DNA of 64,000 nucleotides from Sphingosinicella sp. CPCC 101087 (GTDB taxonomy: Bacteria > Pseudomonadota > Alphaproteobacteria > Sphingomonadales > Sphingomonadaceae): contig NZ_SBFF01000002.1 in NCBI RefSeq assembly GCF_004151485.1, positions 372,001-436,000 of the forward strand, read 5' to 3'. The notes beneath the pieces were generated by a model. The model was not told the origin of the DNA, searched no databases, and worked only from the letters and a program-made list of their open reading frames with translations. The number at the start of each line of letters is the position of its first letter. Position 1 is the stretch's first letter. Positions 1 through 64,000 of the stretch are shown here, in pieces. A program made the position numbers and the translations under genes.

Positions 1-399
1 GACGCACGGTAATCTTTCCGCCCTGCCTGTCCCGATTCGGCTCAGTCTTGCCCGCCCGCCCAGATTTCCTCGGCCAGGTTGCGCAAGTATCGATCGTTTC
101 ACGTCGCGTACCCCATGTCGGGGATGCGATACCGTAAAAGCCGCACTAAGATTTTGTTAACGATCCGGGCACCCGCTCTTCGCGCTGCGCCTCATCCACG
201 CGCGAGCGTCGTACGGGAAGCTTGGATCGGATCGTCGCCGGGGGCCTGGGCGACGATGAACTATCTGCAGGCCAAGAATGCCAGCCGGTCGAGTGGCAGC
301 TCGGGCGGGTGGTTCAAGGGATGCTCGAGCAAGCGCCCTGCGACCGCGGCGCGTCAACGCCTCGGCCGTTCAGCTTGCCATATGAGGGAAGGCACAAAG
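1..399. other. Non-coding upstream region of the curlin-repeat gene
   Basis: No gene is supported here. The frame of the downstream gene stays open leftwards to about position 79, but the upstream peptide has no family resemblance, and a good Shine-Dalgarno (GGGAAGG, 385-391) sits just before the ATG at 400. The stretch therefore most likely holds the promoter and leader of the curlin-repeat gene. I see no convincing -35/-10 pair or operator. Confidence 0.5.
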
Positions 400-1566
400 A
401 TGAAGCGCAGCATTTACACAACCGTATCCGCACTTGCCCTGTTCTCGGCCGCTCCGGCGCTGGCCCAGAATAACGGCTCTTCCGTCAACCAGGACGGCAC
501 CGCCAACGAGGCGGTCGTCGGCCAGTCCGGCTCTGGCGCCTCCTCGGAGGTGAACCAACTCGGCACCAACAATCTCGCCACTGTCAGCCAGAGCGGCTCC
601 GGCGCCAGCGCGACGATCAATCAGGGCGGCGAGCCCAATGCCGGCGAGCAGACGCGCTTCGGCATGTCGGGCATCTATGAGAGCAGCGGCGCCGAAGCGA
701 CCGTGACGCAGGCCTCGGCCGCCGTTGCGACCGTCGATCAGATCGCGGTCGACGGCGGCGCTACCCGCGAGGTGGAGGCCATCGTCAGTCAGGACGGAAA
801 TGCCGGCGGGTCGACCGCCGCAATCCGGCAGCGCCTCAGCGGCTCGGCCGATGCGACGATCGAGCAGAGCGGCGGCGACAACCAGTCGACCATCCTGCAA
901 TATCAGGGCAATCACTCCGCCCTCAACCTGCAGAGCGGGGAAGCGAATCAGTCGACGATCGACCAGGGCGGTTCGAACACGTCGGCCACCGTCATTCAGT
1001 CGGGTGACCGCGGCCGTTCGAACGTCTTCATCTTCGGCAATAATGACGGCGTCTATGTCGAGCAGCTGGGCGAGGACAATGTGTCCGATGTCGGCCAGTA
1101 CGGCACCTCGAACGGCACGGCCAACGTCTACCAGGCCGGCGCCCGCAACACCTCGAATGTCGCTCAGGGCGAACAGAGCTATGCCGAAGTCGACCAGCTC
1201 GGCACCGACGGGACATCGGGAATCAGCCAGCAGTATGGCGACACGGCCCGGGTGACCCAGACGGCCGACTCGGATAATGCCAGCTCGAGCATCACCCAGA
1301 CCGGCGGGTGGTTCTTCCACGACAATGAAGCCACCGTCACGCAAGGCGGCATCGGCGTCCAGTCCACCATCCTGCAGGACGGATCGGGCATGAGCGCGAC
1401 CGTCACGCAGGAAGGCGTGGGTTCGATCTCCGACATCGCCCAGACCGGCAGCGGTCACAGCGCGACGGTGAGCCAGTATTCGGACGGCAACGTCTCCGAC
1501 GTCATGCAGTCTGGAACCGGCAACAGCGCCACCGTGACGCAGGGCACTGCCCCGATCGGAACCTGA
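400..1566 (+). CDS. Curlin-repeat (CsgA/CsgB-like) secreted protein
   Basis: A 388-aa secreted protein. Residues 1-22 form a signal peptide (MKRSIYTTVSALALFSAAPALAQ start, cut after ALA). The rest is a chain of imperfect 18-22 residue repeats of the type xVxQxGxxNxAxVxQxG, for example VNQDGTANEAVV, VNQLGTNNLATV and MQSGTGNSATV. This Gln/Asn/Gly-rich spacing is the signature of curlin repeats, which stack into the beta-solenoid of functional amyloid fibres (family knowledge). The protein is more than twice the length of E. coli CsgA. The ATG at 400 is preceded by GGGAAGG at 8-nt spacing and opens a clean signal peptide; an ATG at 382 is the alternative. A strong terminator follows directly. 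No csgG, csgE or csgF export gene is visible, so the export route is unknown. Confidence 0.85.
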   Translation: MKRSIYTTVSALALFSAAPALAQNNGSSVNQDGTANEAVVGQSGSGASSEVNQLGTNNLATVSQSGSGASATINQGGEPNAGEQTRFGMSGIYESSGAEATVTQASAAVATVDQIAVDGGATREVEAIVSQDGNAGGSTAAIRQRLSGSADATIEQSGGDNQSTILQYQGNHSALNLQSGEANQSTIDQGGSNTSATVIQSGDRGRSNVFIFGNNDGVYVEQLGEDNVSDVGQYGTSNGTANVYQAGARNTSNVAQGEQSYAEVDQLGTDGTSGISQQYGDTARVTQTADSDNASSSITQTGGWFFHDNEATVTQGGIGVQSTILQDGSGMSATVTQEGVGSISDIAQTGSGHSATVSQYSDGNVSDVMQSGTGNSATVTQGTAPIGT

Positions 1567-1581
1567 TCGCGCTGATCATCG

Positions 1582-1613
1582 ACGGCCGGCGTCTTCGGAC
1601 GCCGGCCGTTTCG
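1582..1613 (+). terminator. Rho-independent terminator after the curlin-repeat gene
   Basis: A perfect 12-bp stem (ACGGCCGGCGTC, 1582-1593, with its complement at 1598-1609) closes a TTCG tetraloop and is followed by a short T-rich tract. It lies 16 bp after the stop codon. The symmetric GC-rich stem could also act on transcripts of the convergent acetyltransferase gene. Confidence 0.85.
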
Positions 1614-1694
1614 ATTTGCGGTCGCGACCGTTCTTCTGGCCCGCCCTGCTCATTGAGAACTCACTTCCACGCCAGATGCGTCGAGCTTGGCTGC

Positions 1695-2216
1695 CTAATC
1701 CGCGGCGTTCACGTAGCGATGCATGACGTGCAATCCCACGAGACCGTCCGTGGGGTGGTCGAAGGCCTCGGGAACGGTGCCGACGACCGAGAAGCCGAGG
1801 TCCTTCCAGAGACGGACTGCGGCGCTGTTGACCTCGACAACGGCATTGAACTGCATCGCGAGGAAGCCTTCTTCGCGAGCCCACGAAAGCGCGTACTGGC
1901 CGAGCGCACGGCCTACGCCGCGGCCGCGTGCATGCTCGGCCACCATGAAGCTCGCAGTCGCCACATGGGAGCCCGGGCCACCCCTGTTGCGCCCCATCTT
2001 CGCCGAGCCGACGATGCGTTGCCCCTGATCGACCGCAACTACCGTCCGGCCGGGTGGCGTTTCGATCCACAATTCTCGCGCTTGCTGTTCGTTCAGATCC
2101 CGGTCGTAGGGAAAGGTCTCGCCGGCAGCGGCAATCTCCCGGATGATCGGCCAGAGCTCCGGCCAATCCGATCCGTCGGCTCTTCTGATGCTCACATTCA
2201 ACGGCGTTCGCTTCAT
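1695..2216 (-). CDS. GNAT family N-acetyltransferase
   Basis: A 173-aa single-domain protein of the Gcn5-related acetyltransferase fold, which moves an acetyl group from acetyl-CoA to an amine; the substrate cannot be told from sequence. The acetyl-CoA pyrophosphate loop is visible as ARGRGVGRALG around residue 97, preceded by the strand SHVATASFMV and followed by the late motif NSAAVRLWKDLGF. The chosen start (ATG at 2214-2216) gives MKRTPLNVSIRRAD, matching the usual first strand, and has GGAG upstream; a longer start at 2270 is less likely. It converges on the curlin-repeat gene and stands alone. Confidence 0.85.
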   Translation of the reverse strand: MKRTPLNVSIRRADGSDWPELWPIIREIAAAGETFPYDRDLNEQQARELWIETPPGRTVVAVDQGQRIVGSAKMGRNRGGPGSHVATASFMVAEHARGRGVGRALGQYALSWAREEGFLAMQFNAVVEVNSAAVRLWKDLGFSVVGTVPEAFDHPTDGLVGLHVMHRYVNAAD

Positions 2217-2499
2217 ACGCTCGGCTCCATCTTTCGAGCGAGGGTCCATGCGGCCGCGCGCAATCAACACTGCCTATCGGCCCTGAGTGCTTGGCAGCTT
2301 CCAAGCTCCGCTATTCGGCCTTTGAACAGCGGGATTGGGCGCAAACCGGCCATAACCGCGGAGACACGAGGTTGAACAGGAAATTCCCGGGGACCCGGCC
2401 AGCGCCCACAAAAGCGCAGAGGTTCCGTGAGCCAATCGTGGAAGCTCAGAGGGCCCACTCACGCAAGATACGCGGTATCAGGTGCTTCTGGCTTGGAAA

Positions 2500-2575
2500 T
2501 GGTGACCCCTACGGGACTCGAACCCGTGTTTTCGCCGTGAGAGGGCGACGTCCTAGACCGCTAGACGAAGGGGCC
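2500..2575 (-). tRNA. tRNA-Glu (anticodon CTC)
   Basis: A 76-nt cloverleaf on the minus strand. The acceptor GGCCCCT pairs with AGGGGTC, including a G-T wobble at the second pair. The anticodon stem TCGCC/GGCGA closes the loop CTCTCAC, which gives anticodon CTC. The T-arm carries GGTTCGAGTCC, and the 3' CCA is encoded (positions 2502-2500). It reads glutamate GAG codons. Confidence 0.95.
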
Positions 2576-2921
2576 GCAATAAGCTGCGGAAGGGCGCATA
2601 TGGGGGTATCGCCACCGCTGTCAAGCGAGGCGCACGAGGAAGGGCCGCTCCCTGGGATCAGCTTTACCTTCGGCTCGGCTCACGCGGTCCGCTTGTCGAC
2701 CGCGTACCGGCGCCGGCGGCCCCGTCCCGGCCCGCAAGCCCGAGAAAAGCCGGGCGACCGTCCGTCGAACGGCACGCGCCGAAGGAAGAGCCGCTTTATC
2801 GCCGCGCGAAGCTGTGCTTAGATGCCGTGGTTCTGACAGGGGGGAAGCGCATGACGGGTTCGAACAATCAGTCGCGCGTCTGTTGCGCTCCTGTCGGCCG
2901 GCCGTGAACGAGGCGCCTCGC
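2576..2921. other. Intergenic leader upstream of the PP2C phosphatase
   Basis: About 345 bp without a recognised gene. Near its right end a strong Shine-Dalgarno (GGGGGGAA, 2839-2846) precedes an ATG at 2851 that opens an 18-codon frame ending at 2907, 14 bp before the phosphatase start and in a different frame from it. This may be a leader peptide or a chance match; see findings. No operator or terminator was recognised. Confidence 0.4.
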
Positions 2922-3674
2922 ATGGAGTTCGCGCCATTCCGCATCGAGAGCTGGGCCAGGACGCACGAAGGCCGCGTCCGGGACCATAATGAGGACAGCT
3001 ACTGCGCCGATGAGCGTCAGGGGCTCTGGGCGGTTGCCGACGGGATGGGCGGCCATGAGGGCGGTGACTGGGCCTCGGCCAAGCTGGTCGAGAAGATTGC
3101 CGCTGTCGAGCTTCCCAACGACCTGGAACAGGCGCGCGCGGTGGTCGTCGAAGCGATCGAAGCGGCCAATCGCGCCATCCTTGCCGAGGCCCGCCGGCGC
3201 GGCAAGCAGATGGGCTCGACCGTCGTCGTCCTGCTCGTCCAGGATCAGCATTATGCCATCCTCTGGGTCGGCGACAGCCGCGCCTATCTCCTGCGCGACG
3301 GCGATCTCGTTCAGCTGAGCCGCGACCATACCCAGGTGCAGGAAATGGTCGATCGAGGGATCCTGCGGCCCGAGGATGCGGTCAACCACCCGATGGGGCA
3401 CGTCCTTTCCCGTGCGATCGGCGTGCGTGAGGAGATGGCGATCGATCAGGCGACGGGCGAAGTCCGGCCAGGCGACATCTTCCTGCTCTGCAGCGACGGG
3501 CTGCACGGCTATGTCGACGAGAAGGAAATTGCCCGGCTGCTTGCGCGCCGCTCGCCCGAAGCGGCCTCCGAAGAGCTGGTCGAGGTGACGCTGGCCAACG
3601 GCGCTCCGGACAATGTCACCGTGGTCGCGGTCTGGGCGAGCGACCCGACCTTATTGTCATTCCCCGGGAAGTGA
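2922..3674 (+). CDS. PP2C-type Ser/Thr protein phosphatase (PppA/Stp-like)
   Basis: A 250-aa metal-dependent (PPM/PP2C) phosphatase that removes phosphate from Ser/Thr residues. The family motifs are in order: RDHNEDSY near residue 19, DGMGGHEGG near 39 (metal-binding Asp), GDSRAYLLRDG near 117, CSDGLHGYV near 187 and APDNVTVV near 228. There is no membrane segment, so it is cytosolic. The ATG at 2922 has GAGG 8 nt upstream and gives the usual short N-terminus. The kinase starts 4 bp after the stop, so the two form a kinase/phosphatase pair. With the nearby TagH this matches the PppA-PpkA-Fha control module known from type VI secretion. Its targets are likely the kinase and FHA-bound phosphoproteins (inference). 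Confidence 0.93.
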   Translation: MEFAPFRIESWARTHEGRVRDHNEDSYCADERQGLWAVADGMGGHEGGDWASAKLVEKIAAVELPNDLEQARAVVVEAIEAANRAILAEARRRGKQMGSTVVVLLVQDQHYAILWVGDSRAYLLRDGDLVQLSRDHTQVQEMVDRGILRPEDAVNHPMGHVLSRAIGVREEMAIDQATGEVRPGDIFLLCSDGLHGYVDEKEIARLLARRSPEAASEELVEVTLANGAPDNVTVVAVWASDPTLLSFPGK

Positions 3675-3678
3675 GAGC

Positions 3679-5721
3679 ATGAGCGACGACAAGGACAGGA
3701 AGCCTCCGGAGGAAGGCGAGGAGCGGACGGTGTTCATGCCGGCCGGAGACGCCGGTGGCGCCCAGCCGACCCCGCCGCCGGCCGGCGAGGGTGCCCCGGC
3801 CGAACCCGCGGTGCCGGAGCCGGAGCCGGCGCCGCCGCCGGAGCCGGCAGCGGGCGCGGCGCCCGCCGGGGACCAGGCTCCGCCCGCAGCTTCGGCGTCC
3901 GGCGCCGGCACCGCTGCTGCAGCCGCCTTCCAGCCGCGCGAGGCAGCCAGGCCGATCAAGGTCGGCGACGTGCTCAACCACATCTTCGAGGTGAAGCGTT
4001 TCCTCGCCCGGGGAGGCATGGGCGAGGTGTTCGAAGGCTGCAACGTCAACACCGACGAGCGAGTCGCGATCAAGGTGATGCTGCCGGCCATGGCCGCCGA
4101 CGAGAAGGTCGTCGCCATGTTCCGCAAGGAGGCGCGCACCCTCACCAAACTGCAGCACGAGGCCCTGGTCCAGTATCGGGTGCTGGCCCAGGAACCGCAG
4201 CTCGGCGTCCTCTACATCGTCACGGAGTTCATCGAAGGGGTCGAGCTGGGCGAGATGCTCGGCAAGGTTGAACGGACGCCTGAGGAGCTGGCGGGCTTGC
4301 TCGGCCGGCTCGCCTCGGGTCTCGCCGCCGCCCATCGGCTCGGCGCGATCCACCGCGACATGTCGCCGGACAACGTCCTGCTTCCCGGCGGTGACGTTCA
4401 CCAGGCGAAGATCATCGATTTCGGCATCGCCAAGGATCTGGACGCGAGTTCGGCGACGATCGTCGGCGACGGGTTCGCCGGCAAGCTGAACTATGTCGCT
4501 CCCGAGCAGCTCGGCGATTATGGCCGCGAAGTCGGACCATGGACGGACGTCTACAGCCTCGCTCTGGTCATCCTCGCCGTCGCCCAGGGCAAGAATGTCG
4601 ACATGAGCGGATCGCTCGTCGACGCGATCGACAAGCGGCGCAAGGGCCCGGATCTTTCGGCGGTACCGTCGAACCTGCGCGGCCTCTTGACGGACATGCT
4701 TCGCCCCGATCCCAAGGAGCGTGTTCGTTCGATGGACGAGGTTCTGGCGCGGCTCGGCGGAGCGCCCGCCCCGCCGCCGGCGGAAAGCGCCGGCGCCGCG
4801 ACCGGCCAGCCGCCGCTCCAGGGCGGCGGACCGCCCAAGGCCCTGCTGGTCGTCGGCGTGCTCGCGGTGCTGCTCATCGTCGCGGCCGGAATCTGGTACT
4901 TGTTCCGGGACGTCGCGGGCACCGGGCCGGCGGACACCAACCAGGTGGCCGGGGAGGGGGGTGAGGTCGTCGCCGGGGATCCGGTCGAGACGGCCCGCGG
5001 CGCGATCAACTCGGTGCTGCCCTCGGTCAATTGCACCTGGCTCGACATAGGCGGGATCGAATCCGGCGCGAACGGACTCCAAATCGCGTTGCGCGGCGTC
5101 GCGGGCGACGATGCGGCGGCGCAGCGGGAGATTGCGCAAGCCCTTTCGGGCGCGGGGATCGACGATTCTCGGCTCGATTTCGGCAATGTCGCGCCGATCA
5201 CGCCGGCGGGATGCGCCGCGCTCGACACCTACCGGCAGGTGCGGCAGTCGTCCGACTATCGCCTTTCGGTCGCCGAGCCGCGCTTCGAGATGATGATGCA
5301 GCCGCCCGGCACGCCTTATGCCGGCAGGCCGGCCGCCAATGCGGTGGTCGACTTCAATTTCGGCGAGGCGGATCTCGACTTCGCGATCCTGGCGATCGAA
5401 CCTTCCGGCGCGATCACCAACCTGGTGCCGGACCGGGCGAGCTTCCGGGAGGCCATGGCGGCCCCCGGCAGCCCGATCGTCGACCAGGGCAATGGCCGGT
5501 ACCGCCTGAACATCGATCTCGATCATCAGGGCTGGTCGGGCATCATCCTGGTGTCCGGGCAAGGCCCGTTCGAGAGCGATCTCGTGGCGCCGCCGTTCGG
5601 CTCCAGGGGCCCGGACTGGCAGCAGCGCTTTCTCAGTGCAGCCGCCGAGGGCAATTGGCGGGTCGAGATGGCCTGGTTCGAATCGGTCGACCGCGTTTCC
5701 GGCGACAGCAGGCCTCGATAG
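3679..5721 (+). CDS. Membrane-anchored Ser/Thr protein kinase (PpkA-like)
   Basis: A 680-aa Hanks-type kinase. It has a Pro/Ala/Glu-rich N-terminus (1-90), a kinase domain (about 97-355), one membrane segment (ALLVVGVLAVLLIVAAGIWY, about 390-410) and a roughly 270-aa presumably periplasmic C-terminus with conserved-looking Cys pairs. The kinase motifs are intact: the glycine loop ARGGMGEVF, VAIKVM, the catalytic HRDMSPDN, DFGIAK and APEQ. It follows the phosphatase by 4 bp, so the two are co-transcribed. The N-terminal ERTVFMPAG (Thr17) closely resembles ERTVIQPAG in the TagH-like protein and is a candidate autophosphorylation/FHA-docking site (inference). The C-terminal domain is unassigned; it may sense an envelope signal. 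Confidence 0.92.
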   Translation: MSDDKDRKPPEEGEERTVFMPAGDAGGAQPTPPPAGEGAPAEPAVPEPEPAPPPEPAAGAAPAGDQAPPAASASGAGTAAAAAFQPREAARPIKVGDVLNHIFEVKRFLARGGMGEVFEGCNVNTDERVAIKVMLPAMAADEKVVAMFRKEARTLTKLQHEALVQYRVLAQEPQLGVLYIVTEFIEGVELGEMLGKVERTPEELAGLLGRLASGLAAAHRLGAIHRDMSPDNVLLPGGDVHQAKIIDFGIAKDLDASSATIVGDGFAGKLNYVAPEQLGDYGREVGPWTDVYSLALVILAVAQGKNVDMSGSLVDAIDKRRKGPDLSAVPSNLRGLLTDMLRPDPKERVRSMDEVLARLGGAPAPPPAESAGAATGQPPLQGGGPPKALLVVGVLAVLLIVAAGIWYLFRDVAGTGPADTNQVAGEGGEVVAGDPVETARGAINSVLPSVNCTWLDIGGIESGANGLQIALRGVAGDDAAAQREIAQALSGAGIDDSRLDFGNVAPITPAGCAALDTYRQVRQSSDYRLSVAEPRFEMMMQPPGTPYAGRPAANAVVDFNFGEADLDFAILAIEPSGAITNLVPDRASFREAMAAPGSPIVDQGNGRYRLNIDLDHQGWSGIILVSGQGPFESDLVAPPFGSRGPDWQQRFLSAAAEGNWRVEMAWFESVDRVSGDSRPR

Positions 5722-5752
5722 AGCCGCATCGGATCAACCGCTGGAGCACCGT

Positions 5753-5840
5753 TCGTCATGCCAGCGAAGTCTGGCATCCAAGCGGACCTGGTGCCCGGAA
5801 AACGAGGCCGAATCGACTCCAGCATTCGCTGGGATGACGG
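5753..5840. repeat. REP-type element (family B) between convergent genes
   Basis: The left arm TCATGCCAGCGAAGTCTGGC and the right arm TCCAGCATTCGCTGGGATGA flank a roughly 50-bp spacer. Each arm is itself a short imperfect palindrome. The same motif type recurs near 42809-42941, 43058-43159 and weakly near 54581. It sits exactly between the convergent kinase and tagH genes and may serve as a transcript end or protection hairpin. Confidence 0.7.
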
Positions 5841-5903
5841 GCAATAACAGTGAATGTCCGGGGAGAGGGCCGGGTGAGGGGGACCGGCAGCCCCGCTTCC
5901 GCC

Positions 5904-7067
5904 TTAGAGCCCCTTCGACTTCGGCTCCTCGAAACCCTCGCGCAGCTGGCGTTCGTAGGCCTTGCGGAATTCCTTGGCGAAGACCTCCATGAAGGCCTCG
6001 TCCGACTCGTTCTTCACCTTCACATATTCGCGCTCGTAATTGCGCCACAGCGCCGCGTCCTGCAGCGCCGGCATGATCCGCGCCAGCAGGCCGGCTTTCT
6101 CCGCGCGGCGGCGGATGGCGCCCGGCGAGAAGCGGTCGAGCGTCGCGCGCAGCGCACCCGGAATCGCCCGCAGGGTCGCCATCTGGTGTGACTGCAGGTC
6201 GAGAAAGGCGTCCTCGACCGCACGGTCGGCATCCATGAACCCGGGTTCGGGCGGACTCAGCAGCCTCGCCAGGGCCTGGTCGGGCGATCGGGCGAACTTG
6301 ATCGGATTGTTGCCCTCGAGCTGCAGGCCGGTCGCTTCGGCGCCCATCTGCGCCTTCGCCCGCGCGCGCGCCTCGACCATCACGACCATGCCGGCGGCAA
6401 GGCGCTTGAGCAGGGATCCGGCGCGGCTCACCAAGTCGGGCGAGCGGGGCACCGCACTCTCTCCGAGTGCCAGGGTCGCGACGAAGGCGTCGATCAGCTC
6501 GGCTGCGGTCTGCGCCTCGCCCGCCGCTGCCGCGGCTGTTGCCGCCTCCTCCTTCGAGCCGAGGCCGCCACGCGCCCAATCGACCTTGTTGATGTCGGCA
6601 AGCGAGTCCCACATCACGGTCACATTTTCCGGCGGCTGGTCCTCCGCCTCCCCGACGGGGACGTCGGCGCCGGCCGGCTGGATCACGGTGCGCTCCGGCA
6701 CAGGCTCCCGCGCCGGCTCGGGCACGAGCGGCGGCGGAGCAAGCGGGGCCGCTGCGGCGACCGAGGCGACCAGCTCATATTTGCCGATCCGGATCACGTC
6801 TCCCTCGGCAATCCGATGCTCGCCGGCCAGCCGTTCGGCGGCGCCGTTCAGGAACGTGCCGTTGGTGCTGGTATCCTTGAGGACATAGTGATCGCCGTCG
6901 CGGCGCAGCTCGACGTGGCGCGACGAGATGACGTTGCTCGGATCGGGCAGGTTCCAGTCGCAATTCTTGGACCTGCCGATCACCGCGCTGTCGCCCTCCA
7001 CGGTGAAGCGGGGCGTCACGCCTTCGGGCGCGATCTCGGCATTGCGAATGGTCAGCGTCAAACTCAT
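5904..7067 (-). CDS. tagH: FHA-domain protein of the TagH/ImpI (VI_FHA) family
   Basis: A 387-aa protein. Its N-terminal FHA domain (about 25-100) has the phospho-threonine-binding signature GRSKNCDW, SSRHVEL and STNGTFLN. A Pro/Ala linker follows, and then a C-terminal helical region (about 250-380) with NPIKFARSP, DADRAVEDAFLDLQSHQM and LWRNYEREYVKV, which match the T6SS Fha C-terminal domain. In known type VI systems this protein is phosphorylated by PpkA, reversed by PppA, and gates assembly. The start was placed at the ATG at 7065-7067, with AGG upstream; a GTG four codons earlier is possible. It points towards the kinase gene. Thr127 in ERTVIQPAG mirrors the kinase N-terminus. No Tss structural gene is present, so its client may lie elsewhere. 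Confidence 0.85.
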   Translation of the reverse strand: MSLTLTIRNAEIAPEGVTPRFTVEGDSAVIGRSKNCDWNLPDPSNVISSRHVELRRDGDHYVLKDTSTNGTFLNGAAERLAGEHRIAEGDVIRIGKYELVASVAAAAPLAPPPLVPEPAREPVPERTVIQPAGADVPVGEAEDQPPENVTVMWDSLADINKVDWARGGLGSKEEAATAAAAAGEAQTAAELIDAFVATLALGESAVPRSPDLVSRAGSLLKRLAAGMVVMVEARARAKAQMGAEATGLQLEGNNPIKFARSPDQALARLLSPPEPGFMDADRAVEDAFLDLQSHQMATLRAIPGALRATLDRFSPGAIRRRAEKAGLLARIMPALQDAALWRNYEREYVKVKNESDEAFMEVFAKEFRKAYERQLREGFEEPKSKGL

Positions 7068-7333
7068 GCGGCCTGGCACCTCGTTGCTGCTGTCATCGCC
7101 GCTGCGCGGGAAGCGGCGGCAGCGGAAAGGCGGCAGATCCTCTGCGCTCCCTTCCCCCCGGGCCGGAAACTAGCAGGGTGACAAGGGCCCGACAACGTCG
7201 AGATGGCCGTTCGCCGCAGCGCCAGCCCCGTGCTGCCGCTCGCATTCCGTCGCCTTGCCGCCTGCTTGCGCATGGGCTAATGTTCCCCGCTCATCGACAC
7301 CCGTGCACGGATCGTCGACGATCAGGAGGCATT

Positions 7334-8005
7334 ATGCGCAAGCTTGGTATGGCCCTGTTGGCCGGCACCCTGGTGGCCGTTCCCTATGCGGCCTTCTCCC
7401 AGGATAGCGGCCCTTCCACCGCGGACGAGTTCGCCTGTGCGCTCGCCGGAGACTGCGGCGACGAGGCCGATGTCGAGACCGAAGATGGCGATCCGACGGC
7501 GCAGCCCGCCGGCCAGCCGCGCGTATCGGCGACGCGGGGATTCTCGCTGTCGACCACCCGCCCGGCGACCAGCCGCCCCAAGGCGCAGGCCCCGGCGACG
7601 CGGCCGAACCGTCGGCAGACCGCCTCGCGTCCGGCGCAGCGGCCCACGCGACCGGCGACTCAGCAGCAGGGGCGGGTGGATCTACGCCTGTCCTTCCGTC
7701 CAGGCTCGGCCGAGCTGTCCGCGGCCGATCTGGCCCAGGTCCAGGCCTTCGCCGAGGCGCTGAAGCGGCCGCAACTCGCCACTGTCCGGGTCCGCATCGA
7801 AGGGCATACCGATTCCTCGGGAGGCCGGGCGATCAACGAGGCGCTGTCGCAGCGCCGCGCTCAGGCCGTGGCCGACTTCCTGGCCGGCCAGGGGATCGAC
7901 CCGACCCGGCTCGAAGTCCGTGGCTTTGCCTATGATCGCCCGTTGCCCGGTCTTCCCGCATCGGCGAGTGCGAATCGTCGCGTCGAGGCCGTGCGCATCA
8001 GCTGA
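7334..8005 (+). CDS. OmpA-family peptidoglycan-associated protein
   Basis: A 223-aa exported protein. It has a signal peptide (1-22, cut after AFSQ), a low-complexity Pro/Arg/Thr/Ala linker (about 60-115) and a C-terminal OmpA-like domain (about 118-223) with the peptidoglycan-binding signature EGHTDSSGG...SQRRAQAVADFL. It has no beta-barrel, so it resembles a soluble or TagL-like tether rather than a porin. The ATG at 7334 has a textbook AGGAGG at 7324-7329. It is divergent from tagH; OmpA-like proteins often accompany type VI clusters, which makes the neighbourhood suggestive but not decisive. Confidence 0.88.
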   Translation: MRKLGMALLAGTLVAVPYAAFSQDSGPSTADEFACALAGDCGDEADVETEDGDPTAQPAGQPRVSATRGFSLSTTRPATSRPKAQAPATRPNRRQTASRPAQRPTRPATQQQGRVDLRLSFRPGSAELSAADLAQVQAFAEALKRPQLATVRVRIEGHTDSSGGRAINEALSQRRAQAVADFLAGQGIDPTRLEVRGFAYDRPLPGLPASASANRRVEAVRIS

Positions 8006-8105
8006 AGCTCCGGGCGCTCCGCCTTATCCGATTTGTCGAGCCAAAAACCTCGGTTCGTCAGATTCATGCAGGCTGTTTTTGCAATGCGATGAGAGCGGCT
8101 TTCGC

Positions 8106-9068
8106 TCAGCCTGCGGGTACGCCCAGTTGCTGGGCGGCGGTGCGCAGCCGCTGCTGGGTCGCCGAATCGTCCTGAAAGGCGGAGAGGCCGGATTCCAGTG
8201 CCTCGCGGGCGGCACCAGGATCTTCCAGCACCATGCGTGACCGCATCAGGCGGATCCAGCCCTCGGCGTCGCGCGGGTTCTGGCGAAGGCGGCTGGCGAG
8301 CCGGTCGACCATGCCCTGCACCATCGCGTCCTGCTGGCTCGGCGGGATCGTGCGGGCTGCCTCCATCTGCTCGCGGCTCGGGCCGGGTATCGCCGCGGTT
8401 GCGGTCGAAGTCGCCGGCTGGGGCGGTGGGGGCAGGCGGCCTTCTATGTCGATGCTGTTGCGCTCGGCGATCGCAGTGACTGCCTGACGTACTTGCGGCT
8501 CCCATACGGCGTCCGCCGGCGCATCCCGCAACAGCGCGATCAGCGCGTCCACAGCGGCCTGGTGCTCGCCCTCGAGATCGTCGAGCGTGGCGAGATAATA
8601 GCGTGCTTGGGCGTTACCGGGCTCGAGCTCGAGCGCGCGCCGGAACAGCTGCTCGGCTTCGGGCGGCGGCGTGTCGCCGCCCTGAAGGAGCAGGGCCTCG
8701 CCGACATGGGCCGGGTAGTCGGCATTGTCCGGCTCCAGCTCCATCGCCCGCCGGAAGGCCTGCTCGGCCTCCGCGAAGCGTTCGCTGCCGCGATACGCCA
8801 TGCCGAGCAGGAACCAATTGCCGTGATTGTCAGGGTCGCGGCGAAGTTGCTCCTGCAGGCTGGCGACGACATCGTCGATCGTTCCGGGCGAGCCCGGATC
8901 GGCCGCGGCGGCATTCGCCTCGGGCTGGGCTTCGGCGGTGTCTCCCGAACGGAAGACGGCGATCCCGACCGCGGTGACGGCGAGCAGGCCGGCCGCGCCG
9001 AGTGCGAGCGTGGCGGACGAAAATCGCCGCCCTGGCGATGTGGTTTCAATCATTTGTCGGCGGATCAT
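8106..9068 (-). CDS. Membrane-anchored TPR protein, CcmI/NrfG-like
   Basis: About 320 aa with one N-terminal membrane segment (LALGAAGLLAVTAVGIAVF, about 20-40), followed by tetratricopeptide repeats (about 75-185: NHGNWFLLGMAY, ADYPAHVGEAL, AQARYYLATL) and a second helical block (about 250-315) with DAEGWIRLMRSRMVL. This layout matches the apocytochrome-binding periplasmic part of CcmI/NrfG, which present haem-attachment sites to the haem lyase. That fits a neighbourhood full of multihaem cytochromes. The start is uncertain: ATG at 9068 or 9053, neither with a clear Shine-Dalgarno. It is divergent from the ferredoxin fusion gene. The frame stays open far upstream, but that extension is antisense shadow. 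Confidence 0.72.
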   Translation of the reverse strand: MIRRQMIETTSPGRRFSSATLALGAAGLLAVTAVGIAVFRSGDTAEAQPEANAAAADPGSPGTIDDVVASLQEQLRRDPDNHGNWFLLGMAYRGSERFAEAEQAFRRAMELEPDNADYPAHVGEALLLQGGDTPPPEAEQLFRRALELEPGNAQARYYLATLDDLEGEHQAAVDALIALLRDAPADAVWEPQVRQAVTAIAERNSIDIEGRLPPPPQPATSTATAAIPGPSREQMEAARTIPPSQQDAMVQGMVDRLASRLRQNPRDAEGWIRLMRSRMVLEDPGAAREALESGLSAFQDDSATQQRLRTAAQQLGVPAG

Positions 9069-9200
9069 TACGGCAAAAATCACGACGTCAAGTCTGGCGT
9101 CCCCAAAAGAAGCTGCTAGGATGTCCGATGCCGGTGTGCGCCCGCGCCTTGGGGGTCGTGCGCCCTGCGCGCGGCGGGCGGATTTGGGGAGTGATCGGGA

Positions 9201-11639
9201 GTGGCGTCGGCCTTCAAGATTGCCGTGGTCGGTTCTGGGCCCGCCGGGCTCAGCGCCGCGGCGCGCGCCGCCCAGCTCGGCCTCAGTCACGTGCTGCTCG
9301 AGAAGACGGACCATCTGTCCGACACGATCTACAAATATCAGAAGGGCAAGCACGTCATGGCCACCCCGAGCCAGCTCGTGCTGCGCTCGGACATGGGCTT
9401 CGACGCCGGCAAGCGCGAAGTGATCCTCGGCACCTGGGACCGCCAGGCCGAAGAGCATAAGATCAACGTGAAGCTCAATGCCGAGGTGAAGCAGATCACC
9501 GGGCAGAAAGGCGACTTCACGCTCCTCCTGACCAGCGGCGAGGAGGTGAAGGCCGAATATGTGATCCTCGGCATCGGCACCCAGGGCAATCCGAACAAGA
9601 TGCGCTGCGAGGGCGGCGACCTTCCGCATATCCAGTACCAGCTCGACGATCCCGGAGAATATGTCGACGAGCATATCGCGGTGATCGGATCGGGCGATGC
9701 CGGCATCGAGAATGCGCTCGGCCTTGCTGCCGATCCCGAGCAGGGCAATACCGTCTACATCCTCAATCGCAGCGCCGAATTCGCGCGCGCCAAGACGGCC
9801 AATGTCGACCTGCTGATGGAGGCGAAGGCAAGCGGCCGCATAAACGTGATGTGCGAGACCTCGCCCGTGAAGGTGCTGCCCGGCTGGCTGCATGTCGAAA
9901 CGCGCGATGGCGAGCAGAAGATCAAATGCGATCGGATCATCGCCCGCATGGGATCGGCGCCGCCGCGCAAGTTCGTCGAGCAATGCGGGATCAAGTTCAC
10001 CAGCGATGATCGCGACGCCTATCCGCAGCTCTCGCCCGAGTTCGAGACGACCGTTCCCGGCATCTATGTGATCGGCGCGCTCGCCGGCTATCCGCTGATC
10101 AAGCATTGCATGAACCAGGGCTATGACGTCATCGAGTTCATCAACGGCAACCGGGAGCTGAAGCCGGCCGACGAGCCGATCCTGGAAGAGAAGTTCAGCG
10201 TCCTGCCGGGACAGCGCAGCGTCACGGAATGGCTGGCTTTCCTGCGGCGCCGCGTGACCATCCTCAATGATCTGTCGATGCTGCAGATGCGCGAGTTCAT
10301 GCTCGATTCCGAGCCGCGCGCCTACCGCGCCGGCGACGTGCTGTTCGAGCGCAACGATCCCGGCGCGTCGCTGTTCGCGATCGCCGACGGGTCGGTGCTG
10401 GTCGAAGTCGATCCGAACGACCCGTCCCGCACCGTCCCTATCCAGCAGGGATCGATCGTCGGCGAGGTCGGCCTCATTTCGGGCCGCAAGCGCGGCGCGA
10501 CGGTGCGGACGGCGGAAGGCGCCATCGTCATCGAAATACCGCGCAGTGCGGCGTTGAAGCTGATGGCGACCAACGCCGCGGCGAAGCGGGAGATCACCCG
10601 CATCTCGACGGAGCGGCAGCTGCTTCAGATGTTCGGTTCGGTCTCCAGCGACGACCTGGCCGAGGTGCTGGCTTCGGCCGAGATCATGGAGATCCGCGCC
10701 GGCCAGGCGATCATCAACGAAGGCGAGGACGGCTACGACATCTTCGTCATCCGCCAGGGATCGATGGTCGTGGAGAAGAATATCGGCGGCAAGCCGGTCT
10801 TCCTCTCTTATCTGCCGGCAGGATCCTATGTCGGCGAGATGGCGCTGATCGACGGCGGGCGGCGTACCGCGACGGTGCGGGCGGCAATCAAGTCCGAGGT
10901 GATCAAGCTCGACGGCGAAGCGTTCCGCAACTTGCTCAGGCGCGAGCCGGAGCTGTTGAGCAAGTTCAGGAAGGACATGTCGTCGCGCCAGGAGCTGACC
11001 AGCTTCGTCGAGGCGCGCAAGGACAGTTTCGGCGGCGTCGTCGACATGTATTCCTCCGTCGCCGGGTTCCTGGTGGAGAACGGAATCGGCGAAGCCACCG
11101 ACGTGTTGCTGATCGACGAGAAGCTTTGCATCGGCTGCGACAATTGCGAGCGTGCCTGCGCCGACGCCCATGAGGGCCTGTCGCGGCTCGATCGGGAGGC
11201 CGGCCGCACCTATGCCCACCTCCACGTGCCGACCAGCTGCCGCCATTGCGAGCATCCGCACTGCATGGCCGATTGCCCGCCCAATGCGCTGAACCGCGGG
11301 CCGGACGGCGAGGTCTATATCAACGACACCTGCATCGGCTGCGGCAATTGCCAGCGCAACTGCCCCTACGGCGTGATTCGCATGGCCAAGGTTCCGCCGA
11401 AGAAGCCCGGCCTGCTGCGCTGGCTGTTCTTCGGCAGCGGCCCGGGTCCGGGCGAAGCCGACAAGAAATGGACCGAGAAACGGGTCGGCGCGGAGACGCC
11501 CAAGAAGGCGATCAAGTGCGACATGTGCCTCGGCATAGACGGCGGTCCGGCCTGCGTCCGGGCCTGCCCTACCGGCGCGGCTATCCGCGTGTCGCCGGAA
11601 GAATTCCTGACAGTGGCGAGGATGGGTCAAACAGGCTAA
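9201..11639 (+). CDS. FAD/NAD(P) oxidoreductase - two cNMP-binding domains - 16-Cys ferredoxin fusion
   Basis: An 812-aa three-module protein. Residues 1-330 form a thioredoxin-reductase-like flavoprotein with two dinucleotide folds, GSGPAGLSAA near 11 and GSGDAGIENA near 164. Two cyclic-nucleotide-binding domains follow, about 360-455 and 470-590; both keep the phosphate-cassette Glu and Arg (GEVGLISGRKRGATV, GEMALIDGGRRTATV). The C-terminus (about 640-805) is a DmsB/NrfC-type ferredoxin with four Cys clusters (CIGCDNCERAC; CRHCEHPHCMADC; CIGCGNCQRNC; CDMC...CVRAC), enough for four [4Fe-4S] centres. It has no signal or membrane segment, so it is cytoplasmic. It starts with GTG after GGGAGTGATCGGGA. 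The likely role is a cNMP-gated electron input, from NAD(P)H or to quinone, into the membrane cytochrome encoded next (inference). A CpdA-like phosphodiesterase lies downstream. Confidence 0.88.
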   Translation: MASAFKIAVVGSGPAGLSAAARAAQLGLSHVLLEKTDHLSDTIYKYQKGKHVMATPSQLVLRSDMGFDAGKREVILGTWDRQAEEHKINVKLNAEVKQITGQKGDFTLLLTSGEEVKAEYVILGIGTQGNPNKMRCEGGDLPHIQYQLDDPGEYVDEHIAVIGSGDAGIENALGLAADPEQGNTVYILNRSAEFARAKTANVDLLMEAKASGRINVMCETSPVKVLPGWLHVETRDGEQKIKCDRIIARMGSAPPRKFVEQCGIKFTSDDRDAYPQLSPEFETTVPGIYVIGALAGYPLIKHCMNQGYDVIEFINGNRELKPADEPILEEKFSVLPGQRSVTEWLAFLRRRVTILNDLSMLQMREFMLDSEPRAYRAGDVLFERNDPGASLFAIADGSVLVEVDPNDPSRTVPIQQGSIVGEVGLISGRKRGATVRTAEGAIVIEIPRSAALKLMATNAAAKREITRISTERQLLQMFGSVSSDDLAEVLASAEIMEIRAGQAIINEGEDGYDIFVIRQGSMVVEKNIGGKPVFLSYLPAGSYVGEMALIDGGRRTATVRAAIKSEVIKLDGEAFRNLLRREPELLSKFRKDMSSRQELTSFVEARKDSFGGVVDMYSSVAGFLVENGIGEATDVLLIDEKLCIGCDNCERACADAHEGLSRLDREAGRTYAHLHVPTSCRHCEHPHCMADCPPNALNRGPDGEVYINDTCIGCGNCQRNCPYGVIRMAKVPPKKPGLLRWLFFGSGPGPGEADKKWTEKRVGAETPKKAIKCDMCLGIDGGPACVRACPTGAAIRVSPEEFLTVARMGQTG

Positions 11640-11691
11640 GCTTCGTTTCGCAGTCGAAACACGTTCCAGAGCCAAAGGGGGGCCGAGCGGG

Positions 11692-12567
11692 GTGGCGAGC
11701 AGGGGGGTTGGACGGTCGGTCGTGGGTGAGGGAGTGGCTCATGAGAGCTTCCTCCGCTACCGGCGTTTCTATTGGCTGAAGGTCGCGCTCGGCATTTTCC
11801 TGCTGACGTGGCTTGTCTATCTCGTCGTCGACGTTCAGCCGCGCCATAATGGCGGCAGCTGGCTCGGCTACACGCTGGGTACCCTCGGTGCCGCTCTGAT
11901 CGTGTGGCTGGCGATGCTCGGCATCCGCAAGCGCGCCATCACCCGCGGCCGATGGTCGCTGAAGGCCTGGACCTCGGCGCACGTCTATCTCGGTCTCGCC
12001 TTGATCGCGATCGGCTCGTTCCACACGGGTTTTCAGTTCGGCTGGAACGTCCATACCGCCGCCTATGTGCTGATGATGCTGGTCATCCTGTCCGGAATTT
12101 ACGGCGTCTCGGTCTACAGCGTGCTGCCGCAGGGGCTCAGCGATGCTCGGTCCGAAATGACCGGGCCGCAGATGATCGATGCGGTCAACAGCCTCGACAA
12201 GCAGATCCAGGCCGCCGCCCAGCCGCTGTCGGACGCCGACAGCGAGGTGGTCCTGGGATCGCTCGGCGAGGACCCGTTCGGCGGCGGGGTGTGGCGTCGG
12301 CTGACCGGAAGCTATCCGCGTTGCGGAAACCGTCGGGCGCTGCAGGTGATGCGCGGCCGGCTCACCGAGGTGAGCGGCAGGCAGGCGGAAGCGATCGAGC
12401 AGGTTGTCGGTCTGCTCGAGCGCAAGGCGGCGGCACTGCAGCGGGTGCGGGGCTACGTCCAGCGGCGGGCCATGCTGGAGATCTGGCTGTTCGTGCACAT
12501 CCCGCTGACGTTCGTGCTCATCGTCGCGCTCCTCGCGCATATCATCAGCGTCTTCTTCTACTGGTAG
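11692..12567 (+). CDS. b-type-cytochrome-like membrane protein
   Basis: A 291-aa integral membrane protein with about five helices: WLKVALGIFLLTWLVYLVV, LGTLGAALIVWLAML, HVYLGLALIAIGSFH, AAYVLMMLVILSGIYGV and the C-terminal FVHIPLTFVLIVALLAHII. Histidines sit in or at the ends of helices 3, 4 and 5, as expected for axial ligands of b haems. A roughly 110-aa soluble loop separates helices 4 and 5. I do not recognise a named family. It starts with GTG 52 bp after the ferredoxin fusion and ends 13 bp before the FHA-decaheme gene, so it probably passes electrons between the two across the inner membrane (inference). Confidence 0.75.
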   Translation: MASRGVGRSVVGEGVAHESFLRYRRFYWLKVALGIFLLTWLVYLVVDVQPRHNGGSWLGYTLGTLGAALIVWLAMLGIRKRAITRGRWSLKAWTSAHVYLGLALIAIGSFHTGFQFGWNVHTAAYVLMMLVILSGIYGVSVYSVLPQGLSDARSEMTGPQMIDAVNSLDKQIQAAAQPLSDADSEVVLGSLGEDPFGGGVWRRLTGSYPRCGNRRALQVMRGRLTEVSGRQAEAIEQVVGLLERKAAALQRVRGYVQRRAMLEIWLFVHIPLTFVLIVALLAHIISVFFYW

Positions 12568-12580
12568 GGGGGTAGGGGGC

Positions 12581-14452
12581 ATGGCGTTCGTTCTTCGGAA
12601 CATCAGCTATACTGCCGAAGGTCGGCAGATCATCCGCAGCTCGCGGGTGCCGGACGACCTTCTCAAGATCGGGCGCGGTCCCGAAAGCGACGTTGTTCTC
12701 AACGATCTCGCCGTAGCGCTCCACCACGCGACGCTGGAGCAGGTCTCCTCGTCGCGCCTCGGTGTCTCGGCCGAGGCCGGGCTCACCGTCGACCTCGACG
12801 GCAGCGTCACCCAGTTCGGCCAGCTCGATCTCGCCACCGGCGGCACGATCAAGATCGGGCCGTTCCGCCTGCGCGTCCTGCCGCAGGAAATGGGTTCGGA
12901 AGACATCGCGATCGATGTGGAGCGGCCGCAGGACGACGAGGCCGAGGAAGAGAAATTCGACACGCGCCGCTTCGCCCTCGCCTCGGTCATGCCGGGCAAG
13001 AGGCCGATCGCCTGGGCCGGCATGGTCCTCGTGCTCGGCCTGTTCCTGGCCTGGCCCATCTGGGCCTATTACAGCCAGGAACGGGGTCAGCCGCAGATCG
13101 CCCAGGGCTTCCACGGCGATCGTTTGTGGCTCAGCGGAAGCCTTTCGGAAGGCCATGCCGCGCTCGCCAATAATTGCACCGCCTGCCACGTCGAGGCCTT
13201 CGAATCGGTGCGGGATGAATCCTGCACGGCCTGCCACACCGCAATCCACGACCATGCCGATCCGCGCCGCCTCGCCCAGGCGACTCCGGACCTGCCCTTC
13301 TTCCGGCGCGCACAGATGCGCATCCAGGAGGCGTTCGGGCAGACGCCGGGGCGCTGCGTCGACTGCCATACCGAGCATGAGGGGCCGCAGGAAATACCGG
13401 CGACGCCGCAGCAATTCTGCTCCGACTGCCACGCCGATCTGGACGCGCGCCTGCCCGATACCGGCCTTGGCGATGCGAGCGATTTCGAGCAGCTTCACCC
13501 CGAATTCCAGCCATTGGTGCTGGTGCGCTGGGACGGCGACCAGCCGCGGCTGCAGCGCGTGTCGCTCGATCGGCGGCCGCGCGAGGCCAGCAACCTCAAA
13601 TTCCCGCACGCCTTGCATCTCGACCAGACCGGCGGGGTCGCCCAGATGGCGCGACGCCTCGCGCCGAGCCATGGCTTCGGGCAGCAGCTCGAGTGCGCCG
13701 ACTGCCACGTGCCGACGCCGGACGGCGTTCGCTTCCAGCCGCCCAGCATGGAGGGCGATTGCGGCATGTGCCACAGCCTCGCCTTCGAACTGGTCGACGG
13801 GACCGTCCGCACGCTTCGCCATGGTGAACCGCAGCAGGTCGTTGCCGACATCCGCGCCTTCTATCGCACCGGGTTGCGGCCGCGGCCGGCCTCCCTCGGC
13901 AGCGTCGAGCGCAGCCGGCCCGGCGACGTGAATCAGCTTCGAACGACCGCCCAGGCTTCGCGGGCGCAAGCCGGGACGAGCCTGCGCGCCGAGCAGATGG
14001 TGCGCGCCGTCTTCTCCGAAGGCGGCGCCTGCTTCGACTGCCACGAGGTACAGGCACCGGCATCTGGCTCGGGCGCGTTCGGAATCCGGCCGGTCGCCTT
14101 CCCGACCCGCTACATGCTGCACGGCTGGTTCGACCATAAGGCTCACCAGGTGGTGCAGCGTCCGGGGCAGCGTCAGCTTGAAGGTTCGGCCGCCTGCCTC
14201 AGCTGCCATCGCGCCGATGCGTCGTCCGATTCCGGCGACCTGCTGTTGCCGAACATGGCAAGCTGTCGCGACTGCCATGGTGGCGAAACGAGCAGCCTCC
14301 CGGTCGAATCGACCTGCGCCATGTGCCACGATTACCATATGGACGAAGGCGTCCCGGCTCAGCTGCTTCGGCAGCAGGTGCGGGGCCGTCGCTGGACCAC
14401 CACGGTGATTCCGGTACAGTCGCAACAGGCGGCTGGGGGACGAAGCCGATAG
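12581..14452 (+). CDS. FHA domain - membrane anchor - decaheme cytochrome c
   Basis: A 623-aa protein. An N-terminal FHA-like domain (about 20-105; KIGRGPESDVVLND, then HHATLE) is followed by an acidic linker, one membrane segment (WAGMVLVLGLFLAWPIWAYY, about 142-163) and a long C-terminal part with ten CXXCH haem sites (CTACH twice, CVDCH, CSDCH, CADCH, CGMCH, CFDCH, CLSCH, CRDCH, CAMCH). With a single anchor, the FHA part should face the cytoplasm and the haems the periplasm. FHA domains bind phospho-threonine, so a Ser/Thr kinase could recruit or gate this cytochrome. The ATG has GGGGGGTAGGGGGC upstream, 13 bp after the membrane cytochrome gene; the three plus-strand genes form an operon. 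I know of no characterised homologue with this architecture. Confidence 0.88.
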   Translation: MAFVLRNISYTAEGRQIIRSSRVPDDLLKIGRGPESDVVLNDLAVALHHATLEQVSSSRLGVSAEAGLTVDLDGSVTQFGQLDLATGGTIKIGPFRLRVLPQEMGSEDIAIDVERPQDDEAEEEKFDTRRFALASVMPGKRPIAWAGMVLVLGLFLAWPIWAYYSQERGQPQIAQGFHGDRLWLSGSLSEGHAALANNCTACHVEAFESVRDESCTACHTAIHDHADPRRLAQATPDLPFFRRAQMRIQEAFGQTPGRCVDCHTEHEGPQEIPATPQQFCSDCHADLDARLPDTGLGDASDFEQLHPEFQPLVLVRWDGDQPRLQRVSLDRRPREASNLKFPHALHLDQTGGVAQMARRLAPSHGFGQQLECADCHVPTPDGVRFQPPSMEGDCGMCHSLAFELVDGTVRTLRHGEPQQVVADIRAFYRTGLRPRPASLGSVERSRPGDVNQLRTTAQASRAQAGTSLRAEQMVRAVFSEGGACFDCHEVQAPASGSGAFGIRPVAFPTRYMLHGWFDHKAHQVVQRPGQRQLEGSAACLSCHRADASSDSGDLLLPNMASCRDCHGGETSSLPVESTCAMCHDYHMDEGVPAQLLRQQVRGRRWTTTVIPVQSQQAAGGRSR

Positions 14453-14547
14453 CGGGAGACGATAAACGGATTTGAAGCGTCGAAGCGTCACGCTCGCCAC
14501 GGCCAGGCGAGCGTTGCGCCCGGTCGAATCAGGTCAGGAACAAACGC

Positions 14548-15405
14548 ATGCTCATTGCGCAGATCACCGACATCCACCTGGGCTTCGACCGCTCCAACCC
14601 GGACGAGTTCAACCGCCAGCGCCTCGACGCGACCCTCGCGGCCTTGAGGGGTTTGTCGACGCGGCCGGACCTGCTGCTGGTCACCGGCGACATCGTCAAT
14701 GACGGCGACGATATCGAATCCTATCACCGTTACCGCGACGCGATGGCGGGCATGCCGATCCCGTCATTCCCGCTGATGGGCAATCACGACAGCCGTGAAC
14801 CCTTTCTCGAGCTGTTTCCCGAAACTCCGAGCGTGGATGGTTTCATCCAATATGCGATCGACGACCACTCCCTGCGGATACTGGTCCTCGATACGCTCGA
14901 AGTCGGGCGCCACGGCGGCGGCTTTTGCGAAACGCGCGCGTCCTGGCTGCGCGAGCGGCTCGACGAGGCGCCGGATCGGCCGACCCTGATCGCGCTCCAT
15001 CATCCGCCGATCGCGACCGGAATCGACTGGCTGACCGAGGATCCAGATGCCGACTGGGTGGAGCGGCTTCGCGGCATCGTCGAGGGGCGCGGCAACATCG
15101 TCGCCATGGTCGCCGGGCATGTCCATCGCCCGATCGTGACCAGTTGGGCTGGAACGCCCCTGGTCGTTTGCTCGTCCACGGCGCCGCAGCTCGCGCTCGA
15201 TTTGAGCCCGATCGATCCCGAGACGCCGGACGACCGGGCGATGATCGTCGCCGAGCCGCCTGGCTATGCGCTTCATCTGTGGGACGGGCGACACCTCACG
15301 ACCCACTTCGACACCGCCCAGGATCATGAGGTCCTCGCCCGCTACACGCCCAACCTCCAGCCCTTGGTGAGGATGCTGAGCCAGGAGAAGCAGCAGCGCC
15401 ACTGA
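14548..15405 (+). CDS. cpdA: Calcineurin-like phosphoesterase, CpdA-like (class III cNMP phosphodiesterase)
   Basis: A 285-aa metallophosphoesterase close in length to E. coli CpdA (275 aa), which hydrolyses cAMP. The two-metal motifs are complete: DIHLG (residues 8-12), GDIVNDGDD near 52, GNHDS near 78, LHHPP near 151 and GHVHRP near 190. It is cytosolic, with no signal peptide. It lies 95 bp after the FHA-decaheme gene on the same strand, and the only cNMP-binding protein in the window is two genes upstream, so it may reset the signal sensed by that protein (inference). Other phosphodiester substrates cannot be excluded. Confidence 0.78.
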   Translation: MLIAQITDIHLGFDRSNPDEFNRQRLDATLAALRGLSTRPDLLLVTGDIVNDGDDIESYHRYRDAMAGMPIPSFPLMGNHDSREPFLELFPETPSVDGFIQYAIDDHSLRILVLDTLEVGRHGGGFCETRASWLRERLDEAPDRPTLIALHHPPIATGIDWLTEDPDADWVERLRGIVEGRGNIVAMVAGHVHRPIVTSWAGTPLVVCSSTAPQLALDLSPIDPETPDDRAMIVAEPPGYALHLWDGRHLTTHFDTAQDHEVLARYTPNLQPLVRMLSQEKQQRH

Positions 15406-15427
15406 ACGAAGGGCGCCGCAGAATCGA

Positions 15428-17371
15428 TCAGAAGTCCGCCGACAGCTGGAAGCTGATCCGGCGCGCATCCCTCAGAAAGAAGCTGTTGCTTCCGGCCACC
15501 TGCAGCAAGTGTTCGCCCGTGACGTTCTGGAGGCTGACCCGTGCGGCCATCGGCACCTCTCCGACGGCGAAGCGGTAACGTGCGCCGACGTCCAGCGTCG
15601 TAACGGCCGGTACCCGAAGCTGTTTGCCGCCGAGCTCCGCATAGGTTCGGGTGCTTGCAACGACATCGCCCGTGTGGATGGCGGCCAACTGCATCGACAA
15701 GCCTTCGATCAGAGGGATGGCATAATCGAGGTCGAGGCGCGCATTGACGGGCGTCGAGTTTAACGGCCTCGGTCCGGTCTGGCCGAGCGTCACGGCGGGC
15801 CCGAGCACCTGGGGATCGTAGTAGATGAGCCCCGCCACGGCGCGCAGCCCCGTCACCGGCTGTGTCACCACCGAGAGCTCGACGCCGCGATTGCGCCGTT
15901 CTCCGAGCCGCCGGTAGATATTGGCCTCGTCGGTCGCGAAATAGGGACGTCGCGCTTCGAAGACTCCGGCCACGATACGCGTGTCGCCGAACGTCAGCCT
16001 CACGCCTGCGTCCCATTGTTCGGTTCGCGAAGCGGGCGGTGCATCGTCGCGATTGACTGCGCTTTGCGGCGGCGCGGGCGTCTCTTCCAGGCCGATCGTT
16101 CGGCCGCCATATATCGTCATCCACTCGATCGGCTGTACGGCCACCGAGGCGCTGTAGATCAGTTCCCGATCCCTGGTCTCGCCGGTCGTGCCGTCACGTT
16201 CGACGGTCTGGCGATAGTCCGTCGACTGGACTCCCAGATTGAGCTCCGCGAAGCGGCGCCAGCGGCCGATATAGGACAGACCCGCCGACCATTGGGTGAC
16301 CGAATTGAGCGTGGTCGGCTGGAACTCGAACTGCGGCTCGGGCGCCGGATTGGGCACCCCGATCCGGGCCGGCCCGAGTAGGGCCGACCCGCCCCCGCCG
16401 CCTTCGGCCTTCTTGTCCCGGCCGCGCAGCGACATTTCGAACTGATGCGCGAAATCCTCGCTCCTGGGCGACCAGGCCAGACGCGCTTCGCCCGACGTCC
16501 AGCGGGCGGGCAGTACGGGTTCCGAGATCATGACGTTGCTCGCGGTTCCGTCCCGCTGCACGTCGAGGAAGAGGTCGATGAAGGTGCGGTGGCGTGTCGA
16601 GCGCGCCTCGAATGCGGCGATGCTCAAGCGCCAGTCGCGAGCGAGGTCGAAACGGCCGATCGCGCCGTAATTATGCGTGCGCTGCAGGCGGTCGGCCCAG
16701 CTCTGTCCCTTGAAACGGCCGGGCTCGAAACTTGGCGGCAGGAACGGTCCGGCCGTCACCATGAGCGATCCGCTGGCGCCGCGATACTCGTCATAGGTCC
16801 AGAATGCGGTCAGCGTACCGCCCTCGAATCGCAGCCGCGGGATGACTCCGAGAGTCAGGTCGGTGGTCGATCGTCCGTCCGAATATTCATTGTTGGAATA
16901 GCCCGCCCCGACCGCGGAGCTTAGCGTCCCGCGGACGAGAGGAACCTGGGCATCGACTTCGACATAGGCGCCGCCATAGCCCGGACGGCCGGCGACGACG
17001 CTGGCAACGAATTCATCACCCGCCGGGCGAAGGCCATAGTCGACGATCCCCGACGGCGCCGGAAACGGATAAGCCAGCGCACCCAGGCCGACGCGGATCG
17101 TCGATCCGGTGACCAGCCGCGATGTCAGCCCCGCCGTCAACGTGTCGACATACATGCCTTCGATGCGACGATTGCCGGCGGTGATCGGGCTGAACCCGCG
17201 GACATTGTCCGTGGCATAGACTCCGATCCGCTCGGCGCCGACGCTCACGCCGAAGGCGTCGGACGCCGCCGTTACGGCATTCTCGCCGACTCGTTGCCCA
17301 TGAGCCGGGACGGCCACGAATGCGCAGATGTGCGCGGCCATGATGCCGCAAGTCCGATAAGCATTGTCCAT
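15428..17371 (-). CDS. TonB-dependent receptor-like outer-membrane protein
   Basis: A 647-aa exported protein. After a signal peptide (1-26, cut after AHG) comes a short plug-like region (about 30-125, with TDNVRGFSPITAGNRRIEG resembling the receptor plug's Arg-Gly-Phe motif). A long beta-barrel follows with alternating aromatic strands and a final strand RRISFQLSADF ending in Phe, the usual Bam-targeting signature. The plug is shorter than in classical siderophore receptors and I see no clear TonB box. The ligand is unknown. The ATG at 17369-17371 has AGGA upstream. It converges on cpdA and is divergent from a NarL-type two-component pair that may control it. Confidence 0.82.
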   Translation of the reverse strand: MDNAYRTCGIMAAHICAFVAVPAHGQRVGENAVTAASDAFGVSVGAERIGVYATDNVRGFSPITAGNRRIEGMYVDTLTAGLTSRLVTGSTIRVGLGALAYPFPAPSGIVDYGLRPAGDEFVASVVAGRPGYGGAYVEVDAQVPLVRGTLSSAVGAGYSNNEYSDGRSTTDLTLGVIPRLRFEGGTLTAFWTYDEYRGASGSLMVTAGPFLPPSFEPGRFKGQSWADRLQRTHNYGAIGRFDLARDWRLSIAAFEARSTRHRTFIDLFLDVQRDGTASNVMISEPVLPARWTSGEARLAWSPRSEDFAHQFEMSLRGRDKKAEGGGGGSALLGPARIGVPNPAPEPQFEFQPTTLNSVTQWSAGLSYIGRWRRFAELNLGVQSTDYRQTVERDGTTGETRDRELIYSASVAVQPIEWMTIYGGRTIGLEETPAPPQSAVNRDDAPPASRTEQWDAGVRLTFGDTRIVAGVFEARRPYFATDEANIYRRLGERRNRGVELSVVTQPVTGLRAVAGLIYYDPQVLGPAVTLGQTGPRPLNSTPVNARLDLDYAIPLIEGLSMQLAAIHTGDVVASTRTYAELGGKQLRVPAVTTLDVGARYRFAVGEVPMAARVSLQNVTGEHLLQVAGSNSFFLRDARRISFQLSADF

Positions 17372-17475
17372 TGGATCCTCGCCTGCTGCCGGCGCCGCGA
17401 AGCGCCCCTCGTTGCAGCGAGATGATGGTGGGCCATGGCTCGTTGCGGCCAGTGAGCGCCGTCACCTGTCCGATC

Positions 17476-17491
17476 CATGACATGCGTCATG
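17476..17491. promoter_or_regulatory. Inverted repeat in the divergent TBDR / histidine kinase promoter
   Basis: CATGAC-ATGC-GTCATG has perfect 6-bp arms around a 4-bp centre. It lies 38 bp upstream of the histidine kinase start and about 105 bp upstream of the receptor start. It is a candidate operator, possibly for the adjacent LuxR-type response regulator; the assignment rests only on symmetry and position. Confidence 0.4.
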
Positions 17492-17528
17492 TGACACGAG
17501 TCGAAAGCGGCGATATGTTCCGGACATT

Positions 17529-18692
17529 ATGAAACCGCCTCGCGACGTCCCCGGGCAACTGGGGCTCGACACCAGGCTCGTCAGCATCGGCTGCGGGCTG
17601 CTGATCGCGGCGGCAGTCGCCAAAGCGACTTATAGCGGCTTCTTCGAACAGGAGATGATCAGCGGGACGGCCCATTGGCCGATCAAGATGGGGTTCGGCT
17701 TCTTCGCGTTGATCGGCGCCTACGTGCTGGCGTCGCGAGTCGATCCCGGAAGCCGTGCGCACGCCGTGTTGCTGGTCACCCAGAGCGCCGCCGCGATGGG
17801 CATGATCGCCATCTATCCCAGTTTCATCGTAACGGTGCTGATGGTGGTGATTGCCTGGCAGATCGCCTGGGCGGCCCCGTTGCGGGTCGCCCTGATGGCC
17901 GTCGGCGTGCAATCGGCGCTGCTGGCGCTGCTGAACTGCGTCCCGTCGCCGGATGCCATGAACTGGCTGGTGCTGATCACCACCTTCGGTTTCGAATTCT
18001 TCGCCGTCAGCGCGGCGCACCTGGCCCGACGCGAGGCTGACGCGAGGGCGAAACTTGCGAAGGCCAATGATGAGTTGCGGGCCACGCAGGCGCTCGTGAC
18101 CGAAAGCGCGCGGGTGGCCGAACGCGTGCGAATTTCGCGCGACCTGCACGATGTGCTTGGCCATGACCTCACGACGCTCGCCATTCACCTCGACGTCGCA
18201 AGCCGCATGGCGGAGGGGCGATCAGCCAAGCATGTCCGGCAAGCTCGCGAGCTCGCCGGTGGGTTGCTCGACAAGGTGCGCAGCGCCGTCAACCATGTCC
18301 GCATCCAGCCGGTCGACCTGCGCGACACGCTCCATTCACTGGTCGATGGCGTCGTCGGCCTCGAGGTCCGGCTGATCTTCCCGGAGGAGCTCTTCGCGAT
18401 CGATGCGCCGCGCGCCGACACGATCCTGCGGTGCGTGCAGGAGCTTGTCACGAACGCGCTGCGCCATGCCGATGCGACCGAACTGGTGATCGAACTGCGG
18501 CAGGCCGAGGATGGAACGCTCGACATCACCGGCAGCGACAATGGTCACGGCGGCACGTTCGTGGAAGGGACGGGCCTCGCCGGCATGCGCGAGCGTTTCG
18601 AGCTTCTCGGCGGCAAGCTCTCGATCACCTCCTCTATGGGTCGCGGCCTTACCGTCAGCGGACGGATTCCCGCCTTCGGAGCGCTCGCATGA
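17529..18692 (+). CDS. NarL-family sensor histidine kinase (HisKA_3)
   Basis: A 387-aa sensor kinase. Five to six hydrophobic segments (about 15-165) form a small membrane sensor with no large periplasmic domain. A coiled region then leads to the HisKA_3 box RISRDLHDVLGHDLTTLAIH (phosphorylated His near residue 206) and an HATPase with QELVTNALRHADA, GSDNGHGG and GLAGMRERFELLGG. It phosphorylates the response regulator whose ATG overlaps its stop (ATGA). The signal is unknown; its place inside the cytochrome region suggests a redox or respiratory cue (inference). Confidence 0.92.
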   Translation: MKPPRDVPGQLGLDTRLVSIGCGLLIAAAVAKATYSGFFEQEMISGTAHWPIKMGFGFFALIGAYVLASRVDPGSRAHAVLLVTQSAAAMGMIAIYPSFIVTVLMVVIAWQIAWAAPLRVALMAVGVQSALLALLNCVPSPDAMNWLVLITTFGFEFFAVSAAHLARREADARAKLAKANDELRATQALVTESARVAERVRISRDLHDVLGHDLTTLAIHLDVASRMAEGRSAKHVRQARELAGGLLDKVRSAVNHVRIQPVDLRDTLHSLVDGVVGLEVRLIFPEELFAIDAPRADTILRCVQELVTNALRHADATELVIELRQAEDGTLDITGSDNGHGGTFVEGTGLAGMRERFELLGGKLSITSSMGRGLTVSGRIPAFGALA

Positions 18693-19330
18693 TCCGCGTC
18701 TGCCTGGCCGACGACCAGGCCCTGATCCGCAGCGGATTGCGCGCGCTGCTGGGCTTGTTCGAAGGCATCGAAGTCGTCGCCGAGGCGTCGGACGGCGCCG
18801 AGACGGTCGACGCCGTGCTCTCCACCACGCCGGACGTGCTGCTGCTCGACGTGCGGATGCCCAGGCTCAATGGCGTGCAGGTGATAAACGCGCTGGCAGC
18901 GCGCGACGCCCTGCCGCCGACTCTGCTCCTCACGACGTTCGAAGACGATGCAGCGCTCGTCGGCGGCGTGCGCGCAGGGGCCCGCGGCTTTCTTCTCAAA
19001 GGCGTGTCGGCCGAAACGCTCGTCGAGGGAATCCGCACGGTCGCTTCAGGCGGGAGGTTTCTCTACGCGCCGCTCAGCTCGGGCGCGATCCAACCCATGG
19101 CCGACGCATCCTGGCGCGACGACGCCTTCGAAATGCCGGAGGCGCTGACCGCCCGCGAACGCGACGTGCTGAAGCTACTGACCAGCGGCATCTCCAATTC
19201 CCAGATCGCCGCGGCCCTCAATCTCGGCGAAGGCACGGTCAGGAACCACGTTTCGAACATATTCTCGAAGCTCGGAGTCGCCGATCGCACCAAGGCTGTC
19301 CTGGTTGCGCTCCACAAACAGCTCGTGTGA
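18689..19330 (+). CDS. NarL/LuxR-type response regulator
   Basis: A 213-aa DNA-binding regulator. The receiver domain (1-120) has acidic residues DD at 8-9, the phospho-acceptor Asp in LLLDVRMPRLNG near 54, LLTTF near 82 and Lys in FLLKG near 104. A C-terminal LuxR helix-turn-helix (about 148-210) shows LTARERDVLKLL, NSQIAAALNLGEGTVRNHV and KLGVADRTKAV. The start overlaps the kinase stop (ATGA), indicating coupled translation. Likely targets are the flanking receptor and the multihaem operon that converges on it. Confidence 0.93.
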   Translation: MIRVCLADDQALIRSGLRALLGLFEGIEVVAEASDGAETVDAVLSTTPDVLLLDVRMPRLNGVQVINALAARDALPPTLLLTTFEDDAALVGGVRAGARGFLLKGVSAETLVEGIRTVASGGRFLYAPLSSGAIQPMADASWRDDAFEMPEALTARERDVLKLLTSGISNSQIAAALNLGEGTVRNHVSNIFSKLGVADRTKAVLVALHKQLV

Positions 19331-19468
19331 CGCTCGGCCGCGCCGCCGCAGGGGTTTAGCGCGAGCGGCCCCGGCGAACCGCTGATTTTCAGCTTATGGT
19401 TCCAGGCCAGGTGCGACCCCAGCCGACCGGCCCGAAGGCGCCTGCCTTTCCTCGTCGGAAACGGAGGA

Positions 19469-22400
19469 TCAGCGCTGCACCGCCGCCTGTCTTATCGGCA
19501 CCCATTCCTGCATCGTGCCGGTGTCGCTGACATAATAAGGCATGCGGCGGCTGTTGAGGAACAGGCGCTCCATCTCCTCCCGGTTGAACGGTCGCGAGCC
19601 GAGCCGGCCGAACACGGCGATCTGGCCGCCGGTCTCATCGACTCCACGGTCGCGGTCCAGGCCCTTGGAGAGCGACAGAGCGGGGGAGGGGGTGCGCGCC
19701 CAGGCGATCAGCTCCGGCACTGGACGCGGCGAGAAGCCGTAGAAGTTCGGCTGACTTTCCGGCGAGGTGAGCTGCAGCACCTTCACGCCGTTCCGGCCGT
19801 CGGCGACATAGGCGAACAGGGAGGCGTTGGTCGACGCGACGATCACGTCCTCGACGTCGTTCATCCGCCCGTCGAAGGTGACGAAGGTCGGTGTGCCAGG
19901 CCGTTCCGGATTGGTGACGTCGATGATCGCCAGGCCCTGATGCTTGGCGGCGACATAGGCATAGGTGCGGGCGAGATAGATGCGCTGGGCATTTGCAAGC
20001 GGCACGGTCGCCTCCGGCACGGGCCGCGGCGCTGACATGTCGGTGACGTCGAAGAGCTTGAGCCCCTCCGCGTCGGTGACCCAGAGATAGCGGAACTGAA
20101 GGGCCGACGCGCGGGCGTCGGTGAGCGGCAGGGTTGCCGTAAGGCGCGGCTGGAGCGGGTCGTCGAGGTTCACCACCACCAGGCCGATGTCTGCGGTGAT
20201 GTAGGCATAATGGCCCGCGAGGATGATGTGGCGCGCCCCGTTCAGGACTCCGTTCTCGTTCCACGTCGTCGCGCCCGAGGCCAGACGCGCGCGGCGCAGG
20301 AAGTTGTTGCGAGGCTCGCCGTCGGACAAGGTGTTGACGTTGACGAGGAACAGCCCCTCCGCGGAGTCGGTCACCACCGCATAATCGTAGATGGGATGGA
20401 AACGCTGCTCCTGATTCTCCTCGAGCAGGCTGATCGTGCTGCCGTCCGGCTGCGGCCGCACCGTCTCGGCCATGCTGACGTTGCGGTCGGGGCGGATCGG
20501 CTGGTTGGTCGGCAGCGCCATGCAGGTCGCGTTGGTCGATCCGACGCGCGTGTCGTGGCCGAGCGGTGAGACCGGTCCGGTGACGATGCGCTCCGAGAAG
20601 CCTTTGTTGCCCAGGCTGGCGATGTCGTACGCCATGAAGCCGCCATCGCCCTCCGCGACGAACATATATTCGCCTCGATGCTGGAGGCAGCGGACTGCGC
20701 CGCGCGTGCCCTGCACGATGTTGGCGAACTGCTCGAGCGCGCGCGTCTCGCCGCTGAAATTCTCGTCGAATGTCTGGCCGCGCGTCCACTCTATCAGTTC
20801 GCGACCGTTGCGATCGACATGCATGCGCCAATAGTCCGGATAGGCGTAGCGGTGCAGGTACGAGCCGATCACCGCCTGGGGCTCTTCCCACTCGGTCACT
20901 CGCGTAGCCTGGAAGCCGCTCTCCATGCCGCTGAAGGCGTGCAGGCCGACGAAGTTCACGAAGTTGGTGCCGTGCAGCAGCAGCTGCGCCATGATCGCAT
21001 TATTGTCGTTGCTCGCCGACAGATGGCAGTCGGTGCAGGTCTTGGTCTCGGTGCGGCGCACCGTGTGCGGGAAGTGGGGCGCGAAGGCCTGGGAGGAGAA
21101 GCCGGACGCGGCGATCGGCGGCTGCTGGATGTAGATCCGCTCGCGGTTCACGTTGGTCGAGGACAGGATCAGCGCCGAAGTCGAACGGACCGGCGCAATG
21201 ATGTTGCCCTTGGTGGTCTGGTGCCGGCCGAGCTGGAACATCTCGTCCCGAGCCACCTGGGGGTTGTAGGTTGCGAAATTGCGCGTCTGGCCGCCCTCAT
21301 AATGGTGCGACACATAGCGGTTGTTGGCCTCGATCGGCAGGTGGCAGCCGGCGCAGCTCGTCGTCCAGGACAGATGGCAGGTGAAGCAGGCCATCTCGTC
21401 GTCCGGATGAGCGAGATCGTTGTCGGAGACGCCCTCGCCGAACAGGAACTTGCCGGTCTCCGCGCCGCTGCGCGACATCAGCTTGGCGCGTGCGGAGCGA
21501 ATGTTGAAGCACGGGCCCTGCGTCGCCTCGTCGCCTCGAGCATCGCAAGGGGGCAGGGCGGAATCGGCGCTGTCGCGGACCTGGCTCACTTCCCATTCGA
21601 GGTTGGGATCGACGATCGAGCGCTGGATCAGCACGCGGCGGCCTTCGCGCTCGACCCATTCGAAGCGCCTGCGTCCGTCTTCGTTGCGGATCAGCTCTAG
21701 ATTGGTGCCGCGAGGCGGGGCGGCGACGTTGGAGGTGCGCAGATTGGCATATTCGCGCGCGGTGCCGTGGCAGTCCTTGCACCCGATCTCGATCGCGTTC
21801 GCCACTTCGCCGTAGAGGAAGCCGTTGCCATGGGAATCGCGGCTGAAATGGCAGTCCGCGCACTGCAGGCCGCGCTCGGCGTGGATGTCCATCATGTGCA
21901 CCGATTTGCCCGGATTCGTGCCGACGGGCGCGAACAGCCCCTCGCCCTCGCGGCGAAAGGTGTCGGGATCCCCGGGCGGGATGATGTTGCCGTCGGCATC
22001 GACCATGTTGCCTTCCCGGTCGCGGCGGAAGATCGCCCGGAAGTTCCATCCGTGGCCGTGATAGTCGGCGAACTGGGTGTGGCGGGCCAGCGGGTTCACC
22101 CGGTCGTAGACCTCGCGCAGGAACTCGACGTCCGCCCACAGACCGCGGGGCGCCGCGCCTTCCGGATTGCGGTCCAGCACGTCGTGGACCTCTTCCTGGT
22201 CCGGATAGCGCTGCTGCCGGAATTGCCTTTCCTCTTCCGCATTGCGCGCCGGCAGGCGGTTCTCCGGGCCTGGCCACATCAGGTCGGCGTCGGATTCATA
22301 ATCCCACATCGTGTAGCCGAGATAGGAGTTCAGGAAGATGTTCGGCTGGTGCATGTGGCAGGTCATGCACTGCGAGGTCGGGATGGCGCGGGTGAAGACG

Positions 22401-23620
22401 TGCCGGATCGGATGGCCGCGCTCGCGCACGGCTGCGTGGTTCGAATCGGCCGGGGCCTCGTGCGCCGCCTCTCCTTCGGAATCGTGCTGGACCAGGTTGC
22501 GAATCGCGGGATCGACCGTCGCCGTCTGCCCGTCGCGGCCATATTGGCTGTAGGTCAGGCTGTGCCGCGGCTCGCGGTCGTTGGCATAGACGACGTGGCA
22601 GCCGGCGCAGCCGCTATGACGATAGTCGCCGGGCTGGTCGTTCGTCCCCATGAACCACATGAACGGGTCGTTGAGGCGAGTCTTGTGGATGTTGAGGATC
22701 GGGATCGACACGCGAAGCCCCGTGCCCGGGCCGCGATTCGACTGCCTGAGGTCCGGCCGGCCGGGCTCCTCGAGCCGCTGGATCGATCCGGTCGGATTGG
22801 GCAGGCCGACCTCGGCGAACTGCGTATTGATGTTGCGACCGCCCCGCTCGAACACCCGGAAGATGTCGCCCGGCGGCACGACGTGCCAGGTCGGCAGTGG
22901 GTACATTTCCGCAAGCACGCCGCGGGCGCGCTGCTGCTCGGTGATCTGGCCGCCGATGGGCGACTGGATCCGGGCGGGCTGGCCGTCGCGCGTATAGGCT
23001 TCGCCGAACATGTAGTTCTTGAAAGGCAGGATGCCGTTATTGTAGGCGCCGCCGCCCCACAGCATCGCCCCGGTGGCCATGATCGATCTTTCGGCCGCTT
23101 CGATGATCTCCATGTGGCAGGCGCCGCAGCTGTCGCGTACGGCGCGGTAGTCGGACGGGTTGACGAAGCGGACGAATTCCGGCGCCTCGCGGTTGAGCAG
23201 GGTATAGGTCCGGCTCGGATTGGCGCTCGAGGGCCAGTGCCAGCTGTCGGGGTAGATCGGCAGCACGTGCGCCTGGTCGCGCGCGACGACATAGGCCGGA
23301 TCGTCTGCGCCATGCGCGCCGGCAGGCGCTGTGATGGTCGGATTGCCGCCATGGCAATCGGTGCAGCCGAGCACGACCGCCGGCGATCGGTGCATCGTGT
23401 GGGCGTCGCTGTCCGTATGGCAGGATTGGCACCCGGCGCTCTTCGCTTCCGCCTCCGCCCAGTCCTGCGTGCGCGGCGCTGGAGCCGCTCGGACCAGGCT
23501 GTAGTCGCGAACATAGGCTTTTTCCTTTTCGGCCGCGCCCAGGCTGGACGCGCCGATCAGGGCGGAGACCGCGATCGCAGCCCCGATAAGGCCCTTTCTG
23601 CCAAGTTCGCTGAAACGCAT
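19469..23620 (-). CDS. Exported decaheme cytochrome c with C-terminal LVIVD repeats
   Basis: A 1383-aa protein. A signal peptide (MRFSELGRKGLIGAAIAVSA, cut about 34) is followed by ten CXXCH sites spread over about residues 65-860 (CQSCH, CTDCH, CGACH, CAGCH, CMTCH, CADCH, CKDCH, CFTCH, CAGCH, CTDCH). The C-terminal 400 residues carry propeller-like LVIVD repeats (YAYITADIGLVVVNLDDP, YLWVTDAEGLKLFDVTD, YAYVAAKHQGLAIIDVTN, FAYVADGRNGVKVL). There is no lipobox, so it is periplasmic or carried to the surface by another route. The start was put at ATG 23618-23620 because it opens a clean signal peptide and follows AACGGGGGCG; a TTG five codons earlier is possible. It is last in a four-gene operon and begins 11 bp after the beta-barrel gene, suggesting a porin-cytochrome partnership (inference). 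Confidence 0.9.
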   Translation of the reverse strand: MRFSELGRKGLIGAAIAVSALIGASSLGAAEKEKAYVRDYSLVRAAPAPRTQDWAEAEAKSAGCQSCHTDSDAHTMHRSPAVVLGCTDCHGGNPTITAPAGAHGADDPAYVVARDQAHVLPIYPDSWHWPSSANPSRTYTLLNREAPEFVRFVNPSDYRAVRDSCGACHMEIIEAAERSIMATGAMLWGGGAYNNGILPFKNYMFGEAYTRDGQPARIQSPIGGQITEQQRARGVLAEMYPLPTWHVVPPGDIFRVFERGGRNINTQFAEVGLPNPTGSIQRLEEPGRPDLRQSNRGPGTGLRVSIPILNIHKTRLNDPFMWFMGTNDQPGDYRHSGCAGCHVVYANDREPRHSLTYSQYGRDGQTATVDPAIRNLVQHDSEGEAAHEAPADSNHAAVRERGHPIRHVFTRAIPTSQCMTCHMHQPNIFLNSYLGYTMWDYESDADLMWPGPENRLPARNAEEERQFRQQRYPDQEEVHDVLDRNPEGAAPRGLWADVEFLREVYDRVNPLARHTQFADYHGHGWNFRAIFRRDREGNMVDADGNIIPPGDPDTFRREGEGLFAPVGTNPGKSVHMMDIHAERGLQCADCHFSRDSHGNGFLYGEVANAIEIGCKDCHGTAREYANLRTSNVAAPPRGTNLELIRNEDGRRRFEWVEREGRRVLIQRSIVDPNLEWEVSQVRDSADSALPPCDARGDEATQGPCFNIRSARAKLMSRSGAETGKFLFGEGVSDNDLAHPDDEMACFTCHLSWTTSCAGCHLPIEANNRYVSHHYEGGQTRNFATYNPQVARDEMFQLGRHQTTKGNIIAPVRSTSALILSSTNVNRERIYIQQPPIAASGFSSQAFAPHFPHTVRRTETKTCTDCHLSASNDNNAIMAQLLLHGTNFVNFVGLHAFSGMESGFQATRVTEWEEPQAVIGSYLHRYAYPDYWRMHVDRNGRELIEWTRGQTFDENFSGETRALEQFANIVQGTRGAVRCLQHRGEYMFVAEGDGGFMAYDIASLGNKGFSERIVTGPVSPLGHDTRVGSTNATCMALPTNQPIRPDRNVSMAETVRPQPDGSTISLLEENQEQRFHPIYDYAVVTDSAEGLFLVNVNTLSDGEPRNNFLRRARLASGATTWNENGVLNGARHIILAGHYAYITADIGLVVVNLDDPLQPRLTATLPLTDARASALQFRYLWVTDAEGLKLFDVTDMSAPRPVPEATVPLANAQRIYLARTYAYVAAKHQGLAIIDVTNPERPGTPTFVTFDGRMNDVEDVIVASTNASLFAYVADGRNGVKVLQLTSPESQPNFYGFSPRPVPELIAWARTPSPALSLSKGLDRDRGVDETGGQIAVFGRLGSRPFNREEMERLFLNSRRMPYYVSDTGTMQEWVPIRQAAVQR

Positions 23621-23631
23621 CGCCCCCGTTC

Positions 23632-25629
23632 TCAATACGTCAGGATGGTGTTGAGCAGGACGGAATAATAGCGGTCGTCCTGCGGCTGATCGTCGAACAG
23701 ATCGCGAAAGCCGGTGCCGGGCTGAAGCACCGCACCCGACAGGCGGAAGACGACGTTCTGGATCGCCGTCGGCCGGTAAATGAGGGCGGCGCTGATGTCC
23801 CAGCCGATGTCGCGGCGGATCGTCCCCTGCATCCTCAGCGCCTCGAGTGATTCGGTGCGGTGGAACCAGAGGTGATTGACGTTGCCCGACACGCGCAGCT
23901 GCTGGGAAATGTCCAGGTCGGCACCGACGCCGAGCAGCATCGTCCCTGGATTGACGAAGTTGGACTGGCCCTGCTCCTTGGAGGAGCGGAGCGTGTTGAG
24001 GATGCCGTTGCGGCCGTTGAGCGAAACCGCGCGGCCGCCGCCGGCGAACGGGATCGTCTGGCGAACCCAGTAGCTGGTGTCGGCGCCGGCGAAGATCGGA
24101 TTTTCGAAGATCGCGTCGAAGCCGTGCTGGACGTCGTCATAGGGATCGCCGTCGCCGCTGGCGAACAGACCTGCGCCGCGAACGCGGATCCAATTGAAAT
24201 CGACGGACGGCTCGATCGCGGCGAAATAGCCCTCGATGCGGGCATTCTCGCCGGTGAAGATGTTCCTCCGGTCCGACCCGAACACGGCATAGGTCGAGGC
24301 GGACAGGTTAAGCCGGCCGATATGGCCGTCGGCATTATAGCCGACGTAGAATGCGTCGTAATTGCGCGTCAGGAGATTGCCGATCAGTGCCGGGCGCACC
24401 GGGAAGCCGTTGTCGTCGACCTCGATCTCGCCGCGTTCGCGATTGATGTTCCAGGTCAGGCTGAGTTCGCTCGTCACGTTGATGACGGGAAAATCCTGGC
24501 GATAGACGTTCGCATGCAGGACCCAGTCGTCCCGCGGCCGCTGAAACAGGTTGTTGAGGCCGGAATTGGTGTCCTTCTCCAGCCGCCAGATCGCGGCCAG
24601 GTTGAACTGGAAGCGGTTGTTGTCGCGATTGCCGAACAGCCGGAACCCGAGCTGCTGATCCTGGAACAGGAAACCCCGGAAATCGAGGTTGAACGGCTGT
24701 ATGCCCAACCGAAAGCTGTAGAAATCATAGCGATAGGAGGTGTCGCCCAGATGGTAGTCGAGGAACGCCTCCTGCACGCCGAGCGCATAGTCGAACCGAT
24801 TGCTGCCCACCGTCGGGCGTACGTCGAGCACACGCCGCTCCGGCACGTCGACATAATTGGCCTGGGCGGCGAACGTCACGCGCCATTCGATGTCGGGCGG
24901 CTTGTAGGCCGTCGATCCCTTGATCAGCGCGGCCCCGAAGATGAAGGTCTGGACCGCCGCTATGCTGTTGTTCCGGCCGAAGACGTCGTTGCTGTCCGGA
25001 TTTTGCGTCGACTGGACGCCGACCGGGATCGGGAAGCTGCGCGGCTCGAACACGGTATCGGAAACGGCACTGGCGACGAAGAACCAGTCATTGCTTTGCA
25101 GACCGAGCCAGCGCGGTGTGGCGCACCGCCGCTGTCCGGCCTGCCGCCGCCGCTCCTGCTCCTCCTCGGTCGGAATGCACAGCGGCCGATCGCCCTTGAG
25201 CGTGTTCTGGTTGTACGGGTCCCACCAGCGTTCGGTGACGATGCCGAGACTCTCGATAAGCCGCCAGCGGTCGGGAATCGGAATGTTGAAGCCCGGAAAG
25301 GCCTCCGGCGGCGGTGAGCGGATCGCGCCGGGATTCACTTGCTCGACCGCGTCGGGAAGGTCGCGCTCGATGTCGGGCCGCCGTCGACCTTCGATCAGTT
25401 CTTCATCCAGCGGCACGGGCGGGGGCTCGCCTCGCTCGTTGGGCGGCAGTGGCTGCGCCTCCGACATCGAGGCCGCCCCTTCCGTGGGAGCGACTTCGTC
25501 GTCCTGGGAGACGAGGGCGAGCGACGAGGCGGCAGCCGGGTGCGGCGCTGACCGATCGGGCGGAGACGCGGCAAGGGCGGCCGGATCCACCGACGTCAGC
25601 AGTGAAACGAAGGCGGCCGCGAGCGTCAT
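23632..25629 (-). CDS. Outer-membrane beta-barrel protein of the multihaem operon
   Basis: A 665-aa exported protein. It has a signal peptide (MTLAAAFVSLLTSVDPAALA), a roughly 120-residue acidic Pro-rich N-terminal region, and then a long run of amphipathic strands with aromatic girdles (YRYDFYSFRLGIQPFNLDF, FQFNLAAIWRLEK) ending in YYSVLLNTILTY, a terminal aromatic typical of Bam substrates. The length is close to MtrB/PioB-type conduit porins, but I see no diagnostic motif, so the family is unassigned. Its ATG (25627-25629) overlaps the upstream stop as ATGA, indicating coupled translation. Its place between a cytochrome lipoprotein operon and a decaheme gene suggests it forms the outer-membrane sheath (inference). 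Confidence 0.8.
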   Translation of the reverse strand: MTLAAAFVSLLTSVDPAALAASPPDRSAPHPAAASSLALVSQDDEVAPTEGAASMSEAQPLPPNERGEPPPVPLDEELIEGRRRPDIERDLPDAVEQVNPGAIRSPPPEAFPGFNIPIPDRWRLIESLGIVTERWWDPYNQNTLKGDRPLCIPTEEEQERRRQAGQRRCATPRWLGLQSNDWFFVASAVSDTVFEPRSFPIPVGVQSTQNPDSNDVFGRNNSIAAVQTFIFGAALIKGSTAYKPPDIEWRVTFAAQANYVDVPERRVLDVRPTVGSNRFDYALGVQEAFLDYHLGDTSYRYDFYSFRLGIQPFNLDFRGFLFQDQQLGFRLFGNRDNNRFQFNLAAIWRLEKDTNSGLNNLFQRPRDDWVLHANVYRQDFPVINVTSELSLTWNINRERGEIEVDDNGFPVRPALIGNLLTRNYDAFYVGYNADGHIGRLNLSASTYAVFGSDRRNIFTGENARIEGYFAAIEPSVDFNWIRVRGAGLFASGDGDPYDDVQHGFDAIFENPIFAGADTSYWVRQTIPFAGGGRAVSLNGRNGILNTLRSSKEQGQSNFVNPGTMLLGVGADLDISQQLRVSGNVNHLWFHRTESLEALRMQGTIRRDIGWDISAALIYRPTAIQNVVFRLSGAVLQPGTGFRDLFDDQPQDDRYYSVLLNTILTY

Positions 25630-27581
25630 TTGCCCTGGCAGACATTCTGCTCGTTGGTGCCGACGAACGGATTGAACGGACACAGCACCCAGCGCAGCCG
25701 GGTCGTCGTGCTGCCGGTCGGGATCTGGATCCGATCGGAACGGTTCGCCGGATCGGCATTGCCGATCGAACCGCCAAGGCGGATCCCAGCATTGTGAAGG
25801 CCCAGAAAGGCGATCATGTCGCTCTGGTCGTTGCCGTCGCCGGACGAGGCGATCGCGCCGACGAGCTGGTTGCCGCGATAGATCGGCACGCCGCCGGCGA
25901 ACAGGGTGATCCCGTTATTGATCCGGTTGCGGCCCGGCCTGACCTGCGGGGAGCGCGTGCAGCTCCGCGGTACATCGGTGGCATTGGCGCCGAGCACGAA
26001 GCCGACGTGCCCCAGGATGTCGTCGGTGATCAGCCGCGACTGCAGTCCGGTCGAGAAGATGTTGAACTGCTCGATCGGGCCGGACAGCGGTCCGGGCGGG
26101 CGGCCGAGCTGCCCGTCGGGAAACCAGGGCCGGGCGATATTGCCGATGCCGCGCAGCGAGAATGCCGTGTTGCCGGTGAGCGCCGAGGGATCGCCAAGGA
26201 AGGTGCGTACCGCGGCGACATAATCGGAGACGCCCGACGTAGGATTGGCCAGCAGGTCCGGAGCCGCGAAACGGCTGGAGAAGAAGACCGTGGTCCGCGC
26301 CTTCTGAGGAACCGCGTCGATCGCATCGACCAATGCGTCGGGACCGCGCACCAGGCCGAGAATCTCGCCATTGGTATCGACCACGACCATGGTGTTCTGA
26401 GCACGATTGTCGAGCGGATAGCGCAGCTGCGCGCGAGCCGCGCGCTGGACCTTGAAGGCCTCCTCGAGCAGCGCGCGCACCTCCGAGGCGGACAGCGCGC
26501 CGGCCCCGTCCGTGCCGGCGCGGGCGGGATAACGATTGCTCCCGGCGCCGTCGCTGACCACCCAGACTTCCGGCACGTCATACTCGCCGGCGGCAGCCGG
26601 GCGGATTCCGGACTCCTCGCTTCCGTAGACCGTCCCGGGCACGATCACCGCATCATTGTATCCGCGGATGGCGACGAGGTTGCCGACGGTGCCGTTGATC
26701 GACGCGAAGGCGGGGGCGCTGCCAGGACTGCTTCGGAAATCGGCCGGCGTGGCATCGGAATAGCGCAGCAGGGTGCCGTCCACCGCTATCCGGTTGGCGC
26801 GGATCTGCGGCGCCGGTTCGAAGCCGGCGGTGGCGGCGAGGGCGATGACCTCCTCGACGTTGCCGTCCTTGTCCAGAAACTCGGTATCGAATCCGTAGAC
26901 GCCATCACCGATGACCGCGACGGATCCGACCACCGCGCCGTTCTTGTACAGCGGGAAGGCGCCGGGATCGGCGCCGACGCCGAGTGGACCTCGGTGGCTT
27001 CCGGCCCGGTTCGGAAAGCGGCTTGCGACGTCAGAGCAGGGAAGCTGGCTGAACTGAACGCTGAACAGTGGGCCGCTTTCCAGGCCTCGGGTGCCGCGCG
27101 ATGGCGGGAAAGTCTCTTGAACGATGTCGTTCGCGGTGCGGCTGGAGAAGGCCGCCCCCATGGACGAGAAATAAGAGGAAGTGAGCGCCTTGGAGATGCC
27201 TCCGGCAAGCGCCGCCGGCGCCGGCAGGTCGAGGTCCTGCAGATCGGTGCTCCGGCCGTTCGGAGCGGGCGGCGTTCGCAGCGTCAGGTCGGTCCCGTTC
27301 ATGACGAAGGCGGCGAGGACGTTGCCGACCCGGTCGATGACGATGAATCCGGAGGGCTGACCCTGGGCCTGCGCTTCCGCCACCCCCTGCGCGATGATTC
27401 GTTCGACGTCGGAGACGGTGAGGTTCACCAGTGCCGGCGTCTGGAACAACGCCTGTGGCGCCGGCGGCGGCGGCGGGGGAGGGGGCGGCACGGGATTCTC
27501 GTTGCCGCCGCCTCCCCCGCCGCCGCCGCAGGAGGCGACGAGAAGGGCGGCCATGGCAATCAACGATACGCTACGCCTCAC
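25626..27581 (-). CDS. Lipoprotein with two HbpS/GlcG (DUF336-like) domains
   Basis: A 651-aa protein. The lipobox LLVASC is followed by a Gly run and a proline run (residues about 18-42) as a flexible tether. Two copies of a GlcG/HbpS-like fold follow, about 48-300 and 350-615; both show the family's opening helix-strand (VERIIAQGVAEAQAQGQPSG / VRALLEEAFKVQRAARAQL), the VVDxxGxxLxxxR strand (FIVIDRVGNVLAAF; MVVVDTNGEILGLVRGPDA) and a GGVPIYRGNQLVGAIASSGD C-terminal motif in copy 2. HbpS-type proteins bind haem or iron and some sense redox stress; GlcG is of unclear role. GTG start with GGAGG at ideal spacing, overlapping the upstream cytochrome stop (GTGA). Likely anchored at the outer or inner membrane as a haem-binding partner (inference). 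Confidence 0.85.
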   Translation of the reverse strand: MRRSVSLIAMAALLVASCGGGGGGGGNENPVPPPPPPPPPAPQALFQTPALVNLTVSDVERIIAQGVAEAQAQGQPSGFIVIDRVGNVLAAFVMNGTDLTLRTPPAPNGRSTDLQDLDLPAPAALAGGISKALTSSYFSSMGAAFSSRTANDIVQETFPPSRGTRGLESGPLFSVQFSQLPCSDVASRFPNRAGSHRGPLGVGADPGAFPLYKNGAVVGSVAVIGDGVYGFDTEFLDKDGNVEEVIALAATAGFEPAPQIRANRIAVDGTLLRYSDATPADFRSSPGSAPAFASINGTVGNLVAIRGYNDAVIVPGTVYGSEESGIRPAAAGEYDVPEVWVVSDGAGSNRYPARAGTDGAGALSASEVRALLEEAFKVQRAARAQLRYPLDNRAQNTMVVVDTNGEILGLVRGPDALVDAIDAVPQKARTTVFFSSRFAAPDLLANPTSGVSDYVAAVRTFLGDPSALTGNTAFSLRGIGNIARPWFPDGQLGRPPGPLSGPIEQFNIFSTGLQSRLITDDILGHVGFVLGANATDVPRSCTRSPQVRPGRNRINNGITLFAGGVPIYRGNQLVGAIASSGDGNDQSDMIAFLGLHNAGIRLGGSIGNADPANRSDRIQIPTGSTTTRLRWVLCPFNPFVGTNEQNVCQGK

Positions 27582-28954
27582 CTGAGCCTCCGAATGGCGG
27601 CGGCGGCCCGTCCGAGCGCAGCGCGGAATTCACCGGGGCTGTAGGCGTTGGGATCTCGGACGGCCCGATACGCAGAATTGATGTCCACCCGGATGTCGTT
27701 GGCCGAGCTCTCGGAGACCTGGCGCTCGTCGACCAGGGCGGAGAGCAGGGTATCGGTCGCCATCACCGCCTGCACGCTTCCGGCATAATCGGTGAAGCGC
27801 GGGCTGATCGCGCCGCTGGTGATCGAATCGATGATCGCGAATACCTGGCCGCGGCCCACCCGGGCGCCGCTGAAAGCGGTGGCGAGGGCGCGAACCGTTT
27901 CCTGCAACGTCCCGGCCGCTCGTACCGCGGCGGCGCGGTCGCGCGCGAGCGCCTGGTGGAAGGCGCGGCTGTCGCGCTCGAACCGCTGCGACAGGTCCGG
28001 GGCGACGACGCGAGCCGCGGCGGCGAGCATGATCATGTTCTCGTCATTGTAAGGCGGCATGCCGGACGGGATCGGTCGGCTCGGATTGGCCACGGCAGTC
28101 GGCCGGAAATTCGGCTCGTCCGAGATGCGGCGGTGGCAACTGTGGCAGTCGAAGAAGTAGAATTCGGGGAAGATGCCGTCGGTGCCGCGGCCGGCCGTCG
28201 TGAACAGGCCGAGCGACCGGTCGAGCGCCATCGCCTGCCCGACCGCCCACATCTGGACGGAATCTATAGCGCCCTTTCGATTGTGATAGTCCTCATCTTC
28301 CTGGTGATGCTGCTGCAGTGTCGTGAACAGGTCGAGCTCGAACGAGATGCGGGGATGGCCTGCCGCCATGATGCGGTGGGTGACGAACTGTCCCTCGTCC
28401 GCGCTGCCGAAATGGCAGTCGAGGCAGACTGCGGCGCGGGCGCGCGGATTTTCAAGCGGCACCAGGCCCCGCGACACGTTGTTGGCGTGCGTGCCGCCCA
28501 CCGAATAGTGGCTCGACAGCCAGCCGGAGGCCGGGCCGTGACAGGATTCGCAGCCGACGCCGTCGGAAAGCTGGAAACGCGCACCGCGCGCCGCGGCGGG
28601 CGTCGCATGGCAGCCGAGGCACATTTCGGCGCTGCTCGCCTCGCCAATGCCCAGGCGCTGGGCAATGACCTTGCTCCGGGGATCGCTCAGCACGGCATAG
28701 GCCCGGCTGTGCGCGCCGGCGGCGCTCGACGGGTCCTGCCACAGCATGATTTCGTCCTGGCGGACTACGGGTCCGTCGCCCTCGCTGCGGCCGTGGCAGG
28801 TCGTCCCGCCACAGCTCGCGACGCCGACGAACGTGGCGCCGCCGGCCTGCGCGAGGGCCGGCGCCTCGGCCGGCCGGACGAGCAGCAGGAATCCGGCCAG
28901 CGCGGCGAACGCCAGCGCGCCGAAGCCCACGAAGAATTTACGGCTGCCCCCCAT
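27578..28954 (-). CDS. Multihaem cytochrome c (cytochrome c554-like, one CX4CH plus four CXXCH)
   Basis: A 458-aa protein. It has an N-terminal hydrophobic segment (FFVGFGALAFAALAGFLLLV, signal or anchor), then a CX4CH site (CGGTTCH, Cys48) and four CXXCH sites: CLGCH, CESCH, CLDCH and CHSCH. The arrangement GVASCGGTTCHG... CLGCH...CESCHGPA resembles cytochrome c554-family proteins that move electrons in the periplasm. The last 180 residues are haem-free and helical. The chosen ATG (28952-28954) has GGAGGGCAG directly upstream. It is the first gene of a four-gene operon; its stop overlaps the next GTG (GTGA). It is divergent from the ThDP enzyme gene across 267 bp. Confidence 0.87.
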   Translation of the reverse strand: MGGSRKFFVGFGALAFAALAGFLLLVRPAEAPALAQAGGATFVGVASCGGTTCHGRSEGDGPVVRQDEIMLWQDPSSAAGAHSRAYAVLSDPRSKVIAQRLGIGEASSAEMCLGCHATPAAARGARFQLSDGVGCESCHGPASGWLSSHYSVGGTHANNVSRGLVPLENPRARAAVCLDCHFGSADEGQFVTHRIMAAGHPRISFELDLFTTLQQHHQEDEDYHNRKGAIDSVQMWAVGQAMALDRSLGLFTTAGRGTDGIFPEFYFFDCHSCHRRISDEPNFRPTAVANPSRPIPSGMPPYNDENMIMLAAAARVVAPDLSQRFERDSRAFHQALARDRAAAVRAAGTLQETVRALATAFSGARVGRGQVFAIIDSITSGAISPRFTDYAGSVQAVMATDTLLSALVDERQVSESSANDIRVDINSAYRAVRDPNAYSPGEFRAALGRAAAAIRRLR

Positions 28955-29221
28955 CTGCCCTCCATGCCGCCCCGTTTCCCCCAGAGCAGCCACAGAACGT
29001 GTCCGAAACTATGGACCGAAACGCCCGACCTGCGCAAGCCGGAAAGCCCGACCCCGATGCTTGCGAGCCGCGCGAAGGGGTGGCTTGCAAGCTGCTGATG
29101 ACAGTTGAAACAATCCTCGGTACATCAAGGGGAGAAATGGGGGGGACCGGGCGGATCGTGGCCGTCTCGGCCGGCCTCCGCCATGATCCATCGCCCGTGC
29201 GGGCGCCATCGGAGCGGCGAG

Positions 29222-30946
29222 ATGACCAAAGCCTCTGATCTGTTCGTCCAGTGCCTCGAAGAGGAAGGGGTGGAGTATATCTTCGGCGTCCCCGGCGAGG
29301 AGAATCTCGACTTTCTCGACAGCCTGTCGCGCTCAGGCCGCATCAAGCTGGTCCTCACCCGGCATGAGCAGGGAGCGGGTTTCATGGCCGCCACCTACGG
29401 CCGCCACACCGGCCGCACGGGCGTTTGCCTCGCTACATTGGGCCCCGGCGCGACCAATTTCGTGACCGCCGCGGCCTACGCCCAGCTCGGCGGCATGCCG
29501 ATGCTGATGATCACCGGCCAGAAGCCGATCAAGAAATCCAAGCAGGGCCGGTTCCAGATTCTCGACGTCGTCGACATGATGGGTCCGATCACCAAATATA
29601 CGCACCAGCTGGCCTCCGCCGACAATATTCCGAGCCGGGTGCGCGAAGCGATCCGGCTCGCGGAGGAGGAGAAGCCCGGCGCCGTCCATCTCGAGCTCCC
29701 CGAGGACATTGCCGACGAGACGACCGAATCGCGCCCGCTGAAGCGAAGCCTGGTGCGGCGGCCGCTGGCGGACGAGAAATCGGTGCGCGCCGCGGTCACC
29801 AAGATCGAGCAGGCGCGTTCGCCGGTCCTGGTGCTCGGCGCCGGCGCCAATCGCAAGATGACGAGCCGGATGCTGCTCCAGTTCATCGAGAAGACCGGCA
29901 TCCCCTTCATCACGACCCAGCTCGGCAAGGGCGTCATCGACGAGATGCATCCCAAGTTCCTCGGCTGCGCGGCGCTGTCCGCCGGCGACTTCGTCCACAA
30001 GGCGATCGAGGCGGCCGACCTCATCATCAATGTCGGCCATGACGTGATCGAGAAGCCGCCTTTCTTCATGATGCAGGGCGGAACCGAGGTGATCCATGTC
30101 AGCACGAAGACGGCCGAAGTCGACCCCGTTTATTTCCCCCAGGTCGAGGTGATCGGCGACATCGCCAACGCAATGTGGCAGATCAAGGAGGACATCGTCC
30201 CGTCCGGCACCTGGACGTTCGACCGCATGCTGCGCGCGCGGGAGGCGGAGCTCGAGCATAGCGCGAGCTTGTGCGACGACATGCGCTTCCCGATCTTCCC
30301 GCCCTGCCTGGTCAAGCGCGTGCGCGAGGCGATGCCGGCCGACGGCATCATCTGCCTGGACAATGGCGTCTACAAGATCTGGTTCGCGCGCAACTATCCG
30401 GCGCGCCAGTCGAACACGGTGCTGCTCGACAATGCGCTGGCGACGATGGGCGCCGGCCTGCCGTCGGCGATGGCCTCGGCGATGATCTATCCCGACCGCA
30501 AGGTCATGGCGATCTGCGGCGACGGCGGCTTCATGATGAACAGCCAGGAGATGGAGACCGCGGTTCGGCTCGGGCTCAACCTCACCGTGCTGATCCTGCG
30601 CGACGACGCCTATGGCATGATCCGCTGGAAGCAGGCCAATATGGGCTTCACCGACTTCGGCCTCACCTACGGCAATCCCGACTTCGTCAAATATGCCGAG
30701 GCCTATGGCGCCAGCGGCTACCGCGTCGACAGCGCCGAAGGGCTGCCCGGCCTGCTCGAGCGCTGCCTCGACACGCCGGGCGTCCACCTGATCGATTGCC
30801 CGGTCGATTATTCGGAGAATGACCGGATCCTCAACAAGGACATCAAGGAGCTGAGCGCCGCACTGCAGGCCGGCCGACCTGCGGGCCTCACCTTCGAGAC
30901 CGCCGAAGCGGCCGCACCGGTCTCGGTCGGTCCAACGCCGGCCTGA
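29222..30946 (+). CDS. Thiamine-diphosphate enzyme, acetolactate synthase large-subunit-like
   Basis: A 574-aa cytosolic enzyme of the ThDP-dependent decarboxylase/carboligase family. The N-terminal Pyr domain has the catalytic Glu in TRHEQGAGFMA near residue 47 and the GPGATNFVTA loop. A central Rossmann-like domain follows, then the PP domain with GDGGFMMNSQEM (GDG motif) and RDDAYG, which bind Mg-ThDP. Closest recognisable group: acetolactate synthase (AlsS/IlvB), joining two pyruvates; with no small subunit nearby, a catabolic or different carboligase role is equally possible. The start was chosen at 29222 (GGAGCGGCGAG upstream). An aldehyde dehydrogenase follows 183 bp later, so the pair may process 2-oxoacid-derived aldehydes (inference). 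Confidence 0.88.
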   Translation: MTKASDLFVQCLEEEGVEYIFGVPGEENLDFLDSLSRSGRIKLVLTRHEQGAGFMAATYGRHTGRTGVCLATLGPGATNFVTAAAYAQLGGMPMLMITGQKPIKKSKQGRFQILDVVDMMGPITKYTHQLASADNIPSRVREAIRLAEEEKPGAVHLELPEDIADETTESRPLKRSLVRRPLADEKSVRAAVTKIEQARSPVLVLGAGANRKMTSRMLLQFIEKTGIPFITTQLGKGVIDEMHPKFLGCAALSAGDFVHKAIEAADLIINVGHDVIEKPPFFMMQGGTEVIHVSTKTAEVDPVYFPQVEVIGDIANAMWQIKEDIVPSGTWTFDRMLRAREAELEHSASLCDDMRFPIFPPCLVKRVREAMPADGIICLDNGVYKIWFARNYPARQSNTVLLDNALATMGAGLPSAMASAMIYPDRKVMAICGDGGFMMNSQEMETAVRLGLNLTVLILRDDAYGMIRWKQANMGFTDFGLTYGNPDFVKYAEAYGASGYRVDSAEGLPGLLERCLDTPGVHLIDCPVDYSENDRILNKDIKELSAALQAGRPAGLTFETAEAAAPVSVGPTPA

Positions 30947-30974
30947 CCCACGGAAGGCCGTTCGCGACGAGCCT

Positions 30975-31095
30975 GTGCTTCGATGCGCGGCTTCGACGGG
31001 CTAAGCCGCTACTCGGGATGAGCGGAGGAAGGGTTTTCCATCCCCGCTCATGCTGAGTAGGCATTGAGCGAAGTCGAAACGCCGTACCGAAGCAC
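30975..31095. repeat. REP-type elements (family A), inverted pair
   Basis: One copy (30975-31025, GTGCTTCGATGCGCGGCTTC ... GGATGAGCGG) faces an inverted diverged copy (31044-31095, CCGCTCATGCTGAGTAGGCA ...). The same family makes the array at 51011-51303 and the linker of the GIY-YIG-TrmJ fusion at 50674-50724. The pair lies between the ThDP-enzyme and aldehyde dehydrogenase genes and can form a long hairpin. Confidence 0.75.
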
Positions 31096-31129
31096 GGGCC
31101 CGGGCGAACGGAGTTAAGGACACTCAACG

Positions 31130-32593
31130 ATGGTGAAGCTCAAGGACGTCTATCCGCTCTACCTCGCCAACGAGGCGAAGCAGCCCAACGCGGATCTCGA
31201 GGTCACCGACAAATATTCGGGCGAGGTCGCGTTTCGGGTGGCGCAAGCCGACGCCGCCACCATCGACGCGGGAATCGCCGCCGCCGCCGCGGCCGCCGAG
31301 CCAATGGCGCGAATGGCGAGCTACGAGCGCCAGAACGTTCTCCAGCATTGCGTCGACCGCTTCAAGGAACGGTATGACGAACTCGCATATGCCCTGTGCG
31401 TGGAGGCGGGAAAGCCGATCAAGGACAGCGAGGGCGAGGTCACCCGGCTGATCGACACGTTCCGGATCGCGGCCGAGGAATCGGTGAGAATGACGGGCGA
31501 GGTTCAGCCGCTCGACATCTCGCCGCGCGCCAAGGGCTATCAGGGCATCTGGAAACGGGTGCCGATCGGCCCCTGCAGCTTCATCTCGCCCTTCAACTTT
31601 CCCCTGAACCTCGCCGCCCACAAGATCGCGCCCGCGCTCGCGGTCGGCTGCCCGTTCGTCGTCAAGCCGGCGAGCCGGACGCCGCTGGGCACGATCATCA
31701 TCGGCGAGATCCTCGCCGAGACCGACCTGCCCAAGGGCGCTTTCTCCATCCTGCCGGCCCATCGCGAGGGCGCGGACCTGTTCACCACCGACGAGCGGCT
31801 GAAACTGCTCTCCTTCACCGGCTCTCCGGCGGTCGGCTGGGACCTGAAGGCGCGCGCCGGCAAGAAGAAGGTCGTCCTGGAGCTGGGCGGCAATGCCGCC
31901 GTGATCGTCGACCGCGACGCCGATCTCGACGATGCGGTCGAGCGGATCATCTTCGGCGCCTTCTACCAGTCGGGCCAGAGCTGCATCGGCGTCCAGCGCA
32001 TCGTCATCCATGCCGACATCTACAACGAGTTCAGGGACCGGCTCTGCGCCAAGGCGAGCAAGCTGGTCGCCGGCGACCCCAAGGACCGCGACACCTTCAT
32101 CGGGCCGATGATCAGCGAAGGCGAGGCGCGCCGCCTCGACGAATGGGTCCAGGAAGCGCTCGGCGCCGGCGCCCGGCTGCTGTGCGGCGGCAAGAGGGAA
32201 GGGGCGATGCTCGAGGCGACCCTGCTCGAAGGAGTCGACCGGAACTGCCGGGTCTATCGCGAGGAAGCTTTCGGCCCGGTCGCGCTCCTGTCGCGGTTCA
32301 CCGATTTCGATGCCGCGCTCGACGAGGTCAACGATTCCAAGTTCGGCCTTCAGGCCGGGATCTTCACCCGCGACCTGTTCAAGACGCTCGACGCCTGGGA
32401 CCGGCTCGACGTCGGCGGAGTCGTCGTCAACGACGTGCCCAGCTATCGCGTCGACAACATGCCATATGGCGGCGTCAAGGAATCCGGGCTCGGTCGCGAG
32501 GGCGTTCGCTTCGCGATGGAGGACATGACCGAGATCCGCAATCTCGTCATTCGCCGCGGCGCCGGTGCGGCGCTCAGGCAGATGGGGGAATAA
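31130..32593 (+). CDS. NAD(P)-dependent aldehyde dehydrogenase
   Basis: A 487-aa member of the aldehyde dehydrogenase superfamily, oxidising an aldehyde to an acid with NAD(P). The cofactor and catalytic features are visible: FISPFNFPLN near 155, KPASRTPL near 180, FTGSPAVGWDL near 226, the general base Glu in LELGGNAAV near 250 and the nucleophile Cys in YQSGQSCIGVQR near 285, with EEAFGPV near 380. The substrate is not deducible; the divergence from succinate-semialdehyde types suggests glyceraldehyde-3-P or lactaldehyde-type enzymes as options. ATG follows GGAGTTAAGGACACTCAACG. It probably acts with the upstream ThDP enzyme. Confidence 0.9.
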   Translation: MVKLKDVYPLYLANEAKQPNADLEVTDKYSGEVAFRVAQADAATIDAGIAAAAAAAEPMARMASYERQNVLQHCVDRFKERYDELAYALCVEAGKPIKDSEGEVTRLIDTFRIAAEESVRMTGEVQPLDISPRAKGYQGIWKRVPIGPCSFISPFNFPLNLAAHKIAPALAVGCPFVVKPASRTPLGTIIIGEILAETDLPKGAFSILPAHREGADLFTTDERLKLLSFTGSPAVGWDLKARAGKKKVVLELGGNAAVIVDRDADLDDAVERIIFGAFYQSGQSCIGVQRIVIHADIYNEFRDRLCAKASKLVAGDPKDRDTFIGPMISEGEARRLDEWVQEALGAGARLLCGGKREGAMLEATLLEGVDRNCRVYREEAFGPVALLSRFTDFDAALDEVNDSKFGLQAGIFTRDLFKTLDAWDRLDVGGVVVNDVPSYRVDNMPYGGVKESGLGREGVRFAMEDMTEIRNLVIRRGAGAALRQMGE

Positions 32594-32660
32594 GGGCGGA
32601 GCCGTCTGCAGCGCCGCGGCGCTCGCGGGAAGTTCGAAGGCAAGCGCCCTGACGGCTTGC

Positions 32661-33266
32661 TCAGGTCTCGCCCCGGCTGCCGAGCGCCGGCGATCCCAAG
32701 CCCTCCAGCATCAGGTCCACGGCCATGTCTGCCAGGCTGTCGGTGGCGACGCGCCCCTCCGGCCGGAACCAGGTGTGGGTCCAGTTGATCATGCCGAAGA
32801 AGAGCATGGTGAGCGGCAGCGACAGGGGCCCGGTCTCCGGTCGGACCTCCGCGACCAGCGCCTCGACCGTCGCGATGATCCGGCGCTGCTTGTCGATCAC
32901 TTCCGCGCGCGGGCCGGGGGGGAGATTGTCGAGCTCGTTCAACAGCACCTTCTGGCTGTCCTGCGCGCCGACATAGAGGCGCATGAAGGCCAGGGTCAGC
33001 GTCCGCAGCCGCGTCTCGGCGCTTCCGCTTCGAGTCGCCTCGCCGGCGGCTGCGACGAGCGCGTCGAGATGCGAGGTCATGACCTGGTGGAGGATGTCCT
33101 CCTTGGAGGGGAAATAATGGTAGATGAGCGACTTGGACGCTTTGCACGCCTTTGCCAGATCGGCGATCGAAGCGCCGCGAAATCCGCGCCGCGCGTAGAG
33201 GCGGGCGGCGGCAGCGAGGATCGCGTCGCGGCGCAGGTCGTAATCGGGCGATTGCGGACGGGCCAT
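32661..33266 (-). CDS. TetR family transcriptional regulator
   Basis: A 201-aa regulator. The N-terminal helix-turn-helix (about 10-55) reads RDAILAAAARLYARRGFRG, then SIADLAKACKASKSLIYHYF, the classic TetR signature. The C-terminal ligand domain (about 70-200) is helical with an aromatic patch (FFGMINWTHTWFRP) resembling regulators of acyl-CoA or aldehyde metabolism. It converges on the aldehyde dehydrogenase and lies 58 bp downstream of the beta-lactamase-like gene on the same strand. Targets are unknown. Confidence 0.9.
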   Translation of the reverse strand: MARPQSPDYDLRRDAILAAAARLYARRGFRGASIADLAKACKASKSLIYHYFPSKEDILHQVMTSHLDALVAAAGEATRSGSAETRLRTLTLAFMRLYVGAQDSQKVLLNELDNLPPGPRAEVIDKQRRIIATVEALVAEVRPETGPLSLPLTMLFFGMINWTHTWFRPEGRVATDSLADMAVDLMLEGLGSPALGSRGET

Positions 33267-33324
33267 GACCCATCGTCACGTCCGCGGCGTCAGGAGTCCA
33301 GCCCTTGCGGCGGCTCGGGCGCCG

Positions 33325-34494
33325 CTAGCGGGTAGCGGCGGTGCCGGCCTCCCGGGTTCGATCGAACGAGATCACGGCGCGCGTCACGTCCTGCATCAGC
33401 TCCATGCGCCGCGGGATCGGCACGCTCGTCCGCCCGATCATCACCGCCACCGCATAATGACGGCCTTCGGGCGAGGTCAGGATGCCGATGTCATTGTAGC
33501 CGGTCTGGGTGGAGCCGAGCACCTGGCCGGTTCCGGTCTTGTGGGCAATCCGCCAACCCGGCGCCAGGCCGCCGGTCAGGCGCTGACGCCCGGTGCGGGT
33601 CTGCGACATGATCGACAGCATGCGCTCGGTCGATGCCCGGGAGAGCAGCTCCCCGCGCTGCAGGCGGGCGAGCCCCTCCACCAGGCCTTCCGGCGTGGCT
33701 CCGTCGATCGGATCCTCGACATAGCTTTCGAAGGCGGTGCGTCGCCGTTCGAGGGGAACGTTGCTCCGTGCCTGGTAGAAGGCGCGGCCGACGGAATAGC
33801 TGGGCTGCCACTGGAGGCCGGCGATCTGGCTCTGCATCAGCCGCTCGCCGGGCCCGAACCGGACGCCCTGAATGCCCTTGCGCGCCAGCATCGCGCGGAC
33901 CGCCTCGGGGCCGCCGGCGCGGCGAAGCACGGCGTCATTGGCCGTATTGTCGCTCTGCGTCAGCGCACGGAAGAGGAGGTCGCCCAGCGTCGTCGTATAG
34001 CCGTTGGATCCGATCTGGCTCGCGATCGGCTGGTGGAAGAGAGTCAGGTCCTCGCGGCGCAGGGTGACCCGTTGCGAGAGGTCGAGCTCGCCGGCATCGA
34101 CCCGCTGGAACGCGGTAAGCGCGACCCAGAACTTGCTGACGCTCTGCTGGGGGAAATGGCGGGTGCCGTTCCAGCTCGTCGTCCAGCCGCTCTCCACGTC
34201 GCGCACCGCGATTCCCACGTCGCCGTCAAAGCCTTGCGCGAGCTGGCGAATTCGGGTGTCGAGGATCCGCTGGCCGATCTCGAGCGCGGTCGGCGCCGCC
34301 GGTTGCCGGCGCTGGACCTGAACGAGATGCGCGGAGCGGGCGGGCCGCACCTTGGGCGCGTCGGCCTGCGTCCGAGCCTGACCGGTGCCCACCGCCTGCG
34401 CGCTCTGAGCCTGGGGGATGCACCCGCTCAGCGCGAGCGCCGGAAGGAGGACGAGGATATGCGCCGCCCTCCGAAATATTTCCCCACTGGCCAC
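33325..34494 (-). CDS. Class A beta-lactamase-like serine hydrolase lipoprotein
   Basis: About 389 aa. The lipobox LALSGC near residue 24 indicates a lipid-anchored envelope protein. The beta-lactamase/transpeptidase fold motifs are present: SVSK (catalytic Ser with Lys), SDN (TQSDNTAND) and KTG (AHKTGTGQ). The omega-loop Glu166 and its ELN context, needed for efficient deacylation in class A enzymes, is not obvious. True lactamase activity is therefore doubtful, and it may be a penicillin-binding or esterase-like hydrolase. Start taken as GTG at 34494, with AGGAG 8 nt upstream; GTG at 34512 is the alternative. It is divergent from the ZnuD-like receptor. Confidence 0.82.
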   Translation of the reverse strand: MASGEIFRRAAHILVLLPALALSGCIPQAQSAQAVGTGQARTQADAPKVRPARSAHLVQVQRRQPAAPTALEIGQRILDTRIRQLAQGFDGDVGIAVRDVESGWTTSWNGTRHFPQQSVSKFWVALTAFQRVDAGELDLSQRVTLRREDLTLFHQPIASQIGSNGYTTTLGDLLFRALTQSDNTANDAVLRRAGGPEAVRAMLARKGIQGVRFGPGERLMQSQIAGLQWQPSYSVGRAFYQARSNVPLERRRTAFESYVEDPIDGATPEGLVEGLARLQRGELLSRASTERMLSIMSQTRTGRQRLTGGLAPGWRIAHKTGTGQVLGSTQTGYNDIGILTSPEGRHYAVAVMIGRTSVPIPRRMELMQDVTRAVISFDRTREAGTAATR

Positions 34495-34635
34495 TCCACG
34501 CTCTCCTAACACCTTCTACCCCAAGATTTTTCATCTTAGCCAAGACGTGGTTTATGTCAGCTTAATCCCCTTGTCGCGCCGACAGGCCGTGCCGTGCGCG
34601 CGATGGACCGAATCCTGTTCAGGCGCGAGTCACGT

Positions 34636-34650
34636 TGATATAACGTATCA
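34636..34650. promoter_or_regulatory. Zur-box-like palindrome upstream of the ZnuD-like receptor
   Basis: TGATA-TAACG-TATCA is a perfect 5-bp-arm inverted repeat in an AT-rich patch 48 bp before the receptor ATG. Alphaproteobacterial Zur operators are AT-rich palindromes of this kind, and zinc-uptake receptors are typical Zur targets, so a Zur site is a reasonable guess. Confidence 0.5.
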
Positions 34651-34698
34651 TGTTGGCTAACAGCCGGCTACGCCGCCCCGACCGTCCACCCGGAGAAT

Positions 34699-36861
34699 AT
34701 GATGAAGTTTGCGTTCCTGCTCGCCTCGACCGCTCTTGCCGCCGCGCCCGCTGCGGCCCAGCAGACCCCTGCGAATTCGGAGACGAGCCCTGATCGGCAA
34801 GAGGCGCAGGACCATGTCCATGCGGATCTGGGCCAGCAGATCATCATCACCGCCCCGGGCGTCCGCAATCTCAATATTCTCGCCGGGACGGCGACACTGA
34901 GCGGCAGCGACCTGGTTCGCGACATGCGCCCGCAGCTCGGCGAGACGCTGGCGCGGTTGCCCGGCGTGTCGGCCACGTCGTTCGGCCCCGGCGCCTCGCG
35001 GCCGGTTCTTCGCGGCTTCCAGGGCGAGCGGGTGCGGGTGATGGTCGACGGCATCGGCTCGATCGACGTGTCCAACACTTCGGCCGACCATGCGGTGACG
35101 ATCGATCCGATCACGGCCGAGCGGATCGAGGTGCTTCACGGCCCCGCAGTGCTGCTGTTCGGCAGCCAGGCGATCGGCGGCGCCGTCAACGTCTTCGACC
35201 GCCGCATTCCCCGCAGCGTGCCCGACGACCCCGCCCATGTCGACGCGATCGCCGCTTATGCGTCCGCAGCCGAGGAGGTCAGCGTCGCGGGCGGCGTCGA
35301 CGTGCCCCTCGGCGACGGCTTCGTCTTCCATGTCGACGGAAGCTGGCGCGACACCGACGACCTGCGCGTCGGCGGCTTCGTCCTTTCACCCGAGCTTCGG
35401 GCCGAACAGCTCGAGATCGCCGAGGAAGAGGAAGCGGAAGGCCATGCCGAGGAGGCAGCGGAGGCGCGCGAGCTGGCCGGCCTGCGCGGGCGGCTGCCCA
35501 ACAGCGCGACGGAGACCTGGACGGCGGGCCTCGGGCTGGCGCTGATCCGCGATCGCGGGAATATCGGTGTTTCGTTCGGCATCTATGACAGCCGCTACGG
35601 CGTGCCGGCCCGTCCCGGCGCCCACCATGCCCATGAGGAAGGGGAGGAAGGCGAGGAAGAGGAGGAAGGCGGTCACGAGCATGGAGACGTGCCGGTATCG
35701 CTGGACATGCGCCAGTATCGCGGCGACCTGCGCGCCGAGGTCGAGACGGGCGGCGGCTTCCTCGACCGGATCAGGGTCCGCCTTGCCGCGGCGGATTATG
35801 AGCATACCGAATTCGAGGGTGACGAGGTGGGCACGATCTTCCGCACCCAGGGCATGGAAGGCCGGATCGAGGCGGTCCAGGCCGAGCGCGGCGGCTGGCG
35901 CGGCGTGATCGGCGGCCAGTTCTTCGTCCGCGACTTCGAGGCGATCGGTGCCGAGGCCTTCGTGCCGCCCAACGACACCAGCCAGATCGGCCTGTTCGCG
36001 CTGCAGGAGGTCGAGTTCGGTCCGCTCGAGCTCGAAGGGGCCGTGCGCTACGAGCATAGCAGCGTCTCGGCTCCCGACCTGGGCCTCAGCCGCACCTTCA
36101 ATGCCTTCTCGCTCGCCGGCGGCGCTTCCTACGAGGTCGCGCCGCGGATCCGGGTCGGTGCGAACGTCTCCCGCGCCGAGCGGGCGCCCTCGGCCGAAGA
36201 GCTGTTCTCGAACGGACCGCACGTCGCCACCCAGGCCTTCGAGGTAGGCGACCCGACGCTGGACAAGGAGCGCAGCCTTGGCGGCGAGCTCTATGCGCGG
36301 GCGAACGTCTCGGGCTTCCAGCTTAGCGCGACGGTCTACGCCAACCGCTTCGACGACTATATCTTCCAGGCGGCGACGGGCGAGGAAGAGGACGAGCTTC
36401 CGGTCTTCCAATATTTCCAGAGCGATGCCACCTATTGGGGCGTCGAGCTCGGGGCGTCGGCGCCGCTCGGCTATGTCGGCAAGTGGCGGATCAAGGCCGA
36501 CACCGTCGCCGATTATGTTCGTGCGACGATCAGCGACGGCGGCGGCCCGGTTCCGCGCATCCCGCCGCTTCGGCTGCTCGGCGGACTCGAGGCGGAATCT
36601 GACCAGTTCGACGGCCGGGTCGAGGTGGAGCACATCTTCGAGCAGGACCGGATCGCCGCCTTCGAGACGCCGACCGAGGGGTTCACCCTGGTGAACGCTT
36701 CGGTGACGTGGCGGCCCTGGGGCAATCGCAATCCGACGAGCCTCATCTTCGCGGCCAACAATATCTTCGACGTCGAGGCCCGCCGCCACGCCTCGTTCAC
36801 CAAGGACTTCGTACCCCTTGCCGGCCGCGATTTCAGGGTGAGCGCGCGGGTGAGCTTCTAG
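34699..36861 (+). CDS. TonB-dependent receptor, ZnuD-like (zinc uptake)
   Basis: A 720-aa outer-membrane receptor. It has a signal peptide (1-20, cut after AAAAPAAAQ), a plug (about 45-165) with LPGVSATSFGPGASRPVLRG and ERIEVLHGPAVLLFGSQAIGG, then a 22-strand-type barrel ending RDFRVSARVSF. A surface loop near residues 305-330 is rich in His, Glu and Asp (GAHHAHEEGEEGEEEEEGGH), and the mature N-terminus has DHVHAD. His/acid-rich loops of this type capture zinc in ZnuD-family receptors (family knowledge). Two ATGs (34699, 34702) follow GGAG; the second has better spacing. A Zur-box-like palindrome lies upstream. Other divalent metals such as Ni or Cu are possible. Confidence 0.88.
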   Translation: MMKFAFLLASTALAAAPAAAQQTPANSETSPDRQEAQDHVHADLGQQIIITAPGVRNLNILAGTATLSGSDLVRDMRPQLGETLARLPGVSATSFGPGASRPVLRGFQGERVRVMVDGIGSIDVSNTSADHAVTIDPITAERIEVLHGPAVLLFGSQAIGGAVNVFDRRIPRSVPDDPAHVDAIAAYASAAEEVSVAGGVDVPLGDGFVFHVDGSWRDTDDLRVGGFVLSPELRAEQLEIAEEEEAEGHAEEAAEARELAGLRGRLPNSATETWTAGLGLALIRDRGNIGVSFGIYDSRYGVPARPGAHHAHEEGEEGEEEEEGGHEHGDVPVSLDMRQYRGDLRAEVETGGGFLDRIRVRLAAADYEHTEFEGDEVGTIFRTQGMEGRIEAVQAERGGWRGVIGGQFFVRDFEAIGAEAFVPPNDTSQIGLFALQEVEFGPLELEGAVRYEHSSVSAPDLGLSRTFNAFSLAGGASYEVAPRIRVGANVSRAERAPSAEELFSNGPHVATQAFEVGDPTLDKERSLGGELYARANVSGFQLSATVYANRFDDYIFQAATGEEEDELPVFQYFQSDATYWGVELGASAPLGYVGKWRIKADTVADYVRATISDGGGPVPRIPPLRLLGGLEAESDQFDGRVEVEHIFEQDRIAAFETPTEGFTLVNASVTWRPWGNRNPTSLIFAANNIFDVEARRHASFTKDFVPLAGRDFRVSARVSF

Positions 36862-36892
36862 GGCTCCAGGTCCCGAGGGTCTCGACCGCGGC

Positions 36893-36939
36893 GACAATCT
36901 GCGACAACATTCATGAGTCCGGACAAAGTTGCGGGACAT
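36893..36939 (+). promoter_or_regulatory. GACA direct repeats upstream of the EF-hand gene
   Basis: GACA occurs at 36893, 36903, 36922 and 36935. The block GACAAAGTTGCG (36922-36933) is identical to the one in front of the OmpR-type regulator gene (reverse complement of 40237-40248). OmpR-family regulators bind tandem half-sites about 10-11 bp apart, so this may be an operator of that regulator. Confidence 0.55.
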
Positions 36940-36987
36940 CGCTTTCGCATATCGGCGTCATCGACGATCTTCAGAGGGATGTCTCAG

Positions 36988-37539
36988 ATGAACAAGTATA
37001 TGATCCTGGGCGGCGCGGCGCTGATTGCCGTCACCGGCGCGGCGGTCGCGCAGAATGCGGCCCAGCCGCGGATCGACCGCAATGCCGACGTCACCCGCCA
37101 GCAGGTGATCGAGCGGGCCGACCAGCGCTTCGCGCGCCTGGACGTGAACAATGACGGCCGTGCCACTCCGGAGGAGGCCCGCCAGGCCCATGAGCAGCGG
37201 CGCGGCGAGCGCGCCGACCGGATGTTCGAGCGTCTCGATGCCAATAGCGACGGCAGCATCAGCCGGGCCGAGTTCGACCAGTCCCGCGCCCAGCGCGCCG
37301 AGCGCCGGGCGGAGCGGGGCGAGCGGCGCGGCATGCGCCACGGCCGACGCGGCATGGGCGAGGGTCGGGGCGAACGCCTGTTCGGCGAGCAGGGCTTCGT
37401 CACCCGCGACCAGATGCGCGAGCGCGCGCTGGCCCGGTTCGACCGCCTCGACGCCAATCGCGACGGGACTTTGACGGCCGAGGAGCGCCGCCAGGGACGC
37501 CAACAGCGGATGCAGGAGCGTCGCGGCCAGACCAGCTAA
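36988..37539 (+). CDS. Exported EF-hand calcium-binding protein
   Basis: A 183-aa protein. A signal peptide (MNKYMILGGAALIAVTGAAV, cut after AQN or AVA) is followed by an Arg/Glu-rich body with three EF-hand loops: DVNNDGRATPEE near 51, DANSDGSISRAE near 82 and DANRDGTLTAEE near 159. Between loops 2 and 3 there is a stretch with dense Arg/Gly (RRGMRHGRRGMGEGRGE). Probably a periplasmic Ca-binding protein of unknown target. The ATG at 36988 was chosen because AGAGGG lies 9 nt upstream and it opens the signal peptide. It shares a promoter block with the OmpR-type regulator gene. Confidence 0.88.
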   Translation: MNKYMILGGAALIAVTGAAVAQNAAQPRIDRNADVTRQQVIERADQRFARLDVNNDGRATPEEARQAHEQRRGERADRMFERLDANSDGSISRAEFDQSRAQRAERRAERGERRGMRHGRRGMGEGRGERLFGEQGFVTRDQMRERALARFDRLDANRDGTLTAEERRQGRQQRMQERRGQTS

Positions 37540-37783
37540 AGGTCCGGCGCGAGCCATAACGGGAAAGGGCAGCCTTGGGGTCGCTCTTTTTCTTGTCCGC
37601 GACCATCTCGACCGGGCGCCGCCAGGCGGCCTTGGTCCGGTCGTCTCGGGCCGATTGCGCCATTACTTCGCTTCGGCCGCGCCTCGGTATTTTCCCCGGC
37701 TGCGACAGGTATTGATTTCGTTTAAGTCATGGCCGGCGAATTCATGGCACAAGGGCGGCCGGGCCTGCCGGGCGAGGGGAACA

Positions 37784-37975
37784 GTGGTCTATTATCGGCT
37801 CTATGTGCTGAGCGGCCCGGAAGGCCGCTTCGTCGGCTTCGAGGAGATCGACGCGCCCGACGACGTGGAAGCCGTGCGGGTCGCCGAAGGCCATTGCGGT
37901 CCACAGCCGCTCGAGCTCTGGTGCGGCAAGCGCAAGGTCAAGGCTTTCGCCGCTAAGGAAGAAACCCCGGAATAA
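37784..37975 (+). CDS. Small conserved-looking protein of unknown function (63 aa)
   Basis: A 63-aa cytosolic protein (YRLYVLSGPEGRFVGFEEI...). It starts with GTG behind GAGGGGAACA. It has a compact alpha/beta pattern, two Cys residues (HCGPQPLELWCG) and a Lys-rich tail, with no signal peptide. I do not recognise a family. A longer frame begins at 37655 but its extra N-terminus looks non-coding. It stands alone between the EF-hand gene and the convergent histidine kinase. Confidence 0.6.
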   Translation: MVYYRLYVLSGPEGRFVGFEEIDAPDDVEAVRVAEGHCGPQPLELWCGKRKVKAFAAKEETPE

Positions 37976-38053
37976 GTAGCCGCAGCGCCGTTCCGTTCGA
38001 CGACCGCTGGTGCGCAAGGTGTCGGGCCGAGGCCGGAGCGACGGGCGGGCCCT

Positions 38054-39469
38054 TCAGGACGGCGGGTCGCCGATTCCGTCCTTCGGAAGCCGCAGTCGGG
38101 CGAGCAGCCCGCCTTCGGAGCGATTTTCGAGTTCCAGCGTGCCGCCATGCGCCTGCGCGGCGGCGCGGGCGAGGGTGAGGCCCAGGCCGGATCCTCCGGT
38201 TTCGCGGCTTCGCGAGGGTTCCACGCGGTAGAAGGCCTCCTGGACCCGGCTCAGCTCGGAAGGATCGATGCCGGGGCCGCGGTCGCTGATCTCGATCGCG
38301 ATACTCTCGTCCGTGCCGGGCTCCGGTCCGGCGCCGAGGACCGCGACGCGGGCCGAGCCGCCATATTTGACGGCATTCTCGATCAGGTTGCGGATCGCGC
38401 GGCGCAGCAGGTTGGGCTGGACCCGGCCGGTCACCCGTCCGCCGGGTTCCATCTCGACGTCATGGCCGAGCGCGCGGAACTCCTCGACGACGGCATCGGC
38501 GAGCGCCGAAAGATCGACGATGCGCGGCGGCTCGACGGCGCGGCCGGATCGGGCCAGCGCCAGCGTATCGTCGAGCATCGCGGTCATTTCCTCGATGGTC
38601 GCGATCATTCGCAGCCTCTCCTCCTCGGGCTCGACGCTCTCCGCGCGGATCCTGAGCGAGGCCAGGGGCGTGCGAAGGTCGTGGCCGATCGCCCCGAGCA
38701 TTCGATCCTTCTCGTCGAGCATCGCGCTCACCCGCTCGCCCATGGCGTTGAAGGCGCGGATGGCCCGGGCGAGGTCGGCGGGCCCCCGGGGCTCGACGTG
38801 GAGAGCCTCGCCCCGGCCCTGGAACCGCTCGGCAGCGGCAGTGAGGTCGCGCAGCGGCCGGGCCAGGCGGGCGGCGACCCAGACCATGGCCGCCAGGATG
38901 ATCAGATAGGTCAGCAGGGTGGCGGCCAGCGGGCGGGCGGCAAGCCAGGGATCGGGCCGCGACGTGATCATCCGCGCGTTGATCCAAGCGCCGTCCGGAA
39001 GCTGCACGGAGAGGATGAGGATCCTCAGCCGGTCCATCCGCCGCTCGATCCGCTGGCCCTGATCGGGCGACACCCGCATGCGCACGTGGCGGGGCAGCCT
39101 GACGTCGTCGTCCGTCGTGGCGCGGACTTCGCGGACGGCGAGCCCCGCCTGGGCGGCACTTTCGCGCAGCCGGTCGACGAGATGGCGGTCGCTTGCGCCC
39201 GCGGCGACCGCGCTCGAGTCGTCGGCCCAGAGACGGCTGCGGCGGCCAAGGCGCGGAAGGAGTATCTCGCGCTCCGAAGCGTTGAGCGGCGCGGCGCGTT
39301 GCGCATAGGTAACGAAGCGGCTGATCGCCGGCCCCTCCCGTTGCGCCCGGCTGACCCTCTGGCGTTCGGAAAGGATCAGGGTGAAGTTGATCGCCTGCGC
39401 CATCAGCATCGCTGCGGCCATCACCAGCGCGATCTGGCCGATCAGGCTCTTCGGAAGGAACCGCTTCAA
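38054..39469 (-). CDS. EnvZ-type sensor histidine kinase
   Basis: A 471-aa kinase. Membrane segments at about 10-30 and about 180-205 flank a periplasmic sensor of about 145 residues, followed by a HAMP domain (LARPLRDLTAAAERFQGRGE), the HisKA box AIGHDLRTPLASLRIRAES (phospho-His near 274) and an HATPase with NLIENAVKYGG, DRGPGIDP and GGSGLGL. Its TTG start overlaps the regulator stop (TTGA), so the two are translated together. The sensed signal is unknown; envelope or cationic stress would fit the linked EF-hand gene (inference). Confidence 0.92.
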   Translation of the reverse strand: MKRFLPKSLIGQIALVMAAAMLMAQAINFTLILSERQRVSRAQREGPAISRFVTYAQRAAPLNASEREILLPRLGRRSRLWADDSSAVAAGASDRHLVDRLRESAAQAGLAVREVRATTDDDVRLPRHVRMRVSPDQGQRIERRMDRLRILILSVQLPDGAWINARMITSRPDPWLAARPLAATLLTYLIILAAMVWVAARLARPLRDLTAAAERFQGRGEALHVEPRGPADLARAIRAFNAMGERVSAMLDEKDRMLGAIGHDLRTPLASLRIRAESVEPEEERLRMIATIEEMTAMLDDTLALARSGRAVEPPRIVDLSALADAVVEEFRALGHDVEMEPGGRVTGRVQPNLLRRAIRNLIENAVKYGGSARVAVLGAGPEPGTDESIAIEISDRGPGIDPSELSRVQEAFYRVEPSRSRETGGSGLGLTLARAAAQAHGGTLELENRSEGGLLARLRLPKDGIGDPPS

Positions 39470-40185
39470 ATCTTCCTGACCTCGGCCGCGAGCATGTAGC
39501 CGCCGCCCCAGACCGTCTTGATCAGCTTGGGATCGGACGGATTCTCCTCGACCTTCTTGCGCAGCCGGCTGATATGATTGTCGATGCTGCGTTCGAACGC
39601 CGCGAGCTCGCGGCCCTGGGTGAGGTCGAGCAGCTGGTCGCGGCTGAGCACCCGCCGCGGACGCGTCACCAGCGCGTGCAGCAGATTATATTCCCCGGTC
39701 GACAGCGGGATGGCGACGCCTTCCTGGTCCACCAGCTCGCGCTCGCCCGACTTCAGCACCCAAGGGCCGAAGGCGTAATTGTCCGTGTCGGGCGCGCGCA
39801 CCCGGTTGACCGACTCGCCGGCGCGGCGGAGGACCGCCTTGATCCGGGCAAGCAGCTCGCGCGGCGAGAAGGGCTTGGTGACATAATCGTCGGCGCCGAT
39901 CTCGAGCCCGACGATCCGGTCGGTCTCCTCGGCCTTGGCGGTGAGCAGGATCACGGGGATGTTGCTTGTCGCGCGGATATAGCCGGTGAGCTGGAGCCCG
40001 TCCTCGCCGGGCATCATGATGTCGACCAGCACCAGGTCGATGGCGAAGGCGGACAGGGTCTGCCGCGCCGCCGCCGAATTCTCGGCCTTGGACACGCGCA
40101 GGCCGTTGCGGGAAAGGTAGGCGGCGAGCGGCTCGCGTATGTCGCGTTCGTCGTCGACCAGCAGGATGTGCGGTTCCTCGGCCAT
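39466..40185 (-). CDS. OmpR-family response regulator
   Basis: A 239-aa regulator. The receiver (1-125) has DDERD at 11-15, the phospho-Asp in LVLVDIMMPGEDG near 55, LLTAK near 82 and KPFSPREL near 105. A C-terminal winged helix (about 140-235) has STGEYNLLHAL, RVLSRDQLLDL, the recognition-helix region FERSIDNHISRLRKKVE and the terminal hairpin TVWGGGYMLA. It works with the overlapping EnvZ-type kinase. Three TGTC repeats 11-12 bp apart sit in its own promoter, suggesting autoregulation. Confidence 0.94.
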   Translation of the reverse strand: MAEEPHILLVDDERDIREPLAAYLSRNGLRVSKAENSAAARQTLSAFAIDLVLVDIMMPGEDGLQLTGYIRATSNIPVILLTAKAEETDRIVGLEIGADDYVTKPFSPRELLARIKAVLRRAGESVNRVRAPDTDNYAFGPWVLKSGERELVDQEGVAIPLSTGEYNLLHALVTRPRRVLSRDQLLDLTQGRELAAFERSIDNHISRLRKKVEENPSDPKLIKTVWGGGYMLAAEVRKI

Positions 40186-40233
40186 CTACGGTCTCCCTTA
40201 AGGCCGCCCCGCCCATCGACGCCAGCATAAGTG

Positions 40234-40260
40234 TGTCGCAACTTTGTCGTGAATTGTGTC
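40234..40260 (-). promoter_or_regulatory. TGTC/GACA direct repeats upstream of the OmpR-type regulator
   Basis: TGTC at 40234, 40245 and 40257 (GACA on the coding strand), spaced 11 and 12 bp, about 50-75 bp upstream of the regulator start. CGCAACTTTGTC (40237-40248) is the exact complement of the block before the EF-hand gene. This is a candidate autoregulatory OmpR-type tandem site. Confidence 0.55.
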
Positions 40261-40439
40261 CGCTGTCGCCGCCGACGGATGATCGGGCGCGGCCGCACCC
40301 GCCCTCGGCCTCGCCGCTCGTCGGCAGGGAGGGCCGGCCCGCGTGCGCGGAAGCGCGACCCGGCTCGTCCCATTTATCGCACAAGCGCGAGTGACGCGCG
40401 CGCGAATTCGCCTAAAGTGCGGGGGAGGGGGGAGCGCCT

Positions 40440-40895
40440 ATGCTGAACGACGGCAGGATCATGCTCAAGACGCTCGTCGTACTGAGCTTCTATCTGGCCG
40501 CGGCCGACCTGATCGGCGTCGTCGCCTGCTTCCTGTTCGACGTCGCGCCGCTGCGCTTCGACAGCGGCGCCTCGCCTTATGCGATCTGGTCCGTGCTTGG
40601 GATCTTCACCGGATTCATCGTCTTCGGCGCCGCGGGTCATTGGGCGTCGCGGGCGGGAAAGGGCGAGTGGAGCGGCCGACTCGGCGCGGCGCGGACCGGC
40701 AATCTCGTCCTCGCCACCGGCCTTGCCGGCATGGCCGGCCTCGGCCTGCTCTTCGACCGCCTGTGGTGGAGTAGGGGCGTCGACGGCGAATATTTCGTTC
40801 CGGACAGCGCACCGCACACCATCACCTTCTTCGGCTCGACCGCTCTGGCCATGCTGATCGGCCGGCACGTCGCCGTCGACGAGCGGACCTGGTAG
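40440..40895 (+). CDS. Small integral membrane protein of unknown function
   Basis: A 151-aa protein with about four hydrophobic segments: VVLSFYLAAADLIGVVACFL, YAIWSVLGIFTGFIVFGAAG, GNLVLATGLAGMAGLGLLF and ITFFGSTALAMLIG. A strong Shine-Dalgarno (GGAGGGGGGAG) precedes the ATG. It is divergent from the OmpR-type regulator. I do not recognise the family and no function can be inferred. Confidence 0.75.
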   Translation: MLNDGRIMLKTLVVLSFYLAAADLIGVVACFLFDVAPLRFDSGASPYAIWSVLGIFTGFIVFGAAGHWASRAGKGEWSGRLGAARTGNLVLATGLAGMAGLGLLFDRLWWSRGVDGEYFVPDSAPHTITFFGSTALAMLIGRHVAVDERTW

Positions 40896-41390
40896 CGGGC
40901 GCGATGGACGGACTAGAGGCTTAGTACCGGTTCGTTCCTCCCGAGTGCGGCGACGATGCGCAACCCTGCCTTTTTCGGTCCTTCACGGGCTTCGTGGGCG
41001 GCCAAAAGGTACGAAGTTGACGAAATTGACACCTGCCACGCGCGCACGCCCTGGCGCGCGCAGGCGCGAGCGCCATCCGTGCCGGCATCCCGCTGCAATC
41101 GCGGACATGCCGACGCGATCCCCGAGAAGGGGCGCTTCACGATATCAAGGAGTCTTGACCTCCCGCGTCCGGGTGGGCGTCGACGGCTCGCATCGCCGAC
41201 ATTCGAGGGGCGCAGCGATGTTGCCGCTATGTCGGTTGCCTCAGGGCCCGCTGGGCAACATTGATCGTCGCCACCCTCGAAAAAAGGTGAACGGCCGGAA
41301 TCAATCTCCGCTGTTACCTAATCTGTTACCTACAGCGTACAATCGCTTACCGAGAGTTCGCAAAAACTCGGCAGATAAAATAGCGGTTTA
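40896..41390. other. Intergenic stretch downstream of tRNA-Lys
   Basis: About 495 bp with no supported gene; frames that cross it run into the antisense of tRNA-Lys. It holds a 10-bp direct repeat, CTGTTACCTA, at 41311-41320 and 41323-41332, and a small hairpin (CGAGAGTTCG...ACTCGG, about 41351-41371) just 3' of the tRNA. Base composition is slightly more AT-rich than the neighbours. No integrase or duplicated tRNA end was found, so an old insertion site cannot be claimed. Confidence 0.4.
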
Positions 41391-41466
41391 TGGTGAGCCC
41401 AGCAGGATTCGAACCTGCGACCTACTGATTAAAAGTCAGTTGCTCTACCGACTGAGCTATGGGCCC
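41391..41466 (-). tRNA. tRNA-Lys (anticodon TTT)
   Basis: A 76-nt minus-strand cloverleaf. The acceptor GGGCCCA pairs with TGGGCTC (one G-T-type wobble), the anticodon stem ACTGA/TCAGT closes CTTTTAA giving anticodon TTT, the T-arm carries GGTTCGAATCC, and CCA is encoded at the 3' end. It lies 14 bp after folK on the same strand. Confidence 0.96.
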
Positions 41467-41480
41467 GTTCGCAAGCGCAC

Positions 41481-41987
41481 CTAGGAGCGGCGGAGGGCGC
41501 GGTCAACCGGAGCAAGGCGGCCAAGTCTGTACAGGGACTGCCGCACCGTGGCTCCGGTGAGCGGATCGACCCAGTCGGGCGCGATATCGGCGAGCGGATC
41601 GAGAACGAAGCGCCGGTTGCGATATTCCGGGTGCGGAACGATAAGGCCGGGGCCGCCGCGCGCGCCTTCCGACCAGAGGATGATGTCGAGGTCGAGCACG
41701 CGCGCGCCCCAGCGCCGGCCCGGCCGGCGGCCATATTCGCGCTCGATGGCTTTCAGAGCGTCGAGAAGCTCCTCCGGGTCGAGATCGGTGCGAAGGCGCA
41801 CTGCGGCGTTGGCGAAGGCACGGCCGGCGGGCCCGAGCGCAGGCGTCGTGCGGATCCTCGAGACGCGCTCGACGGTGCCGAGATCGCCGAGCGTGCCGAT
41901 CGCGGCCTGGACGACCTTCGCAGGCGCGCCGTGGCGACCGTGGCGGCGGTTCGAGCCCAAGGCGATCAGGTAGCTTGTCTCGACCAT
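41481..41987 (-). CDS. folK: 2-amino-4-hydroxy-6-hydroxymethyldihydropteridine diphosphokinase
   Basis: A 168-aa enzyme of folate synthesis, transferring pyrophosphate from ATP to hydroxymethyl-dihydropterin. The family features are visible: ALGSNRRHG at the N-terminus, TTPALGPAGRAFANAAVRL near 45-65, RPGRRWGARVLDLDIILW near 95-110 (HPPK signature with the two Asp metal ligands) and PHPEYRNRRFVLDPLADIAP near 125. The ATG at 41985-41987 gives the normal length; the frame remains open upstream without similarity. It is divergent from the uracil-DNA glycosylase gene and followed by tRNA-Lys. Confidence 0.94.
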   Translation of the reverse strand: MVETSYLIALGSNRRHGRHGAPAKVVQAAIGTLGDLGTVERVSRIRTTPALGPAGRAFANAAVRLRTDLDPEELLDALKAIEREYGRRPGRRWGARVLDLDIILWSEGARGGPGLIVPHPEYRNRRFVLDPLADIAPDWVDPLTGATVRQSLYRLGRLAPVDRALRRS

Positions 41988-42103
41988 GGCGAGGCGCTTA
42001 GACCCAACCGCCCGCCAAGGGAATCGCCTCCCGGTGCGGCTGGAACGAGTCCCCCTTATCCGCACCGGGCCCGGCCCCTGCCGGGAACGACCGCTCGACC
42101 AGG

Positions 42104-42784
42104 ATGGAAACGACGCTGACCGACATGCTCTTGGAAAGTCCCGTCTCCGAGGCGGAAGCGCCGCGCGATTGCCCGCTCTGCCCGCGACTGGTCGCCCTTC
42201 GCGAGGCGTTGCGCGAGGAACATCCGGACTGGTGGAACGCGCCGGTGCCGGCATTCGGCGATCGCGGTGCCTGGCTCGGCATCGTCGGCCTCGCCCCGGG
42301 GATGTTCGGCGCCAACCGCACGGGCCGGCCGTTCACCGGGGACTATGCCGGCATCCTCCTCTACGAGACGTTGATCAAATATGGCCTGGCCGAGGGCGTC
42401 TATCGGGAGCGGACCGACGACGGCCTGAGGCTGACCGGCTGCGTCATCCTCAATTCGGTCAAATGCCTGCCGCCGGCCAACAAGCCGCTGCCGGCAGAGG
42501 TCGCCAATTGCAGCGTCTATTATCGCGGCGCGCTGGCGGTGCTTCCGAACGTGCGGCTGCTCGTCGCTTTGGGCCAGATTGCCCACGTCAATGCGGTGCG
42601 CACGGCCGGCGGGCGGCAGGCCGACTACAAGTTCGGCCATCTCGCCGAGCACCGGCTCCCCGGCGGGCTGCTGCTGCTCGATAGCTACCACTGCTCGCGC
42701 TACAATCAGAATACGGGCCGGCTGACGCGCGAGATGTTCGAGGCGGTGTTCGAGCGGGCGGTGGAGTTGCGGGCGGGATTCTAG
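42104..42784 (+). CDS. Uracil-DNA glycosylase, family 5 (UdgB-like)
   Basis: A 226-aa base-excision repair enzyme. CPLCPRL near 23-29 together with a later Cys suggests the iron-sulfur ligands of family 4/5 enzymes. Motif A is GLAPGMFGANRTGRPFTGDYAG (about 60-80), with Ala/Gly rather than a polar catalytic residue, as in family 5. The uracil pocket includes NSVKCLPPANKPL near 125 and ALGQIAH near 166, and DSYHCSRYNQNTG near 195 holds the motif C His. It removes uracil and possibly hypoxanthine from DNA. It starts 117 bp from folK. Confidence 0.9.
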   Translation: METTLTDMLLESPVSEAEAPRDCPLCPRLVALREALREEHPDWWNAPVPAFGDRGAWLGIVGLAPGMFGANRTGRPFTGDYAGILLYETLIKYGLAEGVYRERTDDGLRLTGCVILNSVKCLPPANKPLPAEVANCSVYYRGALAVLPNVRLLVALGQIAHVNAVRTAGGRQADYKFGHLAEHRLPGGLLLLDSYHCSRYNQNTGRLTREMFEAVFERAVELRAGF

Positions 42785-42808
42785 GCCCCGGCCGGTCTGA
42801 TCCGGCCG

Positions 42809-42941
42809 TTCGTCATGCCCGGCGGAGGCTGGCATTCAAGGTGAGTCAGCATGGACCCCAGCCTTCGCTGGGGTGACGAGAAGCCCCAGCCTTCGCTGGG
42901 GTGACGAGAAGAGGGAGGCCGGTGTGGTCTCGGCTGGGGGG
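42809..42941. repeat. REP-type element (family B) plus 40-bp tail, copy 1
   Basis: A left arm (CATGCCCGGCGGAGGCTGGC), AGTCAGCATGGACCCCAGCC and two tandem copies of CCCAGCCTTCGCTGGGGTGA are followed by a tail (GGGAGGCCGGTGTGGTCTCG...). Copy 2 at 43058-43159 repeats the same order. Between them lies a degenerate copy of the aguB 3' end, so the repeats mark a tandem duplication. Confidence 0.8.
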
Positions 42942-43057
42942 CAGACGTGCTGGAGGATCGGCCGTCCATCTCCGGGCGTCGGTTGACGAAGGCGAGGGCG
43001 GCACTTGGCGGTTGAGGCGATCGATCGAGGCGGGGGGCACGATGGTCGGGGTCGCCG
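42942..43057 (-). pseudogene. Degenerate duplicate of the aguB 3' end
   Basis: About 116 bp resembling the last 128 bp of aguB (43161-43288): both begin after the same REP tail with CAGAYGTSCTGGAVGATC, and share CCGGGCGTCGG/CCGGCGGTCG, GAAGGCGAGGGCGGC/GAAGGCGGCGC and CGATCGAGGCGG. Translated on the minus strand, one frame gives AALAFVNRRPEMDGR against AguB AAFGFFRDRRPELYGR and another gives PASID against TASID, so the copy carries frameshifts. It is a dead fragment left by tandem duplication. Confidence 0.75.
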
Positions 43058-43159
43058 TTCGCATCCCAGCGGAGGCTGGCGTTCAAGCTGAGTCAGCATG
43101 GACCCCAGCCTTCGCTGGGGTGACGAGAAGAGGGAGGCCGGTGTGGTCTCGGCTGGGGG
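43058..43159. repeat. REP-type element (family B) plus 40-bp tail, copy 2
   Basis: Same order as copy 1: the arm (CCCAGCGGAGGCTGGCGTTC), AGTCAGCATGGACCCCAGCC, one CTTCGCTGGGGTGACGAGAA and the tail (GGGAGGCCGGTGTGGTCTCG). It ends at the aguB stop codon (43160), so it lies directly 3' of the intact gene and could end its transcript. Confidence 0.8.
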
Positions 43160-44008
43160 TCAGATGTCCTGGACGATCCGGCCGTACAGTTCCGGCCGGC
43201 GGTCGCGGAAGAAGCCGAAGGCGGCGCGGTGGCGCTTGACGCGGTCGAGGTCGATCGAGGCGGTGAGCACGCCGGTCTCCGTCGCGCCGAACTCGGCGAG
43301 CATGTCGCCGCGCTCGTCGCAGATGAAGCTTCGGCCGTAGAAGATCTGGCCGCCTTCATTGCCGATCCGGTTGGCGGCGATCACCGGCACGACGTTGGAG
43401 ACGGCGTGGCCGATCATCGCCCGCCGCCACAGGCGGCTGGTGTCGAGGTCCGGGTCGTGCGGCTCGGAGCCGATGGCGGTGGGATAGAAGAGGATCTCGG
43501 CGCCCATCAGCATCAGCGAGCGCGCCGTCTCCGGATACCATTGGTCCCAGCAGATGCCGACGCCAAGGGTCGCGTCCGGCGTCGGCCAGACCTTGAAGCC
43601 GGTATTGCCGGGCCGGAAGTAGAACTTCTCCTCATAGCCGGGCCCGTCGGGAATGTGGCTCTTGCGGTAGACGCCCATGACGTCGCCGCGATCGTCGATC
43701 ATCGCCAGGCTGTTGTAGAAATGCGGCCCGTCCGCCTCGAAGAAGCTGGTCGGTATGTAGATGGAGAGCTCCGCCGCCAGCTCGCGCATCGCCAGCACCG
43801 CCGGATGGCGATCGGTCGGCCTGGCGCCGGCGAACAGGCCCTCATCCTCCGTTCGGCAGAAATAGGGACCCTCGAACAGCTCCGGCGGGAGCACGACCCT
43901 GGCGCCCTTGCCGGCGGCCTCGCGCACCAGCTCGGAGACGTTGCGGATATTCTCCTGCGTGTCGTCGCCGAAGGCGAGCTGCAGCGCGGCGACTTTGATC
44001 GTGGTCAT
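43160..44008 (-). CDS. aguB: N-carbamoylputrescine amidase
   Basis: A 282-aa nitrilase-family enzyme, converting N-carbamoylputrescine to putrescine, CO2 and ammonia, the last step of the agmatine route to polyamines. The catalytic triad is visible: Glu in PPELFEGPYF near 43, Lys in YRKSHIPDGPGYEEKFYF near 116 and Cys in GVGICWDQWYPE near 152. The length and ends match the family. The ATG at 44006-44008 gives MTTIKVAALQ. aguA lies 151 bp upstream on the same strand, completing the two-enzyme pathway. A broken duplicate of its 3' end lies just downstream. Confidence 0.95.
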   Translation of the reverse strand: MTTIKVAALQLAFGDDTQENIRNVSELVREAAGKGARVVLPPELFEGPYFCRTEDEGLFAGARPTDRHPAVLAMRELAAELSIYIPTSFFEADGPHFYNSLAMIDDRGDVMGVYRKSHIPDGPGYEEKFYFRPGNTGFKVWPTPDATLGVGICWDQWYPETARSLMLMGAEILFYPTAIGSEPHDPDLDTSRLWRRAMIGHAVSNVVPVIAANRIGNEGGQIFYGRSFICDERGDMLAEFGATETGVLTASIDLDRVKRHRAAFGFFRDRRPELYGRIVQDI

Positions 44009-44159
44009 GCTCTCAATGTCTCCGTCATTTCCGCGACGGCGGGAATTTCGCTTTGGTGATCGGAACTTCGGCTGGCAAGGCCGGTGCAACTCCATGATGG
44101 GGTCGCATCGTCCTCAGGACAATGTGGAGGGCTGCTCAGCTTCATTCGCAGGCTGCGGC

Positions 44160-45137
44160 CTATCTCGGCACCTGCTGGCTGATGCAGTGGAAGCTGCCGC
44201 CGCCGGTGAGGACATGGTCGGCGCGCAGGCCGATCGCCTCGCGTCCCGGGAAGAGCGCGCCGATCAGCTCGACCGCCGCATCGTCATTGGCGGCGCCGTA
44301 GACCGGCACGACCACGGCGGCATTGCCGACGTAGAAGTTCATGTAGGAAGCCGGAATGATCTCGCCGTCCCGTTCGACCCGTCCGGGGGAGGGGACAGGC
44401 GCCACTTCGAGCCCGAACGCCTCGGCCCGATAGCGGGCGTCGGCATAGACCTGCTGGTTGGGATCGGCGCTGCTCTCGGGCACCGGAACCGCCAGCTTCC
44501 CCTCGGCGACGAAGCGGGCGAGATTGTCGACGTGGCCGTCGGTATGGTCGTTCAGCAGGCCGTTGCCGAGCCAGAGCAGCCGCTCGATTCCGAGCGCGCG
44601 CTCGAGCCTTGCCTCGATCTCGGCCGCGTCGAAGCCGGGATTTCGGTTGGGATTGAGCAGGCACTGCTCGGTCGTGACGGCGAGGCCCGTCCCGTCCACG
44701 TCGATCGCGCCGCCCTCCAGCACCCAATCGTAGCGGACCGGCTCGAGGTCGATCGTCTCGGCGAGGCGCAAGCCGACCGTGTCGTCGCCCTCCAGCTCAT
44801 ATTTGCCGCCCCAGCCGTTGAACAGGAAGCTGCGGGCGAGGCGCCGCCCGTCCTGCTTGAGGATGAGCGGCCCGGTATCGCGCAGCCAGATGTCGCCGAA
44901 CGGCTCCTGGACGATCGCCGCGAAGGGCGCGAGGCGCTTCGCTGCCTCGACCGAATCCGGGTCGGCGGCGACCAGCCGGACCTCCTCGCCCCGGCCGCCG
45001 GCATGCACCGCTCGCGCGAACGCCGCCACTTCCTCCCGCGCCGGCTCGAGATCCGTCTCCCAAAGATCGGCATGGCTCGGAAAGCCGATCCACACGCAAT
45101 CGTGCGGCGCCCATTCGGGCGGCTGGCGCGCGCTCAT
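44160..45137 (-). CDS. aguA: Agmatine deiminase
   Basis: A 325-aa guanidino-modifying enzyme, hydrolysing agmatine to N-carbamoylputrescine and ammonia. The motifs are IWLRDTGPLIL near 83, EGGAIDVDG near 142, NDHTDGHVDNLARF near 195 (catalytic Asp/His) and the nucleophile Cys in the C-terminal TGGGSFHCISQQ. Slightly shorter than plant and Pseudomonas enzymes but complete. It precedes aguB, so putrescine is made from agmatine; no arginine decarboxylase is in the window. Confidence 0.95.
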   Translation of the reverse strand: MSARQPPEWAPHDCVWIGFPSHADLWETDLEPAREEVAAFARAVHAGGRGEEVRLVAADPDSVEAAKRLAPFAAIVQEPFGDIWLRDTGPLILKQDGRRLARSFLFNGWGGKYELEGDDTVGLRLAETIDLEPVRYDWVLEGGAIDVDGTGLAVTTEQCLLNPNRNPGFDAAEIEARLERALGIERLLWLGNGLLNDHTDGHVDNLARFVAEGKLAVPVPESSADPNQQVYADARYRAEAFGLEVAPVPSPGRVERDGEIIPASYMNFYVGNAAVVVPVYGAANDDAAVELIGALFPGREAIGLRADHVLTGGGSFHCISQQVPR

Positions 45138-45285
45138 CTATGGCTCCCTTTCGCCATGAGGTCGTCCCGGCGGCTTCCGGGATTGGTGAACAGGCTGGCA
45201 GCCGAACCAACCAGGCGGCTGTTCACCGGTTCCGACTTTCGCCGGAACGGCTCCGCCCGGACCTGTTCGCGGCAGCGTGCACGAC

Positions 45286-46941
45286 CTACATCCCCGCCTG
45301 CGAGCGGTCCCTGATCGCCCGGAATTCGTCGCCTTCGTACCAGTTCGGCCATTCGCCGCCTTCCGCGAGATCGCGCCCGAGGCGATAGAAGATCCGCATC
45401 TCCTTCATGGCGCCGGACCAGTCCCAGCCGGGATCATATTCGTCGCCGGGCGCGTGGTAGCGGCTGGCGCGATATTCGGCCTGCCAGGCGTCTCCGGCGG
45501 CGCGGCCGCCATTGACGAGGTCGGGGCCGAGCTTGGCATAGACCATCGGCACGCCGAGCTTGGCCATGCTGAAATGGTCGGACCGGTAATAATAGCCGGC
45601 CTGCGGTGACGGCTCCGGGGTCAGCGCCAGATTCTCGGCCGCCACGGCGCGCTCGAGATAGGCGTCGAGCTCGGACTTGCCGGCACCGACCGCGTAGAAA
45701 TCGCGAGCGTCGCCGTGCATCGTCAGGCTGTCGATATTGATCCCGCCCACGGTCCGCTCGAGCGGATAGATCGGGTTGGCGGCATAATAAGCGGAGCCGA
45801 GCAGACCGGATTCCTCGGCGGTGACGGCGATGAAGACGATCGAGCGGTCCGGCCGGCCGGCGCGGGCATGCGCCTCGGCGAGGGCCACCAAGGCCGCGGT
45901 ACCGGTGGCATTATCGACCGCGCCGTTGCAGATCCGGTCCTCGCCCTCCTCGCGGCAGATGCCGAGATGGTCCCAATGGGCGGTGTAGAGGACATATTCC
46001 TGCGGACGTGCCGTGCCCGGCAGGATCCCGACGACGTTGCGCGACTGGGCGGTTCGGATCGTCTGGTCGACCGTCATCGAAGCGCGAAGGCCGAGCGGAA
46101 CGGCGCGAAAGCCGCTCTGGCGGGCGGCACGGGCCAGAGCGTCGAGATCCTGGCCGCCGGCGGAGAGCAGTCGCCGCGCCGCCTCGTTGGTGAGCCAGCC
46201 GTTGACCGCCGTCTGGTCGGCGCCGCCGTCGGCGGACTGCATGTAGAGCTGCGGGCCGGTCCAGCTGTTCTCGACGACGTTCCAGCCGTAGGCGGCCGGG
46301 GCGGTATCGTGGACGATGAAGGCGGCGGCGGCGCCCTGCCGGGCCGCTTCCTCATATTTGTAGGTCCAGCGGCCATAATAGGTCATCGCCCGGCCGTTGA
46401 AGGGACCTTCCAGCGTCGGCGAATCCCAGTCCGGATCGTTGACCAGGATGATGACGGTCTTGCCGCGGACGTCCAAGCCCTCATAATCGTTCCAGCCGCG
46501 CTCCGGCGCGTTGATCCCGTAGCCGACGAAGACGATCTCGCTGTCCGACAGCTCGACGCGCGGCTGGACGCGATAGGAGGCGCCGACCATGTCGGTCCGG
46601 TAGGCGAAGTTCATGTCGCCGCCGGTGCCGGTCACCCGAAGGCTCGGGCTGCCCTGTGCCGTGATCTCGACCAGGGGCACGTCCTGGAACCAGCTGCCAT
46701 CGTTGCCCGGCTGGAGCCCGGCGCGCTCGAATTCCCGCGCGAGCAGCTCGACGGTCCGCGTCTCGCCTTCGGTGCCAGGGGCGCGGCCCTGAAATTCGTC
46801 GGCGGAGAGCTGCTGCGTCACCCGCTGGAGTGTCGGTAGCGAGATCTGCGCACCCGTCCCGCTATCGGGCGTGCCCGCCGTGGTGCAGGCCGCAATCAGC
46901 ATCGCCGCCGAGGGCAAGAGGAAGGTCCGCATCAAGCGCAT
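45286..46941 (-). CDS. M28 family zinc metallopeptidase lipoprotein
   Basis: A 551-aa lipoprotein. The lipobox LIAAC near residue 19 is followed by a Ser/Gly linker, a PA insert domain (about 125-270) and the catalytic M28 fold with its two-zinc ligands: YTAHWDHLG near 325 (His, Asp), NGAVDNATGTAAL near 345, AVTAEESGLLG near 380 (general-base Glu), GGINIDSL near 407 and RSDHFSMAKLG near 458. It is likely an aminopeptidase acting in the periplasm or at the outer membrane. The ATG at 46939-46941 has CAGGAG 8 nt upstream; a second ATG three codons later is possible. It is divergent from an S9 peptidase. Confidence 0.92.
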   Translation of the reverse strand: MRLMRTFLLPSAAMLIAACTTAGTPDSGTGAQISLPTLQRVTQQLSADEFQGRAPGTEGETRTVELLAREFERAGLQPGNDGSWFQDVPLVEITAQGSPSLRVTGTGGDMNFAYRTDMVGASYRVQPRVELSDSEIVFVGYGINAPERGWNDYEGLDVRGKTVIILVNDPDWDSPTLEGPFNGRAMTYYGRWTYKYEEAARQGAAAAFIVHDTAPAAYGWNVVENSWTGPQLYMQSADGGADQTAVNGWLTNEAARRLLSAGGQDLDALARAARQSGFRAVPLGLRASMTVDQTIRTAQSRNVVGILPGTARPQEYVLYTAHWDHLGICREEGEDRICNGAVDNATGTAALVALAEAHARAGRPDRSIVFIAVTAEESGLLGSAYYAANPIYPLERTVGGINIDSLTMHGDARDFYAVGAGKSELDAYLERAVAAENLALTPEPSPQAGYYYRSDHFSMAKLGVPMVYAKLGPDLVNGGRAAGDAWQAEYRASRYHAPGDEYDPGWDWSGAMKEMRIFYRLGRDLAEGGEWPNWYEGDEFRAIRDRSQAGM

Positions 46942-47059
46942 CACACATTCTCCTGGGTCCGGAACGGCCGAGCTTTTGGCAGCACGCCTCTGCCGGCGCA
47001 ACCTTGCGCGCGGCCCTTGGCCTTGGCATCAGAACGGCAGGGGACTTCAGGGGGGGAAT

Positions 47060-49039
47060 ATGTTTCAGTGGATTCGCAAGGCGGCGCTGCCGCTGATCGT
47101 CGGCGCCTGGGCGGCCGCGGCGTCGGCGCAGGCGAGCGATCCGGCGGCGATGTTCGGCGTGCGGGAGAGTATCGAGAGCATCGCCATGTCTCCCGACGGG
47201 CGCCGGCTCGCTTATGTCGCGCCGGCGGCGGGCCCGGCCTCGCGCCTGTACACGGTGGACCTCGATACCGGCGAATCCCGCCAGACGACCGCCGTCGACG
47301 GAGTCGGGCAGCGGCTCGGCCGCTGCAGCTGGGCATCGAACACGCGACTGGTCTGCACGGTCTTCGTCCTGAGCGATTCTCCCGGCGTGCTGGTCGGCGT
47401 GTCGCGGCTCGTCGCGCTCGACATGGACGGATCGAACGTCCGTCAGCTCGGCCAGACCCAGAGCTTCTACCAGCGCTATGCCAACCTGTGGGGCGGCGAG
47501 ATCATCGACTGGCTGCCGGGCGAGGACGGCGCGGTCCTGATGGGCCAGATCTTCGTGCCCGAGCAGCGTGCCAATACCAATATCGAGCGCCGGCAAGAGG
47601 GATTCGGCGTCGTCCGCGTCGACACGGCGACGCTCGCCACGCGTCGGGTCGAGACGCCGCGGCTGCATGCCGCCGATTATATATCGGACGGCCGGGGCAA
47701 TGTTCGGATCATGGGCATGCAGCCGCCGCGCGGCGAGACCCGCATGGCCGGCGACGTCGTCAACTATTTCTACCGGCGGGCGGGGTCGAGCGAGTGGCTT
47801 CCTCTCGGCAGCTACAATCTCGAGAGCCGCGACGGCCCGAACCCCAAGGCCGTCGATCCCGATCTCGATGCCGCCTACGCCTTCGACAAGCTGGACGGGC
47901 GCCTGGCGCTCTACCGTCTCGCGCTCGACGGTTCGGGGCGGCGCGAGCTGGTCCTCTCGCACGACCGGGTGGACGTCGACGGGCTCGTCCGGATCGGCCG
48001 GCGCGGCCGTGTCGTGGGCGCGAGCTTCGCCACCGAGCGGCGCCAGCTCGTCTATTTCGATCCGGAGCTGAAGCAGCTCGCCGAGCAATTGTCGCGCGCG
48101 CTTCCCGGACTGCCGCTGATCCGGTTCGTGGATTCTTCGGAGGACGAGGGGCGGCTGCTGATCTGGGCCGGCAGCGATCGCGATCCGGGCCGTTACTATA
48201 CTTACGACCGGGAGTCGCGCAGACTCAACGAGATCATGCTCAGCCGGCCGCAGCTCGAAGGCGTGCCGCTGGCGGAGGTCCGCGCCGTGACCTACCGCGC
48301 CCGCGACGGGACCGAGGTCCCCGCCTATCTGACCCTGCCGCCCGGAAGCAGCGGCCGGGGGCTCCCGGCGATCGTCCTGCCGCATGGCGGCCCCGAATCG
48401 CGCGACGAATGGGGTTTCGACTGGCTGCCGCAATATTTCGCCCACCGTGGATTTGCCGTCCTGCAGCCCAATTTCCGCGGCTCCTCCGGCTATGGCGACG
48501 ACTGGTTCCGGGAAAACGGCTTCCAAGCGTGGCGGACGGCGATCGGCGACGTCAATGACGGCGGACGCTGGCTGGCGGCGGAAGGTATCGCCGATCCGGC
48601 GAAGCTGGCGATCGTCGGCTGGTCCTATGGCGGCTATGCCGCGCTCCAATCCAACGTGCTCGATTCCGGCCTGTTCAAGGCCGTCGTGGCGATCGCTCCG
48701 GTCGCCGACCTCAACCTGCTCAAGGAGGAATGGCGGGGCTGGACCAACTTCGCGGCGATGCGCGACTTCATCGGCAGCGGCGCGCATATACGGGAAGGCT
48801 CGCCGGCACAGAATGCCGGGGCGATCGGCGTGCCGGTGCTGATGTTCCACGGCGATCTCGACCGCAACGTCAGCGACCGCCAGTCGCGGCTGATGGACGA
48901 ACGGCTGCGCGATGCCGGCGGCCGTTCCGAGCTCGTCATCTTCCCGGGACTCGATCATTCGATCCAGGACAGCGAGGCGCGGACGCGGATGCTGAGCCGG
49001 AGCGATGCGTTCCTGCGCGAAGCGATGGCGATGGAATGA
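47060..49039 (+). CDS. S9 family prolyl-oligopeptidase-type peptidase
   Basis: A 659-aa exported serine peptidase. It has a signal peptide (MFQWIRKAALPLIVGAWAAA, cut after ASA), a beta-propeller of WD40/TolB-like repeats (about 35-400; SPDGRRLAYV) and a C-terminal alpha/beta-hydrolase with catalytic Ser in GWSYGGYAAL near 527, Asp in HGDLDRNVSD near 605 and His in GLDHSIQD near 637. It is an acylaminoacyl- or dipeptidyl-peptidase type. ATG at 47060 behind GGGGGG. A perfect bidirectional terminator follows, shared with rpsD. Confidence 0.93.
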   Translation: MFQWIRKAALPLIVGAWAAAASAQASDPAAMFGVRESIESIAMSPDGRRLAYVAPAAGPASRLYTVDLDTGESRQTTAVDGVGQRLGRCSWASNTRLVCTVFVLSDSPGVLVGVSRLVALDMDGSNVRQLGQTQSFYQRYANLWGGEIIDWLPGEDGAVLMGQIFVPEQRANTNIERRQEGFGVVRVDTATLATRRVETPRLHAADYISDGRGNVRIMGMQPPRGETRMAGDVVNYFYRRAGSSEWLPLGSYNLESRDGPNPKAVDPDLDAAYAFDKLDGRLALYRLALDGSGRRELVLSHDRVDVDGLVRIGRRGRVVGASFATERRQLVYFDPELKQLAEQLSRALPGLPLIRFVDSSEDEGRLLIWAGSDRDPGRYYTYDRESRRLNEIMLSRPQLEGVPLAEVRAVTYRARDGTEVPAYLTLPPGSSGRGLPAIVLPHGGPESRDEWGFDWLPQYFAHRGFAVLQPNFRGSSGYGDDWFRENGFQAWRTAIGDVNDGGRWLAAEGIADPAKLAIVGWSYGGYAALQSNVLDSGLFKAVVAIAPVADLNLLKEEWRGWTNFAAMRDFIGSGAHIREGSPAQNAGAIGVPVLMFHGDLDRNVSDRQSRLMDERLRDAGGRSELVIFPGLDHSIQDSEARTRMLSRSDAFLREAMAME

Positions 49040-49041
49040 GA

Positions 49042-49067
49042 AAGGGCGGCCCAGTCGGGCCGCCCTT
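49042..49067. terminator. Bidirectional rho-independent terminator
   Basis: A perfect 11-bp stem AAGGGCGGCCC (49042-49052), loop AGTC, complement 49057-49067. With A/T-rich ends on both sides it can stop transcription of both the S9 peptidase gene and the convergent rpsD. Confidence 0.88.
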
Positions 49068-49094
49068 CACCAACTCAGCCGTGCCCGTTCAGGC

Positions 49095-49709
49095 TCAGCG
49101 CGAGTAGAATTCGACCACCAGGTTCGGCTCCATCCGCACCGGATAGGGAACCTCGTCGAGGGTCGGGACGCGGTTGAACACCACCTTGGTGGCGCCGTCC
49201 TGCACCACATATTCGGGGATATCGCGCTCGGCGAGGCCCTGCGCCTCCATCACCAGCGCCATTTCCTGCGCCTTCGGCCCGAGCTCGATCACGTCGCCGA
49301 CCTTCACCCGGGCGGAGGCGATGTTGAGCTTGCGGCCGTTGACCCGGATGTGGCCGTGATTCACCAGCTGACGCGCGGCCCAGATGGTCGGCGCGAACTT
49401 GGCGCGGTAGACGACCATGTCGAGCCGGCGCTCGAGCAGGCCGATCAGATTCTGCGAGGTGTCGCCCTTCATGCGGCTCGCTTCCTGGAAGGTCCGCTTG
49501 AACTGCTTTTCGGTTACGTCGCCATAATAGCCCTTCAGCTTCTGCTTGGCGCGGAGCTGGATTCCGAAGTCGGAAAGCTTGCCCTTGCGGCGCTGGCCAT
49601 GCTGGCCGGGACCATATTCGCGGCGGTTGACCGGGCTCTTGGGACGTCCGAAGACGTTCTCGCCCATCCGGCGGTCGAGCTTGTACTTGGCGCTTGAGCG
49701 CTTCGACAT
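49095..49709 (-). CDS. rpsD: 30S ribosomal protein S4
   Basis: A 204-aa primary rRNA-binding protein of the small subunit. The S4 N-terminal domain ([29 protein letters not shown]) and the S4 RNA-binding domain ([37 protein letters not shown]) are intact, and the length is standard for alphaproteobacteria. The 205-bp gap to the trmJ fusion upstream presumably contains its promoter. Confidence 0.98.
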
Positions 49710-49914
49710 GTCTTACTCCAATTTGCTTCGTGTCGTGGCCACCCCCCCGGTCCGAGAACCGATTCCCGCTTTCCGGGAAGGGCGTATGTCCCTGGAACCG
49801 CACCGCCGGACCATGACAGTTCCGGCGCGGCCACCGCTTCACCAGGGGTGCGGGGCCAATTGCGAAGGCGGGCACATGGTCGAAAAGGCGTGCAAAGTCA
49901 ACCGGCCGCCCTCT

Positions 49915-51006
49915 CTAGCCGGACCTTCCCTTGGCCCTGCGCCCCTTTCTGGGGTCCACGAGCGCGCGGACGATGCCGCGCATGGCCTGCACTTCGCGCG
50001 TCGACCAGCCGGCCTTGGTCAGGATCGTCCGGATCGTGTTCTTCGTCGCGGGCGTGCGGTCCGGCGGATGAAAATAATCGGCCGCCTCGAGCGCCTCGTA
50101 GAGCTGGCCGATGAGGCCCTCGAGATGCTCGTGCGGCGCCCGCGGCTCCGCTTCGTCGCCCAAGGTCGGCACCGCCAGGTCGGCGCCCTTGGACCATTCA
50201 TAGGCGATCAGGATCACGGCCTGGGCGAGGTTCAGCGAACGGAATTCCGGATTGACCGGCACGGTGACGATCTTTCCGGCGAGCGCGACCTCGTCCGTCT
50301 CCAGCCCGGAGCGCTCGGCGCCGAAGAGAATGGCCGAAGGACCGTCATTGGCCCGGATCTCGCGCGCCGCCGTCTCGGGCGAGACGACCGGCATCACCAG
50401 CCCCCGCTTTCGCACCGTCGTCGCATAAACGTGCGGGCAGTCGGCCACGGCCTGAGCGACGCTGTCGAAGACACGGGCATGCTCGAGCACCCTGTCCGCC
50501 CCCGAGGCGGCCGGACCCGCCGACGGATTGGGCCAGCCGTCGCGCGGGCTCACCAGCCGCAGGTCGGTGAGCCCGAAATTGAGCATGGCCCGGGCCGCCT
50601 TGCCGATATTCTCCCCGAGCTGCGGGCGGACGAGGACGATGGCGGGCGGGGGAGGGGCGCCGGGTTCACCAGACCGCTCATCCTGAGCAGCGGCCGAGCT
50701 TGTCGAAGCCGCGTATCGAAGGACAGGCTTCTTCGAGAGGAGACGGAACGCTTCCAAGTCACCTCTGATCAGCGCTTCCTTCTTGGCCCTGGACCAGCCC
50801 TTGATCTGCCGCTCTGCCGTGAATGCCTGGTCGCGATCGGGGAAGCGTTCGGACCAGACAAGGGTGACGGAGCGACGGCTATGCGTGTGGCCCGGAAGCG
50901 CCGCAGACTGATGCTGCGCCAACCTGGCATGCAGATCATCGGTGTGGCCGGTGTAGTAGCTGCCGTCGGAGCAACGCAGGATATAGGTATAGAAATCCAA
51001 CCTCAC
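49915..51006 (-). CDS. trmJ: GIY-YIG endonuclease - tRNA methyltransferase TrmJ in-frame fusion
   Basis: A 363-aa fusion. Residues 1-94 are a UPF0213-like GIY-YIG domain (YTYILRCSDGSYYTGHTDD, then RFPDRDQAFTAERQIKGW). Residues about 95-122 are encoded by a REP element. Residues about 123-363 are TrmJ (SPOUT fold: IVLVRPQLGENIGKAARAML, GAERSGLETDE, NPEFRSLNLAQAVILIAYEW), which 2'-O-methylates tRNA position 32. No ATG or GTG exists between the two parts; a TTG in the GIY-YIG tail is the only internal option, so TrmJ appears to depend on translation from the GIY-YIG start. The genes are normally separate (family knowledge). It lies upstream of rpsD. Confidence 0.87.
   Translation of the reverse strand: MRLDFYTYILRCSDGSYYTGHTDDLHARLAQHQSAALPGHTHSRRSVTLVWSERFPDRDQAFTAERQIKGWSRAKKEALIRGDLEAFRLLSKKPVLRYAASTSSAAAQDERSGEPGAPPPPAIVLVRPQLGENIGKAARAMLNFGLTDLRLVSPRDGWPNPSAGPAASGADRVLEHARVFDSVAQAVADCPHVYATTVRKRGLVMPVVSPETAAREIRANDGPSAILFGAERSGLETDEVALAGKIVTVPVNPEFRSLNLAQAVILIAYEWSKGADLAVPTLGDEAEPRAPHEHLEGLIGQLYEALEAADYFHPPDRTPATKNTIRTILTKAGWSTREVQAMRGIVRALVDPRKGRRAKGRSG
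50674..50724 (-). repeat. REP-type element (family A) inside a coding region
   Basis: A 51-bp copy, inverted relative to the array at 51011-51303, with the same ends (CCGCTCATCCTGAG ... TATCGAAGGAC). It encodes VLRYAASTSSAAAQDERSG as the linker of the GIY-YIG-TrmJ fusion, so the open frame runs through the repeat. Confidence 0.85.
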
Positions 51007-51010
51007 CGGG

Positions 51011-51303
51011 TCCTTCGATACGGGGCCTCGCCAGGCTCGGCCCCTACTCAGGATGAGCGGGTACTCGATACGGGGCTTCGCCAGGCTCGGCCCCTACTCA
51101 GGATGAGCGGGTCCTTCGATACGGGGCTTCGCCAAGCTCAGCCCCTACTCAGGATGAGCGGGCAGGGGAAGAATCGGTGACGAAGAAAATCCGATTTGCG
51201 GATCCCGGCCGTCCGGAGAAATCCCATCTTCGCGTTCTTCGATCCGGGGCTTCGCCAGGCTCAGTCCCTACTCAGGATGAGCGGTCCTTCGATACGGGGT
51301 TTC
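51011..51303. repeat. REP-type element array (family A), four full copies and one partial
   Basis: About 50-bp units (TCCTTCGATACGGGGCTTCG ... CTACTCAGGATGAGCGG) at 51011-51060, 51061-51110, 51111-51161 and 51234-51284, plus a truncated unit 51285-51303 that runs into the nrdR stop codon. Three are head to tail without spacer; a 72-bp unrelated spacer precedes the fourth. Units differ by a few bases. They lie between nrdR and the trmJ fusion, both on the minus strand. Confidence 0.88.
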
Positions 51304-51754
51304 ACCCGTCACCAACGGAGCCCGCGAACTGCTCGAAATCCTTGGCTTCGCGGAAGTCCTTGTAGACAGAGGCGAAGCGTATGTAGGCGACCGGGTCGAG
51401 CGCCTTCAGTCCTTCCATCACCATTTCGCCGATCCGGGTCGACGGAGTCTCGCTTTCGCCGCTGGTCTCGAGCTGGCGCTGGATCGACGAGGCAAGCCGC
51501 TCGATCCGTTCGGCCGGAACCGGGCGCTTGCGGCAGGCGATGGCGATCGAGCGTTCCAGCTTGGCGCGCTCGAAGGGCTCGCGCCGGTTCTCGGACTTGA
51601 CGACGACGAGCTCGCGAAGCTGCACCCGCTCGAAGGTGGTGAAGCGCGCGCCGCAATCCTCGCACTGGCGCCGCCGCCGGATGGCCGAGCCGTCCTCGGT
51701 CGGACGGCTGTCCTTCACCTGGCTGTTCTCATGGGCGCAGAACGGGCAGCGCAA
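51302..51754 (-). CDS. nrdR: Transcriptional repressor NrdR
   Basis: A 150-aa regulator of ribonucleotide reductase genes. An N-terminal zinc ribbon (CPFC ... CEDC) and the ATP-cone ([20 protein letters not shown], then IACRKRPV) sense ATP/dATP. It starts 3 bp after glyA and belongs to an rpiB-glyA-nrdR operon. The C-terminus (FAGSVGDG) ends inside a partial REP copy, so the last few residues may come from the repeat junction. Confidence 0.96.
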
Positions 51755-51757
51755 GGG

Positions 51758-53065
51758 CTAGAAGTCCTGGTAGATCGGAAAGCGCCCGCACAGTTCGCGC
51801 ACCCGCGTCCGCACCGCGGCTTCGACCGCCGCATTGCCGTCATGGCCGTTCGCCCTCACCCCTTCCAGGACGTCGGCGATCATGTCGGCAATGTCGCGGA
51901 ATTCGGAGATGCCGAAGCCGCGCGTGGTGCCCGCAGGGGAGCCGATGCGGATCCCGCTGGTCTGAACCGGCGGCAACGGATCGAACGGAACGCCATTCTT
52001 GTTGCAGGTGATGGCCGACCGCTCGAGCGCCTCATCGGCGTCGCGGCCGGTGATCCCGATCGGCCGGAGGTCGACGAGCGCCAGGTGGGTGTCGGTGCCG
52101 CCGGCGACGAGGTCGGCGCCGCGTTCCTTGAGCCGGCCGGCCATCGCCTTGGCGTTGGCGATCACCGCCCGCGCATAGGATTTGAAGCCGGGCTCGAGCG
52201 CTTCGCCGAAGGCGACGGCCTTGGCGGCGATGACGTGCATCAGGGGACCGCCCTGCAGGCCCGGGAAGACCGCGGAATTGACCTTCTTCGCGATGTCCTC
52301 GTCGTCGGTCAGGACCATGCCGCCGCGCGGGCCGCGCAGCGTCTTGTGGGTGGTCGTGGTGACCACATGGGCGTGGCCGAATGGAGAGGGGTGCTCGCCC
52401 GCGGCGACCAGGCCGGCGAAATGGGCCATGTCGACCTGGAACAAGGCGCCCACCTCGTCCGCAATGGCGCGGAAACGGGCGAAGTCGATGTGGCGCGGAT
52501 AGGCCGAGCCGCCCGCGATGATCAGCCGGGGCTTGTGCGCCCTGGCGAGTCGTTCGACCTCGTCGAAATCGACCAGATGGTCTTCGCGCCGGACTCCGTA
52601 CTGGATCGCGTTGAACCATTTGCCGGACAGAGCCGGCTTGGCGCCGTGGGTGAGATGGCCGCCCGCATCGAGCGACATGCCGAGGATGGTGTCGCCCGGC
52701 TTGCACAGCGCCAGCAGGACCGCGCCGTTCGCCTGGGCGCCGCTGTGCGGCTGGACGTTCGCGAAGCCGCAGCCGAACAACTTCTTCGCCCGCTCGATCG
52801 CCAGCGTCTCGACCGAGTCCGAGGGCCCGCAACCCTGATAGTAACGCCGCCCGGGATAGCCTTCGGCATATTTGTTGGTGAGCACCGAACCCTGCGCCTC
52901 GAGCACGGCGCGCGAGACGATATTCTCCGACGCGATCAGCTCGATCTGGTTCTGCTGCCGGTCGAGCTCGGCGGCGATCGCGTCGGCGACCGCCCCGTCG
53001 GACCGGCGCAGGGTTTCGGTGAAGAAGCCGTCGGGCTGGACGTCGGAAATCGGTCGGCTGCTCAT
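51758..53065 (-). CDS. glyA: Serine hydroxymethyltransferase
   Basis: A 435-aa PLP enzyme interconverting serine and glycine with tetrahydrofolate, the main source of one-carbon units. The PLP lysine lies in [15 protein letters not shown] near 240; other signatures are [14 protein letters not shown] near 68 and [15 protein letters not shown] near 105. Normal length. Its ATG overlaps the rpiB stop (ATGA), so translation is coupled. Confidence 0.98.
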
Positions 53066-53520
53066 GCGGGTTCCTTGGCGAAGACGGGGTTGGAGAGCTT
53101 GTCGACGCGTCGCTGGTGGCGATCGCCGCCGAAGGGCGTGGAGAGGAAGGCTTCGACGCAGGCCTTGGCCATTTCCGGCCCGATCAGCCGCGCTCCCATC
53201 GCGATGACGTTGGCATCGTTATGCTCGCGCGCAAGCCGGGCCGAGAGCGGCTCGGAAACCAGAGCGCAACGGCAGGCCGGGTGGCGGTTGACCGAGATGG
53301 AGATGCCGATGCCCGAGCCGCACAAGGCGATGCCGCGGCCGGCGCGGCCCTGCGCGACCGCTTCGGCGATCTTGTAGCCGTAATCGGGATAGTCGACCGA
53401 ATCGACGCCGCCGGGTCCCAGGTCGACGACTTCATGTCCCGCGGCCTGGAGATAAGCGACGAGCATCGCCTTCATCTCGACCGCGGCGTGATCGGAAGCG
53501 ATGACGATCCGCTCGCCCAT
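53062..53520 (-). CDS. rpiB: Ribose-5-phosphate isomerase B
   Basis: A 152-aa isomerase converting ribose-5-P and ribulose-5-P. RpiB features: [14 protein letters not shown] at the N-terminus, [15 protein letters not shown] near 38, the active Cys in [16 protein letters not shown] near 69 and [15 protein letters not shown] near 105. The ATG at 53518-53520 is the family start; the longer frame upstream has no similarity. First gene of rpiB-glyA-nrdR. Confidence 0.96.
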
Positions 53521-53647
53521 GGGCAGACTCCGCAGGTTTCGGGTGGCCCCCGCTGTAGGCAATGCGGCCCGGATTCGCCACCGCATATTGCGCCCGCGGG
53601 TAGGATCGCCTAGTGTGTGACTGTAGTAACACAGTGGGAGGGGTGCG

Positions 53648-54505
53648 ATGCGAGAAGTGTTGATCGGGACGGCGGCCTGCCTCGCCGTGATTGCGGCGCC
53701 GGCGGTGGCGAAGGAAGCCGCGCCGGCCGAAGTGATGATCCTCGGCACCTACCATATGGGCAATCCCGGTCGCGACCTCGCCAACATGGAAGCGGACGAC
53801 GTCACGAGGCCGCGCCGACAGGCCGAGATGGAGGCCCTCGCGGAGGCGCTGGCCGGCTGGCGCCCGACCAAGATCCTGGTGGAGTGGGAGCGTCCGGCGC
53901 CGTTCACCGTCGAGCGCTATCGCGCCTTCGGGCCGGAGGACCTGCTGACCGACCGGAACGAAGTCGTGCAGATCGGCTTCCGGCTGGCCCGCCGGCTCGG
54001 CCATGGCGAGGTGTACGGCTTCGACGAGCAGGGCGGCGACGGCGAGCCCGATTATTTCCCGTTCGACCGGGTGCAGGGCTGGGCCGCGGCGCATGGGCGA
54101 AGCGCCGTCGTCGATGAGACGCTGAGCTTTTTCCGCGCGATGGTGGCGGAGGAGGGGAGGGCGCTGGCCGACCATTCGATCGCGGAGATGTTGCTGATCC
54201 ACAACGATCCCGCGCGCGACCGGATGGGCCATGCGCGTGGCTATTATGCCTTTCTCCCGCTCGGCGATGCCGAGGACCAGGTTGGCGCCGAGCTCAACAG
54301 CTACTGGTACATGCGCAACGCCAAGATGTTCGCGAAGGCGGCGCTGATCGCCGAGCCGGGCGACCGGCTGCTCGTGCTCGTCGGCTCCGGCCACCGATAC
54401 TGGCTGACCCATTTCGCCGAGACAACGCCCGGCTTCACCTCGGTCGACCCGCGTCCCTGGCTCCAGCGCGCGGTCGCCGAGGAGAGGGAAACCGCGGTGG
54501 AATAG
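53648..54505 (+). CDS. Exported DUF5694-type (TraB/TIKI-like) protein
   Basis: A 285-aa protein. A signal peptide (VLIGTAACLAVIAAPAVAK) is followed by a fold with LGTYHMGNPGRDLANM near 32, LVEWERPAPF near 78, SYWYMRNAKMFAKAALIA near 216 and VLVGSGHRYWL near 243. The GTYH, RNxxM and GSGH motifs fit the TIKI/TraB-related superfamily, some of which are metalloproteases, but the activity of this subgroup is not known. ATG follows GGGAGGGG. It is divergent from rpiB. Confidence 0.8.
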   Translation: MREVLIGTAACLAVIAAPAVAKEAAPAEVMILGTYHMGNPGRDLANMEADDVTRPRRQAEMEALAEALAGWRPTKILVEWERPAPFTVERYRAFGPEDLLTDRNEVVQIGFRLARRLGHGEVYGFDEQGGDGEPDYFPFDRVQGWAAAHGRSAVVDETLSFFRAMVAEEGRALADHSIAEMLLIHNDPARDRMGHARGYYAFLPLGDAEDQVGAELNSYWYMRNAKMFAKAALIAEPGDRLLVLVGSGHRYWLTHFAETTPGFTSVDPRPWLQRAVAEERETAVE

Positions 54506-54580
54506 CGCCTGGACACCGCCTGCAGCGATGCTCAGCCTGATCTTCCGCGGGGACCCAGCCCGGCGGTGAATTCCGTGCGG

Positions 54581-54600
54581 ATGCCAGCCTTCGCCGGCAT
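54581..54600. repeat. Weak half REP (family B)
   Basis: ATGCCAGCCTTCGCCGGCAT forms a short imperfect hairpin resembling one arm of the family B elements. It lies between the DUF5694 gene and hemA, which converge. Short enough to be a diverged remnant. Confidence 0.4.
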
Positions 54601-54635
54601 GAAGAGGACGCTGTTTCGGCTGGGCGACGCAGCCC

Positions 54636-55850
54636 TCAGGCCGCGAGCTTCATCTCCAGGCGGTCCCAGATCTCGACCAGAGCGCCGGCGAGCTCGCGCA
54701 TCATCGCATCGTTATGGGCGGGGCCGGGGGTAAAGCGCAGCCGCTCGGTGCCGCGCGGCACGGTCGGATAGTTTATCGGCTGCACGTACATGCCATATTC
54801 GGCGAGAAGGATGTCGCTGATCCTCTTGGCTTTCGCCGGATCGCCCACCAGAAGCGGGACGATATGGGTGGTCGACGGCATGACCGGCAGTTTCGCGTCG
54901 GCGAAGATCGCCTTCATGCGTTCGGCAGCCGCCTGCTGGGCTTCGCGCTCGGCGGACGATTTCTTGAGGTGACGCACGCTCGTCAGCGCGCCGGCGACCA
55001 GGACCGGCGAGAGCGAGGTCGTGAAGATGAAGCCGGGCGCGTAGCTGCGGACGACATCGACGATATTCTTCTCGGCGGCGATATAGCCCCCCATCACGCC
55101 GAACGCCTTGCCGAGCGTGCCTTCGATGATGGTGAGCCGGTGCGCGATCCCGTCGCGCTCCGAGATGCCGCCGCCGCGCGCCCCGTACATGCCGACGGCA
55201 TGGACCTCGTCGAGATAGGTCAGCGCTTCATATCGGTCGGCGAGGTCGCAGATTTCGGCGATCGGCGCGACGTCGCCGTCCATCGAATAGACGCTTTCGA
55301 AGGCGATCAGCTTCGGCGCGTCGGCCGGCGCCTCGGCGAGCAGCTGCTCGAGATGCTCGAGATCGTTGTGGCGGAATACGCGCTTCTCGCAGCCCGAATT
55401 GCGGATGCCGGCAATCATCGACGCATGGTTGAGCGCGTCCGAGAAGATGATGCAGCCGGGCAATATGCGAGCGATCGTCGAGAGCGTCGCCTCGTTCGAG
55501 ATGTAGCCCGAAGTGAACAGCAGCGCCGAGTCCTTGCCGTGCAGGTCCGCGAGCTCGGCTTCCAGATCGATATGATAATGGGTGTTGCCGCTGATGTTGC
55601 GGGTTCCGCCCGAGCCGGCGCCGACGTCGTGCAGCGCCTCTTCCATCGCCGCGATCACGTCCGCATGCTGGCCCATGGCGAGATAATCGTTGGAGCACCA
55701 GACGGTGATCGGCTTCGGGCCGTTATGGCCGGCGAAGCATCGCGCATTGGGAAAGGAGCCGCGGTTGCGCAATATGTCGATGAAGACTCGATAACGCCCC
55801 TCGGCGTGCAGCCGCTCGATCGCTTCCGCAAAGATGCGCTGATAATCCAA
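54636..55850 (-). CDS. hemA: 5-aminolevulinate synthase
   Basis: A 404-aa PLP enzyme of haem synthesis by the C4 (Shemin) pathway: glycine plus succinyl-CoA to 5-aminolevulinate. The family N-terminus [29 protein letters not shown] near 57, [17 protein letters not shown] near 80, [13 protein letters not shown] near 210 and the PLP Lys in [14 protein letters not shown] near 245 are all present. The start is a TTG at 55848-55850, matching the family's MxYxxIF opening; an ATG 25 codons upstream would add an unmatched extension. It supplies haem for the multihaem cytochromes (inference). Confidence 0.95.
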
Positions 55851-55953
55851 GATACCGTCCCCGTCGTTCGGGCGCCCAATATAGGAAATCGACCCCAGAG
55901 CGCCAGCGCGAATCGCTCGCAACAATCTGAAGGCGTCCCGAAGCGGCTCCGAT

Positions 55954-56751
55954 CTAGAGGCGCTCGATCCGCGTCAGGCCGAAACTTGCGAGCCCGCGCC
56001 GGAATTCCTCGCTTTCGGCGCCGGGCCCGATGAGGACGGCGACGCCCTCGCCCGGCATGTCCGGCCAGACTTCCTGGCGCAGCAGCCAGGCCGTGCGGCG
56101 CGCGATGCCGGCATTGCCGTCGACGAAGGTCAGCGGCCGCGGCGCCGCCGCCTCGAGCTCGGCCTGCACGAGAGGGAAATGGGTGCAGGCCAGGACGATC
56201 GTGTCGATCCGTTCGCCTCCAGGCTGGGAGAGGAGACCATCCAGGATCCGGCGATAGGCGTCGGGCGCGGTCGGCTCGCCGCGCAGCCTGGCCTCGGCCA
56301 GCTCCACCAGCTCGGGCGAGCCGTGCCGGATCACCAGGCAGTCCGACGCGAAATCGGACGCGAGCCGGTCGACATAGGGTTGGATCACCGTCCCCGGCGT
56401 TCCCAGGACGCCGACCGCGCGCGACTTCGACACGGCCGCGGCCGGCTTGATCGCCGGCACGGTGCCGACGATCGGAAGGTCGAGCGCGGCACGGACGGCG
56501 TCCAGCGCGATCGTCGAGGCGGTGTTGCAGGCAATCACGATCAGCCGCGGATCGTAGCGCTCCGCCAGCCGGCCGAGCAAAGCGGGCACCCGCGCCTCGA
56601 TTTCCGCCGCCGTCTTGGTCCCGTAGGGAAAGCCGGCGCGGTCCGCCGCATAGACGATCGGAGCCCGGGGAAGCCGTACGCGCACGGCCTGGAGGACGGA
56701 AAGTCCGCCGACCCCGGAGTCGAACAGGAGGATGGGACGCGCGGCAGTCAT
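55954..56751 (-). CDS. murI: Glutamate racemase
   Basis: A 265-aa enzyme making D-glutamate for peptidoglycan. The two catalytic cysteines are visible in VIACNTAST near 73 and LACTHFPLV near 185, with [11 protein letters not shown] at the N-terminus and GTPGTV near 118. Normal length and start. Upstream of hemA on the same strand by 103 bp; divergent from plsY. Confidence 0.96.
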
Positions 56752-56840
56752 TCACGGCGCCTCTAACCGCGCCGGCTTTGCTCGGCAAACGCAGTTGCGC
56801 GGCACCGGCCCATTGCTTACCCACGCATCCAGGCGCCGAC

Positions 56841-57455
56841 ATGATCACCTTCGACACCCTCGCCGAGCCCTTGCTTGCCATCCTGCTCGGCTACGGGCTC
56901 GGATCGATTCCCTTCGGCCTGCTGCTCACCCGGCTGGCCGGCCTCGGCGACGTCCGCGCCATCGGATCCGGCAATATCGGCGCCACCAACGTGCTGCGGA
57001 CCGGGCGAAAGGAACTCGCCGCGGCGACCCTGATCCTCGACGCGGCGAAGGGCACGGCCGCAGTGCTGCTCGCGACGGCAATCTGGCCGGAGACGCCGAT
57101 GCTCGCGCCGCTGGCCGGCCTCGCCGCTTTCCTCGGCCATCTCTATCCGGCCTGGCTGGGGTTTCGCGGCGGCAAGGGCGTCGCCACCCTGTTCGGCGTC
57201 GTCGGCGGCTTGATGTGGCCGGCAGCCCTGATCGCCGCCGCCGTCTGGATCCTCGGACTGCGGCTGACCCGCTATTCCTCCGTGGCGGGGATGAGCGCGG
57301 CAGTCGCGGCGCCGGTCGCCGCCGCCTTGATCGGCCGCTTCGACCTGGTCCCGCTCTTCACCGGCTTCGCCTTGCTCGTGCTGTGGAAGCATCGCGCCAA
57401 TATCGCCCGGCTGATCGGCGGGACCGAGCCCAAGGTGGGGGCGGGCCGCGACTGA
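56841..57455 (+). CDS. plsY: Glycerol-3-phosphate acyltransferase PlsY
   Basis: A 204-aa multi-pass inner-membrane enzyme that acylates glycerol-3-phosphate from acyl-phosphate, the first step of phospholipid synthesis. Family motifs: [18 protein letters not shown] at the N-terminus, [13 protein letters not shown] near 42-55, [12 protein letters not shown] near 112 and TRYSSVAGM near 145. ATG at 56841 gives the standard start. dprA begins one base after the stop, so they are co-transcribed. Confidence 0.95.
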
Positions 57456-57456
57456 C

Positions 57457-58539
57457 ATGGCGGCAAGCGCCGACCAGATTGCCCGGCTGCGCCTGATCCG
57501 CTCGGACCAGATCGGGCCGATAACCTATTACCAGCTGCTCGCCCGGTTCGGCTCCGCGGCGGCCGCGCTCGAGGCGATCCCCGAGCTGGCGGCGCGCGGC
57601 GGCGGGCGCCCGCCGCGCCTGGCCGGGACCGACCAGATCGCGCGCGAGATGGAGCGGGTCGAGCGGCTCGGCGCTAGCTATCTCTTCGCCGGCTCGCCTG
57701 GCTATCCGCCCCTCCTCGCCGAGATCGAGGCGGCACCGCCGGCGCTGATCGCGAGCGGCGATGTCGATATCGCCCTTCGGACGCCGATCGCGATGGTCGG
57801 CGCGAGAAACGCTTCGGCGGCCGCCTGCCGCTTCGCCCGCGTACTGGCGCGCGAGCTCGGGGCGCGCGGCGCGTCGATCGTCTCCGGACTGGCGCGCGGC
57901 GTCGACACGGCGGCCCATGACGGATCGATCGATACGGGGACGATCGCGGTCATCGCCGGCGGCATCGACATCGTCTATCCGCCCGAGAACGAGGCGCGGC
58001 AGCGCGCCATCGCGGAGCGGGGCCTGCTGCTCGCGGAGCAGCCGCCAGGCACGGAGCCGCGGGCGCGGCACTTTCCCTATCGCAACCGGATCATCGCCGG
58101 CCTTTCGCTCGGAACGGTCGTCGTCGAGGCGGCGCCGAAGTCGGGGTCGCTGATCACCGCGCGCCAGGCGGCCGATTTCGGACGGGAGGTCATGGCGGTG
58201 CCCGGCTCGCCGCTCGATCCGCGCGCCCAGGGCTGCAACCAGCTGATCCGCGACGGCGCCACCCTGGTCCAGAATGCCGAGGACGTACTCGAGGCGATCC
58301 GGCCCCTCCACGTCGCTTTTCGCGAACCGGAGGCCGGCTATGATCCGGGCGCGACCGGCGATGCGGACGATCCGGCGCGCCGGCGCATCGAGGACCTGCT
58401 CGGGCCGACTCCGGTCGCCGTCGACGAGATCGTCCGGCAGGCGGGACTGCCGGCCGGCGTCGTCCAGACGGTGCTGCTCGAGCTCGAGCTCGCCGGGCGT
58501 CTGGAGCGGCATGCCGGCGCGCGGGTGAGCCTGGCCTGA
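57457..58539 (+). CDS. dprA: DNA-processing protein DprA
   Basis: A 360-aa protein that loads RecA on incoming single-stranded DNA during natural transformation. An N-terminal helical/SAM-like part is followed by the Rossmann core with MVGARNASAAACRFA near 108, SGLARGVDTAAHDGSID near 145, GGIDIVYPPENEAR near 168 and RNRIIAGLS near 209. A C-terminal winged helix (about 300-360) has VDEIVRQAGLPAGVVQ. It follows plsY by 1 bp and precedes topA. Confidence 0.95.
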   Translation: MAASADQIARLRLIRSDQIGPITYYQLLARFGSAAAALEAIPELAARGGGRPPRLAGTDQIAREMERVERLGASYLFAGSPGYPPLLAEIEAAPPALIASGDVDIALRTPIAMVGARNASAAACRFARVLARELGARGASIVSGLARGVDTAAHDGSIDTGTIAVIAGGIDIVYPPENEARQRAIAERGLLLAEQPPGTEPRARHFPYRNRIIAGLSLGTVVVEAAPKSGSLITARQAADFGREVMAVPGSPLDPRAQGCNQLIRDGATLVQNAEDVLEAIRPLHVAFREPEAGYDPGATGDADDPARRRIEDLLGPTPVAVDEIVRQAGLPAGVVQTVLLELELAGRLERHAGARVSLA

Positions 58540-58701
58540 AGGATCGAAGCTGGGCGACCCGAAGGACCAGGGGCGCCGGTCGGCCAGGCGGGCCGCAGCG
58601 TCTCATTCGGATCCTGCGCCGAATCCTCGGCGGCGGCCCTTGACGCGGCGCCGGCCGCCTCACCACTCTCGCGCGTGTACGTGTAGAAAGACCAGACCTT
58701 C

Positions 58702-61245
58702 ATGAAGCTCGTCGTCGTCGAATCCCCGGCCAAGGCCAAGACCATCGAAAAATATCTCGGCAGCGGCTATCGTGTGCTCGCCTCCTACGGCCATGTCCGC
58801 GACCTTCCCGCCAAGGACGGGTCGGTCGATCCCGACGACGGCTTCGCCATGCAGTGGGAGGCCTATCCCGACAAGGCGCGCCAGCTGAAGGCGATCAGCG
58901 ACGAGGCGAAGAAGGCCGATTCCCTGATCCTCGCCACCGACCCTGACCGGGAAGGCGAGGCGATCAGCTGGCACGTCCAGGAGGTGCTGCAGAAGCGCAA
59001 GACGCTGCCCGCTTCGGTCGAGCGAGTCACGTTCAACGCCATCACCAAGGCGGCCGTGACCGAGGCGATGCTGCACCCGCGCGGCCTCGACGAGGACCTG
59101 ATCGACGCCTATCGCGCCCGCCGCGCGCTCGACTATCTGGTCGGCTTCACCCTCTCGCCGGTGCTGTGGCGAAAGCTGCCCGGCGCCAAGTCGGCCGGCC
59201 GGGTCCAGTCGGTGGCGCTACGGCTGATCGTCGACCGCGAGCGCGAGATCGAGCTGTTCCGCGCCCAGGAATATTGGAGCGTCACGGCGACGATGGAGGC
59301 CGACGGAACCGAGTTTCTCGGCCGCCTCGTCCGCTACAATGGCGAGAAGATCGACCGCCTCACGATCGGCGACCAGGGCACCGCCGAGGCCGCCAAGCTG
59401 GCGGTCGAGCAGGGGCGCTTCACGGTCGCATCGGTCGAGACCAAGCCGCTCAGCCGCAATCCGCCGCCGCCTTTCACCACCTCGACCCTCCAGCAGGAGG
59501 CGGCCCGCAAGCTCGGACTGTCGGCCACCCGGACGATGCGCCTTGCCCAGGACCTCTATGAAGACGGATCGATCACCTACATGCGAACCGACGGGGTCCA
59601 GATGGCGCCCGAGGCGATCTCCGCTGCCCGCCGCGCCGTCGCCGACCGCTACGATTCCGGCTACGTTCCGGACAAGCCGCGCCACTACGAGACCAAGGCG
59701 AAGAATGCGCAGGAAGCGCACGAGGCGATCCGGCCGACCGATTTTTCCCGCGATCGTGCGGGATCGGGCGACCATGCCCGCCTCTACGAGCTGATCTGGA
59801 AGCGGGCGCTGGCCAGCCAGATGGCCTCGGCGCGGCTGGAGCGGACCACCGCCGAGCTGACCGACGGCACCGGCCGGCACGCGCTTCGCGCGACTGGCCA
59901 GGTGGTCCTCTTCCCCGGCTTCCTCGCGCTGTACGAGGAGGGGCGCGACGATCCTGATCGCAGCTCCGGCAAAAATGCCTCCGCTGATGAGGCGGACGAG
60001 GAATCGCGCCGCCTGCCGCGGCTGCGGGACGGCGACCGGCCGCATATGAAGGCGGTCCATGCCGAGCAACATTTCACCCAGCCGCCGCCGCGTTATTCGG
60101 AAGCCAGCATCGTCAAGAAGATGGAGGAGCTCGGCATCGGGCGGCCTTCCACCTACGCCTCGACGATCCAGACGCTTCGCGACCGCGAATATGTGCGCGA
60201 GGAGAAGAAGAGGCTGGTGCCGGAGGAAAGCGGGCGGTTGCTGACCGCCTTTCTCGAGCGATTCTTCGAGCGCTACGTCTCCTACGATTTCACCGCCCAC
60301 CTCGAGGACGAGCTGGACGACATATCCGGCGGCCGCACCGAGTGGCGGCGGGTGCTCGAAGAATTCTGGCGGGACTTCAAGCCGAAGACCGCCGAGATCA
60401 TGGAGCAGAAGCCCTCCGACATCACGGCGGCGCTCGACGATTTCCTGGCGCCCTGGCTGTTTCCCGACAAAGGCGACGGCAGCGACCCTCGGCTCTGCCC
60501 GGCCTGCGGCGAGGGGCGGCTCGGACTGCGCGGCGGGCGCTACGGCGCCTTCGTCGCCTGTTCCAACTATCCCGACTGTAAGTTCACCCGCCGCTTCGGG
60601 GCGGATTCCGGCGAGGAGGACCAGGGGCCGCAGGTGCTCGGGGAAGATCCCGAGACCGGCGAGACGGTGAGCCTGCGCTCCGGCCGTTTCGGTCCCTATG
60701 TCCAGCTCGGCGAGGGCAAGGACGCGAAGCGAAGCTCGCTTCCCAAGGACGTGCCGTCGGAGGCGCTCGACCTGGACATGGCGCTGAAACTGCTTTCGCT
60801 CCCCCGCACGATCGGAAACCATCCCGAAAGCGGCAAGCCGATCACCGCGAGCATCGGCCGATACGGCCCCTATCTCGCCCATGACGGCAAATATGCGAAG
60901 CTCGCTTCGACCGCCGAGGTGTTCGAGGTCGGCATGAACGCGGCGGTGGCGAAGCTCGCAGACGCGGCGGCCGGCGGCGGGCGTGCCCGCGGCTCGCGCG
61001 AGCCATTGCGGGTGCTCGGGGCCCATCCCACGTCCGGCGCGGAGATCCGCCTGATGGAGGGACGGTTCGGACCCTATGTCACGGACGGGGTGACGAACGC
61101 CACGCTGGCGCGCACCGCCTCTCCGGACGCCCTGACCCTGGAGGAAGCGGCGCAGCTGATCGATGCGCGCGCGGCCAAGGGACCGGCGAAGAAAAAGGGA
61201 CGGCGTGCCCCGGCCAAGGCCGCCGCACGGAAGAAGAAGTCCTAG
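58702..61245 (+). CDS. topA: DNA topoisomerase I
   Basis: An 847-aa type IA topoisomerase relaxing negative supercoils. A Toprim domain (LVVVESPAKAKTIEKYLG, TDPDREGEAISWH), core domains and the active-site Tyr in SITYMRTDG near 293 are present. One zinc ribbon (LCPACGEGRLGLRGGRYGAF...) near 595 is followed by repeated Topo_C-like modules (SLRSGRFGPYVQLGE, ASIGRYGPYLAHDG, LMEGRFGPYV) and a Lys/Ala-rich DNA-binding tail. Normal for alphaproteobacteria. Confidence 0.97.
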   Translation: MKLVVVESPAKAKTIEKYLGSGYRVLASYGHVRDLPAKDGSVDPDDGFAMQWEAYPDKARQLKAISDEAKKADSLILATDPDREGEAISWHVQEVLQKRKTLPASVERVTFNAITKAAVTEAMLHPRGLDEDLIDAYRARRALDYLVGFTLSPVLWRKLPGAKSAGRVQSVALRLIVDREREIELFRAQEYWSVTATMEADGTEFLGRLVRYNGEKIDRLTIGDQGTAEAAKLAVEQGRFTVASVETKPLSRNPPPPFTTSTLQQEAARKLGLSATRTMRLAQDLYEDGSITYMRTDGVQMAPEAISAARRAVADRYDSGYVPDKPRHYETKAKNAQEAHEAIRPTDFSRDRAGSGDHARLYELIWKRALASQMASARLERTTAELTDGTGRHALRATGQVVLFPGFLALYEEGRDDPDRSSGKNASADEADEESRRLPRLRDGDRPHMKAVHAEQHFTQPPPRYSEASIVKKMEELGIGRPSTYASTIQTLRDREYVREEKKRLVPEESGRLLTAFLERFFERYVSYDFTAHLEDELDDISGGRTEWRRVLEEFWRDFKPKTAEIMEQKPSDITAALDDFLAPWLFPDKGDGSDPRLCPACGEGRLGLRGGRYGAFVACSNYPDCKFTRRFGADSGEEDQGPQVLGEDPETGETVSLRSGRFGPYVQLGEGKDAKRSSLPKDVPSEALDLDMALKLLSLPRTIGNHPESGKPITASIGRYGPYLAHDGKYAKLASTAEVFEVGMNAAVAKLADAAAGGGRARGSREPLRVLGAHPTSGAEIRLMEGRFGPYVTDGVTNATLARTASPDALTLEEAAQLIDARAAKGPAKKKGRRAPAKAAARKKKS

Positions 61246-61338
61246 CAAGAACCGTGAATCCCGAAGGCCGGCGTTGACGCCTCGTTAACGACAACCGCTG
61301 CAACGAGGTTTACCTTGTTGGCTTAAAGAGGTGACGTC

Positions 61339-61872
61339 GTGCGTACCGGCAAGCTCAGTATCGGCCGCGGGCACCAGATCGGTGAGGCGACGGCTCCAAT
61401 GCCTCGCCTCTCGCTGGTTCCTCGGGAAGAGCCCGCCGCCTGCGCGCCTGTTTCTGTTGTGCAGCTTAAGACGCCGCCGGCCCCCGTGCCGGCGGCGCCT
61501 TCCTTCGAGCCGCCGGCGGCCGTACCCGCATCCCCGGAATATCATCTCGTCCATGACCGGCTGACGGCGATCGAACGGCTTGCCCGATTGCGCGACCAGG
61601 GAGCGCTGAGCGAGTCGGAATATGAAGCGGAGAAAGCGCTGATCCTGGCGCTGCCCGCGGACGAGCTGTTGCTGCATTCGGCGGTGCCCGAGCCGAAGCC
61701 GTCGGCCTTCCAGGGGCCGCACCGGGCGCAGGGCCCCTCGCTGCTGTCCCGCTTGCTCGACTGGCGGCTCATTATCCTTGCGCTCGCCGCCGGCCTGGGC
61801 CTCTCGTATGCGATCCAGCCGCGAGAGACCCTGCGCTTCATCGATGAGGCGCTGCGCCTGCTCGGAGCGTGA
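61339..61872 (+). CDS. SHOCT-domain membrane protein of unknown function
   Basis: A 177-aa protein. It has a Pro/Ala-rich N-terminus, a short SHOCT-like helical motif (IERLARLRDQGALSESEYEA, about 76-96) and one C-terminal membrane helix (LIILALAAGLGLSYAI). SHOCT domains are small oligomerisation modules (family knowledge). GTG start behind AAAGAGGTGACGTC. No partner is evident; it stands between topA and the convergent moeB-like gene. Confidence 0.75.
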   Translation: MRTGKLSIGRGHQIGEATAPMPRLSLVPREEPAACAPVSVVQLKTPPAPVPAAPSFEPPAAVPASPEYHLVHDRLTAIERLARLRDQGALSESEYEAEKALILALPADELLLHSAVPEPKPSAFQGPHRAQGPSLLSRLLDWRLIILALAAGLGLSYAIQPRETLRFIDEALRLLGA

Positions 61873-61920
61873 CCCCGAGGCGGCGCGGCCACCGGGTCGC
61901 GATATCGCCGCTCCTCGGAT

Positions 61921-62679
61921 TCATCCCTTTCCGCATGTCCGACAGGCCGGATCCTTGACGATCCTGATCGACTTGAGTGTGGGTCCGAGGCCGTCGAAGA
62001 CGTGTAGCCGGCCGGCCTGATCGCTGCCGAAGCCGGTAATCTGACGGATCGTCTCCATCGCCGCCCAGCTCCCGGCGATGCCGGTCAGCGCGCCGAGCAC
62101 GCCGAGCGCGGAGCAGGTGTCGCAATCCTCGGCATCGAACGCGTCGCCGACGTAGCAGCGATAGCAGGGCTTGTCCGTTTCCCAGCCGCGGAACGTGCCG
62201 ATCTGCGCCTGGAACTGGCCGATCGCCGCCGAGACGAGCGGAATCCGGGCCGCCGTGGCCCGGTCCGAAACCAGCAGCCGGGTGGCGAAATTGTCGCTGC
62301 CGTCGAGGATCACGTCCGCACCGGCGAGCAGGTCTGCCACATTGTCCGGCCCCAGGCGCGCCCGGATTCCCTCGAAGCGAAGGTCCGGATCGAGCCGGGC
62401 CGCCGCCTCGCCGGCGACCTCCACCTTCGGCCGTCCGACGTCGGCCGTGCCGAACAGCACCTGACGCTGGAGATTGTCGAGGCTGACGGTGTCGTCGTCG
62501 AACACGCGCAACGCGCCGACCCCGGCCGCAGCGAGATACTGGACGGCCGGCGAACCGATGCCGCCGGCGCCGACGATCGCGACCGTCGATCCGAGCAGCC
62601 GGCGCTGGCCCTCGCCGCCTATCTCCTTGAGAACGATATGGCGGGCGTAGCGGTCGAGCTGGGCGTCGGTGAGCGTCAA
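61921..62679 (-). CDS. moeB: ThiF/MoeB-type sulfur-carrier adenylyltransferase
   Basis: A 252-aa E1-like enzyme adenylating the C-terminus of a ubiquitin-like sulfur carrier (MoaD or ThiS). Visible features: [30 protein letters not shown] (nucleotide loop, about 37-50), DGSDNFATR near 128, the candidate catalytic Cys in [10 protein letters not shown] near 190, and zinc Cys pairs CYRC and CRTC. It lacks a rhodanese domain. MoeB versus ThiF cannot be settled. The start is a TTG overlapping the dut stop (TTGA). Confidence 0.85.
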
Positions 62680-63113
62680 CGCCCGGTCGACCCGAAGCCG
62701 CCGCCGCCGCGCGCCGTTTCGTCCAGGTCCTCGACCTCCTCGAACCGGCCCCGGAGAACGGGGGCGGGGACGAGCTGGGCAAGCCGTTCGCCGCGGACGA
62801 TCTCGAACGGCTCGCTGCCGAGGTTGGCGAGGATGACCTTCACCTCGCCACGATAATCGCTGTCGATCGTGCCGGGCGTGTTGAGCACCGAAAGGCCGTG
62901 CTTGAGCGCCAGGCCGGAGCGGGGCCGCACCTGGACCTCATAGCCATGGGGGATGGCGATCGCGAAGCCGGTGGCGACCGCGTGGCGCTCACCGGGCGCG
63001 AGTGTCAGGGTTTCGGCCGCCACGACGTCGAGGCCGGCGGCCTGGTCCGAGGCATAAGCGGGGAGGGGCAGGTCGCGGCCGTGCGGCAGCCGCTTCAACT
63101 TGATGTCGATCAT
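62676..63113 (-). CDS. dut: dUTP diphosphatase
   Basis: A 145-aa trimeric dUTPase hydrolysing dUTP to dUMP and pyrophosphate. All five motifs are present: AGLDVVA near 27, [11 protein letters not shown] near 62, [11 protein letters not shown] near 80, RGERLAQLV near 105 and [10 protein letters not shown] at the C-terminus. Its stop overlaps the start of the moeB-like gene. Part of a coaBC-doxX-dut-moeB run on the minus strand. Confidence 0.97.
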
Positions 63114-63147
63114 CTTTTCTCCGGGCAGAGTCGGCGAAGCGCGTGGA

Positions 63148-63570
63148 TCATCGGGTCTTCGGAGCGATCAGCGCGTCGAGCGCGTAGCGCCCGCCGCCGG
63201 CAGTCGCGAAGAAGATCCCGAGGAAGACGAGGATCAAGGCGGGCCACCAGCCCGGAAAGTCCTGGGGCCAGTGGACCATCCACACCGCGACGATGAAGAC
63301 GAAGGTGGTGACGAGGCCGGCCCAGCGCGTGAGCAGGCCGAGGATCAGCGCGATCCCGCACAGGAACTGAGCCCACACGCACAGCGGCGCCATGATCTCC
63401 GGAGCCACGAAGCCGAACTGGACGAGGAAATGTTCGAATTCCTCCATCCGCTCGGTGCTGAAGATATTGTCGTGGCTCTGGTAGATGAGGAAGGCGCCGG
63501 TAACCCAGCGCAGCAGGAGAAGGCCCAGATCGCCGAATCCGGCCAGCGGGGTCAGGAGCAGCCAGCGCAT
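63148..63570 (-). CDS. DoxX-family membrane protein
   Basis: A 140-aa protein with four hydrophobic helices ([64 protein letters not shown]) and the DoxX-like GGGRYALD near the end. Members of this family are linked to quinone-dependent or redox membrane functions, but the role is uncertain. It lies 4 bp after coaBC and 34 bp before dut. Confidence 0.85.
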
Positions 63571-63574
63571 TCCG

Positions 63575-64000
63575 TCACGTCCTTTCCGTCAGGCGGCCGG
63601 CGATCCGCTCGGCCAGGCGCCGCGCGATCTCCGTCTTGGGCGCCTGTTCCCAGCTTTCGACCGTTTCGGCGGTGATCAGGTGGACCTGGTTGGATTCGCC
63701 CCCCATGACATCACCCGATACGTCATTGGCGACGATCCAGTCCGCATTCTTGGCGGAGCGCTTGTTCCGGGCTGTCTCGACCACATTGCCGGTCTCGGCG
63801 GCGAAGCCGACCAGCAAGGGCGGACGCTGAGGGGAGGCGGCGAGATTGGCGAGGATGTCGGGATTGGCGGACCATTCGAGCCGGGGCGGGCCCTCCGCTT
63901 TCTTGAGCTTGGCCGGGGCCGCCTCGACCTTCCAGTCGGCCACCGCGGCCACCAGTATCGCGGCATCGGCAGGGAGCGCCGCGCGCACCGCAGCGTCCAT
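63575..64000 (-). CDS. coaBC: Coenzyme A biosynthesis bifunctional protein CoaBC (C-terminal part)
   Basis: The last 141 residues of the phosphopantothenate-cysteine ligase (CoaB) half; the gene continues past the right edge, so the start is not seen. Visible CoaB motifs: AAVADWKVEA near the edge, PDILANLAASPQRPPLLVGFAAETGNVVE, KNADWIVANDVSG and FGGESNQVHLI-like MGGESNQVHLI. It joins cysteine to phosphopantothenate in CoA synthesis. Confidence 0.92.
   Translation of the reverse strand: MDAAVRAALPADAAILVAAVADWKVEAAPAKLKKAEGPPRLEWSANPDILANLAASPQRPPLLVGFAAETGNVVETARNKRSAKNADWIVANDVSGDVMGGESNQVHLITAETVESWEQAPKTEIARRLAERIAGRLTERT

Follow-up and report, generated by a model that had tools for sequence, protein, structure and literature searches.

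Which process is served by the dense group of multihaem genes found in a stretch of 64 kb from the genome of Sphingosinicella sp. CPCC 101087 (GCF_004151485.1, contig NZ_SBFF01000002.1, positions 372,001 to 436,000 of the forward strand; this whole stretch is hereafter called the window)? The DNA pattern of the CXXCH motif was observed 25 times in the window against 1.92 expected, a number reached in 0 of 100 shuffles. Three genes hold 24 of these matches (10 + 10 + 4), and the 25th (29098..29112, minus strand, upstream of the pentahaem gene) looks like a chance occurrence. Together with one CX4CH site, these numbers agree with the 25 haem-attachment sites on three proteins (24 CXXCH plus one CX4CH) that had been counted in a sequence-only reading of the region. 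The class III cytochrome family PF02085 gave no match in the window's own genome at E 0.001. The redox genes fall into two units: unit A encodes an FAD/two-cNMP-domain/16-Cys ferredoxin protein, a five-helix membrane protein and an FHA-anchored decahaem protein, and unit B encodes a pentahaem protein, a double-HbpS lipoprotein, a beta-barrel and a decahaem/LVIVD protein. The reading preferred here, to which a probability of about 50% is given, is that NAD(P)H electrons would be exported, under the control of a cyclic nucleotide, to a decahaem protein located at the outer membrane.

The entry protein would be the flavo-ferredoxin (9201..11639, plus strand), in which an FAD/NAD(P)-binding reductase domain, two cNMP-binding domains and a 16-Cys ferredoxin domain are combined. 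In the profile search it was matched by PF13738, PF07992, PF00027 (111.2 bits, two stretches), Fer4 families and PF13247 (34.7 bits, cut-off 26.2). Conservation was determined with full homologues, i.e., ORFs not cut by the ends of their loci; cut ORFs were left out of all homologue counts. The ferredoxin part contains exactly 16 cysteines in 82 of 87 full homologues (17-19 in the other five), for which four [4Fe-4S] clusters are expected, and CXXC is absent from the flavin part in all 87. The FAD/16-Cys ferredoxin fusion claimed earlier was thus recovered; the use of NAD(P)H is suggested by the fold only. The two cNMP-binding domains, which had been missed, lie between the flavin part and the ferredoxin part of the same protein. 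Domains of this family carry a phosphate-binding cassette with G-E and R. The residues E422/R431 and E546/R555 were invariant in 22 sequences, and both GE..R motifs were present in 86 of the 87 full homologues, the exception (L153) being without the second motif. The family match and the G-E/R motif together predict that nucleotides are bound. In two relatives (G344 and G228), the flavo-ferredoxin and the membrane protein are fused into one ORF of ~1,120 aa.

The five-helix membrane protein (11692..12567, plus strand; start uncertain) was recognised by its motifs and hydropathy. It shows five hydropathy peaks, WX3HX13H at residues 93-111 and 265-283, and SGIYG at residue 134; two WX3HX13H motifs were present in 88 of 89 homologues and SGXXG in 75 of 89. 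The score of PF01292 (26.6 bits) was below the cut-off of 30.1. For the membrane protein of the porin-cytochrome clusters PCC4 and PCC3, He et al. (2017, PMC5566968) describe five transmembrane helices with WX3HX13H on helices 3 and 5 and SGXXG on helix 4, a signature also found on the window protein. The latter, noted earlier as a His-containing membrane protein, is therefore a probable di-haem b protein of the PCC3/PCC4 type.

The next protein of unit A, the FHA-decahaem protein (12581..14452, plus strand), carries an FHA-like domain, one transmembrane helix and ten CXXCH; the first two features had escaped the sequence-only reading. Ten CXXCH were found in 86 of 88 full homologues and nine in the other two. 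In a profile search it was matched by the multihaem cytochrome 3ov0 (E 5e-17) and by FHA proteins, GarA among them, which suggests a periplasmic decahaem wire anchored in the inner membrane. The phosphothreonine-binding pattern of FHA domains includes Ser/Arg; because the FHA-like domain found here lacks these residues, kinase-dependent control was considered and rejected.

Unit B is encoded on the minus strand. The decahaem/LVIVD protein (19469..23620, ATG at 23620) consists of a decahaem domain and LVIVD beta-propeller repeats (PF08309). Its ten CXXCH were invariant in 22 sequences; of 106 full homologues, 105 had all ten, the exception being an ORF of 306 residues. It is the most conserved protein of unit B (median identity 67%, against 41% for the FHA-decahaem protein), a difference that would fit an enzyme-like role for the former and a wire-like role for the latter, and it is probably the terminal enzyme as judged from its sequence. 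The AlphaFold2 model of its decahaem part reached a pLDDT of 42, and no fold search was based on it. The adjacent outer-membrane beta-barrel (23632..25683) was matched by no family of Pfam or NCBIfam at E 0.01. Its AlphaFold2 model (mean pLDDT 66, pTM 0.66) has 18 strands, and AlgE (7acg, E 2.1e-14) was its best Foldseek match; no MtrB chain was among the best 50 of 781 matches. The modelled barrel thus resembles the 18-strand AlgE/Occ channels. Electrons may be transferred at the cell surface, a conduit through this barrel being hypothetical.

The third gene of unit B encodes a lipoprotein (25626..27581) with two HbpS/GlcG-type domains. PF03928 matched in two stretches (66.9 bits, cut-off 25), which upholds the earlier description as a haem-binding-type lipoprotein in the sense of an HbpS-like domain protein. 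A lipobox pattern was found in 82 of 91 full homologues, and EfgA (6bws, E 9e-10) was the best PDB match. The cytochrome c554-like pentahaem protein (27578..28954, ATG at 28954) was matched by PF13435 (36.4 bits) and by cytochrome c554 (1bvb, E 7.9e-8). Its four CXXCH and one CX4CH (CGGTTCH in the window) recur in 85 of 86 full homologues, the exception (L073) being an ORF of 304 residues. A lipobox pattern was also seen in 31 of the 86 pentahaem proteins.

The view that the redox genes belong to a single system was supported by their joint inheritance within Sphingomonadales and beyond. Three probes, for the two decahaem genes (E limit 1e-10) and the flavo-ferredoxin gene (1e-60), all picked out one identical set of 39 genomes from the 196 sampled in the order, weaker relatives being left uncounted; the system is a common one in sphingomonads. 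In 6 of these holders a single contig carries the two decahaem genes with >300 kb between them, and in another 10, one of which (G159) is possibly an assembly break, they lie on separate contigs. Among 398 genomes of the phylum, in which the barrel was also probed, the occurrences were nested: 11 for decahaem/LVIVD (E limit 1e-15), 12 for the barrel (1e-8) and 15 for the flavo-ferredoxin (1e-60), weaker relatives again being uncounted. The barrel was accompanied by unit A in all 12 holders, and three genomes (G196, G228 and G344) had unit A but neither the decahaem/LVIVD gene nor the barrel gene. The LVIVD-decahaem gene was sought again at E 0.001 in these three genomes and in G345 and was found in none of the four; in G345 the barrel ends ~330 bases from the contig end, and the absence there is possibly only apparent. 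The loci are partly redundant (L088/G193, L092/G074, L111/G186). At least 593 related stretches were obtained from the species collection, where one gene can give two stretches. A near-complete decahaem/LVIVD gene was present in 13 of 72,556 plasmid records; 12 of the 15 plasmid records with any match were typed non-mobilizable, and the two examined in detail were typed conjugative. Reaction-centre genes were found in 10 of the 39 cluster holders and in 14 of 157 non-holders (Fisher P 0.011, uncorrected for ancestry), a weak link of the cluster to anoxygenic photosynthesis.

A source of control over the cNMP domains is suggested by the gene following unit A, which encodes a putative CpdA/SpdA-like class III cyclic-nucleotide phosphodiesterase (14548..15405, plus strand) and is present in 55 of 80 loci. 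The protein falls within the general metallophosphoesterase family PF00149. Of 16 chosen genomes, 10 encoded a class III cyclase ≤5 kb from the cluster, where random placement would give 0.29; this comparison ignores shared ancestry. Five of the ten were already known to be cyclase-positive when chosen, and the remaining 11 genomes contributed the other five. In 3 of the 16 no class III cyclase was found on the contig of the cluster. Among 60 long loci, 19 contained a cyclase, in several different placements; in G444, for instance, a cyclase (CHASE2 + PF00211) is situated between the CpdA gene and the decahaem/LVIVD gene. The CHASE2 gene of Sphingobium herbicidovorans may serve the neighbouring secretion system, since ShlB/FhaC and a giant ORF stand between it and the cluster. 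Nucleotide control is opposed by several observations: the CpdA-like protein scores below both equivalog cut-offs (SpdA 138.6 bits, cut-off 400; CpdA 88.3 bits, cut-off 225), the sole class III cyclase found in the window's own genome sits on another contig, 41 of the 60 long loci contain none, and L153 is without one of the two cNMP motifs.

The cluster was compared with known conduits. MtrCAB, PioAB and MtoAB also combine decahaem cytochromes with an outer-membrane barrel in one cluster, but their barrels have 26 to 28 strands, whereas 18 are predicted here, and they use a CymA-type cytochrome where a flavo-ferredoxin is found here. Mtr-type barrels are known with 26 strands. He et al. (PMC5566968) give 28. 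The DmsE-family decahaem model reached at best 17.6 bits (cut-off 192.2), on the pentahaem protein, and the NrfA equivalog 15 bits (cut-off 595), with only 3ubr at E 0.25 in the PDB profile search; no model for these systems passed its cut-off, and the claim of a composition unlike Mtr, Pio and Nrf holds. The designation "undescribed" was too strong, as the inner-membrane protein fits the PCC3/PCC4 signature, and the general kind of system is already known. PCC4 (PMC5566968) shares further features with the cluster: a PF13247-type Fe-S gene lies directly upstream of the membrane-protein gene (subgroup II), the porin adjoins the multihaem genes, and the Fe-S and membrane-protein genes are joined in one relative (Oceanospirillum there, G228/G344 here). 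It differs in its three periplasmic cytochromes, which hold 4, 5 and 10 haems there and 10, 10 and 4+1 here. The periplasmic and extracellular cytochromes of PCC3 are very rich in haem (21 and 34 as medians), and its porin has as many as 42 strands (PMC5566968), whereas at most 10 haem sites per protein and 18 predicted strands are found here; haem numbers in PCC3 vary (10-35 for the outer cytochrome in Gallionellaceae in the available text of PMC10734462), and the distinction is not sharp. The main text of PMC5566968, the supplementary domain drawings of which may show cNMP domains, contains none of the words LVIVD, DUF336, lipoprotein, FHA and cyclic; as searched, that main text thus lacks the terminal cytochromes, the barrel of AlgE/Occ-like fold and the cyclic-nucleotide features.

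The Ext cluster of Geobacter (ExtHIJKLMNOPQS), as described in the available part of PMC5877670, similarly contains a porin-like outer-membrane protein, multihaem cytochromes and a membrane cytochrome b. It differs by a Rieske protein and a rhodanese in place of the flavo-ferredoxin, and by the 12 haems of ExtM, the equivalog of which matched the LVIVD-decahaem protein only partially (72.1 bits, cut-off 800). The Uet pathway (undecaheme cluster) of Tenderiales and some Gallionella is a multi-gene porin-cytochrome conduit with small accessory cytochromes; by description only, it is set apart by the 11-12-haem and tetrahaem cytochromes named in the available text of PMC10734462. In NOX/FRE enzymes, to which He et al. 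(PMC5566968) liken the PCC membrane protein, an NAD(P)H-type flavoprotein likewise feeds a membrane protein with two HX13H pairs. Here, in contrast, the polypeptides are separate (fused only in G228/G344), ferredoxin clusters are placed in between, and two cNMP domains and multihaem acceptors are added; no match to the NOX/FRE family was seen in the profile search.

According to the preferred reading of controlled export, electrons would pass in the cytoplasm from NAD(P)H via FAD and four [4Fe-4S] clusters of the flavo-ferredoxin to the di-haem b protein in the inner membrane. The flow would be governed by the occupancy of the two cNMP domains, set in turn by the CpdA-like phosphodiesterase and, in many relatives, by a cyclase encoded near the cluster. 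The membrane-anchored FHA-decahaem protein would accept the electrons in the periplasm and hand them to the pentahaem protein and then to the decahaem/LVIVD protein, which together with the barrel and the double-HbpS lipoprotein would reduce an acceptor at the outer membrane. The outward direction, too, is suggested by the fold only.

The resemblance of the barrel to AlgE/Occ channels would also suit a reductase in the periplasm that is served by a substrate channel of its own: the barrel would admit a small anion or organic acid, to be reduced by the decahaem/LVIVD protein with electrons supplied by unit A, none of which would cross the outer membrane. A comparable possibility was proposed for the porin-like ExtI, which is linked to selenite/tellurite reduction in Geobacter in the available part of PMC5877670. 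The weak ExtM match, the missing lipobox pattern in 102 of the 106 full LVIVD-decahaem homologues and the high conservation of this protein, as expected of a specific active site, all point the same way; the ExtM match is, however, partial and far below its cut-off, and the gene between those for the barrel and the pentahaem protein encodes a possibly surface-located lipoprotein. This explanation is considered rather unlikely. An inward conduit, in which Fe(II), Mn(II) or a similar donor outside the cell is oxidised and its electrons run through the barrel complex to the haem-b protein and end at quinone, or at NAD(P)+ driven by proton motive force, is distinctly improbable: an NAD(P)H-type flavoprotein adjoins the membrane protein, and by their redox potentials Fe(II)/Mn(II) electrons could reach this flavoprotein only by travelling uphill. 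The published model for PCC4 nevertheless has electrons flowing from outside to quinone, which speaks against export; the inner-membrane protein bears the PCC3/PCC4 signature, and an Mn(II)-oxidising Erythrobacter is among the PCC3 holders (He et al., PMC5566968), while several Erythrobacter genomes carry the decahaem/LVIVD gene. The three genomes with unit A and without the decahaem/LVIVD and barrel genes also count against export, and would agree with two separate, co-inherited systems, unit A feeding any periplasmic reductase and unit B, with its HbpS lipoprotein and channel, acting as a device for haem/metal acquisition or detoxification that merely uses the same electrons. The HbpS-type domains fit such a device, as does the separation of the units in 16 of the 39 holders, by >300 kb or onto different contigs; yet unit B never occurred without unit A (barrel 12/12 in the phylum sample, decahaem/LVIVD 39/39 in the order sample). 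This explanation is considered very unlikely.

Should the reading as controlled export be correct, the presence of two cNMP domains inside the entry enzyme and of phosphodiesterase and, often, cyclase genes beside the conduit means that a second messenger could turn electron export on or off with no need for transcription. Such direct second-messenger control of an electron-transfer chain, for which we know of no precedent, would be a new regulatory principle. It is possible, if doubtful, that this is the first transmembrane respiratory-type electron conduit with an entry enzyme directly gated by a cyclic nucleotide; no description of the cluster was found among the papers listed in searches of the open-access literature. 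A multihaem export chain is in addition unexpected, since many of the hosts are known as aerobes.

Other neighbours differ in how closely they accompany the cluster. The histidine kinase and response regulator of the sequence-only reading are indeed present in the window, but neither was found in 80 loci, and among 38 regions a single response-regulator match (33%, in L057) was obtained; two-component control was dropped. The TonB-like gene was likewise found in 0 of 80 loci, and these three genes are not part of the system. The TPR protein with a CcmI/NrfG-like domain (8106..9053, minus strand, start 9053 or 9068; PF23914 79.9 bits, cut-off 42) is possibly a cytochrome c assembly helper. The proposed CcmI-like assembly factor is thereby backed by a score above the cut-off, but the label is a loose one because PF23914 is promiscuous, matching 10 of 14 control genomes (above cut-off in 7). 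In 49 of 52 loci with the flavo-ferredoxin gene, the TPR protein is encoded next to unit A in divergent orientation. Accessory neighbours on the plus strand are an acetolactate-synthase-type TPP enzyme (29219..30946) and an aldehyde dehydrogenase (31130..32593), at which NF006187 matched with 889.9 bits (cut-off 509; 29219..32593); their genes recur in 20 and 21 of the 80 loci, respectively, and both are also present in G444.

Reading frames in the window (G000:C12:372001-436000; genome 4.70 Mb, 44 contigs) were picked via third-position GC, and motif counts bore out the 24 CXXCH sites and the one CX4CH site of the sequence-only reading, all on three genes. Unit A, on the plus strand, comprises a flavo-ferredoxin (9201-11639), a five-helix membrane protein (11692-12567) and an FHA-decahaem cytochrome (12581-14452), and is flanked by genes for a TPR protein (8106-9053, minus strand) and a CpdA-like protein (14548-15405, plus strand). 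Unit B, on the minus strand, comprises a decahaem/LVIVD cytochrome (19469-23620), a barrel (23632-25683), a double-HbpS lipoprotein (25626-27581) and a c554-like pentahaem protein (27578-28954). Between the units lie a TonB-siderophore-receptor-like gene (15428-17371, minus strand; 79.5 bits against a cut-off of 223.5), a histidine kinase gene (17529-18692, plus strand) and a response regulator gene (18689-19330, plus strand).

The co-occurrence on which the proposal of one island depended was found. In an evenly drawn sample of 196 genomes of Sphingomonadales, the decahaem/LVIVD protein, the FHA-decahaem protein and the flavo-ferredoxin profile were present in the identical 39 genomes (17 of the 63 genera), and none of the 196 held one of these probes without the others at the E limits used. 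Of the 39 holders, 6 have the two decahaem genes on one contig at a distance of over 300 kb, and 10 have them on different contigs; because they are distant or on separate contigs in 16/39, linkage alone cannot explain the matched occurrence. G159, one of the split holders, has both decahaem genes at contig ends, so an assembly break is possible there. Common descent of the holders makes the genome count weigh less. Presence is patchy, since all three genes are missing from two genomes of the genus to which the window belongs. Among 398 genomes of Pseudomonadota, occurrence was nested: 11 have decahaem/LVIVD; those 11 plus G345, whose contig stops shortly after the barrel, have the barrel (12); and these 12 plus G196, G228 and G344 have the flavo-ferredoxin (15). 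The seven core genes stand in one row in G545, which is low in GC and belongs to the same phylum but is not marked as belonging to the same class. The closest named match to the decahaem/LVIVD gene by identity, among the matches listed, was that of Sphingosinicella sp. LHD-64 (80%, best segment).

Synteny was mapped by tblastn over 38 regions from 28 genomes. Gene order was flavo-ferredoxin, membrane protein, FHA-decahaem in unit A and pentahaem, HbpS, barrel, decahaem/LVIVD in unit B, the exceptions being genes lost at region ends; the CpdA-like and TPR genes mostly accompany unit A, and CpdA adjoins the decahaem/LVIVD gene in G105. In 80 named loci, many of them clipped at contig ends, the counts were barrel 76, HbpS 68, pentahaem 64, FHA-decahaem 55, membrane protein 53, flavo-ferredoxin 52, CpdA 55, TPR 49, aldehyde dehydrogenase 21 and TPP enzyme 20. 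The kinase and the regulator had been counted as parts of the island; neither they nor the TonB-like gene belong to it, as all three occur in 0/80 named loci; the regulator had a single weak match (33%) among the 38 regions, in locus L057 at 17 kb. Beyond the pentahaem gene, a TPP enzyme (acetolactate-synthase type, above cut-off) and then an aldehyde dehydrogenase (29219-32593) are 82-84% identical to those of G444, a genome of another family (L194:1817-4918), which exceeds the identity of the redox genes in the same genome.

By Pfam, the flavo-ferredoxin combines a reductase fold of the pyridine-nucleotide type with two cNMP-binding domains and a ferredoxin region, and four distant relatives share this domain set. 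In an alignment of 22 homologues, G-E and R are invariant in both cNMP domains, as are 16 Cys in the ferredoxin region. Both cNMP motifs were present in 86 of the 87 full homologues, L153 lacking the second; with a stricter pattern the counts were 87 and 82. The flavin part lacks CXXC in all 87 and therefore holds no disulphide of the thioredoxin-reductase type. In G344 and G228 the flavo-ferredoxin and the membrane protein are one fused protein, which supports electron transfer between them. Directly upstream of the fused gene lies a single-haem protein with one CXXCH (L202:2348-2803, L203:9299-9751); the two are similar, both genomes lack unit B, and the protein is perhaps an electron partner. 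A second flavo-ferredoxin copy in G196 (L201:9485-11959) adjoins no recognised membrane-protein or decahaem gene.

Hydropathy shows five peaks in the membrane protein, which carries WX3HX13H at 93 and at 265 and SGIYG at 134. In the portion of He et al. 2017 (PMC5566968) considered here, PCC3/PCC4 inner-membrane proteins have five helices, two WX3HX13H and SGXXG, with two b haems proposed; a PF13247 Fe-S gene lies upstream of the membrane-protein gene in PCC4 subgroup II, and the two are joined in Oceanospirillum beijerinckii. Unit A fits this signature, the upstream Fe-S gene and the joined-gene case, whereas the PCC4 cytochromes have 4, 5 and 10 haems as described there and those of the island 10, 10 and 4+1, for which reason the island is placed beside PCC4, not within it. 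The cluster had been called undescribed: apart from the related, published PCC3/PCC4 (PMC5566968), no description of it was found in the portions considered of open-access literature on multihaem/extracellular electron transfer, LVIVD, PCC3/PCC4 and sphingomonads (including PMC4999443, PMC5877670, PMC10654088, PMC10734462 and PMC4797314), an absence that is no proof.

In the FHA-decahaem protein, an FHA-like domain is followed by one TM helix. All ten of its C..CH sites occupy invariant columns when 20 homologues are aligned, one site having the longer form CX4CH in the G344 and G228 copies; elsewhere the protein is poorly conserved (median best-segment identity to the window 41%, 83 loci). 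Its profile matches c7 cytochromes and the multihaem cytochrome 3ov0, known as a 'nanowire' type. Decahaem/LVIVD is far better conserved (median identity 67%, 105 loci; mean column identity 59%), and this conservation suggests that FHA-decahaem may be a wire and decahaem/LVIVD an enzyme. The pentahaem protein is related to cytochrome c554 (1bvb, E 7.9e-8). The lipoprotein has two HbpS stretches; its best PDB sequence match is EfgA (6bws, E 9e-10), a formaldehyde sensor, with weaker matches to NahX and a putative extracellular haem-binding protein. The barrel was modelled from 37 sequences (mean pLDDT 66.0, pTM 0.66, residues 1-142 below 50), and the model has 18 predicted strands, each at least ten residues long or nearly so. 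Foldseek placed AlgE at the top (7acg, E 2.1e-14, TM 0.64 on target); Occ/OprD-type channels and other porins came next, and no MtrB chain stood in the best 50 of 781 matches.

Most likely, electrons pass from NAD(P)H to decahaem/LVIVD at the outer membrane, with the flow set by cyclic nucleotides. The FAD of the flavo-ferredoxin would take electrons from NAD(P)H and hand them through four [4Fe-4S] clusters to two b haems of the membrane protein; these would reduce the ten c haems of the anchored FHA-decahaem wire, and the pentahaem protein would relay to decahaem/LVIVD, occupancy of the two cNMP domains regulating the flow. What the analysis shows of this chain is the presence of its genes, their co-inheritance, the motifs and the fusion; direction, order, gating and acceptor we infer. 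It would work as an NAD(P)H oxidase or a ferric reductase does, with a multihaem chain coupled to it. Less probable is a periplasmic reductase served by a channel of its own, for which ExtI (PMC5877670, in the portion considered) offers a comparison; the modelled barrel fits a channel for a substrate no less well than a conduit for electrons. The chain might also run inward, as proposed for PCC4, or the units might be two systems loosely coupled; unit A is able to stand alone, and unit B never turned up without unit A.

Bearing on the cyclic-nucleotide control of the preferred outward chain, the phosphodiesterase inside the cluster is CpdA/SpdA-like and scores under both equivalog cut-offs. 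Its neighbours in G444 are the aldehyde dehydrogenase gene on one side and, on the other, a CHASE2 plus class III cyclase gene, which stands beside the decahaem/LVIVD gene. Cyclase placement was assessed in 16 picked holder genomes by a PF00211 search (36 cyclases in total), with hand-set cluster limits and a choice that was not blind, as G077, G177, G143, G105 and G444 were already known to have a match. In 10/16 holders a cyclase lay no more than 5 kb from the cluster, against 0.29 expected under random placement (5 of the 11 without a prior match), and in 13/16 no more than 20 kb from it; the cluster's contig held none in 3/16, the window's own genome among them. A relative of the G444 cyclase occurred in 19 of 60 long loci (58 named, L194 and L195), being upstream of the pentahaem gene, past the TPR gene, inverted, or inside the cluster; among the 19, CHASE2 and PF00211 were confirmed by Pfam for those of L194 and L082 only. 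The other 41 loci show none, which speaks against such control.

A near-complete decahaem/LVIVD gene was found in 13 of 72,556 plasmid records (12 Sphingobium, 1 Sphingopyxis). Mobility typing of the 15 records with any match gave 12 non-mobilizable and 3 conjugative, pMSHV and pMC4 both being conjugative. Judged from annotation and order, not alignment, pMSHV of S. herbicidovorans has all nine genes (seven core, CpdA-like, TPR), annotated in order as cytochrome c family, heme-binding, hypothetical, multiheme, metallophosphoesterase, cytochrome c3, hypothetical, cyclic nucleotide-binding and TPR. A small ORF, a ShlB/FhaC transporter and a giant ORF (~2,090 residues) separate its CHASE2 gene from the pentahaem gene (L225:1-9662); because the ShlB/FhaC-giant ORF block stands between CHASE2 gene and cluster, the cyclase may belong to that block, a further point against cyclic-nucleotide control of the chain. 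The stretch of pMC4 examined holds unit B and a TPR gene.

A PP2C phosphatase, a Ser/Thr kinase and a T6SS-type FHA protein adjoin the upstream side of the island (2583-7079), the last being absent near the cluster in the 38 related regions. The window also encodes a curlin-repeat protein (16-1563; PF07012, 85.7 bits) and a beta-lactamase-family protein (33328-34515; PF13354, 162 bits).
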